A stretch of 64,000 nucleotides of DNA from Pontibacter anaerobius. GTDB lineage: Bacteria; Bacteroidota; Bacteroidia; Cytophagales; Hymenobacteraceae. A model generated the notes under the pieces. It ran no database searches. It was not told the DNA's origin and saw only the letters and a list, made by a program, of their open reading frames with translations. How positions within the stretch are numbered: the stretch's first letter is position 1; each line of letters opens with the position of its first letter. This document shows, one piece after another, positions 1 through 64,000 of the stretch. The position numbers and the translations under genes are program-made. The stretch covers positions 310,001 through 374,000 of the forward strand of contig NZ_JAPFQO010000006.1 of assembly GCF_026241195.1 (NCBI RefSeq). The letters run 5' to 3'.

Positions 1-223
1 CGTTCAGCACCTTTTCTTTATACTTTTCTGCCGGCTCGTGATAGGCTTTCATGATGAATTCCTGGCGTTTTTGCCAAAACTCCTGCTCCGGCAAACTATG
101 CAGCACAGGCCCTTCCGAGAGTACCTCACGCCAAACCAGTACCTGGCCGGGCAGGTTAGCGGCAGCAAAGGCAGCTACAGAAGCATCGCCGTTGAGTATA
201 TGAAGTGTAGGCAGTTTTTTCAT
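1..223 (-). CDS. DUF1835 domain protein, N-terminal fragment cut by the window edge
   Basis: The minus-strand frame begins with ATG at 223 and stays open to base 1, so only about 74 N-terminal residues are visible. It starts MKKLPTLHILNGDASV and continues with a VWREVLSEGPV segment, then EFWQKRQEFI. The LHI-NGD start and the VWRE-LSEGP segment are typical of DUF1835 proteins, a family of unknown function common in Bacteroidota and Firmicutes. The family call is good; the function is unknown. It lies downstream of and on the same strand as the SMP-30-like lipoprotein, about 100 bases away, so it may be the last gene of that run. Confidence 0.7.
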   Translation of the reverse strand, partial: MKKLPTLHILNGDASVAAFAAANLPGQVLVWREVLSEGPVLHSLPEQEFWQKRQEFIMKAYHEPAEKYKEKVLN

Positions 224-325
224 TAGCTCAGGACGTTAGAAATGTCGAAAATGAGAAGGCAACTAACACGTAACGGTGCAGCTGCCTTGCCTCAAACATT
301 ATAACGGTATAAGTATCTAACGCAT

Positions 326-1201
326 TTACCTGCTACTTAGTCTATAAGCTACCACTCTATTATCTTTAAAAGTTGGCACCAGCAGCAGCCCCGGCTGCCC
401 GGCATAGCTTATATCGGCTGCATTTGCACCGCTGGATTTTGTGTCGAGCAGGCGCCAGTTTCTCCCTTCCTCGTTAATAAAGTATACTTCGCCATCGTGG
501 CTGGAGACCAGGTAATCGCCGTCCGGGGTTTGGGCGATGCCGTCTGCAGATTTAATGCCGTCTGCCCAGTCATAGAAATCTTTTGTGCCGGGGTCCAGCA
601 GGCGCACCTGGCCGCTGCTCATAAAAGCCACGACCAGGCGGTCGCCTTCTACAAAGATGCCGTTTGGCCTCTCGCGCTTGGTATTGTCTATCCAGGTGCT
701 GATGCGGCCGTTACGTAACAGGTAAATCCGCTTCTGCTCTGAGTCGGTGATGTACACGTTGCCGCTGTTGTCTACGGCCACATCGTTCAGGAACTTGGCT
801 TTTTCAGCTTTATACCTGCCCAGCACTGCCCCAGACTGCGTGGCAATGGCCACCACTTCCTCTGTATCGGCCACGTAGAGCACGTTGTTGTGCAGCGCCA
901 TGCCGGCGGGGTTATGAAGGCCGGTTACCCAGTACAGCTCCTCAATATTACCTTCCGTGTCCAATTTCGAAATAAACCCGTCGCCGTCGTTTTTACCGGA
1001 GGGGCTGTTCATGTTGGTAACGTAGATCACATTTCGCTGCGGGTCGAAGAGGGCAGACTCAGGGGTTTTGAGCGTGTTGTCGGAGGCCCAGGCTTTCTCC
1101 AGCTCCACAGGGGCGCGTGCCGTGAACAAACCACTGCTGCAGCTGCTCAGGGTAAGTATAAAAAGTATCGTGCACACGCCTGTAAGTATATTCCTTTTCA
1201 T
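326..1201 (-). CDS. SMP-30/gluconolactonase-like beta-propeller lipoprotein
   Basis: About 291 residues from the ATG at 1201; an ATG two codons upstream at 1207 is equally possible. The frame is open further upstream, but that part lies inside menE and is not credible. The start reads MKRNILTGV, then a hydrophobic stretch and a lipobox ending LSSC, so it should be a lipoprotein. The body has repeated blades such as NVIYVTNMNS, NNVLYVADTEE and GNVYITDSEQK, as in SMP-30/gluconolactonase and NHL-type six-bladed propellers. The substrate is unknown; sugar lactonase activity is only a family guess. It lies about 60 bases downstream of menE on the same strand. Confidence 0.75.
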   Translation of the reverse strand: MKRNILTGVCTILFILTLSSCSSGLFTARAPVELEKAWASDNTLKTPESALFDPQRNVIYVTNMNSPSGKNDGDGFISKLDTEGNIEELYWVTGLHNPAGMALHNNVLYVADTEEVVAIATQSGAVLGRYKAEKAKFLNDVAVDNSGNVYITDSEQKRIYLLRNGRISTWIDNTKRERPNGIFVEGDRLVVAFMSSGQVRLLDPGTKDFYDWADGIKSADGIAQTPDGDYLVSSHDGEVYFINEEGRNWRLLDTKSSGANAADISYAGQPGLLLVPTFKDNRVVAYRLSSR

Positions 1202-1262
1202 AAACATCTGACTTGGTTTATACTTAGTACGGGTGTGTGCTGGCACCGTTCTGTTTTGAGGG

Positions 1263-2375
1263 TTAGTCGGTGCGCAGGCCCAGCTTTTGCATGGTGCGCT
1301 GCCGCGATATTTTACCGGTGGCTGTTTCTGAGAAACTGTGGCTATAGTATACTTCTTTCGGCATCTCAAACTTTTTGAGGAGGGGGCGCAGGCGCTCAAA
1401 CAGCTGCTGCTCCTCTTCCTGCTGTAATTTCTCTCCTTCCATGATCAGGACAATCTTTTCGCCCAACACCTCGTCGGGTTGCGGGGCAATGAAGAAGCGC
1501 GGCGAGGTGTCGTTATCTACAAAGGCCTCGGCAATGGCCAACTCCACCTTTTCGGTCTGCACCTTTACGCCGCCGGTGTTTATGGTATTGTCGGCGCGGC
1601 CAATCCAGCGGAAGCGGGTAGGGGTAAGCAGCTCTACGATGTCGTTAGTGACCAGCAGCTCGTTGTTTGTTACATCGCCTTTTATAGTCAGGCAGCCGCG
1701 CTTGTCGAGGCCAACCTGTATGTTATCCAACACATTGTAGTAATCGGCGGCATTGGGGCCATTGAGCTTGCGCAGGGCAATGTGGGAGCAGGTTTCGGTC
1801 ATGCCGTACGTGTGGTAGATAGGTGCTTGGATCTGCAGCAGCTCGCGCTGCTGTGTGGGCGTAACGGGCGCGCCGCCTACCAGTATGCCTTTCATGCGGT
1901 TGAGCTGCTCCAGCCGCTCCGGGGTTTCCTGGAGTATGGTGTGCAGCTGCATGGGCACAAAGGAGGCAAAAGCTATTGCTTCGTCAGGGCTTACCAGCGT
2001 CAGCGGGTTGCTGATGGGCTCCACTATGTTCATCTGCAGGTCTGCCACAAAGCCGCGCACCAGCATCATCATACCGGCAATATACTCCGTGTTAAGGCAG
2101 ACTAAAGTATGGTCAGCGGGCTGCAGCTGAAGTAGTTTTATGGTGCGGCGGGCGCTGGCCTCCAACTGGGTGCGGGTCAGGTTAATGGTTTTAGGCACCC
2201 CGGTGGAGCCGGATGTCTGTATTGGGAACTCCTGTACGCCATTCAGCCAGCTTCGGCAGAATTCCAGGGTTTTGCTTTCGTAGCCATTCAGCGGAATGCT
2301 GTCCCGGAAAGAGTAAGATGCAATTTCATCGTAGTAGAACTTTTTGCCATTCAGGCTCAGGAACTTGTCAGTCAT
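1263..2375 (-). CDS. menE: o-succinylbenzoate-CoA ligase (MenE)
   Basis: A 370-residue adenylate-forming enzyme, short like other Bacteroidota MenE proteins. It should activate o-succinylbenzoate with ATP and CoA in menaquinone synthesis. The P-loop-like motif IQTSGSTGVPKTI lies near residue 55, YHTYGMTET near 190, and RFRWIGRADNTINTGGVKV with a late lysine region (ATGKISRQ) near the C-terminus, all classic AMP-binding ligase motifs. It follows menD and two DoxX genes on the same strand. menB, menC and menA are not in this window. The context with menD and an isochorismate synthase makes MenE much more likely than a generic acyl-CoA ligase. Confidence 0.9.
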   Translation of the reverse strand: MTDKFLSLNGKKFYYDEIASYSFRDSIPLNGYESKTLEFCRSWLNGVQEFPIQTSGSTGVPKTINLTRTQLEASARRTIKLLQLQPADHTLVCLNTEYIAGMMMLVRGFVADLQMNIVEPISNPLTLVSPDEAIAFASFVPMQLHTILQETPERLEQLNRMKGILVGGAPVTPTQQRELLQIQAPIYHTYGMTETCSHIALRKLNGPNAADYYNVLDNIQVGLDKRGCLTIKGDVTNNELLVTNDIVELLTPTRFRWIGRADNTINTGGVKVQTEKVELAIAEAFVDNDTSPRFFIAPQPDEVLGEKIVLIMEGEKLQQEEEQQLFERLRPLLKKFEMPKEVYYSHSFSETATGKISRQRTMQKLGLRTD

Positions 2376-2607
2376 TTAGCAATTCTCATTTATCATTTTC
2401 CGGCTTGGGTGGCCCGAAATGATGATGCCCCATCAGGTTTAACTATCACACATACGTGCAGTGCAAAATTGGGGTAAACCGCTGTCAAAACAAACAAAGC
2501 CTGCAAAGGTTTTTTGCGGGCTAATGCTTTGTTAAGAATGGCGGATTGCAATTATGTTCTGAGAATTGATTGGGTTTGGTGGTGAGGGGGGATTCAGGCG
2601 TGTTGCG

Positions 2608-3063
2608 TTAATACAACCAGTCTTTGTCCGACTTACGGATAAGCCGATCCACAGAGATGCGGCCTGAACCGAAAATCAAAAAGAAGATCAGTAAAAACAG
2701 CACAATAATAGAAGACCAAAGCTCCGTGTTTTCAGAGTAGAAACCTCTGTCCGGGTTGATAAAGAAAACGGCTCCGATCAGGATAGGCAGCTGAAAAAGG
2801 ATCGCAATCCGGGTTATCAGGCCAAGCGCGATCAACAAGCCCCCAACCAGGTGCGCAAAGGCTACATAATGAGCCAGACCCATGGATACCCACGGAAACT
2901 GGCTTTTGTTCATGATTCGGAAAAGGGCTTCCGTATCCTGGATAAACATAAAGCCCTTCACCATCAGGAATACACCCAGACCAACTCTCAGAAAATCGAG
3001 CCACATAGGATGATGGGTATCAGCCCAGCGCTCTACGCGATGCATGTCTTGTGTTAGGTTCAT
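2608..3063 (-). CDS. DoxX family membrane protein (copy 1)
   Basis: 151 residues with about four hydrophobic segments (around WLDFLRVGLGVFLMVKG, LAHLVGGLLIALGLI, LFQLPILIGAVFFI and IIVLFLLIFFLIFG), the usual DoxX/SURF4-like layout. DoxX proteins are small inner-membrane proteins; some are subunits of thiosulfate:quinone oxidoreductase, but most have no assigned role. It is a tandem paralogue of the gene at 3206-3649, sharing the pattern FLMVKGFMFI / LFLKGIFFL and the ENTELW...GSGRISVD / DNTELW...GPGRYSVD region. Both sit between menD and menE, so a link to quinones is tempting but unproven. Confidence 0.85.
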   Translation of the reverse strand: MNLTQDMHRVERWADTHHPMWLDFLRVGLGVFLMVKGFMFIQDTEALFRIMNKSQFPWVSMGLAHYVAFAHLVGGLLIALGLITRIAILFQLPILIGAVFFINPDRGFYSENTELWSSIIVLFLLIFFLIFGSGRISVDRLIRKSDKDWLY

Positions 3064-3205
3064 GGCTTTACGGGTTAAAGTGAAACAAATTGATTCTTAC
3101 TTTATTAAACGTAATTTACCATGAACCGGACAATTTCCAGTGCAAATTATATTATTGCCTTTTGCTGTTGTGAAGCAAGTCTAAATGTCTTTAAGACAAG
3201 CAGTT

Positions 3206-3649
3206 CTATTTCAGCTTTCGGAACACCTTGTTGTCCACGGAATAGCGGCCGGGGCCCATCACCATGTAAAAGAGCAGCAGGCCGAGCACAGCAACCGAAA
3301 GCCATAGTTCTGTATTATCTAAGTATAAACCGCTGGTGGGGTTCACGATGAGCATAGAGCCTAAAATAACTGGGATCTGGCAAAGCAGGGCAAGTCGTGT
3401 CAGCACGCCGAAGGTAATCATCAGCCCACCTATTATATGAACAGCGCTTGTGAACAAGGTGGCTTTATGCAGGCTGATAAAGTCCTGGCCCTGGCTGAAA
3501 ATGTGGAGGACATCGCTGCTATACTCCAGAAAAAAGATGCCTTTCAGGAAGAGGAAGAGACCGAGCAAGACCCGCAGCCCGTCCATCCACACGGGGTTTC
3601 GGGCGCTGTTTCGGGGCGAGGTGCGGTTAATTTTGTGTGCAATGTTCAT
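3206..3649 (-). CDS. DoxX family membrane protein (copy 2)
   Basis: 147 residues, four predicted membrane segments, paralogous to the neighbouring DoxX gene 140 bases downstream. The shared signature is a first helix ending in LFLKGIFFLEY, a glycine-rich second helix (VHIIGGLMITFGVLTRLALL) and a conserved DNTELW just before the last helix. The 198-base gap to menD upstream has no strong terminator that I can see, so co-transcription with menD is possible. Function is not known; the placement next to menaquinone genes is the only clue. Confidence 0.85.
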   Translation of the reverse strand: MNIAHKINRTSPRNSARNPVWMDGLRVLLGLFLFLKGIFFLEYSSDVLHIFSQGQDFISLHKATLFTSAVHIIGGLMITFGVLTRLALLCQIPVILGSMLIVNPTSGLYLDNTELWLSVAVLGLLLFYMVMGPGRYSVDNKVFRKLK

Positions 3650-3847
3650 GACGCTATAGGTTTAGTGAAACATGCTCCTGTTTCTATATACGCCTTGAGG
3701 GTTTTATTAGGTGATAATGAAGTGTTTAATTGCGTATGATGGTGTTGGTGGGTTAATAATTGGGCGTTTTTTATGACGTAAAAGCGCGTGCGTTACCTTG
3801 TGCCCACATGCGACACGTACACCTGCCCGAAGGAGGCAGTTTATACT

Positions 3848-5551
3848 TTACAGCAGCTTCAGTCCTCGCACGGTTTTTCTGTACTGTTCAAAAGCCTCGG
3901 CATTGGCGGCACTGTCGGTAAAGATCTCAAGTATGCCGGCGCCTGCCTCAGCGGCGAATAACCTTGGGAGTGCCTGCTCCAGTTCCTCCATACTTCGCAC
4001 CGAAGTATACTTCATGCCGAAATCGCGTGCTGTGTTCTCTGCGTTCAGGGCCTGATGCGTTTCAAAGTATGGCGCCAACTCCGGCTGCTGCTTTGGCCCG
4101 TCTATGAGCCTGAAGATGCCACCAGCGTGGTTGTTGAGCAGCACAATGCGCAGGTTTTGAGGCAGGTAGTTGTGCCATAGTCCGTTGCGGTCGTAGAAAA
4201 AAGCCAGGTCGCCGGTGAGCAGCGTGGCGATGCCAGAGCTTGTAAGGGCGCAGCCAACGGCGGTGCTCGTGCTGCCGTCTATGCCGCTGGTGCCACGGTT
4301 AGCGTATACTTCCACCTGCTGTTCTGCCTGTAAGCCCGCAATATTGGCATAGCGCACCGACATGGAGTTGGCCAGGTGCAGCTTGCTCTTCTTCGGCAGT
4401 TGCTGCAGCACTCGCGCCACGATAGGTAACTCACTGTAAGGAGCTTCCAAAGTATACTTCTGAAGGAGTTCTCCGGCCGATTTATCAGCAGCAGACCAGG
4501 CAGCAGTAAAGCCCAGGTCGGTTTTTACACTTGCGGCCATGGCCGTAAAAAAACTGTAGGGTGAGCAGCGCACGATCTTCGTCAGCGACTGAAACGTGTC
4601 GGCTACCAGGCCGGCGGGCTGCAGGTGCCAGTGGGCCTTTGGTTTATACTTGCGTAGGTATAGTTTCAGGGCTTTGGAGATGATGGATTTGCCAAAGGTT
4701 ATGAGTAGGTCAGGCTGCAGTTTCGCCAGCTGCTCCTGATCCGGGTTCGCAAAGATCACGTCCTGATGCCGCACCGCCTCAGGCAAGGCATATAGGTTGC
4801 TGATGATGTCACTCACCACCACGGCTTCCGTTGTTTCGGCAAAGGCATGTATACTTTGCAGCAGCGCCTCGTCCTGTTGCTGCTGACCTGCCAGCACCAG
4901 CACCTTTCTATACTTTAGGATCTCCTCCTGCAGCTTCAGCGACTGGGCCGGGCTCAGGGCGTAAGCCTGTGGCTCCTCCTCTATCACTTTTACTTCCTTG
5001 CTATACTTCAGCTCCTCGCCGGGGGTGGGGTAGAAAGGCTCGCGCAGTGGCACGTTGATGTGCACCGGACCGGCAGGGAAAGCCACGGCCTCATTCAGCG
5101 CCTCTGACACCATGCGCTCGCTGTGCCACACGCTGTCAGGGTGGGAGAGATCCGCCGGGTAAGTATAGCTGTGCTTGACGTGCTGCCCGAACAGGTTTTG
5201 CTGCCGTATCGTTTGCCCGTCCAGCTGGTCGATCCACTCCGGCGGGCGATCGGCACTAAGTATAAGCAGCGGCACCTGCTGGAAGTATGCCTCGGCCACG
5301 GCCGGGGCGTAGTTCAGCGCGGCTGTGCCGGAGGTGCAAACCAGTACCGTTGGCTTGCCCGTAGTTTGCGCCATGCCCAACGCGATGAAAGCGGCTGCAC
5401 GCTCATCGCTCACGGTGCGCACTTGCATTTCAGGGTGTCGCGCAAAGGCAATAGTGAGCGGTGCACACCGCGAGCCCGGCGACAGCACGACCTGCTTCAC
5501 ACCCTTCCGGGCGCAGATCTCCGCAATATTTACAACAGGCGCTAGAATCAT
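3848..5551 (-). CDS. menD: SEPHCHC synthase, thiamine-diphosphate enzyme of menaquinone synthesis (MenD)
   Basis: 567 residues. MenD joins isochorismate to the decarboxylated product of 2-oxoglutarate, the first committed menaquinone step. The N-terminus has VVLSPGSRCAPLTIAFARHP followed by VSDERAAAFIALGMAQ, which carries the catalytic ThDP-activating glutamate. The C-terminal ThDP site is seen as LLTGDLAFFYDRNGLW near residue 440. Length and motifs fit MenD throughout. It lies about 100 bases downstream of the isochorismate synthase on the same strand, so the product of one enzyme feeds the next. Several AAGTATA/TATACTT heptamers fall inside the gene. Confidence 0.95.
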   Translation of the reverse strand: MILAPVVNIAEICARKGVKQVVLSPGSRCAPLTIAFARHPEMQVRTVSDERAAAFIALGMAQTTGKPTVLVCTSGTAALNYAPAVAEAYFQQVPLLILSADRPPEWIDQLDGQTIRQQNLFGQHVKHSYTYPADLSHPDSVWHSERMVSEALNEAVAFPAGPVHINVPLREPFYPTPGEELKYSKEVKVIEEEPQAYALSPAQSLKLQEEILKYRKVLVLAGQQQQDEALLQSIHAFAETTEAVVVSDIISNLYALPEAVRHQDVIFANPDQEQLAKLQPDLLITFGKSIISKALKLYLRKYKPKAHWHLQPAGLVADTFQSLTKIVRCSPYSFFTAMAASVKTDLGFTAAWSAADKSAGELLQKYTLEAPYSELPIVARVLQQLPKKSKLHLANSMSVRYANIAGLQAEQQVEVYANRGTSGIDGSTSTAVGCALTSSGIATLLTGDLAFFYDRNGLWHNYLPQNLRIVLLNNHAGGIFRLIDGPKQQPELAPYFETHQALNAENTARDFGMKYTSVRSMEELEQALPRLFAAEAGAGILEIFTDSAANAEAFEQYRKTVRGLKLL

Positions 5552-5653
5552 TTTTCGTTATTCGTTCATCGTTGTTAGTTGTTCGGGCAGGTTAGTTGAT
5601 GATTCGCTGTCGTAGCTCTTTGTATAAGTAGAGCATTTATATTCGAATAAAGG

Positions 5654-6829
5654 TTAACGAATAACATCCAGCACCTTCCCCATTGTCTGCATTTTGTGCT
5701 GTGTTTCCTGCCACTCTTTCTGCGGGTCGGAGGCCTCGGTGATGCCGGCGCCGGCGTAAAGTATGGCCTGTTGCTGCTGCAGTTGCATGCAGCGCAGGTT
5801 CACGTAAAGGTGCGAGCCGGTGGTGCTGTTTACAGGGCCTAAATAGCCGCTGTAGTAGCTGCGGTTGTAGCCTTCGTGGGCAAGTATAAAAGCAAGGGCT
5901 GGCTCCTTCGGCAATCCACAGACCGCTGAGGTCGGGTGCAGCAGCTCCAGCATGTCGGTGCCCAGGGTCGGGAAATGCACATCCTTCAGGTTCACCTTAA
6001 AATCGGTGCGCAGGTGCATCAGGTTACCGGCCACAATGGTTTTGGGGCCAACCTCGGTATACTCGCGGAGGCGCAGTTTTTTAAAGCAGCTCAGGATGTA
6101 ACGTTCCACCATGGCCTGCTCCTCGATCTCCTTCTGCCGCCAGATGGCGTCGGCTACATTCTCCACGGCCGTTTGGGTGCCTGCCAGCGCCATGGTATGG
6201 AACACCTGCTGCTCGTTTATACTTACCAGAATCTCCGGCGAGGCGCCCATCCAGGTACCCACGCCAGGCACGGACACCAGCGATACAAAGGCCCTGGGGT
6301 AAGCTGCGGCCATGTCCTCGAAGGCAGCAACCGGCGAGAAGCCCTCCGGCAGCGACTCCAGGCTGTTCCGCGACAGCACCACCTTCTCCATCTGCTCTGC
6401 CTGAATGGCTTCTACAGCTTTCTCAACAGCGGTTATAAATCCTTGCTCGGTCTGATAAGTATAGTCTTCAGGCTTGGTAGAGGTGTGCCAGCCGTTTATA
6501 CCTGGTGGCTCCTGCAGAGAAGTATAAAATTCCTGCAACTGCTGCTGCGGCGCGTCGGCTGCAGGTGCCAGCGTGTCCCCGTCTAAGTATATATCGCCTT
6601 TTATAAAGATGTTCTGTTCCTGGTTGGATACCTGGAAAGGGCAGAAGAAAAAGCCGAAGGGGCTGGTCTCCAGTTGAGGCTGGCCGGTAGTGTACTGCTG
6701 CCCTAGCTGCACGCAGGCCTGCACTTTGTCGGAAAGGGGCAGGCGCCAGACAGCCACCGCCTTTTGCCCGGCGATGGCTGCCCGAAACATCTGCTCTAAT
6801 GTATAAACTTGGGCCTGTTCACCCATCAT
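5654..6829 (-). CDS. menF: isochorismate synthase (MenF/EntC family)
   Basis: About 391 residues from the ATG at 6829. The frame also allows a GTG start at 6847, only 13 bases after the preceding gene. The enzyme isomerises chorismate to isochorismate for menaquinone. The chorismate-binding core is clear: VSVPGVGTWMGASPEIL, ALAGTQT, LHPTSAVCGLPKEPAL and HEGYNRSYYSGYLGPV are family hallmarks. The neighbours menD and a hotdog thioesterase point to menaquinone rather than a catechol siderophore, although sequence alone cannot separate MenF from EntC. Confidence 0.9.
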   Translation of the reverse strand: MMGEQAQVYTLEQMFRAAIAGQKAVAVWRLPLSDKVQACVQLGQQYTTGQPQLETSPFGFFFCPFQVSNQEQNIFIKGDIYLDGDTLAPAADAPQQQLQEFYTSLQEPPGINGWHTSTKPEDYTYQTEQGFITAVEKAVEAIQAEQMEKVVLSRNSLESLPEGFSPVAAFEDMAAAYPRAFVSLVSVPGVGTWMGASPEILVSINEQQVFHTMALAGTQTAVENVADAIWRQKEIEEQAMVERYILSCFKKLRLREYTEVGPKTIVAGNLMHLRTDFKVNLKDVHFPTLGTDMLELLHPTSAVCGLPKEPALAFILAHEGYNRSYYSGYLGPVNSTTGSHLYVNLRCMQLQQQQAILYAGAGITEASDPQKEWQETQHKMQTMGKVLDVIR

Positions 6830-6860
6830 AGCTGGTCTTTGCGGCACGTAGAGCCACGGT

Positions 6861-7280
6861 TTATTTTTTGTCGATAATGGCCACGGTCATGCGGCTTACG
6901 CACACGAGCGCGCCATCCTCATCCGTGATTCTGGTTTCCCAAACCTGCGTGCTGCGGCCCACATGTATCGGGGTGGCCTTGCCGTACACCCAACCCTCGC
7001 GGGCGCTGCGCAGGTGGTTGGCGTTTATCTCTAAACCAACGCAGGCTTTTTTTGTTAAATCTACCTGCAGGGCCGCCCCCATACTTGCCAGCGATTCGGC
7101 CAGCACCACCGAGGCCCCGCCGTGCAGCAGGCCCATGGGCTGGTGCGTGCGCTGGTCCACGGGCATTTTGCCGCACAGGTAATCAGCGCCCACTTCCGTT
7201 ATTTCGATGCCCAGGTAATCGATCATGGTGTTTTTGCACCACTCTTTTACCCGCTCTACCGTATCATTGTTTTTATCCAT
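6861..7280 (-). CDS. hotdog-fold thioesterase, probable DHNA-CoA hydrolase (MenI-type)
   Basis: 139 residues from the ATG at 7280; a TTG at 7289 would add three residues. A PaaI/YdiI-type hotdog thioesterase with the central helix motif HQPMGLLHGGASVVLAESLAS, where a histidine-glycine-glycine and a downstream glutamate form the usual active site, and a C-terminal strand VCVSRMTVAIIDKK. In this position, first gene of a run with isochorismate synthase and menD, the likely substrate is 1,4-dihydroxy-2-naphthoyl-CoA. That specificity is inferred from context, since PaaI relatives also act on phenylacetyl-CoA intermediates. A promoter-like sequence precedes it at 7322-7352. Confidence 0.8.
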   Translation of the reverse strand: MDKNNDTVERVKEWCKNTMIDYLGIEITEVGADYLCGKMPVDQRTHQPMGLLHGGASVVLAESLASMGAALQVDLTKKACVGLEINANHLRSAREGWVYGKATPIHVGRSTQVWETRITDEDGALVCVSRMTVAIIDKK

Positions 7281-7321
7281 ACGCCGCAATGCCTAAATTC
7301 GCACTGATTTATGTAAGAAGG

Positions 7322-7352
7322 CAAAAGTAGAAGAATTTTGAGTATTAAGAAA
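7322..7352 (-). promoter_or_regulatory. candidate Bacteroidota promoter of the menaquinone cluster
   Basis: Read on the minus strand there is TACTTTTG (7329 to 7322), an exact match to the TAnnTTTG -7 consensus, preceded after 19 bases by TTTC (7352 to 7349), one mismatch from TTTG. Transcription would start near 7315, about 35 bases before the thioesterase ATG. The same bases hold the start of the plus-strand histidine phosphatase gene, so the two genes are tightly divergent. Confidence 0.55.
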
Positions 7353-7979
7353 GTATACCTTATCCGCCACGGGCAAACAGATTATAACCTGCAGAGCATT
7401 GTGCAGGGCAGCGGCGTAGACTCGGTGCTGAACGCGGAAGGCCAGCGCCAGGCTGCCTTGTTTTTTGAGAAGTATAAGGATGTGAAATTCGACAAGGTTT
7501 ATACTTCCACGCTGCAGCGCAGCATACAGTCGGTGCAGGGGTTCATCGACCTGGGCATACCGCACGAGCGCCACGCCGGGCTGAACGAGATCAACTGGGG
7601 CACCCGCGAGGGCACCCGCATCACCCCCGAAGAGGACGCCTACTACCACGGTATACTGCAGACCTGGTGCGATGGCAACACAGGAATCTGTATAGAGGGA
7701 GGGGAGAGTCCCGAGCTGGTGTACGAGCGGCAAAAGCCTTTTATTGACTTGATGCTGAGCCGCCCCGAGGAGGAAACCATACTTGTCTGCATGCACGGGC
7801 GGGCCATGCGCATCTTGCTGTGCCAGCTGCTGCGCTACCCTTTGCGCTGCATGGATGAGTTTAAGCACCAGAACCTGTGCCTCTACCAGTTGGACTACAC
7901 CGGAAGTATGTTTGCCGTTAAAAAGTACTGCGATGTAGCGCACCTGGCGAAGTCTTTTGCAAGTATACCGCAGAAGTAA
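7338..7979 (+). CDS. histidine phosphatase family protein (phosphoglycerate mutase-like)
   Basis: 213 residues with a TTG start at 7338, chosen because no ATG precedes the catalytic motif. The N-terminus reads MSIKKVYLIRHGQTDYN, the RHG phospho-acceptor motif of the family. A second arginine (STLQRSIQSVQGF), a glutamate (LNEINWGTREG) and the second histidine (ILVCMHGRAMRILLCQLL) complete the active site. Substrate cannot be told; members include cofactor-dependent mutases, fructose-2,6-bisphosphatases and alpha-ribazole phosphatases. It is divergent from the menaquinone cluster and shares its upstream region. Confidence 0.88.
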   Translation: MSIKKVYLIRHGQTDYNLQSIVQGSGVDSVLNAEGQRQAALFFEKYKDVKFDKVYTSTLQRSIQSVQGFIDLGIPHERHAGLNEINWGTREGTRITPEEDAYYHGILQTWCDGNTGICIEGGESPELVYERQKPFIDLMLSRPEEETILVCMHGRAMRILLCQLLRYPLRCMDEFKHQNLCLYQLDYTGSMFAVKKYCDVAHLAKSFASIPQK

Positions 7980-8102
7980 GCGCCTGATGCTTTAGAAATT
8001 AAGCGCGAATGCGTAACTTGCTCCACAGAGGTGTGTTCAGGCTAAAGTATGGCTGCAGGTAAAATAGTCTGTGGCGGAACAATCATTTGTATGCATACTT
8101 AG

Positions 8103-8133
8103 TTTGAATAAAATATTTTTAAATCTAATTTTG
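8103..8133 (+). promoter_or_regulatory. strong Bacteroidota promoter for the E2 gene
   Basis: TTTG at 8103-8106, a 19-base spacer and TAATTTTG at 8126-8133 match the Bacteroidota sigma-A consensus exactly at both boxes. The predicted start near 8140 leaves a 40-base leader before the ATG at 8180. This is the cleanest promoter I found in the window and fits a highly expressed central-metabolism gene. Confidence 0.75.
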
Positions 8134-8179
8134 GGCGGATAATACAAGACCTATTGGGCGAATAAACAACACGAAATTT

Positions 8180-9874
8180 ATGGCTGAAGTTATAAAAATG
8201 CCCAAGATGAGCGACACGATGACAGAGGGGGTGATTGCATCTTGGTTGAAAAAAGAAGGCGATAAGGTTAGCGCCGGCGATATTCTGGCGGAAGTGGAGA
8301 CCGACAAGGCCACCATGGAGCTGGAGTCTTACGAGGATGGAACACTGCTGTACATCGGTCCTAAAAAGGGCGATTCTGTACCTGTGGATGCCGTGATCGC
8401 GATTATTGGTAAAGAAGGAGAGGACATCTCCGGCCTGCTGAACGAGGTGAAAGGTGGCGGAGTGCCAGCTGCCAAGGAAGAGAAGCAGGAGCCAAAGAAA
8501 GAAGAGAAAAAGCAAGAGACAAAACCTGCCGTTGCCAAAGAAGAAGCACCCGCTAAAACCGCTGTTGATACAAGCAATATCAAGGCTTCTGTTATCCGCA
8601 TGCCAAAAATGAGCGACACCATGACTGAGGGTGTGCTGGTGAGCTGGCAGAAAAAGAAAGGTGATAAAGTGAAGTCCGGCGATATTCTGGCGGAAGTGGA
8701 GACCGACAAGGCCACCATGGAGCTGGAGTCTTACGAAGACGGAACACTGCTTTATACTGGTGTAAACGAGGGCGATTCTGTTGCCGTTGATGCTATCATC
8801 GCCATTATCGGTGAAGAAGGCGCAGATTACAAGGCACTTTTGGAGGCCGCATCATCTGATACGCAGGAGCGTGAGGAGAATGCACAAACGGAGGAGGCCA
8901 TTGAGGCAGGTGTGGATGCCATCACTTCTGAAAAAGTACAGGAGACGAAAGTAACCGACACCGCTGCAGAGGAAACAGCAGCCGCTTCTGAGAACGGCCG
9001 TATCAAGGCTTCTCCGCTGGCTAAGCGCGTGGCCAAGGAGAAAGGCTTTAACCTAAGCCAGATCAAAGGCTCCGGTGAGGGTGGCCGTATCGTGCTGCGC
9101 GACGTGGAGAACTTCACGCCGTCTGCCGCTCCGCAGAAAGCCGCTGCGCCACAGGCTGCTCCTGTTCCGTCTGCTATCCCGGGTGCACCAGCCGAGTCTT
9201 ACGAAGAGGTGAACGTGTCTCAGATGCGCAAGGTGATTGCCCGCCGTCTGGCCGAGAGCAAGTTCTCCGCACCGCACTTCTACCTGACCATGGAAATTGA
9301 CATGGACAAGGCCATGGAGGCGCGTGTTTCAATCAATGAAGTATCCCCGGTAAAGGTATCGTTCAACGACCTGGTGATCAAGGCGGCTGCTGCGGCTCTT
9401 CGTCAACACCCTGCGGTTAACTCTTCGTGGCTGGGCGACAAGATCCGTTATAACAAGCACATCAACATTGGTGTGGCCGTTGCAGTAGAAGAAGGCCTGC
9501 TGGTGCCTGTGGTTCGTAATGCGGATTACAAGTCGCTTTCTGCCATCGCCGCGGAGGTGAAAGACCTGGGTGGCAAGGCAAAGAGCAAGAAGCTGCAGCC
9601 ATCTGACTGGGAAGGTAACACCTTCACCATCTCTAACCTGGGTATGTTCGGCATCGAAGAGTTTACGGCTATCATCAACCCGCCGGATGCGTGCATCATG
9701 GCAGTTGGAGGTATCAAGCAGATTCCGGTTGTGAAGAACGGCAATATCCAGATCGGCAACGTGATGAAAGTGACCCTTTCCTGCGACCACCGCGTGGTAG
9801 ACGGCGCTGTGGGCTCTGCCTTCCTGCAGACATTCAAGAACCTGCTGGAGAACCCGGTGAGAATACTGGTATAA
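8180..9874 (+). CDS. aceF: pyruvate dehydrogenase complex E2, dihydrolipoamide acetyltransferase
   Basis: 564 residues carrying the acetyl group between E1 and E3 of pyruvate dehydrogenase. Two N-terminal lipoyl domains are seen, each with the ETDKATME lipoylation motif (K43 and K177), separated by Lys/Glu/Ala-rich linkers. A peripheral subunit-binding domain follows (KASPLAKRVAKEKG, near 277-312), then the catalytic domain with SCDHRVVDG (H537, D541). The motif KMSDTMTEG is typical of pyruvate-specific E2 proteins, so pyruvate is favoured over 2-oxoglutarate. It is a single gene between its own promoter and terminator; E1 and E3 are elsewhere. A 61-base stretch is identical between the two lipoyl domains. 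No AAGTATA heptamer lies in it. Confidence 0.93.
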   Translation: MAEVIKMPKMSDTMTEGVIASWLKKEGDKVSAGDILAEVETDKATMELESYEDGTLLYIGPKKGDSVPVDAVIAIIGKEGEDISGLLNEVKGGGVPAAKEEKQEPKKEEKKQETKPAVAKEEAPAKTAVDTSNIKASVIRMPKMSDTMTEGVLVSWQKKKGDKVKSGDILAEVETDKATMELESYEDGTLLYTGVNEGDSVAVDAIIAIIGEEGADYKALLEAASSDTQEREENAQTEEAIEAGVDAITSEKVQETKVTDTAAEETAAASENGRIKASPLAKRVAKEKGFNLSQIKGSGEGGRIVLRDVENFTPSAAPQKAAAPQAAPVPSAIPGAPAESYEEVNVSQMRKVIARRLAESKFSAPHFYLTMEIDMDKAMEARVSINEVSPVKVSFNDLVIKAAAAALRQHPAVNSSWLGDKIRYNKHINIGVAVAVEEGLLVPVVRNADYKSLSAIAAEVKDLGGKAKSKKLQPSDWEGNTFTISNLGMFGIEEFTAIINPPDACIMAVGGIKQIPVVKNGNIQIGNVMKVTLSCDHRVVDGAVGSAFLQTFKNLLENPVRILV

Positions 9875-9901
9875 GCTCCATCAAAGTATAGAGTGTAAAG
9901 A

Positions 9902-9929
9902 AGCCCCTCCCGAAACGGAGGGGCTTTTT
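9902..9929 (+). terminator. intrinsic terminator after the E2 gene
   Basis: Perfect 9-bp stem AGCCCCTCC / GGAGGGGCT (9902-9910 and 9917-9925) with a six-base loop and a run of T at 9925-9929, 28 bases after the E2 stop codon. An AAGTATA heptamer sits just upstream at about 9884. Confidence 0.85.
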
Positions 9930-10021
9930 GTTTGCCTCTATCGAGAAGAACGTGTCGTTCCGCCCACGAACTCAGAGCTACGGGTGCCGGACTCTAAAGC
10001 AATAACCTGTGTAGCGTAAAT

Positions 10022-11854
10022 ATGACCGAAGGCAAAAATGAGCACCAATCCATTGCAGACCATGGAGTAATCGGGGACTTGAACACTGTGGCATTGGTGG
10101 GACTAAAGGGTACCATTGACTTCATGTGTTTTCCCTATTTCGACTCTCCCTCCATATTTTCCGCGCTGCTGGACAGCGAGAAGGGAGGCTGTTTCTCGAT
10201 TAAGCCCACCTGTGATGACATGAAGCACAAGCAGCTGTACCTGCCGGATACAAACGTGCTGCTGACCAGGTTTCTTTCTGAAAAAGGCATTGGCGAAATA
10301 ACGGACTTCATGCCTGTGGAGGAGCAGAACCAGGGCAACATGCTGATCAGGAGGGTTTCCTGCGTGCACGGCGACCTCACCTTCGAGATGAAGTGCAGCC
10401 CCCGTTTTAACTATGCCAGGTCTCCGCACACCACCAAAAGACAAAGCGATAACGAGGTGATATTCACAAGCCAGGGAGATGACGGCGTGCATATACGACT
10501 CAAGAGCAAGGTGCCTGTGCAAATAAGCGAAGGAGATGCCACCGCCACTTTCTGCCTCAAGACCGGCGATAAGGTAGACTTCCTGATGGACCTGGAAACC
10601 TGCGACACCCCGCCCTCCCACGACCTGGAGGACTTTGTGACCAAATGCCTTTACGATACGATTAACTACTGGAAGAGCTGGATAGAGCTGTGCACTTACA
10701 AAGGGCGCTGGATGGAGATAGTGAACCGCTCAGCCCTGGCCCTGAAGCTAATGACCTCCCATGATTACGGTTCCCTGGTGGCGGCGCCCACCTTCGGTTT
10801 ACCGGAGCAAATAGGGGGAGTGCGCAACTGGGACTACCGGTATACCTGGATCAGGGATGCATCTTTTACAGTCTATGCCTTGCTACGGCTGGGTTACCGG
10901 AAAGAGGCGAAGGATTTCGTGGGTTGGGTAGACAGGCAGTGCGACGATGTGGGCAGCGCAGGCCATTTACGGCTCATGTATACCCTGGCCGGCAAGGTGG
11001 AGCTGAAGGAGACAACACTGGACTACCTGGCGGGCTACAAGGGGTCCAGGCCCGTGCGCATCGGCAATGCCGCCGCCAACCAGGTGCAGCTCGACATTTA
11101 CGGGGAACTGTTGGACTCCGTGTACCTGTATGACAAGTATGGGGATCCGATTTCGTTTGAGTTCTGGGATGACCTGAGGCAACAGGTGGAGTGGGTCTGT
11201 GACAACTGGCACCTGGAGGATGAGGGGATCTGGGAGGTGCGGGGCGGTAAGAAACCTTTTCTCTACTCCCGGATGATGTGCTGGGTAGCCATTGACCGGG
11301 CCATGAAAATAGCCTCCAATCACTCATACCCCCTGCCGGCCAGGTGGCGCGAGGAGCGTGACAAGATCTTCTTCTCCATTCACCAGGATTTCTGGAATGA
11401 AAAGCTGCAGTCCTTTGTGCAGTACAAGGGGGCTGACACCGTGGATGCCGCTACGCTTCTGATGCCCCTGATCCGGTTCATAAGCCCGAAGGACCCGCGC
11501 TGGCTCTCCACTCTGAAAAGGATTGAGGAACGCCTGGTTTCGGATGCCCTTGTTTTCCGGTATCGAAATGAGGAGAGGTTTGATGGCCTGGCTGGAGGGG
11601 AGGGCACTTTTTCCATGTGTACTTTCTGGTACGTGGAGTGCCTGGCAAAATCCGGGCAGGTGGACAAGGCCCGGCTATACTTCGAGAAAATGCTCGGTTA
11701 TTCTAACCACCTGGGGCTTTATGCCGAGATGCTGGGCCTGAACGGGGACCAGTTGGGCAACTTCCCGCAAGCCTTCACACATCTGGGACTTATCAGTGCG
11801 GCGCTAAGTATAAACGACATCCTTGAGGGGAAAGAGAACAAAAAGCGCATCTAA
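10022..11854 (+). CDS. glycoside hydrolase family 15 protein (glucoamylase/trehalase-like)
   Basis: 610 residues. The N-terminal domain begins SIADHGVIGDLNTVALVGLKG with IDFMCFPYFDSPSIFSALLD, typical of bacterial GH15 enzymes. The catalytic (alpha/alpha)6 barrel shows GGVRNWDYRYTWIRDASFTVYALLRLGY with the general-acid region and TFWYVECLAKSGQVDKA plus GNFPQAFTHLGLI near the end. Relatives hydrolyse alpha-glucosides such as trehalose, isomaltose or dextrin; the substrate cannot be told here. No signal peptide is visible, so it is probably cytoplasmic. It is monocistronic and convergent with the M1 aminopeptidase gene. Confidence 0.88.
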   Translation: MTEGKNEHQSIADHGVIGDLNTVALVGLKGTIDFMCFPYFDSPSIFSALLDSEKGGCFSIKPTCDDMKHKQLYLPDTNVLLTRFLSEKGIGEITDFMPVEEQNQGNMLIRRVSCVHGDLTFEMKCSPRFNYARSPHTTKRQSDNEVIFTSQGDDGVHIRLKSKVPVQISEGDATATFCLKTGDKVDFLMDLETCDTPPSHDLEDFVTKCLYDTINYWKSWIELCTYKGRWMEIVNRSALALKLMTSHDYGSLVAAPTFGLPEQIGGVRNWDYRYTWIRDASFTVYALLRLGYRKEAKDFVGWVDRQCDDVGSAGHLRLMYTLAGKVELKETTLDYLAGYKGSRPVRIGNAAANQVQLDIYGELLDSVYLYDKYGDPISFEFWDDLRQQVEWVCDNWHLEDEGIWEVRGGKKPFLYSRMMCWVAIDRAMKIASNHSYPLPARWREERDKIFFSIHQDFWNEKLQSFVQYKGADTVDAATLLMPLIRFISPKDPRWLSTLKRIEERLVSDALVFRYRNEERFDGLAGGEGTFSMCTFWYVECLAKSGQVDKARLYFEKMLGYSNHLGLYAEMLGLNGDQLGNFPQAFTHLGLISAALSINDILEGKENKKRI

Positions 11855-11896
11855 AAAAAGGCTCCTGCCTTGCAGGATAGCTGCGAGGCAGGAGCC
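11853..11896 (-). terminator. intrinsic terminator for the M1 aminopeptidase gene
   Basis: An 11-bp perfect stem GGCTCCTGCCT / AGGCAGGAGCC (11860-11870 and 11886-11896) with a 15-base loop. On the minus strand it is followed by seven T (the A run at 11853-11859), so it should stop transcription of the aminopeptidase gene. The plus side has no T run, so it is a weaker signal for the GH15 gene. Confidence 0.8.
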
Positions 11897-11966
11897 TGGA
11901 AGAAGTAGGGGCTGGATTTGGCTGGCTGGATGCTCCGCTTAAGGGCAGCACTTTTATTTATACTTT

Positions 11967-14555
11967 CTACTCCTGTACCAGCTGCTCAGCCCTAAAAAGG
12001 TCATCCGTTGCCTGCAGGATTTTGGCCTTCAGCATCGGGTTGTAGTCCGGGTTGGCCGCCAGGAAATCGCGCACCACTTTTGCTGCCGCTGTGGTCTGGT
12101 ACGAGCCGAAGGTGGCGCGCAGCCAGTTGAAGGGGAAGAAAATGTCGCCTGTGTGCTGGATCTCCTCCAGCAGCTGCAGGCTCTGCGGCAGGTATTTCTG
12201 CGACGTGTTGGCACGCAACGGGTGGTGCAGGTAACTTAGGGCAGAGGCAACCCAGGCTTCTTTCTCCCTGTTTCCCGCCTCTTTCAGCGATGCAAAAAAC
12301 GCGTCCCGCACCTGTACATCCGGCGACAGGGCTGGCATCATATACTCCAGGCGTTTCTGGCGGTCGGGGTTCTGGATACGGCTTAGCTGCTGCTGCAGGA
12401 TGTTTTCAGCGGGGTAATCACGTACGGCCAGGGCAAGCGCCAGGGAAGTATAATCGTCTTCGTTGAGTTTCACATCAGCCGGAGGCACCTGCTTTTGCCA
12501 AACCTGGTACAGTTTGTCCTGGGCTGCTTTAGTAAGGGCTATACTTTGGAAGATTTTAAACAGCAGCTTTTTCACGTTTGTAGCCTTCTGCTGCTCCATG
12601 GCCTGCCACAGGCTCCCTTCCAGTTGCGCTGCGTACTGCTGGCGCTGCGCCGGGGTTAGCAGTTGCCAGTACATGTCGCTTAGCTGGCCTGTCAGCAGTT
12701 TTATGTTCAGTTCCTCCTGTTCCCTGGTGAGCCCTTTATGATAGAAGTCAAGCAGTTGCGCCGGTCTCAGGCCCCGCTCGTTCAGCATGTTTTCGTAAAG
12801 GTTGATATAGGCCGAGGCCCGTTGCACCGGGTCCTGCAAGGTGTAAAGCCGCTGCAGCATCGCCTCGTCTACCGGGAACACGCCATAGCCCTGCCCTGTG
12901 GAGTTGAAAAGTATGAATTGCGGGGCTTCCTTGCCTGCGGCGTCCTCCACCACAACCTTGCTTTCCGTCATATCCACGGTCAGTTCCTCTATGCGGTTAG
13001 GGTACACCAGCGCAATCTCGAAAAACTGCGGCCATACCCTTTCTGAGCCGTCTTCGCCTTTCTGAGATACAGTGAGCTGTTCTATTTTTCCCTTGTCTGT
13101 CTTTAGATCATGCGTAAATATGGGGCGGCCCGCTTCGTTCACCCATACCTGGTTCCACTGCTCCAGGTCTGCAGGTGTGCGGTCGTCCAGTATCTTGATG
13201 AGGTCCGGCCAGGTGGCGTTCTGGTAAGCATAGGTTTTCAGGTACTCCTGCAGCCCCTTCCGAAGCTCCTCCTTGCCCATCAGGCGCTCCAGCTGGCGCA
13301 TCATAACGGGAGCCTTGTGGTAGATGATGCCACCATACAGCGAGCCGGCATCCTGCAGGTTCTCGAGTGGCTGGCGGATCGGGTTTGCCCCGGCCGTACG
13401 GTCGATGCTATAGGCGGCCGGGAAGTGATCCACCAGGAATTTCATGTCGTAGTTGGTGTTCTCGAGCGCCACCTGCGTCACCTTATCGGCCATAAAGTTG
13501 GCAAACACCTCCTTCATCCACACGTCATCGAACCACTGCATGGTTACCAGGTCCCCGAACCACATGTGCGCCGTTTCGTGGGCGATGAGGTTGGAGCGGG
13601 ATATTTTCTGGTCTTTGGTTGCGCCCTCATCCAGAAACAAAGTAGAGGCTTTATACTGTATGGCTCCCACATGCTCCATGCCGCCATACTGGAAATCAGG
13701 TATGGCTACAAAATCGAATTTCTGGAAAGGATATGGTATTTGTGTATAGTCTTCCAGGAAAGCCAGTGCATCGCTGTGGATCTGGAAGATCGGGCCCATA
13801 CTCTCACGGATCTTGGTGGAGTCGGTTTCGCGGTGGTAGAAGTGCATGGTTGTGCCTTTCATGTCGCGCTTCACGTGCTTGAACCTGCCCGCCGCAAAAG
13901 AGAACAGGTATGTCGGGATGGTATCGGAAGTTGCGAACGTATAGCTTTTGTTGTTGCCGGAGAGGGTAGAATCCACCAAAGCCCCGTTTGCCAGCGCGTT
14001 CCAGTCCTTGGGCAGCGTGAGGTTCAGTTTGAACGTGGCCTTCAGGTTAGGCTGATCGAAAATGGGCAGCACTGTGCGGGCGCGGTCGGGTACCAGCAAA
14101 GTATACAGGTAGTCCTGGTTGCGGTTCAGCGACAGATCACCGGCAATGAATTTAACCTTTACCTCGTTTCTTCCCACCTTCAGGTTTTCGGCGGGAAGTA
14201 TGATGTGTTCCTTCTCCAGCCTGGCGCTCACCTTTTTGCCGTTCACCCATACTTCCTGCAGGTGGTCGGGAGCCTCCTTAAAATCCAGCTGCAACGGGCG
14301 GTTGTTTTCGGAAAGGCGGAAGGTAATGGTTTCGTGGCCAGGGATGGGCTGCTGTTTCTGCTCGGGTATGTGCAGGCTGATGTCGTAGGAGATGTGGCTG
14401 AGCACCTGTTTGCGGTAATCTGCCAGCTCTTTGGCTACGCCGGTTTCCACGGGTATGGCCTCAGAGGAGGCCAGTGGTTTGCTGCAGGAGGCCATTCCGC
14501 CTGCGCCGAGCAAAGCTATACTTGCTATCAGTAGGTTTCTTTTTCTCTTTTTCAT
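11967..14555 (-). CDS. M1 family metallo-aminopeptidase lipoprotein
   Basis: 862 residues from the ATG at 14555; a TTG at 14564 is also in frame. The start MKKRKRNLLIAS with a lipobox ending GGMASC marks it as a lipoprotein. The zinc site is HETAH (H326, H330) with the third ligand E349 in WMKEVFANF, at the standard 18-residue spacing. The exopeptidase motif usually written GAMEN appears as GGMEH, a variant I associate with Bacteroidota M1 enzymes. Length equals E. coli PepN-like enzymes. It probably trims peptides in the periplasm. It is divergent from the YjjX gene, and two AAGTATA-type heptamers lie at its 5-prime end. Confidence 0.92.
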   Translation of the reverse strand: MKKRKRNLLIASIALLGAGGMASCSKPLASSEAIPVETGVAKELADYRKQVLSHISYDISLHIPEQKQQPIPGHETITFRLSENNRPLQLDFKEAPDHLQEVWVNGKKVSARLEKEHIILPAENLKVGRNEVKVKFIAGDLSLNRNQDYLYTLLVPDRARTVLPIFDQPNLKATFKLNLTLPKDWNALANGALVDSTLSGNNKSYTFATSDTIPTYLFSFAAGRFKHVKRDMKGTTMHFYHRETDSTKIRESMGPIFQIHSDALAFLEDYTQIPYPFQKFDFVAIPDFQYGGMEHVGAIQYKASTLFLDEGATKDQKISRSNLIAHETAHMWFGDLVTMQWFDDVWMKEVFANFMADKVTQVALENTNYDMKFLVDHFPAAYSIDRTAGANPIRQPLENLQDAGSLYGGIIYHKAPVMMRQLERLMGKEELRKGLQEYLKTYAYQNATWPDLIKILDDRTPADLEQWNQVWVNEAGRPIFTHDLKTDKGKIEQLTVSQKGEDGSERVWPQFFEIALVYPNRIEELTVDMTESKVVVEDAAGKEAPQFILFNSTGQGYGVFPVDEAMLQRLYTLQDPVQRASAYINLYENMLNERGLRPAQLLDFYHKGLTREQEELNIKLLTGQLSDMYWQLLTPAQRQQYAAQLEGSLWQAMEQQKATNVKKLLFKIFQSIALTKAAQDKLYQVWQKQVPPADVKLNEDDYTSLALALAVRDYPAENILQQQLSRIQNPDRQKRLEYMMPALSPDVQVRDAFFASLKEAGNREKEAWVASALSYLHHPLRANTSQKYLPQSLQLLEEIQHTGDIFFPFNWLRATFGSYQTTAAAKVVRDFLAANPDYNPMLKAKILQATDDLFRAEQLVQE

Positions 14556-14607
14556 ACTTTTCAAATATACTTATAATTGTTAGAGAGTTTAAGGGTTTGT
14601 GAGTTGT

Positions 14608-14630
14608 AGAGGCGCAATACTTTGCGTCTT
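14608..14630. repeat. small palindrome between divergent genes, related to the 46.8 kb terminator stem
   Basis: AGAGGCGCAA / TTGCGTCTT with a four-base loop (two G-T pairs) lies between the starts of the M1 aminopeptidase and YjjX genes. The same GCGCAA/TTGCGTCT type of stem forms the terminator at 46795-46820. Being upstream of both neighbours it cannot be their terminator and may be a dispersed repeat. Confidence 0.4.
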
Positions 14631-14699
14631 TCCATTATAGGTAGAGAGTTAGAGAAGTTAAAAGCCGGGGATGGTCTTGCCATCCCATAGATCTGTAGC

Positions 14700-15266
14700 A
14701 TGGAAAGTAAAACATACAAAGTAGTCATTGCCTCTAAAAACCCGGTGAAGGTGAACGCAGCGCTGGATGGGCTTACGCGCATGTTCCCGGGATCGGAGTT
14801 TATACCTGAGCCCCTGAGTGTGCCATCCGGCGTGGCCGACCAGCCCATGACGGAGCAGGAGACCTTGCAAGGCGCTCTGAACCGTGTAGCCAATGCTCAA
14901 AAAGCCCATCCCTCCGCTGATTTCTGGATCGGGATTGAGGGTGGGGTGGATACGGTGGGGGACGAGCTGGCGACTTTTGCCTGGGTGGTGGTGCAGGACC
15001 GGGAGCAGTTGGGCAAGGCGCGCTCCGCCACGTTCTTCCTGCCCGTAAAGGTGCGTGAACTGGTGGAGCAGGGGGTGGAGCTAGGCACAGCCAATGACAG
15101 AATCTTCAACCACTCCAACTCCAAACAAAAAGGCGGCGCGGTCGGCATACTAACGCACAACGCACTGGACAGGCGCGAACTGTATGAACAGGCGGTGGTG
15201 TTAGCCTTACTGCCTTTCCGAAACAAAACGCTGTATCTGAACCCGCAACCGCAGCCCCAAGTATAA
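14700..15266 (+). CDS. yjjX: inosine/xanthosine triphosphatase (YjjX family)
   Basis: 188 residues. The family removes non-canonical nucleotides such as ITP and XTP and may prevent their use in nucleic acids. Seen here are VVIASKNPVKVNAALDG at the N-terminus, PSGVADQPMTEQET, then FWIGIEGGVDT and the C-terminal KGGAVGILT, which are the YjjX hallmarks. It is followed after only 7 bases by pxpB, so it may lead the 5-oxoprolinase operon, though there is no obvious metabolic link. Confidence 0.9.
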   Translation: MESKTYKVVIASKNPVKVNAALDGLTRMFPGSEFIPEPLSVPSGVADQPMTEQETLQGALNRVANAQKAHPSADFWIGIEGGVDTVGDELATFAWVVVQDREQLGKARSATFFLPVKVRELVEQGVELGTANDRIFNHSNSKQKGGAVGILTHNALDRRELYEQAVVLALLPFRNKTLYLNPQPQPQV

Positions 15267-15273
15267 AAGGTCT

Positions 15274-16002
15274 ATGCCTGAGACTATCGAAAACCCTCCT
15301 TTGTTGCTATGCCCCCTCGGCGACTCCGCTGTGGTGCTGCAGTTCGGGGAGGAGATCAGCTTGAATACCCATTTCCGGATTCGTGCCGTGGCGCAGGCGC
15401 TGGAGCAGCGTGCATTCCAGGGGCTGCTGGAGTATGTGCCTGCCTATACCACGCTCACGGTGTATTACAACCCCTGGGTGCTGAGCCAGCAGGGAAAGCT
15501 GGATGCCTACAGCGAGGTAGTACGGCAACTGGAGATACTGGTGGAGCAGGCTGAGGAGAACGAGCCCGCACCGGCCCGGGTGGTGGAGCTGCCGGTGATG
15601 TATGGCGGCACCTATGGCCCCGACCTGCAGGAAGTGGCGGAGCACACGGGGCTAAGCATAGAAGAAATAATTCGCATCCACAGCAGCGGCAGGTATCAGG
15701 TCTACATGATCGGTTTTGCCCCCGGCTTTGCTTACTTAGGAGGTATGGATGAGCGTATCGCCACACCGCGACAAGCCAACCCGAGGGCAAGTATACCTGC
15801 CGGAAGCGTGGGCATTGCCGGGGAGCAAACCGGCGTTTATCCAATCAGCACTCCCGGCGGCTGGCAACTGATCGGCCGCACCCCGTTGCAGCTTTTTGAC
15901 CCTGACCGCGAGGTACCAAGCCTCCTGCAGGCAGGTGATGAAGTGCGCTTCGTGCCTATTTCGGAGCAGGAGTATGAAGCCAGAAAGGAGCCGAAGGTAT
16001 GA
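15274..16002 (+). CDS. pxpB: 5-oxoprolinase subunit PxpB (KipI-like)
   Basis: 242 residues, with the PxpB/KipI pattern: GDSAVVLQFGEEIS near the N-terminus, LLEYVPAYTTLTVYYNP, YQVYMIGFAPGFAYLGG and ASIPAGSVGIAGEQTGVYP, then STPGGWQLIGRTPL. With PxpC and PxpA it forms the ATP-dependent bacterial 5-oxoprolinase that opens 5-oxoproline (pyroglutamate) to glutamate. In Bacillus the same protein is the KipI kinase inhibitor, but the gene order here favours the metabolic role. Its stop overlaps the pxpC start by four bases. Confidence 0.93.
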   Translation: MPETIENPPLLLCPLGDSAVVLQFGEEISLNTHFRIRAVAQALEQRAFQGLLEYVPAYTTLTVYYNPWVLSQQGKLDAYSEVVRQLEILVEQAEENEPAPARVVELPVMYGGTYGPDLQEVAEHTGLSIEEIIRIHSSGRYQVYMIGFAPGFAYLGGMDERIATPRQANPRASIPAGSVGIAGEQTGVYPISTPGGWQLIGRTPLQLFDPDREVPSLLQAGDEVRFVPISEQEYEARKEPKV

Positions 16003-17012
16003 CTATAACAGTACTAAAACCTGGCCTCCAGACGACGGTGCAGGACCTGGGACGCTATGGCTACCAGATGCAGGGGGTGGTAGTTGGCGGTGCCATGGAT
16101 AAAATGGCCCTGCGTATGGCCAATCTGCTGGTCGGGAACGATGAGGCTGCCGCTGTCCTTGAGCTAAGTATGCAGGGACCGGAACTGCAGTTTGAGCAGG
16201 ATACCCTGATCGCCCTGGCAGGAGCAGACCTGACGGCAAGTATAAATGACAAACAGCTCCGCCTGTGGCGGCCGGTACTGGTGAAAGCAGGGAGTATACT
16301 TCGTTTCGGAAAGCCAGCGTATGGCAACTACACTTACCTGGCTGTGGCCGGAGGGATCAACGTGCCGGAGGTGATGGGAAGCCGCTCCACCTATCTGCGC
16401 GCCTCCATCGGGGGCTTGGAAGGTCGTTCGCTCCGAAGAGGTGATAGTCTTAATTTTTTCGAATCATCAGAGACAAGTAAATTATTGTTGAGCGAGCTGC
16501 TCCTGCAGCATAAGGCAGAGAGCGCTTTTACCGAGGTAAACTGGTGGCCGGAGCCGGAGTTATTGCCAACCTATGCGCACGATCCGGTGCTGCGGGCCAT
16601 GCCGGGGCTGGAATATGCCTGGTTCTCGGAAAACAGCAGGGACTACATCTGGGAGCAGAAGTATAAACTCACGCCTCAGTCGGACAGGATGGGCTACCGT
16701 CTGCAGGGCACTACGCTGGCTCTGGAAGAGGAACGGCAGCTGCTCTCCACCGCTGTCAGTTTTGGAACGGTACAGGTGCCGCCCCAGGGAGACCCCATCA
16801 TACTTATGGCCGACAGCCAGACCACAGGCGGGTACCCGCGGATCCTTCAAATCATTTCGGCCGACCTGCCAAAGTTGGCTCAGGTGCAACCAGGGGGCAT
16901 TATCCGTTTTGAGGAGGTGAGCCTGGAGGAGGCGCACCGGCTATACTATCAACAGGAAAAACAATTGCTTGCGCTGCAGCAGGCTATCATCTATAAACTG
17001 CATCAAGGATGA
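15999..17012 (+). CDS. pxpC: 5-oxoprolinase subunit PxpC (KipA-like, biotin-dependent carboxyltransferase fold)
   Basis: 337 residues. Typical features are the start [57 protein letters not shown] and the C-terminal [14 protein letters not shown]. It is the partner of PxpB in 5-oxoprolinase. It overlaps pxpB upstream and pxpA downstream by four bases each, so the three subunits are translationally coupled. Confidence 0.93.
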
Positions 17013-17770
17013 GCAAAAATTCCATAGACCTGAACTGCGACATGGGCGAGAGCTTTGGGGCCTGGCGTATGGGCAACGACGAAGAGTTACTCCAATACGT
17101 AAGCTCTGCTAACATCGCCTGTGGTTTTCACGCCAGCGACCCTGCCACGATGAAGCAAACCGTGCGCCTGGCTCTTCGCAGTGGCGTTGCAGTTGGGGCG
17201 CACCCCGGTTTGCCGGACCTGGCTGGCTTTGGCAGAAGAGAAATGGCTGTTTCCGGAGAAGAGGTGTGTGATTTAGTCGTGTACCAAATAGGCGCGCTGG
17301 CTGCTTTTGCCAAAGCCGAAGGGGCGAAGCTGCATCATGTAAAGCCGCACGGAGCCCTGTATAACATGGCTGCCACCAACCAGGAGCTGGCTGAGGCCAT
17401 TGCCGAGGCGGTTTCCAAGGTAAAGCCGGAGCTTATACTTTATGGCCTTGCCGGAAGTGAGCTGATCAGGGCCGGAGAGAAGTATGGCATCAGAACCGCC
17501 AGCGAGGTTTTCGCAGACCGCACCTACCAGCAGGACGGAACGCTTACGCCGCGCAGCCAGCCAAACGCCCTGATCAACGACCACAGGCAGGCGGTGCAGC
17601 AGGTGTTGCGCATGGTGCAGGAGGGTACGGTGCTATCGCAGCAGGGGACGGAGGTGGCGATAAAAGCTGACACGATCTGTATCCACGGCGACGGTCCGCA
17701 GGCCCTGCCCTTCGCCATACGCATCCGGGAGCGCCTCACTTCCGAAGGAATCCATATCTCAGCCCTTTAA
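17009..17770 (+). CDS. pxpA: 5-oxoprolinase subunit PxpA (LamB/YcsF family)
   Basis: 253 residues starting [20 protein letters not shown], the family signature, followed by [11 protein letters not shown] and [11 protein letters not shown]. Near the end [10 protein letters not shown] is another conserved piece. PxpA is the third subunit of the ATP-driven 5-oxoprolinase. The NRAMP-like gene starts 7 bases after its stop. 5-Oxoproline arises spontaneously from glutamine and N-terminal glutamine residues, so the enzyme is chiefly a damage-clearing and salvage activity. Confidence 0.95.
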
Positions 17771-17777
17771 CCTCAAC

Positions 17778-18965
17778 ATGAAAAAAAAGAACTGGAGCGT
17801 ATTGCTCGGTGCCGCTTTCCTGATGGCCACCTCCGCCGTCGGTCCCGGCTTCCTGACCCAGACTACTGTTTTCACCCAGCAACTGGCGGCCAGTTTCGGC
17901 TTCGTCATACTGATCTCGATTATATTGGATATTGGGGTGCAGCTGAACGTTTGGCGCGTAATTGCGGTGTCGGAGCGGCGGGCGCAGGATATTGCCAACC
18001 TGGTACTGCCGGGGCTGGGCGCGTTTATCTCTTTCTTGATCGTGCTGGGTGGCTTGGCCTTTAACATCGGAAACGTGGGCGGCGCGGGCCTCGGATTTAA
18101 TGTGCTGTTCGGCATTTCCCCGGAAACGGGTGCTATGTTGGCTGCTGCCATCGCCATCGCTGTTTTCCTGGTGCGGGAGGCCGGCAAGGTGATGGACCGC
18201 TTTGCGCAGGTGATGGGTTTTTTGATGATCCTGCTGATCGTGTACGTGGCCTTTACCTCTGCACCGCCCGTGGGGGAGGCCGTGGCAAAAACGTTCCTGC
18301 CTGACGAGGTGGACGTACTCGCGATCATCACGCTGGTGGGCGGCACGGTGGGAGGCTATATTACCTTTGCCGGAGGCCACCGCCTGCTCGATGCCGGCGT
18401 GAAAGGAAAGGAATCAATTCCAGAGGTTACCACGAGTGCGGTGTCCGGCATTACCGTGGCATCAGTTATACGGGTGTTCCTGTTTCTGGCGGCGCTGGGC
18501 GTGGTGAGCAAGGGGCTGGAACTGGATGCGGCAAATCCGCCGGCCTCTGTTTTCAGGCTGGCCGCAGGTGAGGTTGGTTATAAGCTTTTTGGCGTGGTGA
18601 TGCTCTCGGCAGCCGTTACCTCAGTTATCGGCTCGGCGTATACTTCTGTCTCCTTTTTGAAGTCCTTCAGCGGCACTATCCGCAGGAATGAGAACTGGGT
18701 GATCATCGGGTTTATACTTGTCTCCACCGCCATTTTCGTTACCATTGGCCAGCCTGTGCGCCTGCTTATACTTGCCGGCGCCCTCAACGGACTCATCCTG
18801 CCGCTAACGCTGGGCGTTATACTTTACGCGGCTTACAAGCCAGCCATCATGGGCGACTACCGTCACCCGCCGCTGCTCACCATTTTCGGGGTGCTGGTGG
18901 TGCTGATAATGGCCTACCTTGGTGGCTATACCTTACTGCAGCAATTGCCGAAGTTGTTTGGGTGA
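17778..18965 (+). CDS. NRAMP-like membrane transporter (YcsG type)
   Basis: 395 residues with about ten to eleven membrane helices. The first segment reads ATSAVGPGFLTQTTVFTQQ, like the NRAMP helix 1 that holds the metal ligands, but the DPGN metal-binding sequence of true NRAMP proteins is not present. The protein resembles YcsG, which lies beside YcsF (PxpA) in Bacillus. Here it directly follows pxpBCA, which suggests that it carries 5-oxoproline or a related compound rather than metal. That is inference. Confidence 0.8.
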   Translation: MKKKNWSVLLGAAFLMATSAVGPGFLTQTTVFTQQLAASFGFVILISIILDIGVQLNVWRVIAVSERRAQDIANLVLPGLGAFISFLIVLGGLAFNIGNVGGAGLGFNVLFGISPETGAMLAAAIAIAVFLVREAGKVMDRFAQVMGFLMILLIVYVAFTSAPPVGEAVAKTFLPDEVDVLAIITLVGGTVGGYITFAGGHRLLDAGVKGKESIPEVTTSAVSGITVASVIRVFLFLAALGVVSKGLELDAANPPASVFRLAAGEVGYKLFGVVMLSAAVTSVIGSAYTSVSFLKSFSGTIRRNENWVIIGFILVSTAIFVTIGQPVRLLILAGALNGLILPLTLGVILYAAYKPAIMGDYRHPPLLTIFGVLVVLIMAYLGGYTLLQQLPKLFG

Positions 18966-18991
18966 GTTGATCAAAGTGGAATAATATGGGC

Positions 18992-19039
18992 AAAGCAGGC
19001 TACGGGAAAACTGTCATCAGTTTTCCCGTAGCCTGCTTT
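18992..19039 (+). terminator. very long perfect hairpin after the 5-oxoprolinase operon
   Basis: Two arms of 22 bases (18992-19013 and 19018-19039) are perfect reverse complements around the loop TCAT. It begins 27 bases after the transporter stop and is followed by a T/A-rich run holding two TATACTT heptamers. It should end the operon; the length is unusual. Confidence 0.8.
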
Positions 19040-19188
19040 ATACTTTATACTTCATCGAGAGTAAAAATGTATACTTTGGCAAGTATAAAGACCTGCCCGC
19101 GCCAGCATGCGTGTGAGGCGTGCACCCTCTGTCCGCGGTTTTTAAAATCAAGCACTAATAAATCACGCTTCAGCTCGTAAACCAAAAT

Positions 19189-19947
19189 ATGAGCGAACAG
19201 CCAGAACATGCGGCTACCTTCCATTTCCACGGAGCCCTGAATGACTTCCTGCACAAACGCCGTAGAGGCCAACCTATACATTATACTTTCCGTGGTACGC
19301 CGGCCGTTAAAGATTCCATAGAGGCACTGGGAGTTCCGCACCCGGAGGTGGATGTGGTGCTGGTGAATGAGAAACCGACGCCGTTTTCGTGTCAGTTGCA
19401 GTCAGGCGATGTGGTGGAGGCATACCCGGTGGAGGAGGGGAGAACCTGGCCTGCAGGTTATACTTTTGAAGAGCAAAACCCGCCCCCGACCCGTTTTGTA
19501 TTGGATGTGCACCTGGGCACCCTGGCTAAAAGTATGCGCATACTCGGCCTGGACACCTACTACGAAACCGACCTTTCCGATAGCGCCATCGCGGGAATTG
19601 CCGCATCCCAGCAGCGGGTGGTGCTAACACGGGATATTGGCCTGCTTAAACAAAAAAGTATAACATGGGGCTATTGGCTACGCTCGCAACAGACGGAGGA
19701 GCAGTTGGAAGAAGTGATTCGGCGCTACCACCTGTACAAAAGCTTTCGCCCGTTTGAGCGCTGCCTGGCCTGCAATGTGCCGGTGCAGGAGGTAAGCAAG
19801 CAGGAGGTGCTTGAGCATTTGCCACCCAAAACTCAGCGGTACTTCCATGAGTTCTACCGTTGCCCCTCTTGCCAACGGATATACTGGAAAGGCTCCCATT
19901 ATGAGCGCATGCAGCAATACATAGCCAGAATCAGGGGCAACCGCTGA
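19189..19947 (+). CDS. Mut7-C RNase domain protein with N-terminal ubiquitin-like domain
   Basis: 252 residues. Residues 1-85 resemble the Mut7-C-associated ubiquitin/ThiS-like fold (FHGALNDFLHKRRRG ... VVLVNEKPTPFSCQLQSGD). Residues 100-250 form a Mut7-C domain, a PIN-like RNase fold, with DVHLGTLAKSMRILGLDT and RVVLTRDIGLL, where aspartates would bind metal, and a zinc ribbon made by CLACNVP and YRCPSCQRIYWKGSH. The activity is predicted to be RNA cleavage; the target is unknown. It is a lone gene downstream of a strong terminator with four AAGTATA-type heptamers clustered just upstream. Confidence 0.85.
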   Translation: MSEQPEHAATFHFHGALNDFLHKRRRGQPIHYTFRGTPAVKDSIEALGVPHPEVDVVLVNEKPTPFSCQLQSGDVVEAYPVEEGRTWPAGYTFEEQNPPPTRFVLDVHLGTLAKSMRILGLDTYYETDLSDSAIAGIAASQQRVVLTRDIGLLKQKSITWGYWLRSQQTEEQLEEVIRRYHLYKSFRPFERCLACNVPVQEVSKQEVLEHLPPKTQRYFHEFYRCPSCQRIYWKGSHYERMQQYIARIRGNR

Positions 19948-20008
19948 AGTATACCACAGGCAACCAATTTTGCAGCACCATGGTATTAGCAGCAAAGGCG
20001 CCTTGCCC

Positions 20009-20833
20009 ATGGAAAGTATAAAATCCTTTTTAGAAGTTGTGCACCCTGTTTTGGCGGCACTGCTGGCTACCACCTTTACCTGGTTGGTGACGGCACTGGG
20101 GGCGGGCATGGTTTTCTTCTTCCGGGAGCTGAACAGGGCCTGGCAGGATATTATGTTGGGCTTTACAGGTGGCGTGATGCTGGCAGCTAGTTTCTGGTCG
20201 CTGCTGAGCCCGGCCATAGAGTATTCGGAGAGGCTATACCCCGGTTGGAGTTGGATGCCCGCTGCTGTCGGCTTCCTGGCTGGCTCGCTCTTTATCTTCG
20301 GGCTGGATAAACTTGCGCCGCACCTGCACATCAACTTTGAGGAAAGCGAAACGGAGGGACTTAAAACTAATTGGCACCGCACCACGCTGCTCATACTTGC
20401 AATCACCATCCATAACATACCAGAGGGGCTGGCAGTGGGAGTACTTTTTGGGGCTTCTGCCAGTGGGGTAGAGGGAGTGGGTATCACTTCGGCCATCGTG
20501 CTGGCCTTTGGCATCGGACTGCAGAACTTCCCGGAAGGCTTTGCCGTGGCCATGCCCTTGCGGCGAATGGGCATTAGCCGTGGCAAGAGCTTTTGGTATG
20601 GGCAGCTGTCGGCGGTGGTGGAACCCGTGGCCGGGGTGCTGGGGGCAGCGGCGGTGGTATACATGCGCCCCATACTTCCCTATGCCCTCGCTTTCGCCGC
20701 CGGCGCCATGATCTATGTGGTAGTGGAGGAGGTGATCCCGGAGACGCAGCGGGACAAGTTTACGGACCAGGCCGTGCTGGGGCTCATCGTTGGATTCACG
20801 GTAATGATGGTGCTAGACGTTGCACTTGGCTAG
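20009..20833 (+). CDS. ZIP family metal transporter
   Basis: About 274 residues from the ATG at 20009; the frame is open from 19970 but MESIKSF is the better start. Eight predicted helices carry the ZIP signatures ITIHNIPEGLAVGVLFG (helix 4) and IGLQNFPEGFAVAMPLRRMG (helix 5), whose histidine, asparagine, proline and glutamate residues bind zinc or related divalent metals. A short acidic loop (HLHINFEESETEG) lies between helices 3 and 4. It resembles GufA/ZupT proteins. The next 566 bases hold no gene. Confidence 0.9.
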   Translation: MESIKSFLEVVHPVLAALLATTFTWLVTALGAGMVFFFRELNRAWQDIMLGFTGGVMLAASFWSLLSPAIEYSERLYPGWSWMPAAVGFLAGSLFIFGLDKLAPHLHINFEESETEGLKTNWHRTTLLILAITIHNIPEGLAVGVLFGASASGVEGVGITSAIVLAFGIGLQNFPEGFAVAMPLRRMGISRGKSFWYGQLSAVVEPVAGVLGAAAVVYMRPILPYALAFAAGAMIYVVVEEVIPETQRDKFTDQAVLGLIVGFTVMMVLDVALG

Positions 20834-21399
20834 TTACTGCAGAAAATAAAACCTTTTAGCACATATTTGTCCAGATACCAGCCAGCCAAAGCCTCTTAAA
20901 TATTGTTTTCACCACCTCCTGTTCTAATTCTTTCTGCGCTTTAGTAAGCTTGTTCCGCTCAGGCAAAGGCACCCATTCTTTGTATTTACAGCACAAAGCT
21001 CACCCTTACCACAGTTTAAAACCTATCTTTTTATCTACTCAATTGTACTGATGCGAAAAAAGCCATGCATACCTCGGCGCGCAATGGTTTACTTAAAAGA
21101 TAAATAGAACCTCCTTAAAATTGTACTTTATATAGTAAGGGTAATTGAGTGAGTGCTTCTTTATCTGTTGTTAGCTATGCTGAGAGCATGTTTTTAAGAT
21201 AGCGTTCAGTTTGCTAGGTTAGCTGCTGAAACGTCTAAAAATCAAATTATTTGCTGTGTTATGGGGTATGGCTAACCTGTGTATCAACACTATTGTTGGG
21301 AGGCTAAAAATCGATGTAAATGCGATAAATTTTCTCGAAGATTGTTATGGAATATAAAATATTATATATCTTCATGCCTTAATATCAACCTAACTAAAA
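20834..21399. other. 566-base AT-rich gene-free stretch before susC
   Basis: No convincing gene is seen. A 46-codon open frame on the minus strand (20996 to 20856, TTG start) reads KYKEWVPLPERNKLTKAQKE and so looks mildly protein-like, but I do not recognise it. The last 100 bases are very AT-rich and should hold the promoter of the SusC/D pair, although no clean TAnnTTTG box is visible. There is no AAGTATA heptamer. Confidence 0.5.
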
Positions 21400-24300
21400 A
21401 TGAAAAACTATTTACGATGTATTTTGTGGGGGCTATGTATGCTCCTGCTACATGCAGAAGGTTTTGCTCAGGGCAAAACCGTAAGTGGCACGGTAACATC
21501 AGCAGAAGACAAGATTGAGCTTCCGGGTGTTTCTGTGACGGTTAAAGGCAAGCAGCGCGGTTCTGTAACCGATGCCGCTGGTCGTTATACGCTCAATAAT
21601 GTAGAGCCAAACGATGTGCTGGTTTTCTCCTTTATTGGTATGAAGCGGGCAGAGCGCACGGTAGGCAATGCCTCCACAATTGACGTTGCCCTGAAAACCG
21701 ATTCTGAGACACTGGATGAGGTCGTGGTAACGGCCTTTGGTGTGGAGCAGGAGAAACGCGCTTTAGGGTATTCTGTTCAGGAGTTGAAGACCAGAGATCT
21801 TACCGAGACCCAGCAGGCCAATATTGTAAACGCCATGCAGGGTAAGGTCGCGGGTGTACAGATCACGAATTCTGGTGGAGCACCAGGAGCTTCTGCCGTC
21901 ATGATGATTCGCGGAGGTACATCACTGAGTGGTAATAACCAGCCACTTTATGTGGTTGATGGAATCCCTGTAGACAATACAACTGCTGTAGGACAGGGGG
22001 GATTGGCAGCAGGAACAGCTCCTGCCTCGAACCGCGCCATTGATATAAACCCAGAGGATATTGCCAGCATTACCGTTCTGAAAGGGCCATCTGCAGCAGC
22101 GTTGTATGGTCTGCGAGCCGCAGAAGGTGTAGTGGTAATTACCACCAAAAAAGGGACAGCTGGCAAAGCAAAAATTAACTACTCTAATACTTTCTCATTT
22201 GACAAAGTGAACAGGCTGCCTGAATTCCAGTCTGTGTACAAACAAGGAGAACAAGGCGACTTCGATTCGGCAGCAATGGGCTCATGGGGGCCAACTTTTG
22301 AACCAGGTGAAACGAAGTATGATAACCTGGAAAGTATGTTCAAGTCTGCATTTACACAGAAGCATGATTTGTCTGTAAGCGGAGGTAACGACCGTTCTAG
22401 TTTCTATGCGTCTGCCTCTCATTTTGACCAAGGTGGTATCGTTGAAAATACGGAGCTAGAGCGTAACTCATTCCGCTTATCAGCTGATACAAAAGTCGGA
22501 GAGAAATTAAAGATTGGCGGTACAGCCAACTATACAAAAACTGGGAGAGCCTATGTGTCACAGGGTAGCGCCAGCGGAGTGATGGGAGCTGTATATTGGC
22601 CCCTTAACGATGATATGAGCAACTACCTCAATCCAGATGGCACACAACGCACTATTGGTGTTAATGATAACCCGCATTGGGGTGTTCGTAACAAGCCTAT
22701 CACCAGTGATGTAGACCGCATCATGGCTGTTGGTACCGTGATTTACGACCCTTTTGATTTTCTGAACGTGACTTACCGCTTAGGTACTGATTACTACACA
22801 GACAATTTTAACAGTGTTCGTATGCCTGGAACCACTGCTGTAGGTGAGGAAAGAGGGGCTATCTCTGAATCTACCACAAATAACCAAATCTCAACCTCTA
22901 CTTTATTGGTGACAGGTAAGCAGTCATTTGGCGATTTTAACACTAGCCTGACATTAGGGCATAATGCAGAAGACTCCCGCCGTCAAACTGCAACATGGTA
23001 CGGTCGAAACTTTATTGCTCCGGATTTCGCAAGTATAAACAATGTAGTTCAAACAGACCGAACAATTTCGCATGCCGTATCGCAGCGCAGAATAGTGGGT
23101 GTTTTCGGAGACCTTAACCTGGACTGGAAAGGAATTGCCTTCCTGAGCTTCCGTGGTAGGAATGACTGGTCTTCTACATTGCCAGTGAACTCGCGCTCCT
23201 TCTTCTACCCATCAGTGAGTACCTCTCTCGTTGTGACCGATTTACTGGAGGATATGGGTGCTATTTCAGCTGGTAGCGTACTTTCGTTCGCTAAAATCAG
23301 GGCATCCTGGGCCAGAGTAGGTAAAGATGCGCCTCCTCATGTGCTGGCAACCACTCTTGCAACAGCTACCAACAGTTTTACGATCGCCCCTCGTGGCTTC
23401 ATCTCTAACGCAAACGATTACTATGGTAACCCTGCACTAAAGCCTGAGTTTACAAACTCTATTGAGGTAGGTGCCGATGTACGTTTCTTCCGCAACAGGC
23501 TTGGACTGGACTTTACCTACTATAAAACTAGTACGGATGAACAGATTCTTGGTACCCGTACACCTCCTTCTTCCGGAGCTTTCCTGGCATACTTGAATGG
23601 TGGCCGAATCGATAATGAAGGGGTAGAACTGATGTTGAACACACAACCAATCACGAATGATATGTTTACCTGGCAACTCGACTTCAACATCGCCAAGAAC
23701 AAGGCTACTGTAAAAGACTTACCAGGCACTCTTGATCGCGTAGAACTTTCTGATGCATGGGTAGCAGGCTCTGTTGCCCAGGGTGCTGCCTTCTTAGGAG
23801 GATCCCTGTTCGGAATAAATGGTAATGTTTGGAAGCGTAACGAAGAAGGTCAACTGCTCCTTAATGATGAAGGATATCCACAGGTACAGTCTACACTCCA
23901 GTACATCGGTGATAGAAACCCAGATTGGACAGGTGGTATCACAAACACATTTAGCTACAATAACCTGTCGCTATCCTTCCTGTGGGATATTCGAGTAGGA
24001 GGTGATATCTATAATGCTACCGAAAACACTTTGGTGCGCTCTGGTCTGAGCACGAAAACGCTGGATAGGGGCCAGACTAAAGTATTCGAGGGTGTCATAG
24101 AGTCAACTGGTGAGCCTAACACCCAAAGTGTAGTGCTGGATCAGGACTACTACCAAACTATCTATCCTTTCCAGGGCTATGACTTTGTGGAAGATGGTAG
24201 CTGGTTAAGAATGCGCTACATCACATTGTCCTATAATCTGCCAAATGTACTTCTTGGGAGAACTCCGATTAGCGGCTTGCAGGTGTTTGCAACCGGACGT

Positions 24301-24450
24301 AACCTGATTCTAATCACAGACTACTCAGGTGTGGATCCTGAGGTGTCAGGAAGTGGTGCGGGTGTTGGTGGCTCTGGGTCATTTGGTTTCGATAACCTTG
24401 GCGTTCCTGCAACCCGTGGTTTCGATATTGGTTTAAAATTAACCCTGTAA
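21400..24450 (+). CDS. SusC/RagA family TonB-dependent outer-membrane transporter
   Basis: 1016 residues. A signal peptide (to about residue 24, ending EGFAQG) is followed by a carboxypeptidase-like beta domain (SGTVTSAEDKIELPGVSVTV), then a plug with MMIRGGTSLSGNNQPLYVVDGIPV split by the usual SusC sequence, then a 22-strand barrel ending in LGVPATRGFDIGLKLTL. No long N-terminal signalling domain is present. It should work with the SusD-like lipoprotein next to it to import a glycan or peptide. No degrading enzyme or sigma/anti-sigma pair is directly attached; the nearest downstream genes are cell-wall hydrolases. The codon style is more AT-rich than its flanks and holds only one AAGTATA heptamer. 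Confidence 0.93.
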   Translation: MKNYLRCILWGLCMLLLHAEGFAQGKTVSGTVTSAEDKIELPGVSVTVKGKQRGSVTDAAGRYTLNNVEPNDVLVFSFIGMKRAERTVGNASTIDVALKTDSETLDEVVVTAFGVEQEKRALGYSVQELKTRDLTETQQANIVNAMQGKVAGVQITNSGGAPGASAVMMIRGGTSLSGNNQPLYVVDGIPVDNTTAVGQGGLAAGTAPASNRAIDINPEDIASITVLKGPSAAALYGLRAAEGVVVITTKKGTAGKAKINYSNTFSFDKVNRLPEFQSVYKQGEQGDFDSAAMGSWGPTFEPGETKYDNLESMFKSAFTQKHDLSVSGGNDRSSFYASASHFDQGGIVENTELERNSFRLSADTKVGEKLKIGGTANYTKTGRAYVSQGSASGVMGAVYWPLNDDMSNYLNPDGTQRTIGVNDNPHWGVRNKPITSDVDRIMAVGTVIYDPFDFLNVTYRLGTDYYTDNFNSVRMPGTTAVGEERGAISESTTNNQISTSTLLVTGKQSFGDFNTSLTLGHNAEDSRRQTATWYGRNFIAPDFASINNVVQTDRTISHAVSQRRIVGVFGDLNLDWKGIAFLSFRGRNDWSSTLPVNSRSFFYPSVSTSLVVTDLLEDMGAISAGSVLSFAKIRASWARVGKDAPPHVLATTLATATNSFTIAPRGFISNANDYYGNPALKPEFTNSIEVGADVRFFRNRLGLDFTYYKTSTDEQILGTRTPPSSGAFLAYLNGGRIDNEGVELMLNTQPITNDMFTWQLDFNIAKNKATVKDLPGTLDRVELSDAWVAGSVAQGAAFLGGSLFGINGNVWKRNEEGQLLLNDEGYPQVQSTLQYIGDRNPDWTGGITNTFSYNNLSLSFLWDIRVGGDIYNATENTLVRSGLSTKTLDRGQTKVFEGVIESTGEPNTQSVVLDQDYYQTIYPFQGYDFVEDGSWLRMRYITLSYNLPNVLLGRTPISGLQVFATGRNLILITDYSGVDPEVSGSGAGVGGSGSFGFDNLGVPATRGFDIGLKLTL

Positions 24451-24463
24451 ACTGTACTTCATC

Positions 24464-26032
24464 ATGATAAATAGATTTTCAAAAATAAAGCTGTTTTTAA
24501 TTGCTTCCACAGTGCTATTCAATACTTCATGTGAAGATTATTTGGATATAAATGATGACCCTAACCTTCCTACCTCAGTACCGGCTCATAGCCGTCTGGT
24601 AGGTGCAATTACAACCACCAACGGGTCAGCCATGTGGAGAGGGTCGAGAGAAGTTGCTGCTGTAACGCAGTATGCCTCAACAGCTCTTACAACTGGTTCT
24701 AACAGAAACGCTGAGACATGGAGGTTTACAGCAAGCTATTTCTTCTGGCAGAATGCCTATGTCTTCACAATGCCGAACAGTGTAGATTTGATTGTACTGG
24801 GCGAGAAAGAAGGTAACCCTCACTTTGTGGGTGCCGGTAAAACACTTCTGGCGTTGAACCTGGGGATGCTGACGGATCAGTATGGAGCTATTGTGGTAGA
24901 TGATTACTATGATGGTAACTCCCAGATTAACCTTACACCAACATTTAACAAGCAGGAGGAAGTATACCAGCGCATCCAGCAATTGTTGGATGAAGCCATT
25001 ATTGCTTTCGATAATCCTAAAAATAAAACACCACTGAATTTTAGTGGTGGAGATATTATGTATCAGGGTGATGTAGACAAATGGCGCCGTTTTGCCTGGT
25101 CGTTAAAGGCAAGGTACATGAACCATCTTTCAAAGAAAAGTAGCCTGTATGATGCACAGAAAATTATAGAAGCAGCTCAGAATGGTTTTAATGCAGATGG
25201 CATGGATGCTGAATTTGCTTACTTAGAAGGAGGGCAGCAGACTGACGAAAACCCTTGGTATAGCTGGGGTGGTTTTACCAATGCTAACCCAGTAAATAAC
25301 CGCTATTTTACATGGTCTCAGTTTTTTGTAAGCCTTCTGCAAAACCTGCCTGTAACAGAAGCTGACTACCAGGATCCACGCATTAGCCGTATTATGCAAC
25401 CGGCTCCATCTGATGGAGAATACCGTGGTCTGAAATCAGGTTTAGGTCTGGCCGGAGGCCAGGGAGGAACTGGTCAGTTTACCGATGTAGAAGACTATGG
25501 GCAGTTCAAAAACAGTGGTTTCTATACGAGAGCGACTTCCCCGTTCCCGTTCATTACTTATTCAGAAGTAAAGCTGATAGAGGCAGAAGCCCGTTTACGT
25601 TCCAATGATGCGTCTGGAGCACTTGCAGCCTACGAAGAAGGTGTAAAAGCCAACATGCGCAAATTGGGGGTCCCTGCTGCTGAAATCAATGCCTATTGGG
25701 CAGCGCAGTTAGAGAATGGTGTGGTTGACCACTTTAATAATCTCACAAATGGCCTGAGCCATATTATGCGCCAGAAGTATATCACACAGACTCTGAACCC
25801 AGAGACATGGGTAGATATGCGTCGTATGGATTACAGCCAGGAGATTTATGGTCCTTACTTGCAGCGCCCTGCTAATATTAATACAGTAGTGTTCAATGCC
25901 AATGATCCAAATCAATGGATACAGGCCATGATTTACGAAACTAATGAGCAGAACAGAAATGGTGACCAGATAGGTGACAACTCAGCACAGTACCGCTTAC
26001 TGACCCCTTTATGGTGGAATACACCAGAATAA
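24464..26032 (+). CDS. SusD/RagB family nutrient-binding lipoprotein
   Basis: 522 residues beginning MINRFSKIKLFLIASTVLFN with a lipobox ending TSC, then EDYLDINDDPN, the start typical of the SusD-like family 2. It is the lid of the SusC barrel and starts 14 bases after susC. The C-terminal region includes YITQTLNPETWVDMRRMDYSQEIY, conserved in the family. The ligand is unknown. Together with susC it forms a two-gene operon closed by the terminator at 26056-26088. Confidence 0.93.
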   Translation: MINRFSKIKLFLIASTVLFNTSCEDYLDINDDPNLPTSVPAHSRLVGAITTTNGSAMWRGSREVAAVTQYASTALTTGSNRNAETWRFTASYFFWQNAYVFTMPNSVDLIVLGEKEGNPHFVGAGKTLLALNLGMLTDQYGAIVVDDYYDGNSQINLTPTFNKQEEVYQRIQQLLDEAIIAFDNPKNKTPLNFSGGDIMYQGDVDKWRRFAWSLKARYMNHLSKKSSLYDAQKIIEAAQNGFNADGMDAEFAYLEGGQQTDENPWYSWGGFTNANPVNNRYFTWSQFFVSLLQNLPVTEADYQDPRISRIMQPAPSDGEYRGLKSGLGLAGGQGGTGQFTDVEDYGQFKNSGFYTRATSPFPFITYSEVKLIEAEARLRSNDASGALAAYEEGVKANMRKLGVPAAEINAYWAAQLENGVVDHFNNLTNGLSHIMRQKYITQTLNPETWVDMRRMDYSQEIYGPYLQRPANINTVVFNANDPNQWIQAMIYETNEQNRNGDQIGDNSAQYRLLTPLWWNTPE

Positions 26033-26055
26033 TCAGAAACTGATTCCAGATTTAG

Positions 26056-26088
26056 AGGTCCTCCTGAAAGGGAGGACTTTCTTTTTTT
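26056..26088 (+). terminator. intrinsic terminator after susD
   Basis: Stem AGGTCCTCC / GGAGGACTT (26056-26064 and 26071-26079, one G-T pair) around the loop TGAAAG, followed by a T-rich run to 26088. It ends 13 bases before the next gene. Confidence 0.8.
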
Positions 26089-26101
26089 GCTAAATTGAAG
26101 T

Positions 26102-27022
26102 ATGAAGAAGCTTTCACTTTTTAGTATCGTGTTGCTTATGCTAAGTATGTGTATAAGTGCAGATGCACAAACCTCTGCCCATAAGGTGTTGCGGCAGCAT
26201 ACGGAGAAACAGCTAAGTGAAATTATTGGCCATTCGCCAGCTGTCACCGGACTTGTGGCTGTTGATCTTACTACCGGAGATACCTTTTCTTTTAATGCGG
26301 ATGTGATTTTTCCGCAGGCAAGCGCTATTAAAATCCCTATCCTGATGAGCGTGTATAAGCAGGCGCACGAGGGCAAATTCACCCTCTCAGATAGCAGGAA
26401 AGTGGAAAGGGCTGACGTAGTGGGCGGAACTGGGATTTTGAAAGACCTAGCGGATACTCCCTCCATGAGTATTCGTGACCTGGGCGTGCTGATGATAAGC
26501 CTGAGCGATAACACAGCCACTAACTCACTTATCGAGCTGGTAAGTATGCAGGAGATAAATGCCATGCTACGCTCAGTGGGCGCAAAGAAAACAATAGTTC
26601 AGCGTAAGATGATTAACTCGGCTGCTTCTGGCAGAGGCGAGGAAAACCTGTCTACACCGGCCGATGCTGCTCATATTCTGCAATTATTATACAGAGGCGA
26701 GTTTATCAATAAAGCTTCCTCAGATGAGTTCATGTTCATTCTAAAGAAAACAGACCGGCAGACAAGCCGATTGGCTGTTGGATTACCGGGCGATGTGCCA
26801 ATTGCTTTTAAGCCAGGTGTCCTTAACGGTGTGTCTACCGAATGGGCCATTGTGCTGCTGCCCGAGCGGCCTTATGCTGTTGCTGTAATGGAGAGTTTTA
26901 AAGTGAAGGGGCAGTCACAAAACACCGTGGAAGAGCTATCGGAAGTGCTGTATCAATACTTCTGGCGGACAGGCAATGCCACCCGCTACGGTACTTACGT
27001 GGACCCGAAGCATATCAAGTAA
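26102..27022 (+). CDS. class A beta-lactamase-like serine hydrolase
   Basis: 306 residues with a signal peptide ending at about ISADAQ. The first motif is SAIK (S74, K77), the second SDNTATN. The third motif, normally KTG, reads KPG in AFKPGVLNGV. The omega-loop region (INSAASGRGEENLSTPADAA) lacks the standard ExxLN motif containing the catalytic glutamate of true class A enzymes. So this is likely a periplasmic serine hydrolase of the class A fold that may not give resistance; it could act on peptidoglycan-derived peptides. It is followed within 50 bases by an amidase. Confidence 0.8.
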   Translation: MKKLSLFSIVLLMLSMCISADAQTSAHKVLRQHTEKQLSEIIGHSPAVTGLVAVDLTTGDTFSFNADVIFPQASAIKIPILMSVYKQAHEGKFTLSDSRKVERADVVGGTGILKDLADTPSMSIRDLGVLMISLSDNTATNSLIELVSMQEINAMLRSVGAKKTIVQRKMINSAASGRGEENLSTPADAAHILQLLYRGEFINKASSDEFMFILKKTDRQTSRLAVGLPGDVPIAFKPGVLNGVSTEWAIVLLPERPYAVAVMESFKVKGQSQNTVEELSEVLYQYFWRTGNATRYGTYVDPKHIK

Positions 27023-27070
27023 GCAGAGAAGTCTGCTCCTTTAATTTTATACTTTGAACCTGGACCTTCT

Positions 27071-28072
27071 ATGCCAAAGTACCTGCGTTTCCTTCTGTTT
27101 GTTGTTTTCATATTGATCTATCTTCCTGCGCCTGCCCAGAAGCGGAGTAATCCATTGGCTGGTAAGGTTATTTGTCTGGATGCCGGACACGGTGGCACAG
27201 CAGAGATAGATAAGTACCGTGCGGGGCTATCGGGTGAGCGGGAGGAGTGGATTAACCTGCGGGTAGCGCTGTTGTTGAAGGAGATGCTGGAGGAGAAAGG
27301 GGCCAGGGTGTTGATGACACGCACGGCCGATGATAACGTTCTACTTGCAGACAGAGCCCAGATGGCTGTCGATAATGAGGCAGACATTTTCCTTTCAATC
27401 CACCACAATGCCACGGCCGATCCAGGTGCTAACTTTCCTATCATCTATTTTCACGGCAATGCCTCAGAAAATACTGCCAGTGTAACCTTAAGTAGGCAGG
27501 TGGCTCTGGCACTCTCCGAGCATCTTTACAAAGGGAGTACGCCGGTGAGTCTGGCCTCAGATCACGTTATCTTCGCGACTGCAGGCACAAAGGTGCTGCG
27601 GGATACTTACGGAATACCTGGAGTCATTGCAGAAGCATCCTTTTTCACGAATCCGGAGGAGGAAAAGCGGTTGAAGAAGAGAGGCTATAACCGCAGGGAG
27701 GCGCGGGCGTACGTGATAGCCTTGGAGGCTTTCTTCAGCAAGCCTGAGCAGCCTGTTTTACCAAAAAACTCCCTGGTAAGTCTTCCACCTTTCAAGGCCT
27801 TTCAGGAAGCAGAGCGTATGAACGAAACTGCCCGGCTCTGGCGTCGGGATTTCCTAAGAGCCCAGGCATTGATGGCACATAAAGATTCTGCCTCTTTGCA
27901 CCAGGCGTTTGAGCTGTTCACCCGATCCGCCCGTTCGTTTCCAGACTCCTATGTGGCTGCACAGTGCCATAAGAACAGAGCTATCATTCTGGAAATGCTA
28001 GGTAAGAAAGAAGAGGCAAAGCAGGAGGCGCTGCGGTCTAAGGAGCACTTTGTGCGCGTAAGTGAAAAGTAG
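27071..28072 (+). CDS. N-acetylmuramoyl-L-alanine amidase (Amidase_3)
   Basis: 333 residues, signal peptide of about 23 residues. The zinc amidase fold shows VICLDAGHGG (first ligand), WINLRVALLLKEMLEE with the glutamate ligand region, LMTRTADD and FLSIHHNA (histidine ligand), then GVIAEASFFTNPEEE with the catalytic glutamate. It cuts the bond between MurNAc and L-alanine in peptidoglycan. After residue 240 comes an alpha-helical tail with a TPR-like feel (FELFTRSARSFPDSYVAAQC). It is in line with the class A-like gene and the next amidase. Confidence 0.9.
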   Translation: MPKYLRFLLFVVFILIYLPAPAQKRSNPLAGKVICLDAGHGGTAEIDKYRAGLSGEREEWINLRVALLLKEMLEEKGARVLMTRTADDNVLLADRAQMAVDNEADIFLSIHHNATADPGANFPIIYFHGNASENTASVTLSRQVALALSEHLYKGSTPVSLASDHVIFATAGTKVLRDTYGIPGVIAEASFFTNPEEEKRLKKRGYNRREARAYVIALEAFFSKPEQPVLPKNSLVSLPPFKAFQEAERMNETARLWRRDFLRAQALMAHKDSASLHQAFELFTRSARSFPDSYVAAQCHKNRAIILEMLGKKEEAKQEALRSKEHFVRVSEK

Positions 28073-28133
28073 CATCAGAGTACACCAACCTCAAGCGAAT
28101 AATTTTGAATCAACTATAGTAAACTGTAACATT

Positions 28134-28820
28134 ATGAATGTAAATACAAGGTCTTTGAATAGAGTTGCCGTCAAAGCGGGTGCCATTGGACTAATGTTTC
28201 TGAGTGCCTGTGCCTCACCCACCTTTCGTATCCTTGAGAAGCCTATTGTTTTTGATGAGGAGCGCAAGCAACTATCGTTGGAGTACCTAAAAGCCAGGTA
28301 TAACATGCAGAAGGATGCGCCTTATATAGAACCAAAAATGATTGTACTGCATTGGACGGCCATACCTACACTGGAGAAGTCTTTCAACGCCATGAACCCC
28401 ACACTGCTGCCTGGTTCCCGCACCGCGATTGGCTCTGCCAGTAGCCTGAATGTGTCCGCTCAGTTTCTAGTGGACAGAGATGGTACAGTTTACCGGCAAC
28501 TCCCGGACACTGCTTTTGCCCGTCATGTAATCGGCCTGAATCACTGTGCTATCGGAGTGGAAAATGTAGGAGGGGGGAAGGAAGGGTTGACGAAAGCGCA
28601 ATTGAAAGCCAATGTGGAGCTGGTGAGGTATCTGAAAAGTAAGTATGATATTGAATATCTGATCGGCCACTATGAGTATCAGGATTTTGTCGGTCACCAT
28701 TTGTGGAAAGAAGTTGATGCCGGCTACAGAACTAAGAAAGTAGACCCGGGTAAAGATTTTATGAGAAAGGTCAGGATAAAAACAAAGGACCTGGAATTGA
28801 AAGGGTCGCCTCAATCTTAA
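28134..28820 (+). CDS. N-acetylmuramoyl-L-alanine amidase lipoprotein (Amidase_2/AmpD fold)
   Basis: About 228 residues from the ATG at 28134 (MNVNTRSLN). The frame is open upstream into the previous gene, but the signal sequence GLMFLSAC with its lipobox places the start here. The zinc site is MIVLHWTAI (first histidine), a second histidine in RHVIGLNHCAIGVENVGGGK, and a C-terminal KVDPGKDF. This is the PGRP/AmpD fold that cleaves the MurNAc-L-Ala bond, perhaps on released muropeptides. A close functional partner is the amidase at 49519-50439. Confidence 0.88.
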   Translation: MNVNTRSLNRVAVKAGAIGLMFLSACASPTFRILEKPIVFDEERKQLSLEYLKARYNMQKDAPYIEPKMIVLHWTAIPTLEKSFNAMNPTLLPGSRTAIGSASSLNVSAQFLVDRDGTVYRQLPDTAFARHVIGLNHCAIGVENVGGGKEGLTKAQLKANVELVRYLKSKYDIEYLIGHYEYQDFVGHHLWKEVDAGYRTKKVDPGKDFMRKVRIKTKDLELKGSPQS

Positions 28821-28979
28821 AGGCAGAGCCATTTCTCAAAGCTTTTTTTGTAGTACCAAGACTATTGAATAGAAATATATTCGAAAGCAGGATATGAAAG
28901 CTGTTCATTTTCGCAGGCACTATACAACTATTAATAAAAACATGATTCATCCCGGAGTTTAGGGCTAGGATGAAAAAAG

Positions 28980-29033
28980 AGAACCTCCTGTGTTAGGGAT
29001 ATGGTCAATGTATCGCCTAGACCAGGAGGTTCT
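28980..29033. repeat. 11-bp inverted repeat flanking 32 bases
   Basis: AGAACCTCCTG (28980-28990) and CAGGAGGTTCT (29023-29033) are perfect reverse complements. They lie immediately upstream of the decayed transposase and could be an end structure of that mobile element. Confidence 0.45.
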
Positions 29034-29057
29034 TAAGTTTACCTCTTCTAAAAACGC

Positions 29058-29551
29058 ATCTCCCCAAGGCCTGATGGTCTCTCCCACCGCCTCGACGATT
29101 TCCTGGCCCCCTTCCTGCAACAACTTGATAAGCTATTGGACCACCGGCTGGTGTTGACCTTCCGGGGCCTGTGCCAGGGGCTGGTGCGGCACCGTAGCCG
29201 CTCCTAGGGCCTGCTTTTGAGCGAGCTAAGCCGGGTGCTGCTCTCCCCAAGCAAGGCCCCGGCGAGCACCGAGAGGCTGTCCAACCTTTCGAGGAGCAAG
29301 GAGTGGCCTTCGGAGATAATTGCCAACCACCTCACGGATGGGGCCCAAAAGTATGTGGAGGGGCGACAAGGCCTCCTCGCGGCTCTCGCTACTGCTCTGG
29401 GCAGGTGGAACAGGCCTTCCGCTTCAACAAGGCCGAGATGGACATGGAGTCCTGCAGGCTCTGGTTTTGAGGCAACATGGTGAGGCTGCTGCAGGTCGTA
29501 CCCCTGGTCTACGCCTTCCTGCTCTCCCTAATGTGGGAGGCCAATTTCTAA
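29058..29551 (+). pseudogene. decayed insertion-sequence transposase
   Basis: The plus strand can be read as transposase-like fragments only across stops and a frame change. The first part (from about 29058) reads SHRLDDFLAPFLQQLDKL and LVLTFRGLCQGLVRHRSRS, then a TAG, then LLLSELSRVLLSPSKAPAS and NLSRSKEWPSEIIANHLTDG. After a frame change near 29400 it reads QVEQAFRFNKAEMDMESCRL with a TGA, then LLQVVPLVYAFLLSLM and a final TAA. The join skips most of a catalytic domain, so a large internal deletion is likely. The region is more GC-rich than its flanks. The IS family is not certain. Confidence 0.7.
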
Positions 29552-29705
29552 CCTCTTGAGGTAGAACTGCCATAGAACAGGAAAGCGGTAGGAACACGCC
29601 CGCACCGCTTTACCGCATCCGGTTGGCCAGGGCCAACCGCTGGAATCTTTTCTTTCTAGCCCAGAGTCAAACTCTGAGACGACTCATGTTTATACTTCAG
29701 CAATT

Positions 29706-31277
29706 CTAGTATTTATACTTTAGTGTTACCGGGTGGGAAGGGGCGCTTTCGTTTTGTTGACGGTCCAGGGCGGTTACAACGTATACATACTTGCCTTGAT
29801 CCAGGGGTGTTTCATCTATGAAAGCGGTGTTTGTGCCGAATACCTTGGCTACTATAGTGGCAGGGCTGTTCAGGTCTGGCTGAAACGGCTCCCATTTTCT
29901 TTCCTTCCAAAACGCTAGATCCCATATGGGTGGGTTTCGCTTTTCAAACCTGTAGACAACATAAAAGCGAACATCCTGATCATGTTGCCAGTGCAGGCTT
30001 ACGCCTCTGTCTGTCTGACGCACCTTCAGGGAGAAAGGAGGCTCCAACTCTTCGTTCTTTTTCCAATCCATTACAGGCAGCAGCGCTGGGTATTTATAGT
30101 AGGAGCTGCGCAGGGAGTCCTGCAGGTTGTTGGGGTTGCTCATAACCGATTTTGAACTGAAAAACACGCTGCCATTCACATGAGGTATAGTTCTGGACAA
30201 CTGCAACTGCCGGGGCATCTGAGTAGGGTCGTGCCACTCGGGGTAAGTTGGGTCGGAGGCAACTTTGTAAGCGCCAAGGCCTACATACAAATGGCGCTGA
30301 AATGCATTCTGTGCCCACCACTCTACCACCGTTTTATAGTCAGCAGCAGGATTTCCGATGTGCCAGTATACTTGTGGCACCAGGTAATCTATCCAACCTA
30401 CCTGCATCCATTTGCGCGTATCCGCATACAGGGCGGTATAACTTGGGGCTCCTGCGCGAGTCGCTGAGCCGTCTGGCCCGTCAGCCAGGTTTTTCCAGAC
30501 ACCAAATGGACTAATGCCAAACTTGACATAAGGCTTTACGGCGTTTATACTATCTGAAACTCCTTTTATGAGTTCGTCTACATTGTAGCGGCGCCAGTCG
30601 TTCTTGTTCGTGAACAGTCCTTTGTAAGCGGCATAGGTGTCCTCATCCGGAATAGGCGTATTGGCAACAGGGTAGGGGTAAAAATAATCATCAAAGTGCA
30701 CACCGTCTATGTCGTAACGGTTTACCACATCCATCACCACATTTGTTATGTACTGGCGTACTTCGGGTATACCCGGGTTAAACAGCAGCTTTCCGTCATA
30801 CTTTAAGAACCACTCCGGTTTGCGTTTGGTGATGTGGTTCGGGGCCACCTCTGCTTTGGCGTCGAAAGTAGCACGGTAAGGGTTAAACCAGGCATGGAAC
30901 TCCATACCACGCTTGTGCGCCTCGTCCAGCATAAACTGTAGCGGGTCATAAGGCGGGTTCATGGCCAGTCCCTGCTTGCCGGTCAGGAATTCTGACCAGG
31001 GCTCCAGTTTGCTGCGGTACAAGGCATCGGCGGCAGGTCGAACTTGTACAATTACGGCATTCATACCGTTTTTCTGGTGCTCATCCAAAATGTACTTAAA
31101 CTCCTGTTGCTGCACGGCAGGGGAGAGGCCTTTCTGCCCTGGCCAGTCAATATTGGCTACTGTAGCGATCCAAACGGCCCGGAATTCGCGTTTAAGCGGC
31201 TGTTGTTGTGCCTGGGTAGGTGCCGCAGCAGTCGCCATAAAAAGAATCAGGAGGTACTTTAACAAATGGTTGCTCAT
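29706..31277 (-). CDS. GHL10/DUF187 family glycosyl hydrolase
   Basis: 523 residues, signal peptide ending TQAQQQ. The N-terminal half is a GH10-like TIM barrel: REFRAVWIATVANIDWPGQ, NAVIVQVRPAADALYRS, MEFHAWFNPYRA and GVHFDDYFYPYP, where the aspartates are presumed catalytic. The C-terminus has a fibronectin-like domain (VSLHWQHDQDVRFYVVYRFE). In E. coli the relative DigH (YddW) cuts peptidoglycan glycan strands stripped of peptides. With amidases nearby that would produce such strands, the same role is likely here, by inference. Confidence 0.87.
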   Translation of the reverse strand: MSNHLLKYLLILFMATAAAPTQAQQQPLKREFRAVWIATVANIDWPGQKGLSPAVQQQEFKYILDEHQKNGMNAVIVQVRPAADALYRSKLEPWSEFLTGKQGLAMNPPYDPLQFMLDEAHKRGMEFHAWFNPYRATFDAKAEVAPNHITKRKPEWFLKYDGKLLFNPGIPEVRQYITNVVMDVVNRYDIDGVHFDDYFYPYPVANTPIPDEDTYAAYKGLFTNKNDWRRYNVDELIKGVSDSINAVKPYVKFGISPFGVWKNLADGPDGSATRAGAPSYTALYADTRKWMQVGWIDYLVPQVYWHIGNPAADYKTVVEWWAQNAFQRHLYVGLGAYKVASDPTYPEWHDPTQMPRQLQLSRTIPHVNGSVFFSSKSVMSNPNNLQDSLRSSYYKYPALLPVMDWKKNEELEPPFSLKVRQTDRGVSLHWQHDQDVRFYVVYRFEKRNPPIWDLAFWKERKWEPFQPDLNSPATIVAKVFGTNTAFIDETPLDQGKYVYVVTALDRQQNESAPSHPVTLKYKY

Positions 31278-31481
31278 TATGGGTAGTCGTTTGTAATATA
31301 GTGTATTTTAAAAAGCTGCTATTTTGTTTAAGTCAGTTTTCGGAGCGGATATACTTGTATGGCTAAATATAGCAATTGGATGTTATTAAGGAAAGGTGCA
31401 GGTGGAATTATACCTGCTGATTTGCATTATAATTTTTAAGGATGACGGAGCTTGTAAGATTCTGTCGCAACATAGAAGTCC

Positions 31482-31511
31482 TTTATCATAAAAGGTTTAA
31501 ATTTACCTTTG
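31482..31511 (+). promoter_or_regulatory. candidate promoter of the GH3-serine hydrolase fusion
   Basis: TACCTTTG at 31504-31511 matches the -7 consensus exactly. TTTA at 31482-31485, 18 bases upstream, is a fair -33 box. Transcription would start near 31518, 23 bases before the TTG start codon. Confidence 0.5.
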
Positions 31512-31540
31512 AACACGCTAATCATTAACCTCTAATTATT

Positions 31541-34500
31541 TTGAAAAAAAGATCTACTCTTTTGCTCACCCTGATCGCCCTGCTTCTGTTTGGGGTGATG
31601 GATGCGGATGCGCAGAGACGCACCTCTAAGACACGCCGCAGCTCCACCGAGAAAGCGGCCGCCAAAGTAGCCTTTAACCCGGCTACCGACCCGCCTTTCC
31701 TGAATGCGAACCAGGCGTGGGTAGACTCTGTTTTTAACACCCTTAGCCCGGAAGAGCGTATCGCACAACTTATCATGATCCCGGTGTACTCTAATAAGGA
31801 CCAGGCACACATCGACTCGGTTAGCAGGCTGGTGACAAAGTATAAAGTAGGTGGCCTGATCTTCTTCCAGGGTGGGCCTGTAAGGCAGGCGCACATGACC
31901 AACCGTTACCAGAAAGAAAGCAAGGTGCCGCTCATGGTAAGTATAGACGGTGAGTGGGGCCTGGCTATGCGCCTCGACAGCACGATAAAATTTCCGTACC
32001 AGATGGCGTTGGGAGGCATAGAAGATGAGAGCCTGATCTATGAGATGGGTGCCGAGATTGCCCGACAGTGTCGCCGCCTGGGTATACATGTAAACTTCGC
32101 CCCGGTGGTGGATGTGAACAACAACGCCAACAACCCGGTAATTGGATTCCGCTCTTTCGGGGAGGACAAGTATAATGTAACCCGCAAAGCCATGGCCTAC
32201 ATGCGTGGTATGCAGGATGAGAAGGTGTTGGCAAACGCCAAGCACTTCCCGGGCCACGGCGATACCAACGTGGACTCGCATTACGGGCTTCCGGTTATCC
32301 ATTTTTCTAAACTCCGCCTTGACTCTGTAGAACTTTACCCGTTCCGCCAACTGATGAAAAACGGACTGGGTAGCCTGATGGTGGCCCACATGAACATCCC
32401 GGTGCTGGACAATACTGACAGCCTGGCCTCCACGCTTTCCAAGCCTATTGTAACAGACCTGCTGAAGAAAGAGATGGGCTACAAAGGCCTGGTATTTACC
32501 GATGCGCTCAACATGCAGGGTGTGGCGAAGTTCTATGCACCTGGCATTGTGGATGTGAAGGCGTTGCTGGCCGGTAACGACATGCTGCTGAACACTATGG
32601 ACGTGAAAACGACCATCGAGGAAATAAAGAAGGCGATTGCTAACGGCGAGATAACACAGGAGGAGGTAGATGCCCGAGCCCGCAAGGTGTTGGCCGCCAA
32701 GCAATGGCTGGGGCTGGATAGGTATAAGCCGATCGAAACGGAGAACCTGATCGAAGACCTGAATAACCCGCACGCCAAATACCTGAACCAAAAACTGGTT
32801 GAGGAATCGCTTACGCTGCTCCGTAACAAGCAGAACATACTTCCGGTGCAGAACATTGATACGTTGAAGGTGGCAGCCTTGGCTATCGGCACAAAAAAAG
32901 AAACTGATTTCCAGCGTGGCCTCGCCCGTTACACCAAAGTAGATACCTTCTTCCTGACCCCAACTGCCTCTATTGCGGAGTTGATGGCCCTGAAGGAGAA
33001 ACTGCAAGACTATAACCTGATAGTAGCCGGGGTGCATAAACTGAACCTGAAGGCAGGTAGCAGCAGCTTTGGCATTACAGCTGAAATGAACCTCTTCCTG
33101 AAAGACCTTATCCGCTCCAAGCCGACCATAGTGGGTGTGTTTGGTAACGTGTATAGCCTGGCAGAACTGGAAAGCCTGGACAAAGCGGACGCCGTAATCG
33201 CCGCTTACCAGGAAACCCCTGAAACGCAGGACTTGACCGCTCAGATGATCTTCGGAGGCATCGGGGCGAAGGGAAAGCTACCGGTAACGATAAATAATGC
33301 CTTCAAGATAAACGATGGCCTGCAGACAAATGGCGGCTTACGCTTTGCCTATACTATGCCGGAGGCGGTTGGGCTGAAGACAAAGGACTTTGCCGGTATA
33401 GACTCGCTGGTGGCACAGGCCATGGAGCAGAAAGCCACGCCTGGTGCGCAGGTGCTGGTAGCCAAAGATGGAAAGGTGATCTACCACAAAGCCTATGGCT
33501 TCCATACTTATGATAACGAGCGCCCGGTACAGGTTACAGACCTGTACGATCTTGCTTCTGTTACCAAGATCAGCACCTCACTGGCTGCCTTCATGAAGCT
33601 CAGTGGCGAGGGCCGTTTTGATGTGGACCGCACACTGGGCGACTACCTGCCGATAGTTGAGGGCTCCAACAAGGAAAACCTGAAGTACCGCGACATCCTG
33701 ACGCATCAGGCTGGGCTTAAGGCTTGGATTCCTTTCTGGAAAGAGACGGTGAAGAAAAACGGCAAGTTCAAATGGGCTACGTTCAAAACAGATTCTTCGC
33801 GCCGCTTCCCGATCAAGGTGGCAAATAACCTGTATATTCATCGCAAGTATTGTAACAAGATCATCAAAGCTATCGTGAAGTCGCCGCTGAACGAAAAGCC
33901 TGGATATGTGTACAGCGACCTCTCGTTTATACTTGCGCCAATGGTGGTGCAGAACATCACCGGGGAAAATTTTGAGACCTACCTAAAGGAGAACATTTAC
34001 CAGCCAATTGGCGCTACCACGTTAACGTTTAACCCATACAAGTACTACGCTCCGGAGCGTATCGTGCCAACAGAGTATGAGCCGCACTTCCGCAAGCAGT
34101 TGCTGCACACAACTGTGCACGACGAAGGAGCCGCCATGCTGGGTGGCGTTAGCGGACACGCCGGCCTGTTCGGTAATTCTAACGACGTAGCCAAACTGAT
34201 GCAACTCTACCTGAATGACGGCAAGTTTGCAGGCGAGACCTACATTGCTGGAAATACCGTAAGCCGGTTCAGTAAGTGCCAATTCTGTGATCAAGGCAAT
34301 TACCGCGCCCTTGGTTTTGACCGTCCGGCCAAGCCAGGTGAGCAGAACAGCAACGCCGCGCCAAGTGCGCCGGTACAGAGCTTCGGCCACTCCGGTTTTA
34401 CCGGCACCTATACCTGGGTAGATCCGGTAAACAACCTGGTGTATGTCTTCCTGTCGAACCGTGTGAACCCAACCCGTGAGAACCCGATGCTGAGCAAACT

Positions 34501-34570
34501 GAACACCCGCACCAATGTGTTGCAGGTGGTTTACGATGCTATCGAGAAAAGCAAGAAGGTGCAGCAGTAA
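31541..34570 (+). CDS. GH3 beta-N-acetylglucosaminidase (NagZ-like) fused to a beta-lactamase-family serine hydrolase
   Basis: 1009 residues with a TTG start giving MKKRSTLLLTLIA and a signal peptide. Residues about 55-380 are a GH3 domain with KHFPGHGDTNVDSHYGLP and the nucleophile region VFTDALNMQGV (D321). The histidine/aspartate pair in KHFPGHGDT is the NagZ-type general acid. A GH3 C-terminal domain follows. Residues about 610-1000 are a serine hydrolase with ASVTK (S673, K676), YSDLS (Y791) and HSGFTG. So one exported protein could remove GlcNAc and act on peptide or ester bonds of the same fragment. The fusion is known in Bacteroidota genomes. Confidence 0.92.
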   Translation: MKKRSTLLLTLIALLLFGVMDADAQRRTSKTRRSSTEKAAAKVAFNPATDPPFLNANQAWVDSVFNTLSPEERIAQLIMIPVYSNKDQAHIDSVSRLVTKYKVGGLIFFQGGPVRQAHMTNRYQKESKVPLMVSIDGEWGLAMRLDSTIKFPYQMALGGIEDESLIYEMGAEIARQCRRLGIHVNFAPVVDVNNNANNPVIGFRSFGEDKYNVTRKAMAYMRGMQDEKVLANAKHFPGHGDTNVDSHYGLPVIHFSKLRLDSVELYPFRQLMKNGLGSLMVAHMNIPVLDNTDSLASTLSKPIVTDLLKKEMGYKGLVFTDALNMQGVAKFYAPGIVDVKALLAGNDMLLNTMDVKTTIEEIKKAIANGEITQEEVDARARKVLAAKQWLGLDRYKPIETENLIEDLNNPHAKYLNQKLVEESLTLLRNKQNILPVQNIDTLKVAALAIGTKKETDFQRGLARYTKVDTFFLTPTASIAELMALKEKLQDYNLIVAGVHKLNLKAGSSSFGITAEMNLFLKDLIRSKPTIVGVFGNVYSLAELESLDKADAVIAAYQETPETQDLTAQMIFGGIGAKGKLPVTINNAFKINDGLQTNGGLRFAYTMPEAVGLKTKDFAGIDSLVAQAMEQKATPGAQVLVAKDGKVIYHKAYGFHTYDNERPVQVTDLYDLASVTKISTSLAAFMKLSGEGRFDVDRTLGDYLPIVEGSNKENLKYRDILTHQAGLKAWIPFWKETVKKNGKFKWATFKTDSSRRFPIKVANNLYIHRKYCNKIIKAIVKSPLNEKPGYVYSDLSFILAPMVVQNITGENFETYLKENIYQPIGATTLTFNPYKYYAPERIVPTEYEPHFRKQLLHTTVHDEGAAMLGGVSGHAGLFGNSNDVAKLMQLYLNDGKFAGETYIAGNTVSRFSKCQFCDQGNYRALGFDRPAKPGEQNSNAAPSAPVQSFGHSGFTGTYTWVDPVNNLVYVFLSNRVNPTRENPMLSKLNTRTNVLQVVYDAIEKSKKVQQ

Positions 34571-34598
34571 GCACTTTATCGAAGCTTATACTTTTAGA

Positions 34599-34628
34599 AG
34601 AGGCACCGGAAACGGTGCCTCTTTTTTG
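34599..34628 (+). terminator. intrinsic terminator with GAAA tetraloop
   Basis: Stem AGAGGCACCG / CGGTGCCTCT (34599-34608 and 34613-34622) around a GAAA loop, followed by T at 34622-34627. A TATACTT heptamer lies about ten bases upstream. Confidence 0.88.
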
Positions 34629-34705
34629 TTAAGAGTGGAGGTGCCATTGGATTGTAAATAATGTGGGGCAGGCGTAGCCTATACTATGAACCTCGTTAGC
34701 TGTTG

Positions 34706-35200
34706 TTATTCTACCTTATTTATGCTTAATGCCCATTTTTCGGTCGTGTTAAAGCGCCTTGCTCCTAATAAATAATGACCTGCGTAGGCAACACCAGCAG
34801 AAGGAAGAATTAGTAAATAGGCAGTAGGATAAAGAGCAAGGGTGCCTACAAGATAACCTACCGCTACAAAGTAGTACCCTGTCCCAGCCACTAAACCGCC
34901 CCCAACTTTTCTAAGGGCGTTTCCTTTTACTTTTCCTTTTATTGATGCGATATCTCTTAAAGTGATTGTGTCCGTTGAAAATGCAATCACAGAGTCGCCA
35001 AGTATAGAATAGTTAACCAAAGTAAGCTTTCTGCCATCGGTCGTTTTGACTTTTATTAGTTTGTCAGTCTTCAATTCCAGCTTAACAGGTTTTGATGCAT
35101 CGTTCTTACTCAGAAGTAGAACAGAACTATTATTGTTCCTATTCTGTGCGGTACAGCAGAAGTATAAGAGGAGAAGCAGGACGAGTAAAAGTTGTTTCAT
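34706..35200 (-). CDS. hypothetical exported protein
   Basis: 164 residues, not recognised. It begins MKQLLLVLLLLLYFCCTAQN, a signal peptide. Residues 20-100 are charged and beta-prone (VKLELKTDKLIKVKTTDGRK). Residues 105-150 are hydrophobic and glycine-rich (GGGLVAGTGYYFVAVGYLVG, then LLILPSAGVAYAGHYLLG), which suggests one or two membrane segments. The base composition is more AT-rich than its neighbours. It stands alone, convergent with the GH3 fusion gene. Similar small proteins with a carbohydrate- or lipid-linked role are not known to me, so I assign no function. Confidence 0.6.
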   Translation of the reverse strand: MKQLLLVLLLLLYFCCTAQNRNNNSSVLLLSKNDASKPVKLELKTDKLIKVKTTDGRKLTLVNYSILGDSVIAFSTDTITLRDIASIKGKVKGNALRKVGGGLVAGTGYYFVAVGYLVGTLALYPTAYLLILPSAGVAYAGHYLLGARRFNTTEKWALSINKVE

Positions 35201-35488
35201 AGGTACTTTTCTATTATTAAGTATATCAGCTAGCTACTATATAAACTTAACTCTATTTCGTTCACACACCTTAGTCCAGCTGATAAACGTAATCGCACCA
35301 ACGAATATACTATGTATTCCAAGTAATATATAGGAATGAATACTTTATTTAAAAGCCATTACATCAGCCTCACAAAGAAGCAGATACTGTTTTCCGTAGC
35401 TTATCTTCAAAGAAAAACGGAAACCCTTCGCCATACAAGTCAGTAAGTATAGCAGTTCATAAATATTAGTATCCATTAATCCTTTTTC

Positions 35489-36376
35489 ATGAAAAGAACT
35501 TTACTTGCACTGCTTGCCTTGCTGCTAAGCTCTACTGCCTTACTTGCTCAAACCACCACCGAAGCAGACACGCTCTGGCGAAGATCGTTTGCGACAGGCT
35601 TAAACCTAAACCAGTCTGCGTTCAGCGATAACTGGAAAGCAGGGGGGATCAGCTCCGTTGCGTTAAACGCGCACCTGGATGCCCGGGCCGACTACGAACT
35701 CGGGGCAGTGAGCTGGGATAATGCGGTGCAGCTGCAGTACGGCCTCATCAAAAACAAAGGAGAAGACCAACGCAAGAGCATTGACCGCATTTACCTGGAC
35801 ACGAAGTATGGCTATGCCTTCACCTCGGACTGGAATGCATTCGTCTCAGCTAATTTCCTGTCGCAGTTTGCGAAAGGGTATGAGTATGATATAGATGCGG
35901 ACGGAACCGATAGGCTGATATCCAACTTTCTGGCTCCTGGTTTCCTTACTTTTGCCTTGGGCGCGGAGTATAAGCCTAACCCACACTTTTCGCTACGCCT
36001 CAGCCCGTTTGCACCGCGCTTTACCTTTTTAGTGGATGAGGAAGTAGGAGAGAACGAGCGCTACGGCGTACCGGAAGGCAAAAAGGTGCGAACCGAATGG
36101 CTGGCCGCCATGGTGCAAGCCTCCTACGACCGGGATATTATGACAAACCTTAACTTCCGGGCCAACTACATGTCCTATATCAACTACAAAGAGCTTTCGG
36201 GGAAGCAGATAGACCATATGCTGAATGCTGTGCTGACTGCCAAGGTAAACCGCTACATAAACGTAAGTCTGATGGGCAACTTTGTATACGACTATGACCA
36301 GGATGCTGACATACAGTATAACCAATCGCTGGCCTTAGGTATACTTTATACTGTGCAGGGCTTTTCTGTAAGGTAA
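35489..36376 (+). CDS. DUF3078 family exported protein
   Basis: 295 residues, signal peptide ending LLAQ. It shows the DUF3078 pattern WRRSFATGLNLNQSAFSDNW with NWKAGGISSVALNAH, then DNAVQLQYGLIKNKGEDQ and RIYLDTKYGYAFTSDW. The alternation of aromatic and polar residues through the whole chain suggests an outer-membrane beta-barrel. The family is common in Bacteroidota and its function is unknown. The gene has its own terminator shared with the convergent nagB. Confidence 0.85.
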   Translation: MKRTLLALLALLLSSTALLAQTTTEADTLWRRSFATGLNLNQSAFSDNWKAGGISSVALNAHLDARADYELGAVSWDNAVQLQYGLIKNKGEDQRKSIDRIYLDTKYGYAFTSDWNAFVSANFLSQFAKGYEYDIDADGTDRLISNFLAPGFLTFALGAEYKPNPHFSLRLSPFAPRFTFLVDEEVGENERYGVPEGKKVRTEWLAAMVQASYDRDIMTNLNFRANYMSYINYKELSGKQIDHMLNAVLTAKVNRYINVSLMGNFVYDYDQDADIQYNQSLALGILYTVQGFSVR

Positions 36377-36431
36377 GATTATTACCAAGCTTCTGATAAG
36401 GTATAAGTCGATCTAAAGTATAAAAAAGCAC

Positions 36432-36462
36432 AAAGCCCGCTCAGAAACTGAGCGGGCTTTTT
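36432..36462. terminator. bidirectional terminator between DUF3078 and nagB
   Basis: A perfect 13-bp stem AAAGCCCGCTCAG / CTGAGCGGGCTTT (36432-36444 and 36448-36460) with loop AAA and T on both outer sides when read on either strand. It serves both convergent genes. An AAGTATA heptamer lies directly upstream. Confidence 0.85.
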
Positions 36463-36514
36463 CGTAGCTCTAAAACCTTAAGATTCCTATGTGTTTCCCT
36501 TAACTGAGGGTGGT

Positions 36515-38482
36515 TTAATAATTGTAGCGTACGAATGCCTCCATGGCCTCATAGTCGGCAAGGCCAAGGTTGTGATATTGTTCAGCAGTCTCCCGGTTTC
36601 GCTCCTCGGCGCGAACCCAGAATTCGCGCGAGTCGTCGCCCGGGAACACGGGCGTATCTTTCTGTGACTGATGCTTGAAAATGGCCTGGCGCTTGCGCAC
36701 CACCTCCTGCGGTGATAGCGGAACAGCCATTTCGATTTCGTGGGTTTCAAACTCGTGCCATGCGCCGCGGTACATCCACAGCCAGCAGTCGTTCACCCAT
36801 TCTTCACCGGCATCTCTCAGGCGCTGCAGGGCCTCCACGGTTATGTTAAAGCAGACAATATGAGTGCCGTGCGGATCGGCAAAGTCGCCGGCGGCAAACA
36901 CCTGGTGCGGCTTTACGCGCTGCAGCAGCTCCATCGTCAGCTTAATATCTTCATCAGAAACCGAGTTCTTTTTGTGCTTACCGGTTTCGTAGAAAGGCAG
37001 GGCCATAAAGTGGATATGGTCATCCTCCAGGCCGGCATAACGGGCACCGGCATAAGCTTCACTCTTGCGGATAAAGCCTTTCACATCCATAATCTCCTGT
37101 GTATCTACCTGGTTTGGCTGCTTCTCCTCAATAAAGCCGCGCATGTCGTCGTAGATCTTCTGGAGCTTTGTAGTGTCGGTACCCATGCTCTTGTTAAAGT
37201 CGATGGCGAACTCCACGTAACGCAGCACGTCATCATCCCAAACGGCGGTGTTGCCGGATGTCTGGTAAGCCACATGCACATCATGCCCCTGGTCTACCAG
37301 TCGAATAAACGTACCTCCCATCGAGATCACATCATCGTCCGGGTGAGGGGAGAAGATGACAACGCGCTTCTGAGCAGGCTCGGCACGCTCCGGGCGCTCC
37401 GAGTCATCGGCCTTTGGCTTACCACCCGGCCAGCCGGTAATGGTATGCTGCATCTTGTTAAAGATGTCGATGTTGATGTTGTAGGCCGGGCCATACTCGG
37501 TGGCCAGCTGCGCCATGCCGTTGTTGTTGTAATCTTCGTCAGTGAGCTTCAGGATAGGCTTGTTCAGCGTTTGCGACAACCAGATAACGGCTTTTTTCCT
37601 CAATTGAAGATCCCAAACGCAATCCTTCACCAACCATGGCGTGTTAAAGCGGGTCAGTTCCGAGGCGGCAGACTCGTCCAGCACAAACTCCACGCTGTCG
37701 GATAGCTGCAGGTAAGTAGCCGGCACCTCGCTCGACATTTCCCCTTCCACGGCTTTCTTGATGATCGGCGCTTTTTTCTGGCTCCAGGCCATCAGGATGA
37801 TCTCACGCGCTTTAAAGATGGTACCGATGCCCATGGTAATGGCCTTGGTTGGCACGTTCTCCTTGCCGCCAAAGTCACGGGCTGCATCGCGGCGTGTCAG
37901 GTCGTCCAGGGTAACCAGACGCGTTCCGGAGTTTGGCGCAGAGCCTGGCTCATTAAAACCGATGTGGCCCGTACGACCAATACCCAGGATCTGCAGGTCC
38001 AGTCCGCCAACTTCCTCAATCTGTCGTTCATAGTTCAGGCAGTACTCGTGTATCTCCTCCTTCGGCAGGGTGCCATCCGGAATGTGCACGTTCTCCTTCT
38101 TTATATCGATGTGGTTGAAGAGGTTCTCGTTCATGAACGTAACGTAGCTCTGGGCTGCGTCAGGTTGCATCGGGTAGTACTCGTCGAGGTTAAATGTGAT
38201 GACGTTTCGAAAGCTCAGGCCCTCCTCGCGGTGCATCCTTACCAGTTCTGCATACACACCCACAGGCGTGGCACCGGTGGCCAGACCCAGTATAGCCTGC
38301 TCACCCTGGTCCTGCTTGCTTCTGATCAGGTCGGCAATGCGCTTTGCCACCGTTACAGAGGCAATGTGCTGGTCAGGGTATACGGTAACGGGGAGTTTCT
38401 CGAAACGGGTTTCCTCCAGCAGGTTTAGCCTGGGTTTGTTGCGTTTTGAGTTGAAAGCTGTGTTATTCTTAAGTGGGTGCAT
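36515..38482 (-). CDS. nagB: glucosamine-6-phosphate deaminase with C-terminal LmbE-like deacetylase domain
   Basis: 655 residues, more than twice the usual NagB length. Residues about 30-285 are the deaminase: LGLATGATPVGVYAELVR, TFNLDEYYPM and GRTGHIGFNEPGS with the catalytic residues. Residues about 370-650 are a PIG-L/LmbE domain with FSPHPDDDVISMGG and DPHGTHIVC, the zinc-binding pattern of N-acetylglucosaminyl deacetylases. NagB turns GlcN-6-P into fructose-6-P and ammonia. The fusion is common in Bacteroidota and the role of the second domain there is unsettled. A ROK regulator starts 38 bases upstream on the same strand. Confidence 0.93.
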   Translation of the reverse strand: MHPLKNNTAFNSKRNKPRLNLLEETRFEKLPVTVYPDQHIASVTVAKRIADLIRSKQDQGEQAILGLATGATPVGVYAELVRMHREEGLSFRNVITFNLDEYYPMQPDAAQSYVTFMNENLFNHIDIKKENVHIPDGTLPKEEIHEYCLNYERQIEEVGGLDLQILGIGRTGHIGFNEPGSAPNSGTRLVTLDDLTRRDAARDFGGKENVPTKAITMGIGTIFKAREIILMAWSQKKAPIIKKAVEGEMSSEVPATYLQLSDSVEFVLDESAASELTRFNTPWLVKDCVWDLQLRKKAVIWLSQTLNKPILKLTDEDYNNNGMAQLATEYGPAYNINIDIFNKMQHTITGWPGGKPKADDSERPERAEPAQKRVVIFSPHPDDDVISMGGTFIRLVDQGHDVHVAYQTSGNTAVWDDDVLRYVEFAIDFNKSMGTDTTKLQKIYDDMRGFIEEKQPNQVDTQEIMDVKGFIRKSEAYAGARYAGLEDDHIHFMALPFYETGKHKKNSVSDEDIKLTMELLQRVKPHQVFAAGDFADPHGTHIVCFNITVEALQRLRDAGEEWVNDCWLWMYRGAWHEFETHEIEMAVPLSPQEVVRKRQAIFKHQSQKDTPVFPGDDSREFWVRAEERNRETAEQYHNLGLADYEAMEAFVRYNY

Positions 38483-38520
38483 AATGCGTTTATACTTTGT
38501 TTTACCTCAGTTTTATTTTG

Positions 38521-39771
38521 TTACCTGGCTTGCTCCAGTTGTTGCTCCAGTATGTTCTCCAGCACCGTGGCTGTGGCGCCCATCATACTTGCCTGCAGCC
38601 CCAGCGTTGATAGTGCCATGCTGGTAGATTCGCGCAGCTGCGCCATGCAGTAGGTATTGATGGATTGCTGGATTGGCGTGGTGATCAGCTGGCCAGCTTC
38701 CGCTATCTTGCCCCCAAGTATAACCAGCTCAGGGTTAAACAGCTGTATAAGTATAGCGATACCCTTGCCCAGGTTCACCCCGGTTTCAGAGAGCAGGTTT
38801 ATGGCAAATTGGTCACCTTGGTGGGCGGCGTCGATAATATGTTGCGGCTCCAGTTGCTCCAGTTCTTCAGGGGTTAGCCTGCTGAGTAGCGATTTTTGTC
38901 CGGCTTTTATACCTTCGCGGGCCATGCGGGCCAGGGCAACCCCGGAGGCCATGGTTTCGAGGCAGCCGCGCTTACCGCAGTGGCAAAGGGTGCCGTTCTC
39001 TATCAGTGGGATATGCCCGAACTCTCCGGCAAAGCCCAGGGACCCACCACGCAGCCTGCCGTCCATGATCACGCCTGTACCCACGCCCCAGTCTATGGAA
39101 ATTACAAGTACATCCTGCCTGCCTTTTGCCTGCCCGAACCGAAGCTCTGCCAGCGCGGCGCTTTTTACGTCGTTTTGTATAAATACCGGCTTACCAAGTT
39201 TGTGGCTCAGCACCTCTTGCAGCGACTCCTCCAGTACATCGGTTCTTAAATATGTTCTGCTGTCTCCTTCCTTGCTTGCCACCAGGCCGGGCATACTTAC
39301 GCCAATGCCCACCAAGCGCTGCTGGTCTATACCCGAAGCAGAAATGAGGTCTTTCACCCAACCACACAAGGTATCTAGGCCGCTCAGGTCTTCCGGTAAA
39401 GTATAGCTGTAGGTCTGGACGGGGGTAACCTGGTTATTGTTATTGTCCATGATCGCCATGCGGGTGCTGAAGCGGTCCATGTCGATGCTGAGGACAAAGA
39501 GGGAACTGTTGCGGAGTCCGTAGAGATCGGGTTTTCGGCCGCCCACTGATTTGCCAAGCCCCTGCTTCTCCACCAGCCCTTCAGAAATGAGCTCACCCAA
39601 TAAGCCCATGGATGTAGGGGAACTGATGTTGAAGCGAGAGCAAATGTCGGCATTGGTGCGGGCACCTTTTACATACAGGTGTCTGATTATCTTTACTTTC
39701 TGTAAAAATTTCTTCTTCTCAACATTGTTGAGGGTTTCCAGATGATCTGTATGTAAAGTTAAGGTGCTCAT
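38521..39771 (-). CDS. ROK family regulator (NagC/XylR type)
   Basis: 416 residues. An N-terminal winged helix-turn-helix (VKIIRHLYVKGARTNADICS with RFNISSPTSMGLLGELISEG) precedes a ROK sugar-kinase-like domain: VLSIDMDRFSTRMAIMD, IGVSMPGLV, VISIDWGVGTGVIMDG and the zinc motif CHCGKRGCLE. It is transcribed just ahead of nagB, so it probably senses GlcNAc- or GlcN-derived sugars. It is divergent from the GH9 gene over a 199-base intergenic region, and may also control that gene. Confidence 0.9.
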   Translation of the reverse strand: MSTLTLHTDHLETLNNVEKKKFLQKVKIIRHLYVKGARTNADICSRFNISSPTSMGLLGELISEGLVEKQGLGKSVGGRKPDLYGLRNSSLFVLSIDMDRFSTRMAIMDNNNNQVTPVQTYSYTLPEDLSGLDTLCGWVKDLISASGIDQQRLVGIGVSMPGLVASKEGDSRTYLRTDVLEESLQEVLSHKLGKPVFIQNDVKSAALAELRFGQAKGRQDVLVISIDWGVGTGVIMDGRLRGGSLGFAGEFGHIPLIENGTLCHCGKRGCLETMASGVALARMAREGIKAGQKSLLSRLTPEELEQLEPQHIIDAAHQGDQFAINLLSETGVNLGKGIAILIQLFNPELVILGGKIAEAGQLITTPIQQSINTYCMAQLRESTSMALSTLGLQASMMGATATVLENILEQQLEQAR

Positions 39772-39970
39772 GCACGTTGCGCGTAAAACCTATCCCTGCA
39801 ATATTAACAAACAGTTTTAGCTAAGACAAAAACTTTCATAAAATATTTTTGCAAAGTATCCCTTTAAGATAAAATTTGTGATTAATGTTGTCCTGCAGTA
39901 CTACCTATACTTGTGTTTTAACTGCTGTTGCTTAATTTGAGCCTGAGAACATTTCTATATACGCATACGC

Positions 39971-41785
39971 ATGAAAAAAAATCTACTGGTGCTTTTGCTG
40001 TACTTGGTTGGGGTGCATAACCTTCTGGCACAGGATGCCTGGATCAGGGTAAACCAGCTCGGCTACTTGCCCGAAATCCAGAAAGTGGCGGTATGGGCCA
40101 GCAAGGAGCAGGGAAAGAAGGTAAAGAAGTTCAGGCTCCGAGATGCACAGACCCATAAAGTCGTGTATCGCTCGAAAGAGGTGCAGAACTTTGGAGCCTT
40201 TACCGCATTTGAAAGCACCTCCCGACTCGATTTTTCTGATTTCAATCAGACAGGCTCATTTTACATTGAAAGTGGTACCGTAAAGTCGCCCGCTTTCCGT
40301 ATTGGCAACGACGTGTATGACCATACCGCTGATTTTGTGCTGCGCTACATGCGCCAGCAGCGCTGCGGCTTTAACCCTTTCCTGCAGGACTCTTGCCACA
40401 CGGCTGATGGCTTCAGGGTTTTCCACCCTTCCGGCGACTCAGCCTACGTGAATGTGGTGGGCGGTTGGCACGACGCCAGCGATTACCTGCAATACGTTAC
40501 CACCTCGGCCAATGCCACATTCCAGCTGCTTTTTGCCTACGAGCATAACCCAGATGCCTTCGGGGATGAGCATGATGCTGCCGGCCTGCAGGGCAGCAAC
40601 GGCATACCCGATATACTGGACGAGGCAAAATGGGGCCTGGACTGGCTGTTGCGTATGTACCTCGGCAAAGACCAGATGTATAACCAGATTGCGGATGACC
40701 GCGACCATGCCGGATACCGCCTGCCTAACCAAGACAAAGTAAATTATGGAAAAGGCAGGCAACGCCCGGTATACTTTATCACCGGGGAACCGCAGGGGAT
40801 GAAGTATAAAAACCGCGCCACCGGAGCAGCCAGCACGGCCGGCAAGTATACTTCAGCCTTTATGTTAGGGGCCGAGCTGCTGCAAAAGTATGATGCTGTC
40901 TATGCCGATATCCTTCGCGACCGTGCCCTTCAGGCCTTTGCCTTTGGGTTATCCAAGCCGGGTGTGAGCCAGACAGCTCCGGGTAGTGCGCCATACTTTT
41001 ATGAGGAGGATAACTGGGAGGATGATATGGAACTGGCCGCAACGCAGCTGGCAAGGTTCACTGGAGAAGAAAAATACCTCCGGCAGGCCCAACAGTTCGG
41101 CGAAAAAGAACCAGTTACTCCCTGGATGGGAGCCGACACCGCCCGCCATTACCAGTGGTACCCGTTCCTGAACCTGGGGCATTATTACCTGGCCAGCAGC
41201 AAGGCACAAAACAAGGAGCAATTTATTGGCTTCCTGCGCCAGGGGCTGGAAGGCGTGTACCAGCGTGGCAAAGGCAACGCGTTTCAGATGGGGGTGCCGT
41301 TTATCTGGTGCTCCAACAACCTGGTAGCAGCCATACTTACCCAAAGCCACCTCTACCGCCAACTAACTGGCGATACCAGGTATGAAGCCATGGAGGCCAG
41401 CCTGCGCGACTGGTTGTTTGGGGCCAACCCCTGGGGCACCAGTATGATTGTGGGCCTGCCGGAGAAAGGTGATTACCCGGTGCACCCACACTCTTCGCTC
41501 ACGCTGCTGCACAACTACAGGCTGGATGGCGGTTTGGTGGACGGGCCGGTGTATGGCAGTATCTTCAATAACCTGAAAGGCCTTACGCTAATGGCCGCCG
41601 ATGAGTATAGCGCTTTTCAATCCGACCTGGTGGTATATCATGATGATTTCGGGGATTACTCTACCAACGAGCCAACCATGGATGGCACTGCCAGCCTGAC
41701 CTATTACTTAGCTGCCATGCAAGAGGAGGGGAAGAAACAGGCGGAAGAGGCAGTGGGGCAAGAGGAGCAGGAAACAAAGAGATAG
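39971..41785 (+). CDS. glycoside hydrolase family 9 with N-terminal Ig-like domain
   Basis: 604 residues, signal peptide ending NLLAQ. An N-terminal CelD_N-like Ig domain (IRVNQLGYLPEIQKVAVWAS) precedes the (alpha/alpha)6 catalytic domain. Catalytic aspartates lie in GGWHDASDY (D168, D171) and the acid in NEPTMDG (E567). GH9 is classically endoglucanase, but some bacterial members are exo-beta-glucosaminidases. Lying divergent from a ROK regulator beside nagB, it could act on chitosan or glucosamine oligosaccharides. That is inference, and cellulase remains possible. Confidence 0.9.
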   Translation: MKKNLLVLLLYLVGVHNLLAQDAWIRVNQLGYLPEIQKVAVWASKEQGKKVKKFRLRDAQTHKVVYRSKEVQNFGAFTAFESTSRLDFSDFNQTGSFYIESGTVKSPAFRIGNDVYDHTADFVLRYMRQQRCGFNPFLQDSCHTADGFRVFHPSGDSAYVNVVGGWHDASDYLQYVTTSANATFQLLFAYEHNPDAFGDEHDAAGLQGSNGIPDILDEAKWGLDWLLRMYLGKDQMYNQIADDRDHAGYRLPNQDKVNYGKGRQRPVYFITGEPQGMKYKNRATGAASTAGKYTSAFMLGAELLQKYDAVYADILRDRALQAFAFGLSKPGVSQTAPGSAPYFYEEDNWEDDMELAATQLARFTGEEKYLRQAQQFGEKEPVTPWMGADTARHYQWYPFLNLGHYYLASSKAQNKEQFIGFLRQGLEGVYQRGKGNAFQMGVPFIWCSNNLVAAILTQSHLYRQLTGDTRYEAMEASLRDWLFGANPWGTSMIVGLPEKGDYPVHPHSSLTLLHNYRLDGGLVDGPVYGSIFNNLKGLTLMAADEYSAFQSDLVVYHDDFGDYSTNEPTMDGTASLTYYLAAMQEEGKKQAEEAVGQEEQETKR

Positions 41786-41808
41786 CGTGATAATTCTGTA
41801 TACTTTGC

Positions 41809-41840
41809 TTTAAAGATCTCCTACCCCTGCAATACCTTTG
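41809..41840 (+). promoter_or_regulatory. candidate promoter of the dacB operon
   Basis: TTTA at 41809-41812, a 20-base spacer and TACCTTTG at 41833-41840 (exact -7 consensus). The predicted start near 41847 leaves a leader of about 48 bases before the dacB ATG at 41895. Confidence 0.55.
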
Positions 41841-41894
41841 AATATATATGCCTTTTTGCTTATTTAAGACTTTCAACCTGAACGCCGAGAACCA

Positions 41895-43241
41895 ATGCGC
41901 CTGATAAACCCGATTTCCAGATGGGGGATGCTGTTTAGCCTGCTCCTGAGTATGGCCTGTGGTAGCAAGGTGCCCACCACATCGGCAGAGGAGGTGCGTT
42001 TCGGCCCGGCTGAGATTAAAAAGGAGGTGGCTGAGTCGGAGGTGCTGCGGCAGAGCTTTGTGGGCTTTGCGCTTTACGATCCGGAACTGGGGCAAATGGT
42101 GGTGGAGCATAACGCCGATAAGTACTTTGTGCCGGCCTCTAACACCAAGCTTTTCACTTTTTACGCCTCGCTTAAAATGCTGGGCGACTCTATACCCGCG
42201 CTGAAGTACGTGAGCCGTGGTGATTCGCTTATTTTCTGGGGTACCGGCGATCCAACCTTCACTCACATGGACCTGAAGAACACGTTGGCCTACGAGTTTC
42301 TGAAGAACCGCCCCGAGGAGAAGCTATACTATGTGGATGCCCCCTTTACGAGTACACCCTTCGCCACGAACTGGGGTTGGGATGATTACAATTATTATTA
42401 CCAACCGGAGCGCAACGTGTTCCCGATCCACGGTAATGTCATCAAATTCGCTAAAGAAGAGGGAAAGCCATTTACAACCACACCCGCATACTTTGAAAAG
42501 AACATTGTGGTGGATACGGCCGCTTCGCGCTCGGAAGATGCTTTTGTAAGAGGCTGGCGCACGAATAAAATAGCCTATCACCCAAGATATGCGGCAGCGA
42601 AGTTCTCTACCGAGGTTCCATTTATCACCTCTCCCGAGATGGTGGTGACACTGCTGGCCGACACACTCAAACGACCTGTTGAGTTGCTTAAAGCGGCGGT
42701 GCCGGAAGGGGGAAAGATCTTTTACGGCCTACCCACCGACACAGTGCTGCGGCGCATGCTGCAGGTGAGCGACAACCTGATGGCGGAACAACTGATGGCG
42801 CTCAGCTCCGGCACACTTTCCGACACCCTCTCAGTGGAACGTGCGATAAAACACGTAAAAGAGACTTACCTGGCAGATCTGCCGGATGAACCGGTCTGGA
42901 TCGACGGCTCCGGCCTCTCGAGCATGAACATGTTCACGCCCCGCAGCATCATCGCGCTGCTGCAAAAATTGATGCAGGAGCGACCGCAGGAACGGCTGTT
43001 GCCCATGCTGGCTGTTGGCGGAAGGCCGGGCACTTTCCGTAATATTTATAAGGCCGATATCCCTTTCGTGTTCGGCAAATCGGGTACCTTGTCGCATGTG
43101 CATAACCAGAGCGGTTATATTATCACCAAAAGCGGAAAGTTGCTGCTATTCAGCTTTATGAACAACAACTATAAAGTGCCTACCTCGGATATACGGAATG
43201 AGATGGTGCGGATCATGACGAAGGTGCACAACAGTTATTGA
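41895..43241 (+). CDS. dacB: D-alanyl-D-alanine carboxypeptidase/endopeptidase (PBP4, S13 family) lipoprotein
   Basis: 448 residues with lipobox ending SMAC. The three penicillin-binding motifs are present: SNTK (S82, K85), SDNLMAEQ and FGKSGTLSH. The S13 fold removes the terminal D-alanine or opens peptide cross-links in peptidoglycan. It has its own promoter and is 136 bases upstream of a dipeptide epimerase on the same strand, so the two could be co-transcribed. Being a lipoprotein it should sit at the outer or inner membrane facing the periplasm. Confidence 0.93.
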   Translation: MRLINPISRWGMLFSLLLSMACGSKVPTTSAEEVRFGPAEIKKEVAESEVLRQSFVGFALYDPELGQMVVEHNADKYFVPASNTKLFTFYASLKMLGDSIPALKYVSRGDSLIFWGTGDPTFTHMDLKNTLAYEFLKNRPEEKLYYVDAPFTSTPFATNWGWDDYNYYYQPERNVFPIHGNVIKFAKEEGKPFTTTPAYFEKNIVVDTAASRSEDAFVRGWRTNKIAYHPRYAAAKFSTEVPFITSPEMVVTLLADTLKRPVELLKAAVPEGGKIFYGLPTDTVLRRMLQVSDNLMAEQLMALSSGTLSDTLSVERAIKHVKETYLADLPDEPVWIDGSGLSSMNMFTPRSIIALLQKLMQERPQERLLPMLAVGGRPGTFRNIYKADIPFVFGKSGTLSHVHNQSGYIITKSGKLLLFSFMNNNYKVPTSDIRNEMVRIMTKVHNSY

Positions 43242-43377
43242 TTTGTGCACGACATCTTCGAACTACAAATCATACTTCTGCACAAACCAGTTTATTAAAG
43301 TATAAAATAGCCTGAAGCAGTATAGCTTCTAACCACGTACAAACATCAACCTTAACATACCAAACAGAACTACTGCC

Positions 43378-44391
43378 ATGAAACTTACCATCCGGTCTTT
43401 TGACCTGCCGCTGAAGCATACCTTTACCATTTCCTATGACTCTCGCGATACACAACCCACTATGATCGTGGAGCTGGAGCAGAACGGGCACAAAGGCTAT
43501 GGCGAGGCCACCAGCAACCCTTACTATGGCTTCACCATTGAGAGCATGACGGAGGCGCTGGAAAACATCCGTGAGCAAATTGAGGCGACTGAACTGAAAC
43601 AGCCGGAGGATTTCTGGGCACAGATGCAGCCGCACCTGGCCAATAATCCCTTTGCATTATGCGCCCTCGATATGGCCGCCAACGACCTTTACGGAAAGCT
43701 GAAAGGGCAGCCACTTTACAAAATATGGGGACTGAGCCCCGACCACAACCCGCTCACAGACTATACCATTGGCATCGATACCATTGATAACATGGTGAAG
43801 AAGCTGAAGGAGATGCCTTGGCCGCTGTACAAGATAAAATTAGGTACTAAGGAGGATGTGGCTATTATTAAAGAGCTGCGCAAGCATACTGATGCCGTGT
43901 TCCGGGTGGATGCCAACTGCGCCTGGGGTGTGGAGGGGACCATCGAGAACTCCAAGCAACTGAAACCCCTTAATGTGGAGTTTATAGAGCAGCCGATGCG
44001 CGCTGACGATATGGACGGCATGAAACAGGTATACCGGCAGTCGGTGTTGCCACTGATAGCCGACGAGAGCTGCATTACCGAAAGTGATGTGGCCAAGTGC
44101 CAGGGCCACTTCCATGGTGTGAACGTGAAACTGGTGAAAGCAGGCGGCCTGACACCTGCGCGGCGCATGCTGAAAGAAGCCCGTGAGCTGGGAATGAAAA
44201 CCATGGTGGGCTGCATGACTGAATCTACGGTAGGTATCTCGGCCATCGCGCAGCTGTTGCCGATGCTTGATTACGTGGATATGGACGGTCCGCTACTTAT
44301 CAGCAAAGATATCGCCCGCGGCATTACCATCGACTACGGCAAAATACACTACAGCACTGTAAACGGAACCGGTGCCGAGTTAATCGCCTGA
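43378..44391 (+). CDS. L-Ala-D/L-Glu (dipeptide) epimerase
   Basis: 337 residues of the enolase superfamily, with an N-terminal cap (RSFDLPLKHTFTISYDSRDT) and a barrel carrying LYKIKLGTKEDV, VFRVDANCAWG and IADESC metal-ligand segments, then KLVKAGGLTPARRM. The lysine of YKIKLGT and the later lysine of VNVKLVKAGG are the usual catalytic pair. This best fits the dipeptide epimerase class that inverts the glutamate of L-Ala-D-Glu from murein. o-Succinylbenzoate synthase (MenC), missing from the men cluster here, belongs to the same superfamily, but the neighbours favour epimerase. Confidence 0.85.
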   Translation: MKLTIRSFDLPLKHTFTISYDSRDTQPTMIVELEQNGHKGYGEATSNPYYGFTIESMTEALENIREQIEATELKQPEDFWAQMQPHLANNPFALCALDMAANDLYGKLKGQPLYKIWGLSPDHNPLTDYTIGIDTIDNMVKKLKEMPWPLYKIKLGTKEDVAIIKELRKHTDAVFRVDANCAWGVEGTIENSKQLKPLNVEFIEQPMRADDMDGMKQVYRQSVLPLIADESCITESDVAKCQGHFHGVNVKLVKAGGLTPARRMLKEARELGMKTMVGCMTESTVGISAIAQLLPMLDYVDMDGPLLISKDIARGITIDYGKIHYSTVNGTGAELIA

Positions 44392-45479
44392 TGAGCAAGC
44401 CTGCCTATACCGACCACCTGCCGGGCCGCACCGTGATGCTGGAGGGGGAGGAGTTTCTCTACTGCAGCGGCACCTCTTACCTGGGTATGGCCTGTAATAA
44501 GGCTTTTCAGCAACTGGTGCTCGAGGGCATGCAGCGTTACGGCACCAATTACTCCAGCTCCCGGCGCTCCAACCTGCGCCTGCAGGTGTACGGACAGGTG
44601 GAAGAGCAGCTGACACGTATCAGCGGGGCCGAGGCGGCTGTTACCATGTCGTCGGGGTTTTTGATGGGGCAAACGCTGGCGCAGGTGCTGCGCAACCGGG
44701 GGCGGTTTCTGTATGCCCCGGCAGCACACCCGGCCCTGTGGCTGGATGAGTGCGCAGCAGGCCAGGCCAACGCCGATATCACCTTTAGCGAGTGGACAGA
44801 CCTGGTGCTGGAGGAGGTGCAGGCATCTGATAAGGAGCGCTTTATACTTATCTGCAACGCTCTGGACCCCCTTAAGGCCGAAAGCTATACTTTTGACTGG
44901 GTGGCGCAGCTGCCGGAGCAGCAGAAAATCATACTTGTGGTTGATGACTCCCATGGCTTCGGGGTGACCGGGCCGGAAGGTGCTGGCATTTACCCGGCGC
45001 TCAGCAAGTATAAAAATGTAGACCTGGTAGTGGTGAGTTCTTTTGGGAAGGCGCTCGGCGTGCCGGCCGGTTTCATACTTGCCTCGAAAGAAATGGTGGA
45101 GCTGGTAAAGGCAAGCCCATACTTTGGCGGGGCTTCCCCGGCCATACCGGCGTACCTGCATGCTTACCTGCAGGCAGGCGAAGTGATAAAAGAGGCGAGA
45201 GGGCGGTTGCAGCAGAACATCCATACTTTTCTGGGGCAAGTGGAGCAGGCGGAGCAGCTGTTCCGCTTTATCCCGGATTACCCGGTATACAGCACCTCGC
45301 ATGAAAGTATGGCAGCGTATCTGCACCAGCACCGCATACTCATTTCCAGCTTCCGCTACCCAACCAATGAGAGTGCACCCATCAACCGGGTTATCTTAAG
45401 CAGCCTGCACACGCCTGCCGATTTGCAACGGCTGGCGGAGGCGGTAAACCAATTCTCTGCAAAATTTGTCATAAATTAG
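44391..45479 (+). CDS. AONS/KBL-type PLP enzyme
   Basis: 362 residues. It starts at the base that ends the epimerase stop (TGATG). The fold is that of alpha-oxoamine synthases: YCSGTSYLGMACNKAF, NYSSSRRSNLRLQVYGQVEEQ, VDDSHGFGVTGPEG and the PLP-binding lysine in VVSSFGKALGVPAGFIL. Family members join an amino acid to an acyl-CoA (L-alanine with pimeloyl-CoA for biotin, or glycine with acetyl-CoA). Its coupling to the dipeptide epimerase suggests that it uses alanine or another murein-derived amino acid. It is about 30 residues shorter than typical BioF. Confidence 0.8.
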   Translation: MSKPAYTDHLPGRTVMLEGEEFLYCSGTSYLGMACNKAFQQLVLEGMQRYGTNYSSSRRSNLRLQVYGQVEEQLTRISGAEAAVTMSSGFLMGQTLAQVLRNRGRFLYAPAAHPALWLDECAAGQANADITFSEWTDLVLEEVQASDKERFILICNALDPLKAESYTFDWVAQLPEQQKIILVVDDSHGFGVTGPEGAGIYPALSKYKNVDLVVVSSFGKALGVPAGFILASKEMVELVKASPYFGGASPAIPAYLHAYLQAGEVIKEARGRLQQNIHTFLGQVEQAEQLFRFIPDYPVYSTSHESMAAYLHQHRILISSFRYPTNESAPINRVILSSLHTPADLQRLAEAVNQFSAKFVIN

Positions 45480-45557
45480 AGTTTCGACTTAAATAAACTT
45501 ATCAACCTGATACTAGAACCTGTTGCGGCCTTGATTAGCCGCGGCGCCTTATAAAAC

Positions 45558-46745
45558 ATGATGAAAAGAAATTACCTCATACTTGCCCTTGGCTTTCTGA
45601 TGGCCTGCACCACAGGAAAGGAAGCTACCACCTCTACTGCCACTGCAGATGCCTCGATGGAGCCATACATTGAGGCCGTGCGCCAGCACTATGCGCCTGA
45701 CAAGCGTGTGGCTCTGTTTAAGGTGGAACAACGGGGCAATGTGCTCTCTGGTGAAACAAACATGCCGGAGGCAAAGCAGGAACTGCTGGACAAACTGAAG
45801 GCGGAGAACATCACCATTGTGGACAGTATTCAGGTGCTGCCGGAGGCGGAGCTGGAAGGCAAGACTTTCGGGGTAATCACCATTTCTGTGGCGAACCTGC
45901 GCTCAGAACCGAAGCACCCCGCAGAGTTGGCTACGCAGGCCACTATGGGCACGCCGGTACAGGTGTATAAAAAGGAGAGAGGCTGGTACCTGGTGCAAAC
46001 CCCGGACAAATACCTGGCCTGGGTAGATGCCATGGGCGTAACCCTGATGGACAAATCCTCTTTTGATACCTGGCAGAAAAGCCCGAAGCTGCTCTACACA
46101 AAGCCGTATGGCTTCGCCTACGAAACAGCCAATGCTACGTCTGGCACCGTGTCGGACCTGGTTTTTGGCGATGTGCTGGCGCTGCAGCAGAAGGAGGGCG
46201 ACTTCTATGCGGTTACTTTTCCGGATGGTAGAAAAGGCTTTGTGCCGGCTGCGGAGTCTGTAAAGTATGATGAGTGGATAGCCGGCCGCAAGCCGAGCGG
46301 CGAGAACCTGGTGAATACCAGCAAACAGCTGCTGGGGCTGCCTTACCTGTGGGGCGGTACCTCGTTTAAAGGCGTGGACTGCAGTGGCTTTACCAAAACA
46401 GTATACTTTATGAACGGACTGGTGCTTCCCCGCGATGCCTCGCAGCAGGTGCACATGGGCGAACTGGTGGATACCTCGAATGGCTGGAATAACCTGCAGC
46501 CCGGCGACCTGCTCTTCTTCGGCGTTCCAGCGAAGGACGGGAAATCAGAGCGTGTAGTGCACGTGGGTATGTGGATTGGCGGTAACCAGGAGTTCATCCA
46601 CTCTGCCGGCCGTGTGCGCATCAGCAGCATGAATCCGGATGCCGAAAACTATGATGAGTCGGAGCTTAAGCGTTTTCTGCGTGCCAAGCGCATTACCCCT
46701 GAGGATGCGGTTGTTGACCTGCGTAAAACAAATCTGTATCAGTAA
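45558..46745 (+). CDS. NlpC/P60 endopeptidase with SH3 domains (C40)
   Basis: 395 residues, lipobox ending FLMAC. Two SH3-like domains (about 95-160 and 165-230) precede a C40 catalytic domain with YLWGGTSFKGVDCSGFTK (C275), VVHVGMWIGG and the third residue in HSAGRVRIS. It resembles YkfC-type gamma-D-glutamyl-L-diamino acid endopeptidases, which release L-Ala-D-Glu from murein peptides. That product is the substrate of the epimerase two genes upstream, so the pair makes biochemical sense. The operon ends at the terminator at 46795-46820. Confidence 0.92.
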   Translation: MMKRNYLILALGFLMACTTGKEATTSTATADASMEPYIEAVRQHYAPDKRVALFKVEQRGNVLSGETNMPEAKQELLDKLKAENITIVDSIQVLPEAELEGKTFGVITISVANLRSEPKHPAELATQATMGTPVQVYKKERGWYLVQTPDKYLAWVDAMGVTLMDKSSFDTWQKSPKLLYTKPYGFAYETANATSGTVSDLVFGDVLALQQKEGDFYAVTFPDGRKGFVPAAESVKYDEWIAGRKPSGENLVNTSKQLLGLPYLWGGTSFKGVDCSGFTKTVYFMNGLVLPRDASQQVHMGELVDTSNGWNNLQPGDLLFFGVPAKDGKSERVVHVGMWIGGNQEFIHSAGRVRISSMNPDAENYDESELKRFLRAKRITPEDAVVDLRKTNLYQ

Positions 46746-46794
46746 GTAATTCAAAACAGGCCCTTTCCTGAAAACAGGGGAGAGCCGACTTATA

Positions 46795-46826
46795 AAGAGA
46801 CGCAAAATCTTGCGTCTCTTTTTTGT
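46795..46826 (+). terminator. intrinsic terminator after the NlpC/P60 gene
   Basis: An 11-bp perfect stem AAGAGACGCAA / TTGCGTCTCTT (46795-46805 and 46810-46820) with a four-base loop and a run of six T. The same stem type occurs at 14608-14630, where it cannot be a terminator for its neighbours. Confidence 0.85.
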
Positions 46827-46850
46827 TTTCAAGCCAATACTGGCAAACAA

Positions 46851-47900
46851 TTACCGTGTCAGTTGCTGTAGCTGCTTCACCAACTCCGATTTAGGGCTGA
46901 GCTCCGGAAAATGACTAAGCACCTGCAGCAAGTCATCCAGAAAAACCTGGTTCCCGGCGATATTGGAGAAGCAGGCAATAACCGTATTGTGGTGGGGGAG
47001 TCGCATGACGAGGTTGGTGAAGCCGGAGGTGTCTCCGCTGTGGAAGAGTTCGGAGGTGCCGTTGCCATCCTCTGCCTGAAACCAGCCCATGCCGTAACGC
47101 CAGCTTTTTGCTTCGTCAATAGTTGCTATGTTTTTGTTTAGTTTGTTATTTATGTTAAATAAAGGGTGGGATGATAAACTCCGGTGCCACTTCAGGTAAT
47201 CCTTTGCGGAAGTATAAATGCAGCCGTCGCCGCGGGTGGCCGTGCCGATGTTCTGGTCTGAAAGTTCAAACCTGTCTTCGGCAGCCCTGCTGTAGCCCAT
47301 CGCTCTGTTCGGAATGGCAGCTTCAGGCTGGTAAAGTATGGAATGGGGCATTTGCAAGGGCTCAAATATGTTCTCAAGCAGAAAATCAGCATAGTTTATA
47401 CTTGCTACCCGTTCCACCAGCAGGCCCAGCAGCACGTAGCCCGTGTTACTGTAGCGGTATTGGTTGCCGGGCGAGAAGAGGAGTGCCGGTTGTGCGGCAG
47501 TTATCCGCAGCACATGCTCATCTGTTAGTTGGGCTGCCTGGTTTTCGGGGATGTGTTCTTCAAAGTCGGGGAGGCCGGAAGTATGGTTTAGCAGGTGCAA
47601 CAGCCGTATTTCGCTAAAATGAGCCAGCTCCGGGAAGTATAAACCGATACTGTCTGTAAACTTCAGCAGGCCCCGCTGCGCCAGCAGGTGTACACACATA
47701 GCGGTGAACTGCTTTGAGACGGAGGCTAACCTGAAAGTTGTGTCCGGCGTGATGGCAGCACCGGTGTCTAAATTCGCCTTACCTGCTCCACGCAAGTATA
47801 AAACTTCATCTTCCCGGGCTACCAGTAGCACAGCGCCAGGCGTAAAACGCGTGAAATGGCGTGCTAAGAGGGAGTCCAGGGCATTTTCTAGAGTAGGCAT
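46851..47900 (-). CDS. serine hydrolase, beta-lactamase (class C) family
   Basis: 349 residues with no evident signal peptide. Motifs are FRLASVSKQFTA (SxxK), YRYSNTGYVLLG (YxN) and FHSGDTSGF (HSG in place of KTG). This is the S12/class C fold, which includes esterases and D-amino-acid peptidases as well as beta-lactamases; the absent export signal argues against a role in resistance. It stands alone, convergent with the murein peptide operon. Confidence 0.87.
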   Translation of the reverse strand: MPTLENALDSLLARHFTRFTPGAVLLVAREDEVLYLRGAGKANLDTGAAITPDTTFRLASVSKQFTAMCVHLLAQRGLLKFTDSIGLYFPELAHFSEIRLLHLLNHTSGLPDFEEHIPENQAAQLTDEHVLRITAAQPALLFSPGNQYRYSNTGYVLLGLLVERVASINYADFLLENIFEPLQMPHSILYQPEAAIPNRAMGYSRAAEDRFELSDQNIGTATRGDGCIYTSAKDYLKWHRSLSSHPLFNINNKLNKNIATIDEAKSWRYGMGWFQAEDGNGTSELFHSGDTSGFTNLVMRLPHHNTVIACFSNIAGNQVFLDDLLQVLSHFPELSPKSELVKQLQQLTR

Positions 47901-48133
47901 GGCAGTTTTATACTTGGTGGCTAAAAGTCAAATTTATAAAACTAAGGTAAAAGTTCAGCTGTAGTTTCGAAGCCGTTTCTGAGAAAGTATAGCTATACCA
48001 AAAAATATAGGGCTTGTGTTGGCTTTGGGCTATAGTCGTTCTAACTTTAAAGTTTGGGGCAGGGCAGAAGCCTGCTTTCCCGAGTATAGTTGAAGAATAA
48101 TTCACCCGAAACGATCTAACACAACACCTACTC

Positions 48134-49393
48134 ATGACCGAATCAAGTACGCCACTGCTCACCAACGAAGCTGTGGTACTGGGCATCCTGCTCGTCATCC
48201 TGGCACTGGTTTTCCATACAGCCTCCAGCACGCACCGTTTTTGGGTCCGCTTTTACAAAGTTATCCCTTCGCTGCTGTTGTGCTACTTCCTGCCAGCCCT
48301 GCTCAACACGTTTAATGTTATCTCCGGTGAGACCTCGCAGTTATACTTTGTGGCCTCTCGCTTTTTCCTGCCGGCCTCGCTCATCCTGCTCACCATCAGC
48401 ATCGACTTTAAGTCGCTGCGCATGCTGGGTAGCAAGGCCGTGATCATGTTCTTTGCCGGTACGGTGGGGGTGATGCTAGGCGGTCCGCTGGCCTTGTTCC
48501 TGGTGGGTTCTATGTTCCCGGACGTGCTGTATACCGGCGATGACGAAGTATGGAAAGGACTGGCCACGATCTCAGGTAGCTGGATTGGCGGCGGCGCAAA
48601 CCAGGCGGCCATGCTGGAGGTGTTCGGGGCGAGCAAGGAGGCTTTCGGGCAAATGATTGCCGTGGATGTGCTGGTAGCCAATGTTTGGATGGGCTTCCTG
48701 CTTTACTTTTCGCAGAAGCCCGAGAAGATCGATAAGCTGCTCAACGCCGACAGCCGCCCGATCAGGGAGCTGGAGGAGCGATTGGAGGGGCTGCAGGCCG
48801 GTAAGCGCATGATGCCTACCATCACCTCCACCATGGTGCTGCTCGGGGTGGCCTTCGGCTTCACCGGCCTTTCCCACTTTCTTTCAGATATCATAGCGCC
48901 ATACTTTGCCGAGAACTTTCCGGAGCTGGAAACTTACTCCATCACCAGTGGCTTCTTCTGGTTGGTAATTATTGCCACAACCGCCGGCCTGGTGCTCTCG
49001 TTTACCAAGGCGCGCGACCTGGAGGGCTACGGTGCCTCCCGTTTTGGTTCTGTGTTCCTGTACTTCCTGGTGGCAACCATCGGCATGAGCATGGACCTGG
49101 GCGCTGTGCTCGACAACCCCAAGCTGTTCCTGGTGGGCGCTTTCTGGATCACCTTCCACATCCTGATCATGTTGGTGGTGGCGCGTATCATCCGGGCACC
49201 GTTCTTCTACGTGGCCGTGGGGAGCCAGGCCAATATCGGCGGGGCAGCGTCGGCTCCTATTGTGGCGGCGGCCTTTAACCGCTACCTGGCCCCGGTGGGT
49301 GTGCTGCTTGCCGTGCTGGGCTATGCCGTGGGTACCTATGGCGCTTACCTATGTGGCCTTATGCTACAGTATGTCTGGAATATGCTGGCGTAG
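48134..49393 (+). CDS. DUF819 family membrane protein (YjcL-like)
   Basis: 419 residues, about ten to twelve hydrophobic helices. The glycine-rich segments ISGSWIGGGANQAAMLEVFGA and GSQANIGGAASAPIVAAAFN are family hallmarks and may form a pore or binding site. The family is thought to be a transporter of unknown substrate. It stands alone with its own strong terminator. Confidence 0.85.
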   Translation: MTESSTPLLTNEAVVLGILLVILALVFHTASSTHRFWVRFYKVIPSLLLCYFLPALLNTFNVISGETSQLYFVASRFFLPASLILLTISIDFKSLRMLGSKAVIMFFAGTVGVMLGGPLALFLVGSMFPDVLYTGDDEVWKGLATISGSWIGGGANQAAMLEVFGASKEAFGQMIAVDVLVANVWMGFLLYFSQKPEKIDKLLNADSRPIRELEERLEGLQAGKRMMPTITSTMVLLGVAFGFTGLSHFLSDIIAPYFAENFPELETYSITSGFFWLVIIATTAGLVLSFTKARDLEGYGASRFGSVFLYFLVATIGMSMDLGAVLDNPKLFLVGAFWITFHILIMLVVARIIRAPFFYVAVGSQANIGGAASAPIVAAAFNRYLAPVGVLLAVLGYAVGTYGAYLCGLMLQYVWNMLA

Positions 49394-49447
49394 AAGGTAG
49401 AAAGGTAAAATTGCTGAACACTTATCTTTACTTATAAAAGTATAAAC

Positions 49448-49494
49448 CGTCCCCGGTGAGAGAAACTGCTCTTGCCGGGGACGATTTATTTTAC
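49448..49494 (+). terminator. intrinsic terminator after the DUF819 gene
   Basis: A perfect 9-bp outer stem CGTCCCCGG / CCGGGGACG (49448-49456 and 49475-49483) extends inward with AGAG/CTCT and two G-T pairs, giving about 15 paired positions, then a T-rich tail. An AAGTATA heptamer lies just upstream at 49438. Similar outer-stem sequence appears at 50527. Confidence 0.8.
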
Positions 49495-49518
49495 AGGGAA
49501 TTTAAGATTTGTAAACTT

Positions 49519-50439
49519 CTACAGATACTTCTGATACAGGTTGTAAAGTATGATCTTGTCTTTTTCCGTCAGCTCCATACTTACTTCATCCTGGATAAAG
49601 TGCAGCTTAAAGGCACGAATGGCGGCGGGCATGTCTCGGGTATCGTATCCGATGATACGGAGCGCCTCCTTCGGGTTGAAATGCGGCGGTATGGTCGAGA
49701 TCGAATCCAGGGGCTGAAGTATAAGTACAGGCTCTGTACCGGTGCTGTCGAGCACCGTGATGGGCGCTGCTGGCTGTAGGTATTGCTCCACTACGCCCTC
49801 ATCATACCACAGGCCATAGCCATGCTCGGCCAGCCTTTTCCAAGGGAAAGTGGCGTTCGGATCTACCTTTCGTACCGGGGCAATGTCGGAGTGGCCAATA
49901 AAGTTCTCTGCCGGGATGCCGTGGGTTTCCTTGAGCATGGCCAGCACCTCCAGCAGGCTGCTGATCTGCGCCTCCTCAAACGGCTCGGCGCCGTTGTTGT
50001 CCAACTCTATACCGATGGAGGAGGAGTTGAGATCCGTGTTGTTGCCCCAGCGGCTGTTGCCCCCGTGCCAGGCACGCAGGTTATCGTTCAGCATGTGGTA
50101 TACTTTGCCGTCGCGGCCAATTACGTAATGCGCACTCACCTGCGTTTGCGGCTTGGTAAAGGTCTTTAACGTATGGTCGGTGGAGTTCTGGGCAGTATGG
50201 TGGATCACCACGAAGTTAGGGCGGCGCAAGCTGAAGTTGGTGGTGCCCACCCAATGCTCTCCAAATGTCAGTGTAGATGTTTCCGGATCAATGGCAGGTA
50301 CAGTACGCAGCTGCTTCGAGTACGCTTTGAGCTGTTTCTTGTGTTCGCGGTTTGTGCTGGCATAAGGGTTCGGGCTGCAGCTGTAGAGGCAGGCGCTGGC
50401 CAGCAGCAGCGAGAAAAGGGCAGTAGAAGTATACTTCAT
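49519..50439 (-). CDS. N-acetylmuramoyl-L-alanine amidase lipoprotein (Amidase_2/AmpD fold)
   Basis: 306 residues, lipobox ending CLYSC. Zinc motifs are FVVIHHTAQ (first histidine), LRAWHGGNSRWGNNTDLNSS with histidine and serine, and HSDIAPVRKVDPNATFPW (last histidine, DP). It cleaves the amide bond between MurNAc and L-alanine. The C-terminal 80 residues (GYDTRDMPAAIRAFKLHF) form the helical peptidoglycan-binding-like tail seen in AmiD-type enzymes. It is separate from the other amidases in this window but shares their substrate. Confidence 0.9.
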   Translation of the reverse strand: MKYTSTALFSLLLASACLYSCSPNPYASTNREHKKQLKAYSKQLRTVPAIDPETSTLTFGEHWVGTTNFSLRRPNFVVIHHTAQNSTDHTLKTFTKPQTQVSAHYVIGRDGKVYHMLNDNLRAWHGGNSRWGNNTDLNSSSIGIELDNNGAEPFEEAQISSLLEVLAMLKETHGIPAENFIGHSDIAPVRKVDPNATFPWKRLAEHGYGLWYDEGVVEQYLQPAAPITVLDSTGTEPVLILQPLDSISTIPPHFNPKEALRIIGYDTRDMPAAIRAFKLHFIQDEVSMELTEKDKIILYNLYQKYL

Positions 50440-50521
50440 GTTGTTATTAAGGGTGATTTATTCTGAAGTATAAACTTGTGCTAAATTCGCCACAGATGCA
50501 AGTTTCGACATCCTTCTAAAC

Positions 50522-50555
50522 AAAAATCCCCGGCTGCATATGCTTCAACCGGGGA
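50522..50555 (-). terminator. intrinsic terminator for the coiled-coil protein gene
   Basis: TCCCCGG / CCGGGGA (50527-50533 and 50549-50555) with a 15-base loop, followed on the minus strand by five T (A run at 50522-50526). It stands 30 bases beyond the stop codon. Confidence 0.75.
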
Positions 50556-50584
50556 CTTGAGATATGGTAACTACCTTGGCGCTC

Positions 50585-51253
50585 TTAAATCTGAGGCTGC
50601 TTCTTAACCGAGGCAAGCTGCTGCTTCAGTTCCTCCACGCGGTTAAGCTCTGTCTGCAATTCACGCTTAATTTTCAGTTCGCGCTCACGGGCACTCTTTT
50701 TATACTCGTTCAGCTCCAGCTCCATTTCATCGTAAGCTCTGCGCTTCTCATTGGCAGTGGTTTTGCTGCTCTTATGCTGCACCATCATCACGCCAAGTGC
50801 TATCAGCAGGGCGATGATGATACCAGTGTTCAGCAGCACGTAGAACTGCTTCGGAAGGTCTATGCCAAGCACCGAGATGTGCGTGATGTCATGCATGCTC
50901 TGCTGAATTTCCAGCTCCTTCTGCTTCATCTCGTTCTGCATGGTCTGCAGCTGCTGCTCTTGTGCGGCAACGTCTTTGCGGGCTTCCTGCAGTTTGGCGT
51001 CTGCCTCTTCCTCAAAGTTCTCGAGTTTTTTGTCTTTGCTGGCTACGGTCTCCTGCACGGTTCTCCAGAAAGAGTCCAGTGTGGAGATTTTTACAACTTT
51101 GTAGCCCTGCCAGGTGTTCGAGCTGCTCTTCAGGCTCTCAAATTGCTTTTCTAGTTTTGCGTTGGCTGCAGGTGCTTTTTCTGCTTTGTTGCCCTGTGCC
51201 TGCACCATGGTAGCGGAGCACATTAGGGCGAGGGAGAAAAAGAGTGCCTTCAT
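50585..51253 (-). CDS. hypothetical exported coiled-coil membrane protein
   Basis: 222 residues, not recognised as an enzyme. A signal peptide ends at VQAQ. Residues 60-115 are strongly heptad-like (DKKLENFEEEADAKLQEARK, then EQQLQTMQNEMKQKELEIQ). A membrane segment follows (FYVLLNTGIIIALLIALGVM, residues about 138-158), then a second charged coiled coil to the C-terminus (YKKSARERELKIKRELQTEL). The shape, periplasmic coil, one helix, cytoplasmic coil, would suit a scaffold or sensor spanning the inner membrane. Relatives are common in Cytophagales. It stands alone with its own terminator. Confidence 0.7.
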   Translation of the reverse strand: MKALFFSLALMCSATMVQAQGNKAEKAPAANAKLEKQFESLKSSSNTWQGYKVVKISTLDSFWRTVQETVASKDKKLENFEEEADAKLQEARKDVAAQEQQLQTMQNEMKQKELEIQQSMHDITHISVLGIDLPKQFYVLLNTGIIIALLIALGVMMVQHKSSKTTANEKRRAYDEMELELNEYKKSARERELKIKRELQTELNRVEELKQQLASVKKQPQI

Positions 51254-51499
51254 AATTTAAGGATTTGGTTTGTACTTAATTTTGTATTCCTGAAATGGGC
51301 CGTCCGGCAGGTGAAGATAAAGAATTATATCTTTTTAAGCACCTTTACTTACAGGCTTAACCCTACTGTGTGTTAAATATTGTTTAAGATTACTAAAAAA
51401 TCTGAAACATCAACAGTACTGCAAACAGAAATATGGTTAAATCAAGTTCACTGTGGGGAAAAGTTCCACACTTTTACCTGAAACAGGCTGATTTCGGTG

Positions 51500-52801
51500 C
51501 TAAAATATCAGTGCAAGTATAGCAAAGGCGTCAATTACCCAAAGGGCTATACTTACCTCTTTTCGCTTACCGCTAACTACCTTCAGGGCCGTCCAACTCA
51601 GGAAGCCCCAGATGATGCCTTGCGTGATGGAATAGGTGAAAGGAATCAGCACCATCGCCAGGAAAGCCGGGATAGCATCATCCATTTTAAACCAATCGAT
51701 TTTAGTGATCGGGCGCACCATAAAAGCCCCTACCAGCACCAACGCCGGAGCCGTGGCAATAGCCGGGATCATAGACAGCAGCGGTGCCAGAAACAGGAAG
51801 GGCAGGAACAGCAGGCCACCTACCACAGCAGTGAGTCCAGTGCGGCCACCAGCCTCTATACCTACTGCCGACTCGATGTAGGCCGTACCGGGGCTCGAGC
51901 CAACCAGACCAGCCAGGGTGGTGGCCACGGCATCGGTGGTAAGCGAGCGCTGCACATTACGCGGTTCCCCGTGCTCGTCCATCAGGTCTGCAGCCTCGGC
52001 CAGCCCCACAAACGTGGAGATACTGTCAAACATATCCGTGAACACAAAAGCAAAGATCACCGGCACAATGGATAGCTTAAAGGAGTTCACGATGTCGAGC
52101 TCTAAGAGGAGGCTGAAATCCGGGGCGGAGGCAAAACCCTGCCAGGTAATGAGCGGCGCCATGTCGGTGGCCCACCAACGGCCCAGCGGGTAAGCCGCCA
52201 AGGTTGTGAACAGAATGCCCAGCAGAATGCCACCCTTTACGTTGCGCACTATTAGCACCGCCGTTAAAAGAAGGCCGGCCAGAAAAGTGAGCAGGGCAGG
52301 GGTCATAGGGCTAACGCCGATAATGGTAGCCGGGTTTGCCACTATAAATTTAGCGTTTGCAAAGCCAATGAGGGTAATAAACAAACCAATGCCGGCGGCA
52401 ATAGCAAAGCGCAGTGGTCGCGGGATAGCTCTGACAATTAGCGTCCGTATGTTAAACACGGAAAGGATGAGAAACACGATGCCAGACCAGAAAACAGCTC
52501 CCAGGGCTACCTGCCACGTTATCCCCATGCCCAGCACTGCCGAGAACGTGAAGAAGGCATTCAGGCCCATGCCCGGCGCAACCAGAATGGGGTTGCGGGC
52601 ATACAGGCCCATCATCACACTACTGAAGAATGATACCAGCACCGTGGCCGTCAGCACACCGGAAAAAGGCATGCCAGCCTGCGCCAGAATGGTCGGGTTT
52701 ACCACAATGATGTAAGCTGTGGCCAGGAAAGAAGAAATGCCTGCAAGTACCTCTGTTTTAACGTTTGTGTTGTGGCGCTTCAGGTGGAAGTATGACTCCA
52801 T
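51500..52801 (-). CDS. NCS2 family purine permease (AzgA-like)
   Basis: 433 residues, about 12 to 14 helices. The start VKTEVLAGISSFLATAYIIVVN is typical of the AzgA/GhxP group, and FTDMFDSISTFVGLAEAADLMD and GSSPGTAYIESAVGIEAGGRTG are conserved binding-site motifs. These transporters import hypoxanthine, guanine or adenine with protons. No purine riboswitch was found upstream by eye. The gene is lone. Confidence 0.9.
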   Translation of the reverse strand: MESYFHLKRHNTNVKTEVLAGISSFLATAYIIVVNPTILAQAGMPFSGVLTATVLVSFFSSVMMGLYARNPILVAPGMGLNAFFTFSAVLGMGITWQVALGAVFWSGIVFLILSVFNIRTLIVRAIPRPLRFAIAAGIGLFITLIGFANAKFIVANPATIIGVSPMTPALLTFLAGLLLTAVLIVRNVKGGILLGILFTTLAAYPLGRWWATDMAPLITWQGFASAPDFSLLLELDIVNSFKLSIVPVIFAFVFTDMFDSISTFVGLAEAADLMDEHGEPRNVQRSLTTDAVATTLAGLVGSSPGTAYIESAVGIEAGGRTGLTAVVGGLLFLPFLFLAPLLSMIPAIATAPALVLVGAFMVRPITKIDWFKMDDAIPAFLAMVLIPFTYSITQGIIWGFLSWTALKVVSGKRKEVSIALWVIDAFAILALIF

Positions 52802-52984
52802 GCTTTATTTGAATTGAGGTAATGGTTTGTGTATGAGGGGGTAAAGTTAGGTTAACTCTGTTTAAGAAAAAACTGAATCCGAAAATCAGGCCTTTCCGTA
52901 AGGGGCAGCTTTGATTTATACTTGTAATTCAGGCTTATACTTTACAGCCAGCACGAAGTATAAGTCAGGCTGCTCGGGTTAAAA

Positions 52985-53031
52985 CGAAACAGCCACAGCC
53001 GCTCATTGGGAAGCGTACTGTGGCTGTTTCG
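52985..53031 (-). terminator. intrinsic terminator for the S1/P1 nuclease gene
   Basis: Arms CGAAACAGCCACAG (52985-52998) and CTGTGGCTGTTTCG (53018-53031) pair perfectly over 14 bases; on the minus strand four T follow. Three AAGTATA-type heptamers lie within 70 bases on the far side. Confidence 0.78.
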
Positions 53032-53052
53032 CAAAATATGGCATGGTGAAAC

Positions 53053-53820
53053 TTATCCGTAGATTTCGTTCAGAAGACCCGCTAGGCGGATGCCCGCCTG
53101 CAGCAGGCGCTGCTCCACCAGGCTATAGTTCTCGTATGCGTAGCGGTAGCCTATCTTCTTGTCTTCCGGCAGGTTGTACACCTGCGGGCGGTAGCTCATA
53201 GACTCCTGGGCCCAGTCTCTCACGTTGGTTGACTGCCATTGCTTTATCTGCTCTTTTTCCGGCTCGCCCAGGAAGCGTACAATCTCGGTAAAGCTCAGGC
53301 TCTTGCCGTCAATCATGTCGCTGTCCCATACGCGGTGCAGGTTAGACGGCTGGTAGAACCACTGTACTTTTACCTGGTTGCCACCCTGGTCATCGCCCGT
53401 GCCCACGTGCAGGGGCTGGTGAATGTCGCCTACCAGGTGCACCAGGTACTTCAGGTATTCCTGCTCCTGCTCTTTGCTCAGGTTTCCGGCTTTTAGGGTT
53501 TTGGTGATTTCCTCTATTTTTCCGAGCACGTCTCCGTTTGGGTTCTTTTCGGATTGCTCGTAGTTTTCGCCATCCTGTATGGTAACCCAGTGCCAGTCAT
53601 GCGTATGGTCGTAGGCGTCATCGCTTTTGATATCATCCATCCACACCGAAACTTCGGCCAGGGAGTTATCCGCCAAAACCTTCATGATTTTCTTCTTCGC
53701 CTTTTTGCTCAGGTGCTGCTCCGCCACCAGGCCAACAGCACGGTGGCCGTTCTGGCCCCAGGCGAACACCTGGCTCGTTAGCAGCAGGCACAGGAAGAAA
53801 ACACTCGCTAATTTTTTCAT
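53053..53820 (-). CDS. S1/P1 family nuclease
   Basis: 255 residues, signal peptide ending QVFA. The mature N-terminal tryptophan (WGQNGHRAVG) is a zinc ligand in this family. Further ligands are seen in WMDDIKSD, HDWHWVTI and HLVGDIHQPLHVG. This trinuclear zinc enzyme cuts single-stranded DNA and RNA and removes 3-prime phosphates. Export would allow extracellular nucleic-acid scavenging. Note that if the AAGTATA heptamer is an uptake signal, an exported nuclease would act on the same pool of DNA. Confidence 0.93.
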   Translation of the reverse strand: MKKLASVFFLCLLLTSQVFAWGQNGHRAVGLVAEQHLSKKAKKKIMKVLADNSLAEVSVWMDDIKSDDAYDHTHDWHWVTIQDGENYEQSEKNPNGDVLGKIEEITKTLKAGNLSKEQEQEYLKYLVHLVGDIHQPLHVGTGDDQGGNQVKVQWFYQPSNLHRVWDSDMIDGKSLSFTEIVRFLGEPEKEQIKQWQSTNVRDWAQESMSYRPQVYNLPEDKKIGYRYAYENYSLVEQRLLQAGIRLAGLLNEIYG

Positions 53821-53973
53821 TGATTATCTTCTTGATGAGTTATTGCGACTGCAAAACAACAAAATTTATGCTGAATAGATGGGGAGCAACGCTAATTTTT
53901 AAGTTAAATTCTTCTAGTGGAAGTAAAAAGCTTCCTTTTTGTACTTTAGTGGAAACCTGATTTGCGTTTCGGG

Positions 53974-54004
53974 TTTAATTTAGAGGATGCTTTTTGTACC
54001 TTTG
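53974..54004 (+). promoter_or_regulatory. candidate promoter of the thioesterase gene
   Basis: TTTA at 53974-53977, 19 bases, TACCTTTG at 53997-54004. The predicted start near 54010 lies downstream of an upstream in-frame ATG at 53994, so it decides in favour of the ATG at 54021. Confidence 0.55.
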
Positions 54005-54020
54005 TTTAAAGATAAAATTG

Positions 54021-54452
54021 ATGGATAATAAATACGAAGGCAAAGTGATGTGGTCGCACCTGGATGCTAACATGCACATGCGCCACTCCGCATACGCCGA
54101 TTTCGCCGCACAGGCCCGCATTGTAGTGCTGGATAGGCTCGGGCTAGACCTGAAGGCGTTTCAGAAACTGCACATCGGCCCTATACTGTTTCGGGAAGAA
54201 CTGGTTTACCTGCGCGAGGTAGGTATAAACGAGCACCTGACGGTAACCGTGGAAATGACTAAAAGCCGCCCCGACGGCTCCCGCTGGTCTATCCGGCATG
54301 AAGTTTTCAGGGAGGATGGCGTAAAGGCTGCCGTAGTTAGCGTGGAAGGTGCCTGGCTCGACCTGCACAAGCGTAAACTGACCACGCTACCGGAAGAGCT
54401 GGTGGAGCAGTTTAACCGCCTGGACAGGAGCGAAGATTACCAGGAGGTTTAG
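54021..54452 (+). CDS. acyl-CoA thioesterase (4-hydroxybenzoyl-CoA thioesterase family)
   Basis: 143 residues from the ATG at 54021, chosen because the promoter-like sequence overlaps the upstream ATG at 53994. The hotdog signature is VMWSHLDANMHMRHSAYADFAAQ, where an aspartate/asparagine and histidine build the active site. It hydrolyses acyl-CoA to the acid; substrate unknown. It is convergent with PBP1A and its stop is about 10 bases from that of PBP1A, with no room for a separate terminator. Confidence 0.85.
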   Translation: MDNKYEGKVMWSHLDANMHMRHSAYADFAAQARIVVLDRLGLDLKAFQKLHIGPILFREELVYLREVGINEHLTVTVEMTKSRPDGSRWSIRHEVFREDGVKAAVVSVEGAWLDLHKRKLTTLPEELVEQFNRLDRSEDYQEV

Positions 54453-54462
54453 GCTTTTCGGC

Positions 54463-56937
54463 CTAATTCCTCCGTCTGCGTTTGCGCTCCTCCCGCTGCT
54501 GTTTGCGGCGCTCCTTCCAGCTTTCTTTCCACTCCTCGTAACTCTGAGCAGCTTTTTCTCCGATCCTGTCAAACACACGCTCCAGGAAATTCTCCCGTGG
54601 CGGCTCCGCACGGTACGGCTCGCAGTTAAGCGCATTTTGTAGTCTTGGCGGCAGCGGGTCGAAGCGGCTGTTGTAGTAGCCTTTGTAAGTCGGGTCGATC
54701 GCGATGCGGCGGATGTACTCGCCCCAGATAGGCAAAGCTGTTCGTGAGCCCTGGCCCAACTCCAGTGTCCGGAAACGTACCTCCGGGCTTTCGCCGCCCA
54801 CCCAAACGCCGGTTACCAATTGCGGCGTGATGCCAATGAACCAGCCATCGGCATTATCCTGGGTTGTACCAGTTTTGCCGGCAATATCCATTTGCAGCCC
54901 GTAAGTAGACCGAAGTTTGGCTGCGCTGCCTTCCTCCACCACGCCCTGCATCAGGTGCAGCATGATGGCGGCTGTTTCTTCTGAAACCACTTTCTTCACT
55001 CCTTCGCCCTCCCGGTGCTCACGCAGCACCCGTCCTTCGCGGTCCTCAATTTTGGTGATGTACACCGGCTCTACCTGGTAGCCGCGGTTGGCAAATGTGG
55101 CATAGGCCGTTACCATCTCATGCAGCGAGAGGTCTGCCGTGCCAAGGGCCAGCGAAGGTACCTCCGGCAATTTAGAATCTATCCCCAGCCTATGTGCCAT
55201 GGCCACGGTTTTTCCCACGCCCGCCTTCATGATCATCTGGGCAGAGATGGTGTTTACGGAATGGGCCAATGCCCCTCGCATGCTGTACTCCCCGCCGTAC
55301 TCCTCCGTGGCGTTGCGCGGCGACCAGTTATCGTACTCCGGGTAGGTCATGCGCTCATTAGGGAAGTAGTCACAGGGTTTAAGTCCTTGTTCAAGCGCAG
55401 TTGCGTAAACAATTGGTTTAAAGGTGGAACCAACCTGTCTCTTGGCCTTCACGTGATCATACTTAAAAACATGGTGGTTGATGCCGCCCACCCACGCACG
55501 AACATAGCCCGAATGCGGCTCCACAGAAAGCAGCCCGGTGTTCAGGAAGCGCGAATAATAGGCCAAAGAGTCCATTGGACTCATTTCTTTCTTGTTGTTA
55601 CCATTCCAGCCATAAACCTGCATTGCAACCGGTTGCCGGAAAGCTTCCAGGATATCAGCTTCAGACTTACCGGCATCTTTCATTTTCCGGTAGCGGTCAG
55701 AGCGCTGCATGGCCACCTGGATCACCTCAGAATTACGGCCCCAGGGCGTGCGGCCGCGCCAATGGGCATCAAACAGTTTCTGCAATTGGGCCATGTGCTT
55801 TCGCACCGAAGCCTCGGCATGGCGCTGCATTCCGGCATCAATGGTAGTATAGATCTTCAGGCCGTCCTTGTACAGGTTGTACGGCTCTCCGTTCGTCTTC
55901 TTTTTGCTGGCTGCCCACTCCACCAGCTCCTGCCGCAGGTGCTCCCGAAAGTAGGGGGCAATGCCATCGTTGTGGGTCGTGTAGTTGTAGTCCAGCTTCA
56001 GGGGCAGTTGCTTCAGCGAGTCGGCTTCTTCGGCGCTCAGGTACTCATACTTGGCCATCTGCCCCAGCACTACGTTGCGGCGCCTGGTGGAGCGTTCCAG
56101 ATCGAGGCGAGGATTATAGGTGGTGGTGGCCTTCAGCATGCCGATGAGTACGGCAGCCTGCTCGGTTTTAAGTCCGGCGGCGGAGGTGTTGAAGAAGCGG
56201 CGCGAGGCACGCTCAATGCCATACAGGTTGCCACCCATCGGCACCGTGTTCAGGTACAGCTCCAGCAGCTCTTCCTTTGAGTATATACCCTCCAGCTTTC
56301 GGGCAATGATCATCTCACGCAGTTTGTTGATGGGCATATCCCAGAGCCAGTAATTCTTGCGCGGATACAGGTTTTTGGCCAGCTGCTGGCTTAGGGTGCT
56401 GCCCCCACCGGAGCTTTCATCCTGCATTAGGACGGATTTAACAAGCACGCGGCCCAGGCTGCGCACATCCACACCGCTGTGGTCATAAAACCGAGCGTCT
56501 TCCGTTGCTATTAAGGCGTTAATGGCAGCCGGCGAAATGTCAGTATACTTTACGTTGGTGCGGTCTTGTATGTAGTAGCGGCCCAGCAGCTCGCCATCCG
56601 CAGCATATACTTCCGAGGCTGTGTTGTTGTGCACCGACTTGAGTTCTTTGGCTGAGGGCATGCCGCCCAGGAAACCGGCATAAACGGCGAAGTAGAACAG
56701 CACCATCAGCAAAATGCCGAACAGAGAGAGCTTCAGGAATATGCGGAAGAGGAACCGGTAGTCTGAGCGGCTTCGGCTGTCCTGCCACTCCGCCCGCTTC
56801 TGCTGCCAGTAAGTAGGGGTAAACTTTGGCTTCTGGCTCTTCCAGAAAGCGGAGAGCTCACCGTAAACTAGGCGCACAAACGGCGCCATGATCTTCGTAA
56901 CCAGGAATTTAATTATCTTTTTGAGCGTAGCCCTCAT
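54463..56937 (-). CDS. class A penicillin-binding protein (PBP1A, transglycosylase/transpeptidase)
   Basis: 824 residues from the ATG at 56937; an ATG 51 bases upstream also opens the frame but its peptide looks unlike the family. An N-terminal cytoplasmic segment precedes a membrane helix (IFLKLSLFGILLMVLFYFAV). The glycosyltransferase shows ATEDARFYDHSGVD (catalytic glutamate) and GGGSTLSQQLAKNLYP. The transpeptidase has GSTFK (S504, K507), SVNTIS and GKTGTT. It builds glycan chains and cross-links them. The C-terminus ends in an Arg/Lys-rich tail. It is the only synthetic murein enzyme in this window. Confidence 0.95.
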   Translation of the reverse strand: MRATLKKIIKFLVTKIMAPFVRLVYGELSAFWKSQKPKFTPTYWQQKRAEWQDSRSRSDYRFLFRIFLKLSLFGILLMVLFYFAVYAGFLGGMPSAKELKSVHNNTASEVYAADGELLGRYYIQDRTNVKYTDISPAAINALIATEDARFYDHSGVDVRSLGRVLVKSVLMQDESSGGGSTLSQQLAKNLYPRKNYWLWDMPINKLREMIIARKLEGIYSKEELLELYLNTVPMGGNLYGIERASRRFFNTSAAGLKTEQAAVLIGMLKATTTYNPRLDLERSTRRRNVVLGQMAKYEYLSAEEADSLKQLPLKLDYNYTTHNDGIAPYFREHLRQELVEWAASKKKTNGEPYNLYKDGLKIYTTIDAGMQRHAEASVRKHMAQLQKLFDAHWRGRTPWGRNSEVIQVAMQRSDRYRKMKDAGKSEADILEAFRQPVAMQVYGWNGNNKKEMSPMDSLAYYSRFLNTGLLSVEPHSGYVRAWVGGINHHVFKYDHVKAKRQVGSTFKPIVYATALEQGLKPCDYFPNERMTYPEYDNWSPRNATEEYGGEYSMRGALAHSVNTISAQMIMKAGVGKTVAMAHRLGIDSKLPEVPSLALGTADLSLHEMVTAYATFANRGYQVEPVYITKIEDREGRVLREHREGEGVKKVVSEETAAIMLHLMQGVVEEGSAAKLRSTYGLQMDIAGKTGTTQDNADGWFIGITPQLVTGVWVGGESPEVRFRTLELGQGSRTALPIWGEYIRRIAIDPTYKGYYNSRFDPLPPRLQNALNCEPYRAEPPRENFLERVFDRIGEKAAQSYEEWKESWKERRKQQREERKRRRRN

Positions 56938-57092
56938 GTTTTGTTTTGGTGCTGTATCGATGCGGCAGTTGTTCGTGCCGTGCTGCATTCAAACGCAAAA
57001 GTACAACTTTTGGTGCAACGGCAAGAGTTTAGCAAAGATTGCGCCAGTGCGGATATGGTGGCATCCACTGCTCTTTAAAAGTATAAAATTTG

Positions 57093-57100
57093 TATCTTTG
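57093..57100 (+). promoter_or_regulatory. candidate -7 box for a near-leaderless transcript
   Basis: TATCTTTG matches TAnnTTTG. It ends only seven bases before the ATG at 57107, so the transcript would be nearly leaderless. No good -33 box is seen at the right distance. Confidence 0.35.
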
Positions 57101-57106
57101 GGGCTG

Positions 57107-57499
57107 ATGCTGCACACCAGGAACATACGTCGCCATTGGCTCCGATTCCCGCTAATGTGGGTTATGCTGCTGTGGTCCCTAACGTTGCCGGGCCACGAGG
57201 TGATGGTATACGGATACTTGGTGCAGGGCTCGGTAAGCGAGTCGGTGCTGCGGTTTAAGACCGCCAGCCCGGAGGACGAGGAGCAGGTGCTGAAGCCGCA
57301 GACGGTGCAAGCCTTTCTGGATGCCCAAACCGCCCCGGAGCTTGTTCTGAAACAAATGCTGCACACAGCACCGCTGCTGTTGTTGCCCCTCTTTGCCGCG
57401 CTCTTGCCAGATGCGCTCCCACTTTATACTTCCCCGGTTTCGGCGGGGCAGCTGCTGGAGCAGGTGCTACCCGTCACGGTGCTACCCAACGCGCCATAG
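57107..57499 (+). CDS. small hypothetical membrane or exported protein
   Basis: 130 residues from the ATG at 57107; the frame is open to 56888 but that part overlaps the PBP1A gene end. The N-terminus MLHTRNIRRHWLRF is positive and leads into a hydrophobic stretch (LMWVMLLWSLTLPG), which looks like a signal or anchor. A charged middle (SPEDEEQVLKPQTVQAFLDA) is followed by a second hydrophobic block (APLLLLPLFAALLPD). Not recognised. It lies divergent from PBP1A by about 170 bases. Confidence 0.55.
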   Translation: MLHTRNIRRHWLRFPLMWVMLLWSLTLPGHEVMVYGYLVQGSVSESVLRFKTASPEDEEQVLKPQTVQAFLDAQTAPELVLKQMLHTAPLLLLPLFAALLPDALPLYTSPVSAGQLLEQVLPVTVLPNAP

Positions 57500-57670
57500 G
57501 TTGCTCATGCCTTCCTGCTTCTAAACTTTCTCATGATGCAAGTATAAGCTTATGATAATCAGCTTTTAAGTAGTATTTGCTTCTATTTTCACTTTCTGTA
57601 TTTTTTAATGGTGCAGCGCTAGCGAGTTTGCTTTGCGCGCTGGTGCTTTCATGAGCAATTTATTATTCCT

Positions 57671-57850
57671 ATGGCAGATTTTGCTGTTATTATATCTATA
57701 CTTTCTCTCTTCGGGATTCTTGTTGGGCTTGTTGTACCTGATCGTGGCCTGTTTTGGTACTATGGCAAAAGGAGCCGTTTTAACGTACTTCGAATCTACC
57801 TGTTCATGCTGCTCGTTTCGTTCCTGGTATTTGCCGTTACAGAGAATTGA
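57671..57850 (+). CDS. small hypothetical membrane protein
   Basis: 59 residues starting MADFAVIISILSLFGIL. Two hydrophobic helices (residues 4-24 and 42-56) flank a basic middle with DRGLFWYYGKRSRFNVLR and end FLVFAVTEN. This pattern, helix, PxxxLxxYGKxxR-like turn, helix, is one I associate with short conserved Bacteroidota membrane proteins. A longer open frame overlaps it in another phase but makes a cysteine-rich, improbable peptide. It precedes the antiporter on the same strand by 71 bases. No function is assigned. Confidence 0.55.
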   Translation: MADFAVIISILSLFGILVGLVVPDRGLFWYYGKRSRFNVLRIYLFMLLVSFLVFAVTEN

Positions 57851-57921
57851 TGATGGTGAACGGATGGCTGAATTTGAATGTGCAGTTATTTTTACCCGAA
57901 GTATAAACCTTTTTTACAAGT

Positions 57922-59379
57922 ATGAATTTTACCGTTGAGGATATTTTGTTTGGCGTTTCCGTCCTGCTTTTCCTGAGCATCCTGGTGAGCAAGAGCCTGG
58001 GCAGGCTGGGGGTGCCGGCACTGGTGCTATTCCTGGGTGTCGGTATTCTGGCTGGCTCTGAGGGTATCGGGGGGATTTATTTTGACGATGCGCAGACGGC
58101 CCAGTCGCTGGGTACGCTGGCGCTGACGCTCATACTTTTTTCCGGTGGACTGGATACCCGCTGGCACAGCACCAAACCGGTGCTGTGGCGTGGCATCACC
58201 CTCTCCACGTTGGGCGTCTTGATCACGGCAGTGCTGGTGGGCGGCTTTGTATCGTACCTGCTGGGTTTTTCGCTGATCGAGGGTATGCTACTCGGGGCCA
58301 TTGTGTCGTCTACGGATGCGGCGGCGGTTTTCTCCATACTTCGCTCCCGCAACATCGGCCTGAATCATAACCTGAGACCTACCCTGGAACTGGAGTCCGG
58401 CAGTAACGACCCGATGGCTTACTTCCTCACCGTAAGCTTCACCTTTCTACTGACAAACCCGGACGCGAGCCTGTGGGACCTTGTGCCCATGTTTTTCCTG
58501 CAGATGAGCCTGGGCGCCGTGATGGGGGTGGTGATGGGTTTTGTCATGGCCTGGACGATCAACCGCATTAAACTGGAGCAGGATGGACTGTACCCGGCCC
58601 TCACGCTGGCAATGGTGCTGTTCACTTTCGCGTTTACCAACCTCATCGGCGGAAATGGCTTTCTGGCCGTGTACGCCTCCAGTGTTATACTTGGCAACAA
58701 GAACTTTATCCATAAGCGCAGCCTTACCCGCTTTTACGACGGCATTGCCTGGCTCATGCAGATCCTGATGTTCCTCACGCTGGGCCTGCTGGTGTTTCCG
58801 TCGCATGTGCTGCCGGTGCTAGGCGTCGGACTGCTGGTGTCGCTATTCCTGATCTTTGTGGCGCGGCCGATCAGCGTTTTCGTGAGCTTGGCCTTTTTTA
58901 AGACTACCTGGAAGGACAATGTATACTTGTCGTGGGTTGGTTTGCGTGGTGCCGTTCCTATCGTGTTCGCTACGTATCCCATGCTGGCTGGCCTCGAACG
59001 GTCGGACATGATTTTCAACGTTGTTTTCTTTATCGTGCTTACCTCCGCTATGCTGCAGGGCACCACCCTGAAACTGGTGGCCGACTGGCTGGGGCTTAGC
59101 TTGGTGGAGGATTCTACGAAGCGCGTGCAGTTAGGGGAGGACCTGGGTTACAACACTAAAAACGAGTTGGTGGAGCTCCAACTTGGGCCGGGCAGCAGTG
59201 GGGTGGGCAAATCGCTGGTAGAGCTGCAGCTGCCCAAAAATTCGCTTATCGTGCTGATTGACCGCGGCGGAAAGTTTGTTACCCCGAACGGCTCCACCAT
59301 GCTGGAAGCGTACGATAAATTGATGGTGATGGTGGACAATGAGGAGGAGCTGAAACGGGTGCGGGAGACTCTCTTATAA
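57922..59379 (+). CDS. potassium/proton antiporter (CPA1, NhaP2/CvrA type)
   Basis: 485 residues, about 13 helices. The segments VPALVLFLGVGILAGSEGIG, LALTLILFSGGLDTRW, AIVSSTDAAAVFSILRSR and LELESGSNDPMAYFLTV contain the conserved aspartates of the CPA1 ion path. After residue 400 a TrkA-C-like cytoplasmic domain (ELVELQLGPGSSGVGKSLVE) is present, as in CvrA/NhaP2, where it responds to ions or nucleotides. It should expel K+ or Na+ in exchange for H+. Confidence 0.92.
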   Translation: MNFTVEDILFGVSVLLFLSILVSKSLGRLGVPALVLFLGVGILAGSEGIGGIYFDDAQTAQSLGTLALTLILFSGGLDTRWHSTKPVLWRGITLSTLGVLITAVLVGGFVSYLLGFSLIEGMLLGAIVSSTDAAAVFSILRSRNIGLNHNLRPTLELESGSNDPMAYFLTVSFTFLLTNPDASLWDLVPMFFLQMSLGAVMGVVMGFVMAWTINRIKLEQDGLYPALTLAMVLFTFAFTNLIGGNGFLAVYASSVILGNKNFIHKRSLTRFYDGIAWLMQILMFLTLGLLVFPSHVLPVLGVGLLVSLFLIFVARPISVFVSLAFFKTTWKDNVYLSWVGLRGAVPIVFATYPMLAGLERSDMIFNVVFFIVLTSAMLQGTTLKLVADWLGLSLVEDSTKRVQLGEDLGYNTKNELVELQLGPGSSGVGKSLVELQLPKNSLIVLIDRGGKFVTPNGSTMLEAYDKLMVMVDNEEELKRVRETLL

Positions 59380-59441
59380 TTTCTGTATCATCATGCCTTA
59401 TACTATGCGCACGTTTTAGGCTGGAAACTTGTTAGGGAAGT

Positions 59442-60209
59442 ATGAATTATTTTGTGCAGCAAAACTCGGTGGTGCGCCAGATCTGGGGCAAGAGCGATAC
59501 CATCCTTTTCATCTTTGCCGGGGCCTCTGCGGAGTTCGCCCTTAACAAAGCTGTAGACTGGCTATACTTTACCGGCCGGCTCCCCGCCGACCCGCTGGGA
59601 AGGCTATTCTCCACCGTGGGCTATGCCCGTAAGATCGTGTTCTCCGAAGAGGCCGCCGCACACCGCGCCATCGACAGTATGGCCGCCATCCATGCCGGGG
59701 TAGAGTCCAGGCGCGGCTATGCTATCCCTGACTGGGCCTACCGTGACGTGCTTTTTATGCTGATAGACTACTCTATCCGGGCCTATGAGTTGTTGGAGCG
59801 CAGGCTGACGGAGGAGGAGAAAGCCGAGGTGTTTGAAGTTTTTAACCGCGTAGGCACACGTATGGGCATTCAGGGTTTGCCAAGTTCTTACCCGGAGTGG
59901 CAACTGGCGCGGGAGGAACATCTGCTCCAAAACCTGGAGGAGAGCAAGTATACTTCTGACCTGTACCAGCAGTACAAAAAGAACCTCGGGCGTGTACGTT
60001 ACTGGCTGCTGCTGCAGGCGCAGGTGCTGGTTGTGCCGGAGCATGTGCGGGCACAATTAAGGCTGTGGCGTGTTCCCGTGCTGAAACCGGTGCTGGCGGG
60101 CTACAAACTCAGCCGTGCCTTTAATGCTGAGTGGCTGCTGAAGGAGCTTATTCTTCCTCCGGATTATAAAGCAGAGATCAGGGAATTGGATGTTGTTAGG
60201 ATTGTGTAG
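59442..60209 (+). CDS. oxygenase MpaB/DUF2236 family protein
   Basis: 255 residues. The family is named for the fungal oxygenase MpaB and contains proteins predicted to bind haem or another metal. Seen here: IFAGASAEFALNKAV, LGRLFSTVGYARKIVFSEE, AIHAGVESRRGYAIPDWAYR with a conserved histidine, and the helical MLIDYSIRAYELLERRL. No signal peptide is visible. The gene is 62 bases downstream of the antiporter on the same strand. Substrate is unknown. Confidence 0.78.
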   Translation: MNYFVQQNSVVRQIWGKSDTILFIFAGASAEFALNKAVDWLYFTGRLPADPLGRLFSTVGYARKIVFSEEAAAHRAIDSMAAIHAGVESRRGYAIPDWAYRDVLFMLIDYSIRAYELLERRLTEEEKAEVFEVFNRVGTRMGIQGLPSSYPEWQLAREEHLLQNLEESKYTSDLYQQYKKNLGRVRYWLLLQAQVLVVPEHVRAQLRLWRVPVLKPVLAGYKLSRAFNAEWLLKELILPPDYKAEIRELDVVRIV

Positions 60210-60434
60210 TTTGAATATTATGTTAAGTATTATTGCGGTTTAGGTAATCCTTTTTAGCTGCGGCTGATTCTTAGTTTATACTTTCCATGGCTGTACTTTA
60301 TACTTTCATTGCCTCTTCCCGGCTCCCTTCTGGCGCAATTCTTCAGACTTGTGTCTTTTTATGATGTTGCGTTTGTAATGCAACTGTAGCCATCCCTTAT
60401 ACTTTGGCTATACTTAATACCTGCCTTTCCCGCT

Positions 60435-60505
60435 GTTCCGGACATCCTTGTCCGGAACCTCTCTGCCGCGGATTTCCTGATCCGTTTGAGCCATACTTTA
60501 TGGCT
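60435..60505. repeat. three consecutive short palindromes
   Basis: GTTCCGGACA/TGTCCGGAAC (60435-60444, 60449-60458, loop TCCT), CGGAT/ATCCG (60469-60473, 60480-60484) and AGCCAT/ATGGCT (60489-60494, 60500-60505) follow one another. Such arrays are typical of repetitive extragenic palindromes. Confidence 0.5.
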
Positions 60506-60758
60506 TTCTTAGTCGCTATTTGAAACAAGCTATCCTTCCTAGCTACTGTTCATCCTCAGTCCTACATACCTATCGTTGCACCTCTGGCTGTGGCTCCCTC
60601 TAGCCCGGGAGGGCTCGTCTTCCCGCATCGCACTGTGTATTGAAGCTGCCATCGCTGCGCTGCAGGCTGCCCTCCGGGCACCGCATCAATACAAGGCGCT
60701 CAACGGAAAGACTGGGAACAGTTTTCGATAGCCATTGCTATATCACTGGGACCGGACT

Positions 60759-60836
60759 CCCTCTCCTGTTTTGGGGTAGGGGCCCTCGAGAAAAGGAGAG
60801 GGCTGGGGTGAGGTATGATTCCCCTCTCGGGAGGGG
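60759..60836. repeat. G/C-rich inverted-repeat pair
   Basis: CCCTCTCCT (60759-60767) pairs with AGGAGAGGG (60794-60802). CCCCTC/GAGGGG (60821-60826, 60831-60836) with a TCGG loop follows. The sequence AGAGGGCTGGGGTGAGG right of the first stem is a type of string that I associate with dispersed repeats in many bacterial genomes. Confidence 0.5.
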
Positions 60837-61067
60837 CAGGGGTGGGTATGCACCTGTCCACATAACGATAGCAGCTATGCAACTTATACTATGGCCGCAA
60901 CAGCCCCATCATCCAAAGTATAAATCCCGGACAAACAATTTACAGTAGTTAAAGTATAACGGTTGTACTAATTGTAGAAGCTCCAGAAAAGCAGTTGCTG
61001 CTTGCATTGAAAAATCAACCATTGGTTAGAGCAACTACATTTACCGATGCATTAAACACAGAATGAT

Positions 61068-63203
61068 ATGACGATTGAAAGTTATCCCGGAAGCCCGTAC
61101 CCTTTAGGTGCCACCTGGGATGGTAAGGGAGTGAACTTTGCACTTTTCGCTGAGAATGCTACGAAGGTGGAGCTCTGCCTGTTTAAAAGTTCAGACGATG
61201 AAGCAGAGTACGCCAAAGTAAACCTGACGGAGCGTACGCATCACGTCTGGCATACTTACCTCCCAGAAGCCAAACCAGGTCAGTTGTACGGGTACCGCGT
61301 GCACGGGCCATATGAGCCACATAACGGGCACCGTTTCAACCCTCACAAAGTATTATTAGACCCTTATGCCAAAGCCATTGCGGGTACCATCGAGTGGCAC
61401 GATTCTCTTTTCGGGTACAGAATGGGATACCCCGACAAAGACCTGAGCTTCAGCAAGACAGACAGCGCTCCCTATATTCCCAAATCAGTGGTGGTTAATC
61501 CAACTTTTGATTGGGAAGGGATTGAAATGCCGAAGATCCCATACCATAAAACCATCATCTATGAAACCCATGTAAAGGGATTCACCAAACTGCACCCGGA
61601 CATACCGGAAGAAATAAGAGGTACTTATGCCGCCTTGGGACATCCGGTCACTATAAAATATCTGCATGAATTGGGCATAACTGCCGTAGAGCTGATGCCG
61701 GTGCACCATTTTATAAACGACCGCCACCTGGTAGAGAAAGGGCTGTCGAACTATTGGGGCTACAATACAATCGGCTACTTTGCCCCAGACGTTCGCTACT
61801 CCAGCAGTGGCACTCACGGGGAGCAGGTGGTGGAGTTTAAGGAGATGGTAAAGGCGCTGCACAAAGCTGGCATTGAGGTAATCCTGGATGTGGTGTACAA
61901 CCATACGGCTGAGGGTAACCAAATGGGGCCCACGCTCTCTTTCAGGGGGATCGACAATGTAGGGTATTACCGCCTGACCGAGGATCAGCGCTACTACATG
62001 GACTATACTGGCACAGGAAATACCCTGAATGCCAACCTGCCCCACGTGCTGCGCCTCATCATGGACAGCCTGCGCTACTGGATATTGGAAATGCACGTGG
62101 ATGGCTTCCGGTTTGACCTAGCCGCCACACTGGCACGGGAGCTGCACGAGGTGGACCGCCTGAGCGCCTTCTTCGATATTATTCACCAGGACCCGGTGAT
62201 CTCGCAGGTGAAGCTTATCGCCGAGCCTTGGGATGTGGGCGAAGGCGGCTACCACGTTGGTAACTTTCCGCCCGGCTGGGGCGAGTGGAACGGCAAGTAC
62301 CGTGACTGCATCCGTGACTATTGGCGCGGAGCGGATAGTATGCTGGCAGAGTTCGCCGAACGCTTTACAGGCAGCTCAGACCTGTACCGCGACGACTACC
62401 GCAGCCCTACGGCAAGTATAAACTTCATCACCGCCCACGATGGCTTCACGCTGAACGACTTGGTCTCTTACAACGAGAAACACAACATGGCCAATGGGGA
62501 GGGAAACAATGATGGGGAAAGCCATAACCGCTCCTGGAATTGTGGAATAGAGGGAGCTACTAACGATCCGGAGGTGCTGGCGCTCCGGGCAAAGCAGAAG
62601 CGCAACTTCCTTACCACGCTGTTCCTCTCGCAAGGGGTGCCGATGCTGGTGGCAGGTGATGAGTTCAGCCGTACGCAACAGGGCAACAACAATGCTTACT
62701 GCCAGGATAATGAAATATCGTGGCTCAACTGGGAACATGCAGACAAGGACCTGCTGGAGTTTACGAAGCGGCTGGTGAAGTTCTGCAAACAGCACCCGGT
62801 GTTCAACCGCCGTGGCTGGTTTAAAGGCCAGCCAATTAAAGGAGGAAAGCTGAAAGATATAGTCTGGTTTCTGCCAGAGGGCCGCGAGATGACGGAGGAG
62901 AACTGGAGCCACGACTATGCCAAATCACTGGGAGTGTACATGAACGGTAAGGGGCTGCACGCCAAAGGTCCCAAAGGCGAACAGATCATAGACGACAGTT
63001 TCTACGTGATTTTCAATGCACACTATGAGCCACTCAAGTATAAACTGCCACCCAAAAAGTATGGGGAGGCATGGCACAAGGTAATAGATACAGCTACCGG
63101 TACTATGGATAAGAAGGGAGAGCACTACACTTACGGCAAAACCTTAGAGGTAGCGGCCAGGTCGGTAGTGGTGCTGGAGCAGCCAAAGAAGAAAACACCA
63201 TAA
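61068..63203 (+). CDS. glgX: glycogen debranching enzyme GlgX (GH13)
   Basis: 711 residues. An N-terminal CBM48 domain (PYPLGATWDGKGVNFALFAE) precedes the GH13 barrel with VILDVVYNHTAEG, HVDGFRFDLAATLARELHEV (nucleophile aspartate), LIAEPWDVG (acid/base glutamate) and ITAHDGFTLNDLVSYN. These are GlgX/TreX-type motifs. It cuts alpha-1,6 branches of glycogen after phosphorylase has trimmed the chains. No other glycogen gene is close. It ends at the unusual terminator at 63225-63264. Confidence 0.94.
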   Translation: MTIESYPGSPYPLGATWDGKGVNFALFAENATKVELCLFKSSDDEAEYAKVNLTERTHHVWHTYLPEAKPGQLYGYRVHGPYEPHNGHRFNPHKVLLDPYAKAIAGTIEWHDSLFGYRMGYPDKDLSFSKTDSAPYIPKSVVVNPTFDWEGIEMPKIPYHKTIIYETHVKGFTKLHPDIPEEIRGTYAALGHPVTIKYLHELGITAVELMPVHHFINDRHLVEKGLSNYWGYNTIGYFAPDVRYSSSGTHGEQVVEFKEMVKALHKAGIEVILDVVYNHTAEGNQMGPTLSFRGIDNVGYYRLTEDQRYYMDYTGTGNTLNANLPHVLRLIMDSLRYWILEMHVDGFRFDLAATLARELHEVDRLSAFFDIIHQDPVISQVKLIAEPWDVGEGGYHVGNFPPGWGEWNGKYRDCIRDYWRGADSMLAEFAERFTGSSDLYRDDYRSPTASINFITAHDGFTLNDLVSYNEKHNMANGEGNNDGESHNRSWNCGIEGATNDPEVLALRAKQKRNFLTTLFLSQGVPMLVAGDEFSRTQQGNNNAYCQDNEISWLNWEHADKDLLEFTKRLVKFCKQHPVFNRRGWFKGQPIKGGKLKDIVWFLPEGREMTEENWSHDYAKSLGVYMNGKGLHAKGPKGEQIIDDSFYVIFNAHYEPLKYKLPPKKYGEAWHKVIDTATGTMDKKGEHYTYGKTLEVAARSVVVLEQPKKKTP

Positions 63204-63224
63204 TCGGTGTTTTACCTTCATGAT

Positions 63225-63266
63225 AAAGTATAAAGGCCGAGCAAACTGTCGGCCTTTATACTTTTA
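63225..63266. terminator. terminator whose stem carries AAGTATA and TATACTT
   Basis: A perfect 16-bp stem AAAGTATAAAGGCCGA / TCGGCCTTTATACTTT (63225-63240, 63249-63264) with an eight-base loop stands between two convergent genes. Each outer arm contains the heptamer that is over-represented across the window, in opposite orientation. Paired uptake sequences serve as terminators in Neisseria and Haemophilus. Confidence 0.8.
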
Positions 63267-63279
63267 GTTTCTCCTGCAG

Positions 63280-64000
63280 CTACATTGCCACGGCATTTTC
63301 TACGTTGCCAAACAGCAGCTGCTCCTCATAGTCGAGTAACTCATCCAGCATGATAGCCTGACGGTCCAGTTGATCTTTAAAAAGCGTCGGGAGGAGCAGT
63401 TTGTAATAGCTGATGCCGTCCTGCAGGTTGCTGCGGAAGCTTTGCAGGTACTTGAGCTGTTTGTCTGTTAGATCCTCCAGTTGCTCGTCTTTCTTCTTTT
63501 TCCAGTATTCCACGTACATTTTAAGCTCATTGATAAACATATGCGGGCGGTAAGTATGGTTTAGGGCATTAAAGCGGCCATAGATATGCCCTACCATTTC
63601 CTGCAGTCTGAAAATACCCGAGAAGTATGCCAGATTAGGGCCGGGGCAAATGGTAACAGCCTTGGTGGCGGCCTTTTTGCTCATGTTGAAGAGCAGCAGG
63701 GCGGAGGTTGCCAAACCGTCGCAGAGGCATTCTTTTGCCAGCACTTTCGCTTCTTCAGCCTTGTATTCTTCTGGTGCCAGCTGCATTTTCTGCAGTTGCT
63801 CCAGCTTGCGGCGCTGGTACTTGCGGGAGGCCGTGCAGATGGGCTCATCCGTGAACTCTGTGTTAGAAACCAGGTGCTTTTTCTCGCAGGGGCTGCCGGG
63901 CTTGCCGCGCTCTATGCGTTGGTTTTTCTGAAGTTCGCTGGAGGTGCCGCGCAAGGCATTAAAAGGTACGCCCAGCGGGGAGATAGGGCTCAGGTACAGG
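63280..64000 (-). CDS. unrecognised protein, C-terminal part cut by the window edge
   Basis: The frame is open from the right edge to the stop at 63280, so at least 240 residues belong to a longer protein; a TTG near 63954 is not a likely start. The visible part has SPLGVPFNALRGTSSE, then GKPGSPCEKKHLVSNTEF and PICTASRKYQRRKLEQL, followed by a helical section with ECLCDGLATSALLLFNMS and a C-terminus of long amphipathic helices. The cysteine pattern and SPLGVP suggest the C-terminal region of nitronate monooxygenase-like flavoproteins found in Bacteroidota, but this is a weak call. Confidence 0.6.
   Translation of the reverse strand, partial: LYLSPISPLGVPFNALRGTSSELQKNQRIERGKPGSPCEKKHLVSNTEFTDEPICTASRKYQRRKLEQLQKMQLAPEEYKAEEAKVLAKECLCDGLATSALLLFNMSKKAATKAVTICPGPNLAYFSGIFRLQEMVGHIYGRFNALNHTYRPHMFINELKMYVEYWKKKKDEQLEDLTDKQLKYLQSFRSNLQDGISYYKLLLPTLFKDQLDRQAIMLDELLDYEEQLLFGNVENAVAM

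Follow-up and report, generated by a model that had tools for sequence, protein, structure and literature searches.

Positions 21400–50439 of a 64,000-nucleotide stretch of the Pontibacter anaerobius genome (the window) probably hold a reshuffled version of a Pontibacter locus for the salvage of peptidoglycan fragments (muropeptides), as judged from sequence. What the sequence shows outright is which genes are present, how tightly they are spaced, and their synteny. The reading agrees with the original prediction of a muropeptide utilization region: the block is syntenic within the genus, MurQ or NamZ is also part of it in roughly half of the genus genomes searched, and SusC/D forms predicted operons with amidases in roughly half of its orthologue loci.

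Gene content of the locus

Genes were called simply as the longest ORFs, and neighbors masked by antisense ORFs were recovered with tblastn. The block comprises the following genes.

21400..24450, +, SusC, TonB-dependent outer-membrane importer (TIGR04056, 4.7e-201, 670.7 bits)
24464..26032, +, SusD lid lipoprotein (PF12771)
26102..27022, +, BlaA, serine hydrolase of the class A β-lactamase fold (PF13354, 9.6e-58)
27071..28072, +, Ami3, Amidase_3 N-acetylmuramoyl-L-alanine amidase (PF01520, 2.8e-31)
28062..28820, +, Ami2a, Amidase_2 (AmpD-type), probable lipoprotein (PF01510, 4.1e-19)
29706..31277, −, GHL10 (DigH-like) glycosidase (PF02638, 5.7e-84, 282.3 bits)
31541..34570, +, GH3 (NagZ-like) fused to a serine hydrolase domain (PF00933, 2.4e-80; PF00144, 1.8e-49)
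35489..36376, +, DUF3078 protein (PF11276)
36515..38482, −, NagB-LmbE fusion (NF002557, 1078 bits)
38521..39771, −, ROK-family regulator, NagC-like (PF00480; NF047937, 205.9 bits, below the cut-off of 650)
39971..41785, +, GH9 (PF00759, 2.8e-67)
41895..43241, +, S13 D-Ala-D-Ala carboxypeptidase/endopeptidase, DacB (PF02113, 1.5e-41; TIGR00666, 108.8 bits, cut-off 107.8)
43378..44391, +, predicted dipeptide epimerase (nearest solved chain 3iji, also 3ijl and 3ijq, 1.1e-69)
44391..45479, +, BioF/Kbl-like PLP enzyme, overlapping the epimerase gene by 1 base
45558..46745, +, NlpC/P60 peptidase with SH3 domains (nearest solved chains 3npf, 5.7e-80, and 3pvq, 2.1e-77, then 3h41, 9.7e-28)
46851..47900, −, second serine hydrolase, PF00144 superfamily (5.3e-60)
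48134..49393, +, DUF819 membrane protein, candidate inner-membrane carrier (PF05684, 1.2e-89)
49519..50439, −, Ami2b, AmpD-type amidase, probable lipoprotein (PF01510, 2.2e-34)

Every gene named beforehand is present, each with an uninterrupted ORF that scores above cut-off for a Pfam family, and the three amidases expected were recovered as one Amidase_3 protein (27071–28072) and two Amidase_2 proteins (28062–28820 and 49519–50439). The BioF/Kbl-like enzyme, the second serine hydrolase, and the DUF819 and DUF3078 proteins had not been listed before. The protein at 43378–44391 is assigned by its nearest relatives to the dipeptide epimerases of the enolase superfamily; 3iji is filed as a muconate cycloisomerase and is presumably a dipeptide epimerase, and the matches ranking below it among the solved chains are named epimerases. 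The GHL10 (DigH-type) assignment of 29706–31277 is predicted from its PF02638 match above cut-off.

Judged by eye, the signal sequences of the block enzymes fit a periplasmic location, and the dipeptide epimerase has no signal peptide; a simple lipobox pattern overlooked several proteins counted as lipoproteins (SusD, DacB, and NlpC/P60 among them). In a departure from the original picture, the enzymes look periplasmic, so the locus seems suited to importing fragments and not to digesting the sacculus.

The SusC/SusD operon

SusC scores above the TIGR04056 cut-off and adjoins a SusD-family protein, and the two thus constitute a SusC/SusD pair. This pair heads a tight five-gene operon, SusC-SusD-BlaA-Ami3-Ami2a, with gaps of 13, 69, 48, and −11 bases. 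An IS-like remnant adjoins the window SusC/D.

The amidases match Amidase_2 or Amidase_3 above cut-off, and the Amidase_2 proteins keep the AmpD-type residues (two His, Glu, Lys, and Asp, whose roles we assume). The H/E/H/K-DPG residues of Ami2a are kept in 15 of 15 aligned orthologues, and its true start is probably M25 of the ORF; Ami3 begins with an ordinary signal peptide, as judged by eye. Neither Amidase_2 protein reaches the AmpD equivalog (24.9 bits, and 105.3 bits for 49519–50439, against the NF008758 cut-off of 143), and both are classified by sequence as AmpD-type, not AmpD. BlaA contains SAIK and SDN, lacks the Glu at the 166 place, and has KPG in place of KTG, as do all four aligned orthologues, window copy included, with respect to Glu166 and KPG; we take SxxK, SDN, Glu166, and KTG to be the class A β-lactamase motifs. 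It also stays below the curated class A model (NF033103, 118.8 of 200 bits). Given the missing Glu166 and the KPG, we rejected an ordinary β-lactamase for 26102–27022, which BlaA probably is not.

Of 48 assessable loci with a SusD orthologue (at least 46% identity, several orders), 25 have an AmpD-type amidase no more than 3.5 kb downstream of SusD, versus 0 of 11 paralogue control loci, of which L005–L013 span only ∼1.4 kb downstream, a length at which 2 of the 25 amidases (L101 and L102) would escape. The amidase starts no more than 0.3 kb past SusD in 21 of the 25 orthologue loci and no more than 1.35 kb in 23. The orthologue loci were found by two peptide patterns, which are not exhaustive and may omit the window's own genome; L117 and L140 were left out as too short, and L134, where an amidase relative lies upstream but in the opposite orientation, was counted among the 23 loci without a downstream amidase. 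Identity is below 63% in 11 of these 23 versus only 4 of the 25 with an amidase; the amidase-less loci also include two above 70% (L104 and L107) and Pedobacter records. Two genomes of genus g83 place SusC-SusD-amidase near GHL10 and a D-Ala-D-Ala dipeptidase. By these counts, SusC/D, where the argument for salvage is weakest, shares a predicted operon with wall amidases at roughly half of the orthologue loci, which span several orders. At E 1e-65, SusD occurs in only 6 of 390 genomes of the order, which marks it as a sparse accessory.

Synteny within Pontibacter and beyond

A check of synteny in relatives had been proposed at the outset, its absence being one half of what was to speak against the original prediction. 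The block proved syntenic in the genus, so this half falls away: the dipeptide epimerase lies no more than 30 kb from GHL10 in 19 of the 23 genus genomes that hold both. Of 31 genus genomes, 15 have MurQ and 14 have NamZ no more than 20 kb from GHL10, and both proteins act on N-acetylmuramic acid; these 31 are a subset of a larger group, and genus counts are not independent because the genomes are related. A SusD-to-GHL10 list, hand-picked from the SusD search rows (SusD at E 1e-30), gave 16 of 25 same-genus genomes, with a distance of 5.2 kb in G011. That the wall genes group beyond chance rests on synteny and co-occurrence.

In distant Pontibacter (L053, L055, and L062), Ami2b, DacB, the epimerase, the BioF-like gene, DUF819, and NlpC/P60 are consecutive on one strand, DUF819 standing between the BioF-like gene and NlpC/P60. 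Elsewhere in the genus, the SusC/D operon adjoins NamZ or MurQ. The order in P. silvestris is MurQ (above cut-off), a symporter, Ami2b, SusC-SusD-BlaA-Ami3-Ami2a, the GH3-serine hydrolase, and a NagX-like gene; in Pontibacter sp. BT731, it is NamZ, SusC-SusD-BlaA-Ami3-Ami2a, a second SusC/D, DUF4397, and GHL10. In two of five Pontibacter genomes (G022 and G004), the operon is separate from the locus and has a gene for an S9 peptidase next to it; that of G004 is without BlaA, a homologue of which (63%) lies near NamZ and GHL10 (L059). At the place of the window SusC/D, siblings carry another SusC (∼44%) and SusD (∼29%). The siblings' other pair and the positions in G022 and G004 had suggested a mobile cassette only, inserted without relation to the locus, a reading that we abandoned because P. 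silvestris and BT731 carry the window-type SusC/D inside the salvage locus.

MurQ and NamZ are not in the window locus; in the same genome, MurQ is on another contig, and the sites of the two NamZ genes are another contig and a position ∼250 kb distant. Judged by sequence, the window thus appears as a reshuffled version of the Pontibacter salvage locus with a SusC/D other than the siblings' pair. Wall-fragment salvage as first pictured is supported; the reshuffling departs from that picture. AmpG above the TIGR00901 cut-off was found in 0 of the 31 genus genomes (7 gave weak partial matches, and a divergent AmpG is possible); with no clear AmpG, the inner-membrane step would seem to fall to a carrier of another kind.

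When loci with a distant SusD from Bacteroides, Barnesiella, and a Paludibacteraceae record were assessed (L151–L157; L150 was too short), 7 of 7 had GHL10 downstream of SusD. A general GHL10-SusCD linkage was therefore tested across the phylum and dropped, because SusC occurs in 4 of 40 GHL10 stretches versus 2 of 20 epimerase control stretches (3 of 20 by protein comparison), a test in which the window SusC was the sole query, so that distant SusC may be missed. The stretches, four of them shorter than 19 kb, were taken one per genome from 40 of the 57 genomes with GHL10; 5 contain a relative of the GH3-serine hydrolase, 5 an amidase relative, and 4 an epimerase or NlpC relative.

Alternative readings and a proposed salvage pathway

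The SusC/D pair could be a general oligopeptide importer like BT2263/BT2264, with the amidases incidental or with free stem peptide as the cargo. The window SusC is far closer to BT_2264 (3.8e-118) than to any other solved SusC (next 4.8e-60), a complex of Bt2263/64 with peptide is mentioned in the part of PMC7782687 available to us, and the operon is flanked by S9 peptidase genes in L044 and L045, with one such gene in its vicinity in L120. The AlphaFold model of SusD from 75 sequences (mean pLDDT 92.3; a first model from 8 sequences had a pLDDT of 42 and was not used) matches BT2259 (Z 38.9), BT2263 (37.5), Fjoh_4561 (37.2), and AqSusD (34.1 and 33.7). Peptide-importer and chitin-binding lids thus match about equally, and because the best matches mix lid types, the fold does not decide the ligand. 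However, the Ami2a homologue, when downstream of SusD, is mostly immediate (21 of 25), which makes the close partner a wall amidase, not a protease, and the neighbors NamZ and MurQ concern sugar, not peptides. We consider this reading unlikely. A chitin or GlcNAc-oligosaccharide locus, suggested by ROK, NagB-LmbE, GH9, and GH3 with a chitin-type SusD, could invoke the Fjoh_4561 and AqSusD matches and the GH3-β-lactamase fusion RmNag3, which acts on acetyl-chitooligosaccharides according to the portion of PMC6987092 at hand. It is highly improbable: no chitinase family appeared among the matches of the 20 scanned proteins, chitin use offers no obvious role for three amidases, DacB, the epimerase, and NlpC/P60, and relatives hold NamZ and MurQ.

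Housekeeping turnover of the cell's own wall, with SusC/D recapturing self-shed fragments or being an unrelated neighbor, would fit the use of such hydrolases in division (DigH in Escherichia coli, in the accessible text of PMC12288456, which also reports activity of DigH on denuded glycan), the difference from the siblings' SusC/D, and the adjoining IS-like remnant. But amidase and SusD are found paired in different orders and at several sites within genomes, so their pairing is no accident of this insertion, and we regard turnover of this kind as quite unlikely.

Muropeptide salvage invites comparison with known systems. The Tannerella forsythia MurNAc/peptidoglycan salvage cluster (Tanf_08345–08385: MurT, MurK, MurQ, and AmpG; part of PMC7670621) likewise serves wall-fragment salvage in Bacteroidota, and in related Pontibacter loci MurQ has an SSF symporter (which we read as MurT-like) and amidases as neighbors. 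In contrast, it has the AmpG that none of the 31 Pontibacter genomes shows above cut-off, and SusC/D and the peptide branch (epimerase and NlpC/P60) belong to the Pontibacter block; in the main text of that paper, “TonB” is absent and “outer membrane” appears once. The peptide importers BT2261–2264 and RagAB share the SusD lid fold, and BT_2264 is the closest solved SusC, whereas the Pontibacter operon partners are wall amidases and SusD has ∼20% identity to BT2263. Polysaccharide utilization loci (PULs) similarly set SusC/D in tandem with hydrolases, but the presumed target here is a glycopeptide, the operon enzymes are amidases, and a hybrid two-component regulator and a predicted surface hydrolase are absent from the operon. 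Peptide recycling of the Bacillus ykf type combines an epimerase with the NlpC/P60 peptidase YkfC. Similarly, the Pontibacter epimerase lies two genes from an NlpC/P60 protein with SH3 domains related to 3h41, which we take to be YkfC of B. cereus, whereas the scanned block genes include the DUF819 membrane protein instead of an ABC transporter. Rhodothermus marinus RmNag3 equals 31541–34570 in domain order, and its authors deduce that peptidoglycan is turned over in the periplasm without AmpG; unlike the Pontibacter gene, it lacks neighboring glycosidase genes and is grouped with four intracellular proteins (both from the part of PMC6987092 available).

In the proposed pathway, the SusD lid would bind soluble wall fragments and SusC would import them. 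In the periplasm, the two operon amidases and the AmpD-type lipoprotein may strip N-acetylmuramic acid of its stem peptides, D-Ala or cross-links may be trimmed by DacB and the serine hydrolases, and NlpC/P60 may cut the stem peptide, as their families suggest; GHL10 and the GH3 enzyme would likewise shorten the bared glycan. A carrier, perhaps (speculatively) DUF819, could move small products inward, where the epimerase would convert the released dipeptide, and NagB-LmbE and the MurQ of the other contig would channel the sugars into metabolism, perhaps with the ROK protein as regulator. Counting against this reading are the 23 orthologue loci without a downstream amidase, the lack of a general GHL10-SusC linkage in the phylum, the undecided SusD fold, the position of MurQ and NamZ elsewhere in this genome, the operons apart from the locus in G022 and G004, and the sparse occurrence of this SusD in the order.

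Gram-negative bacteria that feed on foreign wall fragments must pass them through the outer membrane. The papers among the matches listed, from a search outside which most subscription journals lie, name no SusCD pair for muropeptides, and the literature matches listed hold no mention of DUF819. We tentatively propose that SusC-SusD-amidase could be a dedicated outer-membrane muropeptide importer in Cytophagales, Sphingobacteriales, Chitinophagales, and Balneolales, that is, a glycopeptide SusCD with stem-peptide removal as the first periplasmic step and DUF819 as candidate carrier replacing AmpG. The operon is a concrete, testable candidate in Pontibacter, Rufibacter, Pedobacter, Sphingobacterium, and Spirosoma, all of them genera that include named strains. 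If true, the proposal would fill the outer-membrane gap in wall-fragment salvage and extend the substrate range of SusCD to glycopeptides; proof of it would reveal the route by which such bacteria move wall fragments across the outer membrane.

Gene content of the locus

The window (G000:C6:310001-374000, contig C6 of a 4.65-Mb Pontibacter genome) carries the putative muropeptide utilization genes named in the original prediction. Profile searches of the window ORFs confirmed this inventory: all genes are intact, and each matches its family. Three likely transcription blocks can be made out. The first, on the forward strand (21400-28820), is the SusC/D operon and comprises SusC, SusD, the class A β-lactamase-like BlaA, Ami3 (Amidase_3), and Ami2a (AmpD-type Amidase_2), with gaps of 13, 69, 48, and −11 bases. 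The second, also forward, consists of GH9, DacB, the epimerase, a BioF-like protein, and NlpC (gaps of 109, 136, −1, and 78 bases), and the third, on the reverse strand, of ROK and NagB-LmbE.

Genes near the three blocks
GHL10, reverse strand
31541-34570, forward strand, GH3-serine hydrolase fusion
Second serine hydrolase, reverse strand
48134-49393, forward strand, DUF819
49519-50439, reverse strand, AmpD-type amidase (Ami2b)

Also inside the block are a small secreted-looking protein without a Pfam match (34706-35200) and a DUF3078 protein (35489-36376), the latter kept in siblings (loci L049 and L050). The BioF/Kbl-like PLP enzyme (44391-45479) overlaps the epimerase by 1 base, and such an enzyme also lies downstream of the epimerase in genomes from a different family within the class (L064-L066, L068, and L071).

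Conservation and sugar branch in Pontibacter

Gene presence was scored at E 1e-60 in 31 genomes of the genus, evenly drawn out of a larger group. The epimerase was found in 24 genomes, GHL10 in 24, and both in 23. The proposed grouping recurs in these relatives, as epimerase and GHL10 lie <30 kb apart in 19 of the 23 genomes having both. The order GHL10, GH3 fusion, NagB-LmbE, ROK, DacB, epimerase, BioF-like, NlpC is retained in G012, G014, G020, and G022, with extra genes interspersed in places; G001 shows the same GHL10-to-NlpC order, with ROK not called and the epimerase position taken from a separate genus search. In distant Pontibacter (L053, L055, and L062), Ami2b, DacB, epimerase, BioF-like, DUF819, and NlpC are consecutive on a single strand, an arrangement that associates DUF819 and Ami2b with the peptide branch. 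(The epimerase of L053 is masked by an antisense ORF call and was likewise placed from the separate genus search.)

Around the site of the window GH9 (39971-41785), siblings L046, L049, L050, and L060 hold an additional SusC (about 31%) and SusD (23%) between DacB and ROK. Since L050 combines this pair with an adjacent GH9 that is 86% identical to that of the window, the pair was apparently lost from the window. Relatives L047, L048, L052, L054, L059, and L061 possess another salvage-type cluster, in which SusC/D, DUF4397, an Amidase_2 lipoprotein, a polysaccharide deacetylase, GH9, a metallophosphatase with β-propeller, and GHL10 occur in varying combinations.

MurQ and NamZ, enzymes with N-acetylmuramic acid as substrate, both score above cut-off in all 31 genus genomes. 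MurQ lies <20 kb from GHL10 in 15 of the 31, and NamZ in 14. Pfam and NCBIfam back the identity of NamZ in L054, L059, and L102 and of MurQ in L054 and L101, and they place an SSF symporter next to MurQ in L053 and L101. Because of their substrate, these neighbors in relatives favor peptidoglycan over other glycans as the target of the locus. In the window's genome, both lie outside the locus (MurQ at C10:160332, NamZ at C6:85497 and C2:12511).

Distribution and setting of the SusC/D operon

Among 39 relatives (E 1e-30), only G004 and G022 have a close SusD, at 90-93% identity to the window protein; all other matches are at ≤39%. A search of 390 genomes of the order added orthologues (72-84%) in five further genomes, and a genome collection search yielded 50 SusD loci (L100-L149) from 46% identity up, with record titles including, among others, Pontibacter, Rufibacter, Larkinella, Spirosoma, Dyadobacter, Pedobacter, Sphingobacterium, Parapedobacter, Pseudoflavitalea, and Balneolales. 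In 25 of 48 assessable loci, SusD is followed on the same strand by an Ami2a homologue (45-82% identity) that starts within 3.5 kb, and in 21 of these 25 within 0.3 kb. No amidase was found in 11 loci of SusD paralogues from the same genus (about 30% identical), nine of which extend only about 1.4 kb downstream.

The SusC/D operon is located inside a salvage locus in three of the five Pontibacter genomes in which it was seen and elsewhere in two (G022 and G004). The G004 copy is without BlaA, and a BlaA homologue (63%) sits in the NamZ-GHL10 cluster of that genome. In L101 of P. silvestris, SusC-SusD-BlaA-Ami3-Ami2a has MurQ, the symporter, and Ami2b ahead of it and the GH3 fusion plus a NagX-like gene (scoring under the cut-off of its model) behind it. 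In L102 of Pontibacter sp. BT731, NamZ is followed by the same five genes, a second SusC/D pair, DUF4397, and GHL10. These two loci join the operon to the sugar branch. In two genomes of genus g83, SusC-SusD-Ami2a is close to GHL10 and a D-Ala-D-Ala dipeptidase.

Between Ami2a and GHL10 of the window lies a degraded insertion-sequence-like stretch of 885 bases (28821-29705), in which the window ORF calls include no ORF of at least 120 amino acids wholly within it. Partial copies of 28940-29640 are found at G000:C11:8384 (91%), C3:392532, and C1:639286. Because siblings carry a different SusC/D pair at this place and the adjoining stretch is partly copied elsewhere in the genome, the present position of the window SusC/D may be recent.

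Several observations stand against the muropeptide reading. Phylum-wide, SusC is present in 4 of 40 GHL10 stretches versus 2 of 20 epimerase control stretches, so there is no general GHL10-SusC linkage. Among solved SusC structures, a peptide importer is the closest to the window SusC, and the nearest fold matches of SusD are a mix of peptide-importer and chitin-binding lids. The remaining 23 of the 48 SusD loci have no downstream amidase, and their SusC/D pairs may have a different job. Identity is <63% in 11 of these 23 versus 4 of the 25 amidase-bearing loci, the former including Cyclobacterium, Phaeodactylibacter, and Saprospiraceae records; the amidase-less loci also include six Pedobacter records and two with >70% identity (L104, Anditalea; L107, Dyadobacter).

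All seven assessable loci of a distantly related SusD (about 24%; L151-L157, from Bacteroides, Barnesiella, and a Paludibacteraceae record) show GHL10 at a distance of 2.7-3.8 kb on the downstream side. The intervening genes are lipoprotein-like, and one of those in L151 carries a PKD domain; this is perhaps a separate SusCD-GHL10 locus type.

Cellular location and proposed import

Read by eye, the N termini of BlaA, Ami3, GHL10, and the GH3 fusion are signal peptides of the ordinary kind, whereas those of SusD, Ami2a, Ami2b, DacB, and NlpC are lipoprotein-like. The epimerase, BioF-like protein, NagB-LmbE, and ROK lack a signal peptide, and the family matches shown for the block proteins included no type IX secretion tail. 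Most Ami2a orthologues have a cysteine at the lipobox-end position, which is absent in Sphingobacterium (L126, L127, and L129; in L129 the pattern matched an earlier cysteine within the hydrophobic stretch). The sequence evidence argues for Ami2a as a periplasmic enzyme. If so, the substrate brought in by SusC/D would be expected to retain the bond cut by the amidase, making it a muropeptide and not a free peptide. By gene position alone, DUF819 is a candidate for carrying wall peptides across the inner membrane.

AmpG was not found above cut-off in the 31 genus genomes. A divergent AmpG could have been missed, because the T. forsythia protein shares just 27% identity with that of E. coli (PMC7670621). 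Rhodothermus marinus has the same GH3-β-lactamase fusion, inferred to be periplasmic by its authors, and is likewise without AmpG (PMC6987092).

All enzyme families of the locus are already known, as is wall-sugar salvage in Bacteroidota, from Tannerella. Because the literature searched yielded no published SusC/D pair for muropeptides, what is new would be a PUL-like locus directed at peptidoglycan fragments, with a predicted muropeptide SusC/D.
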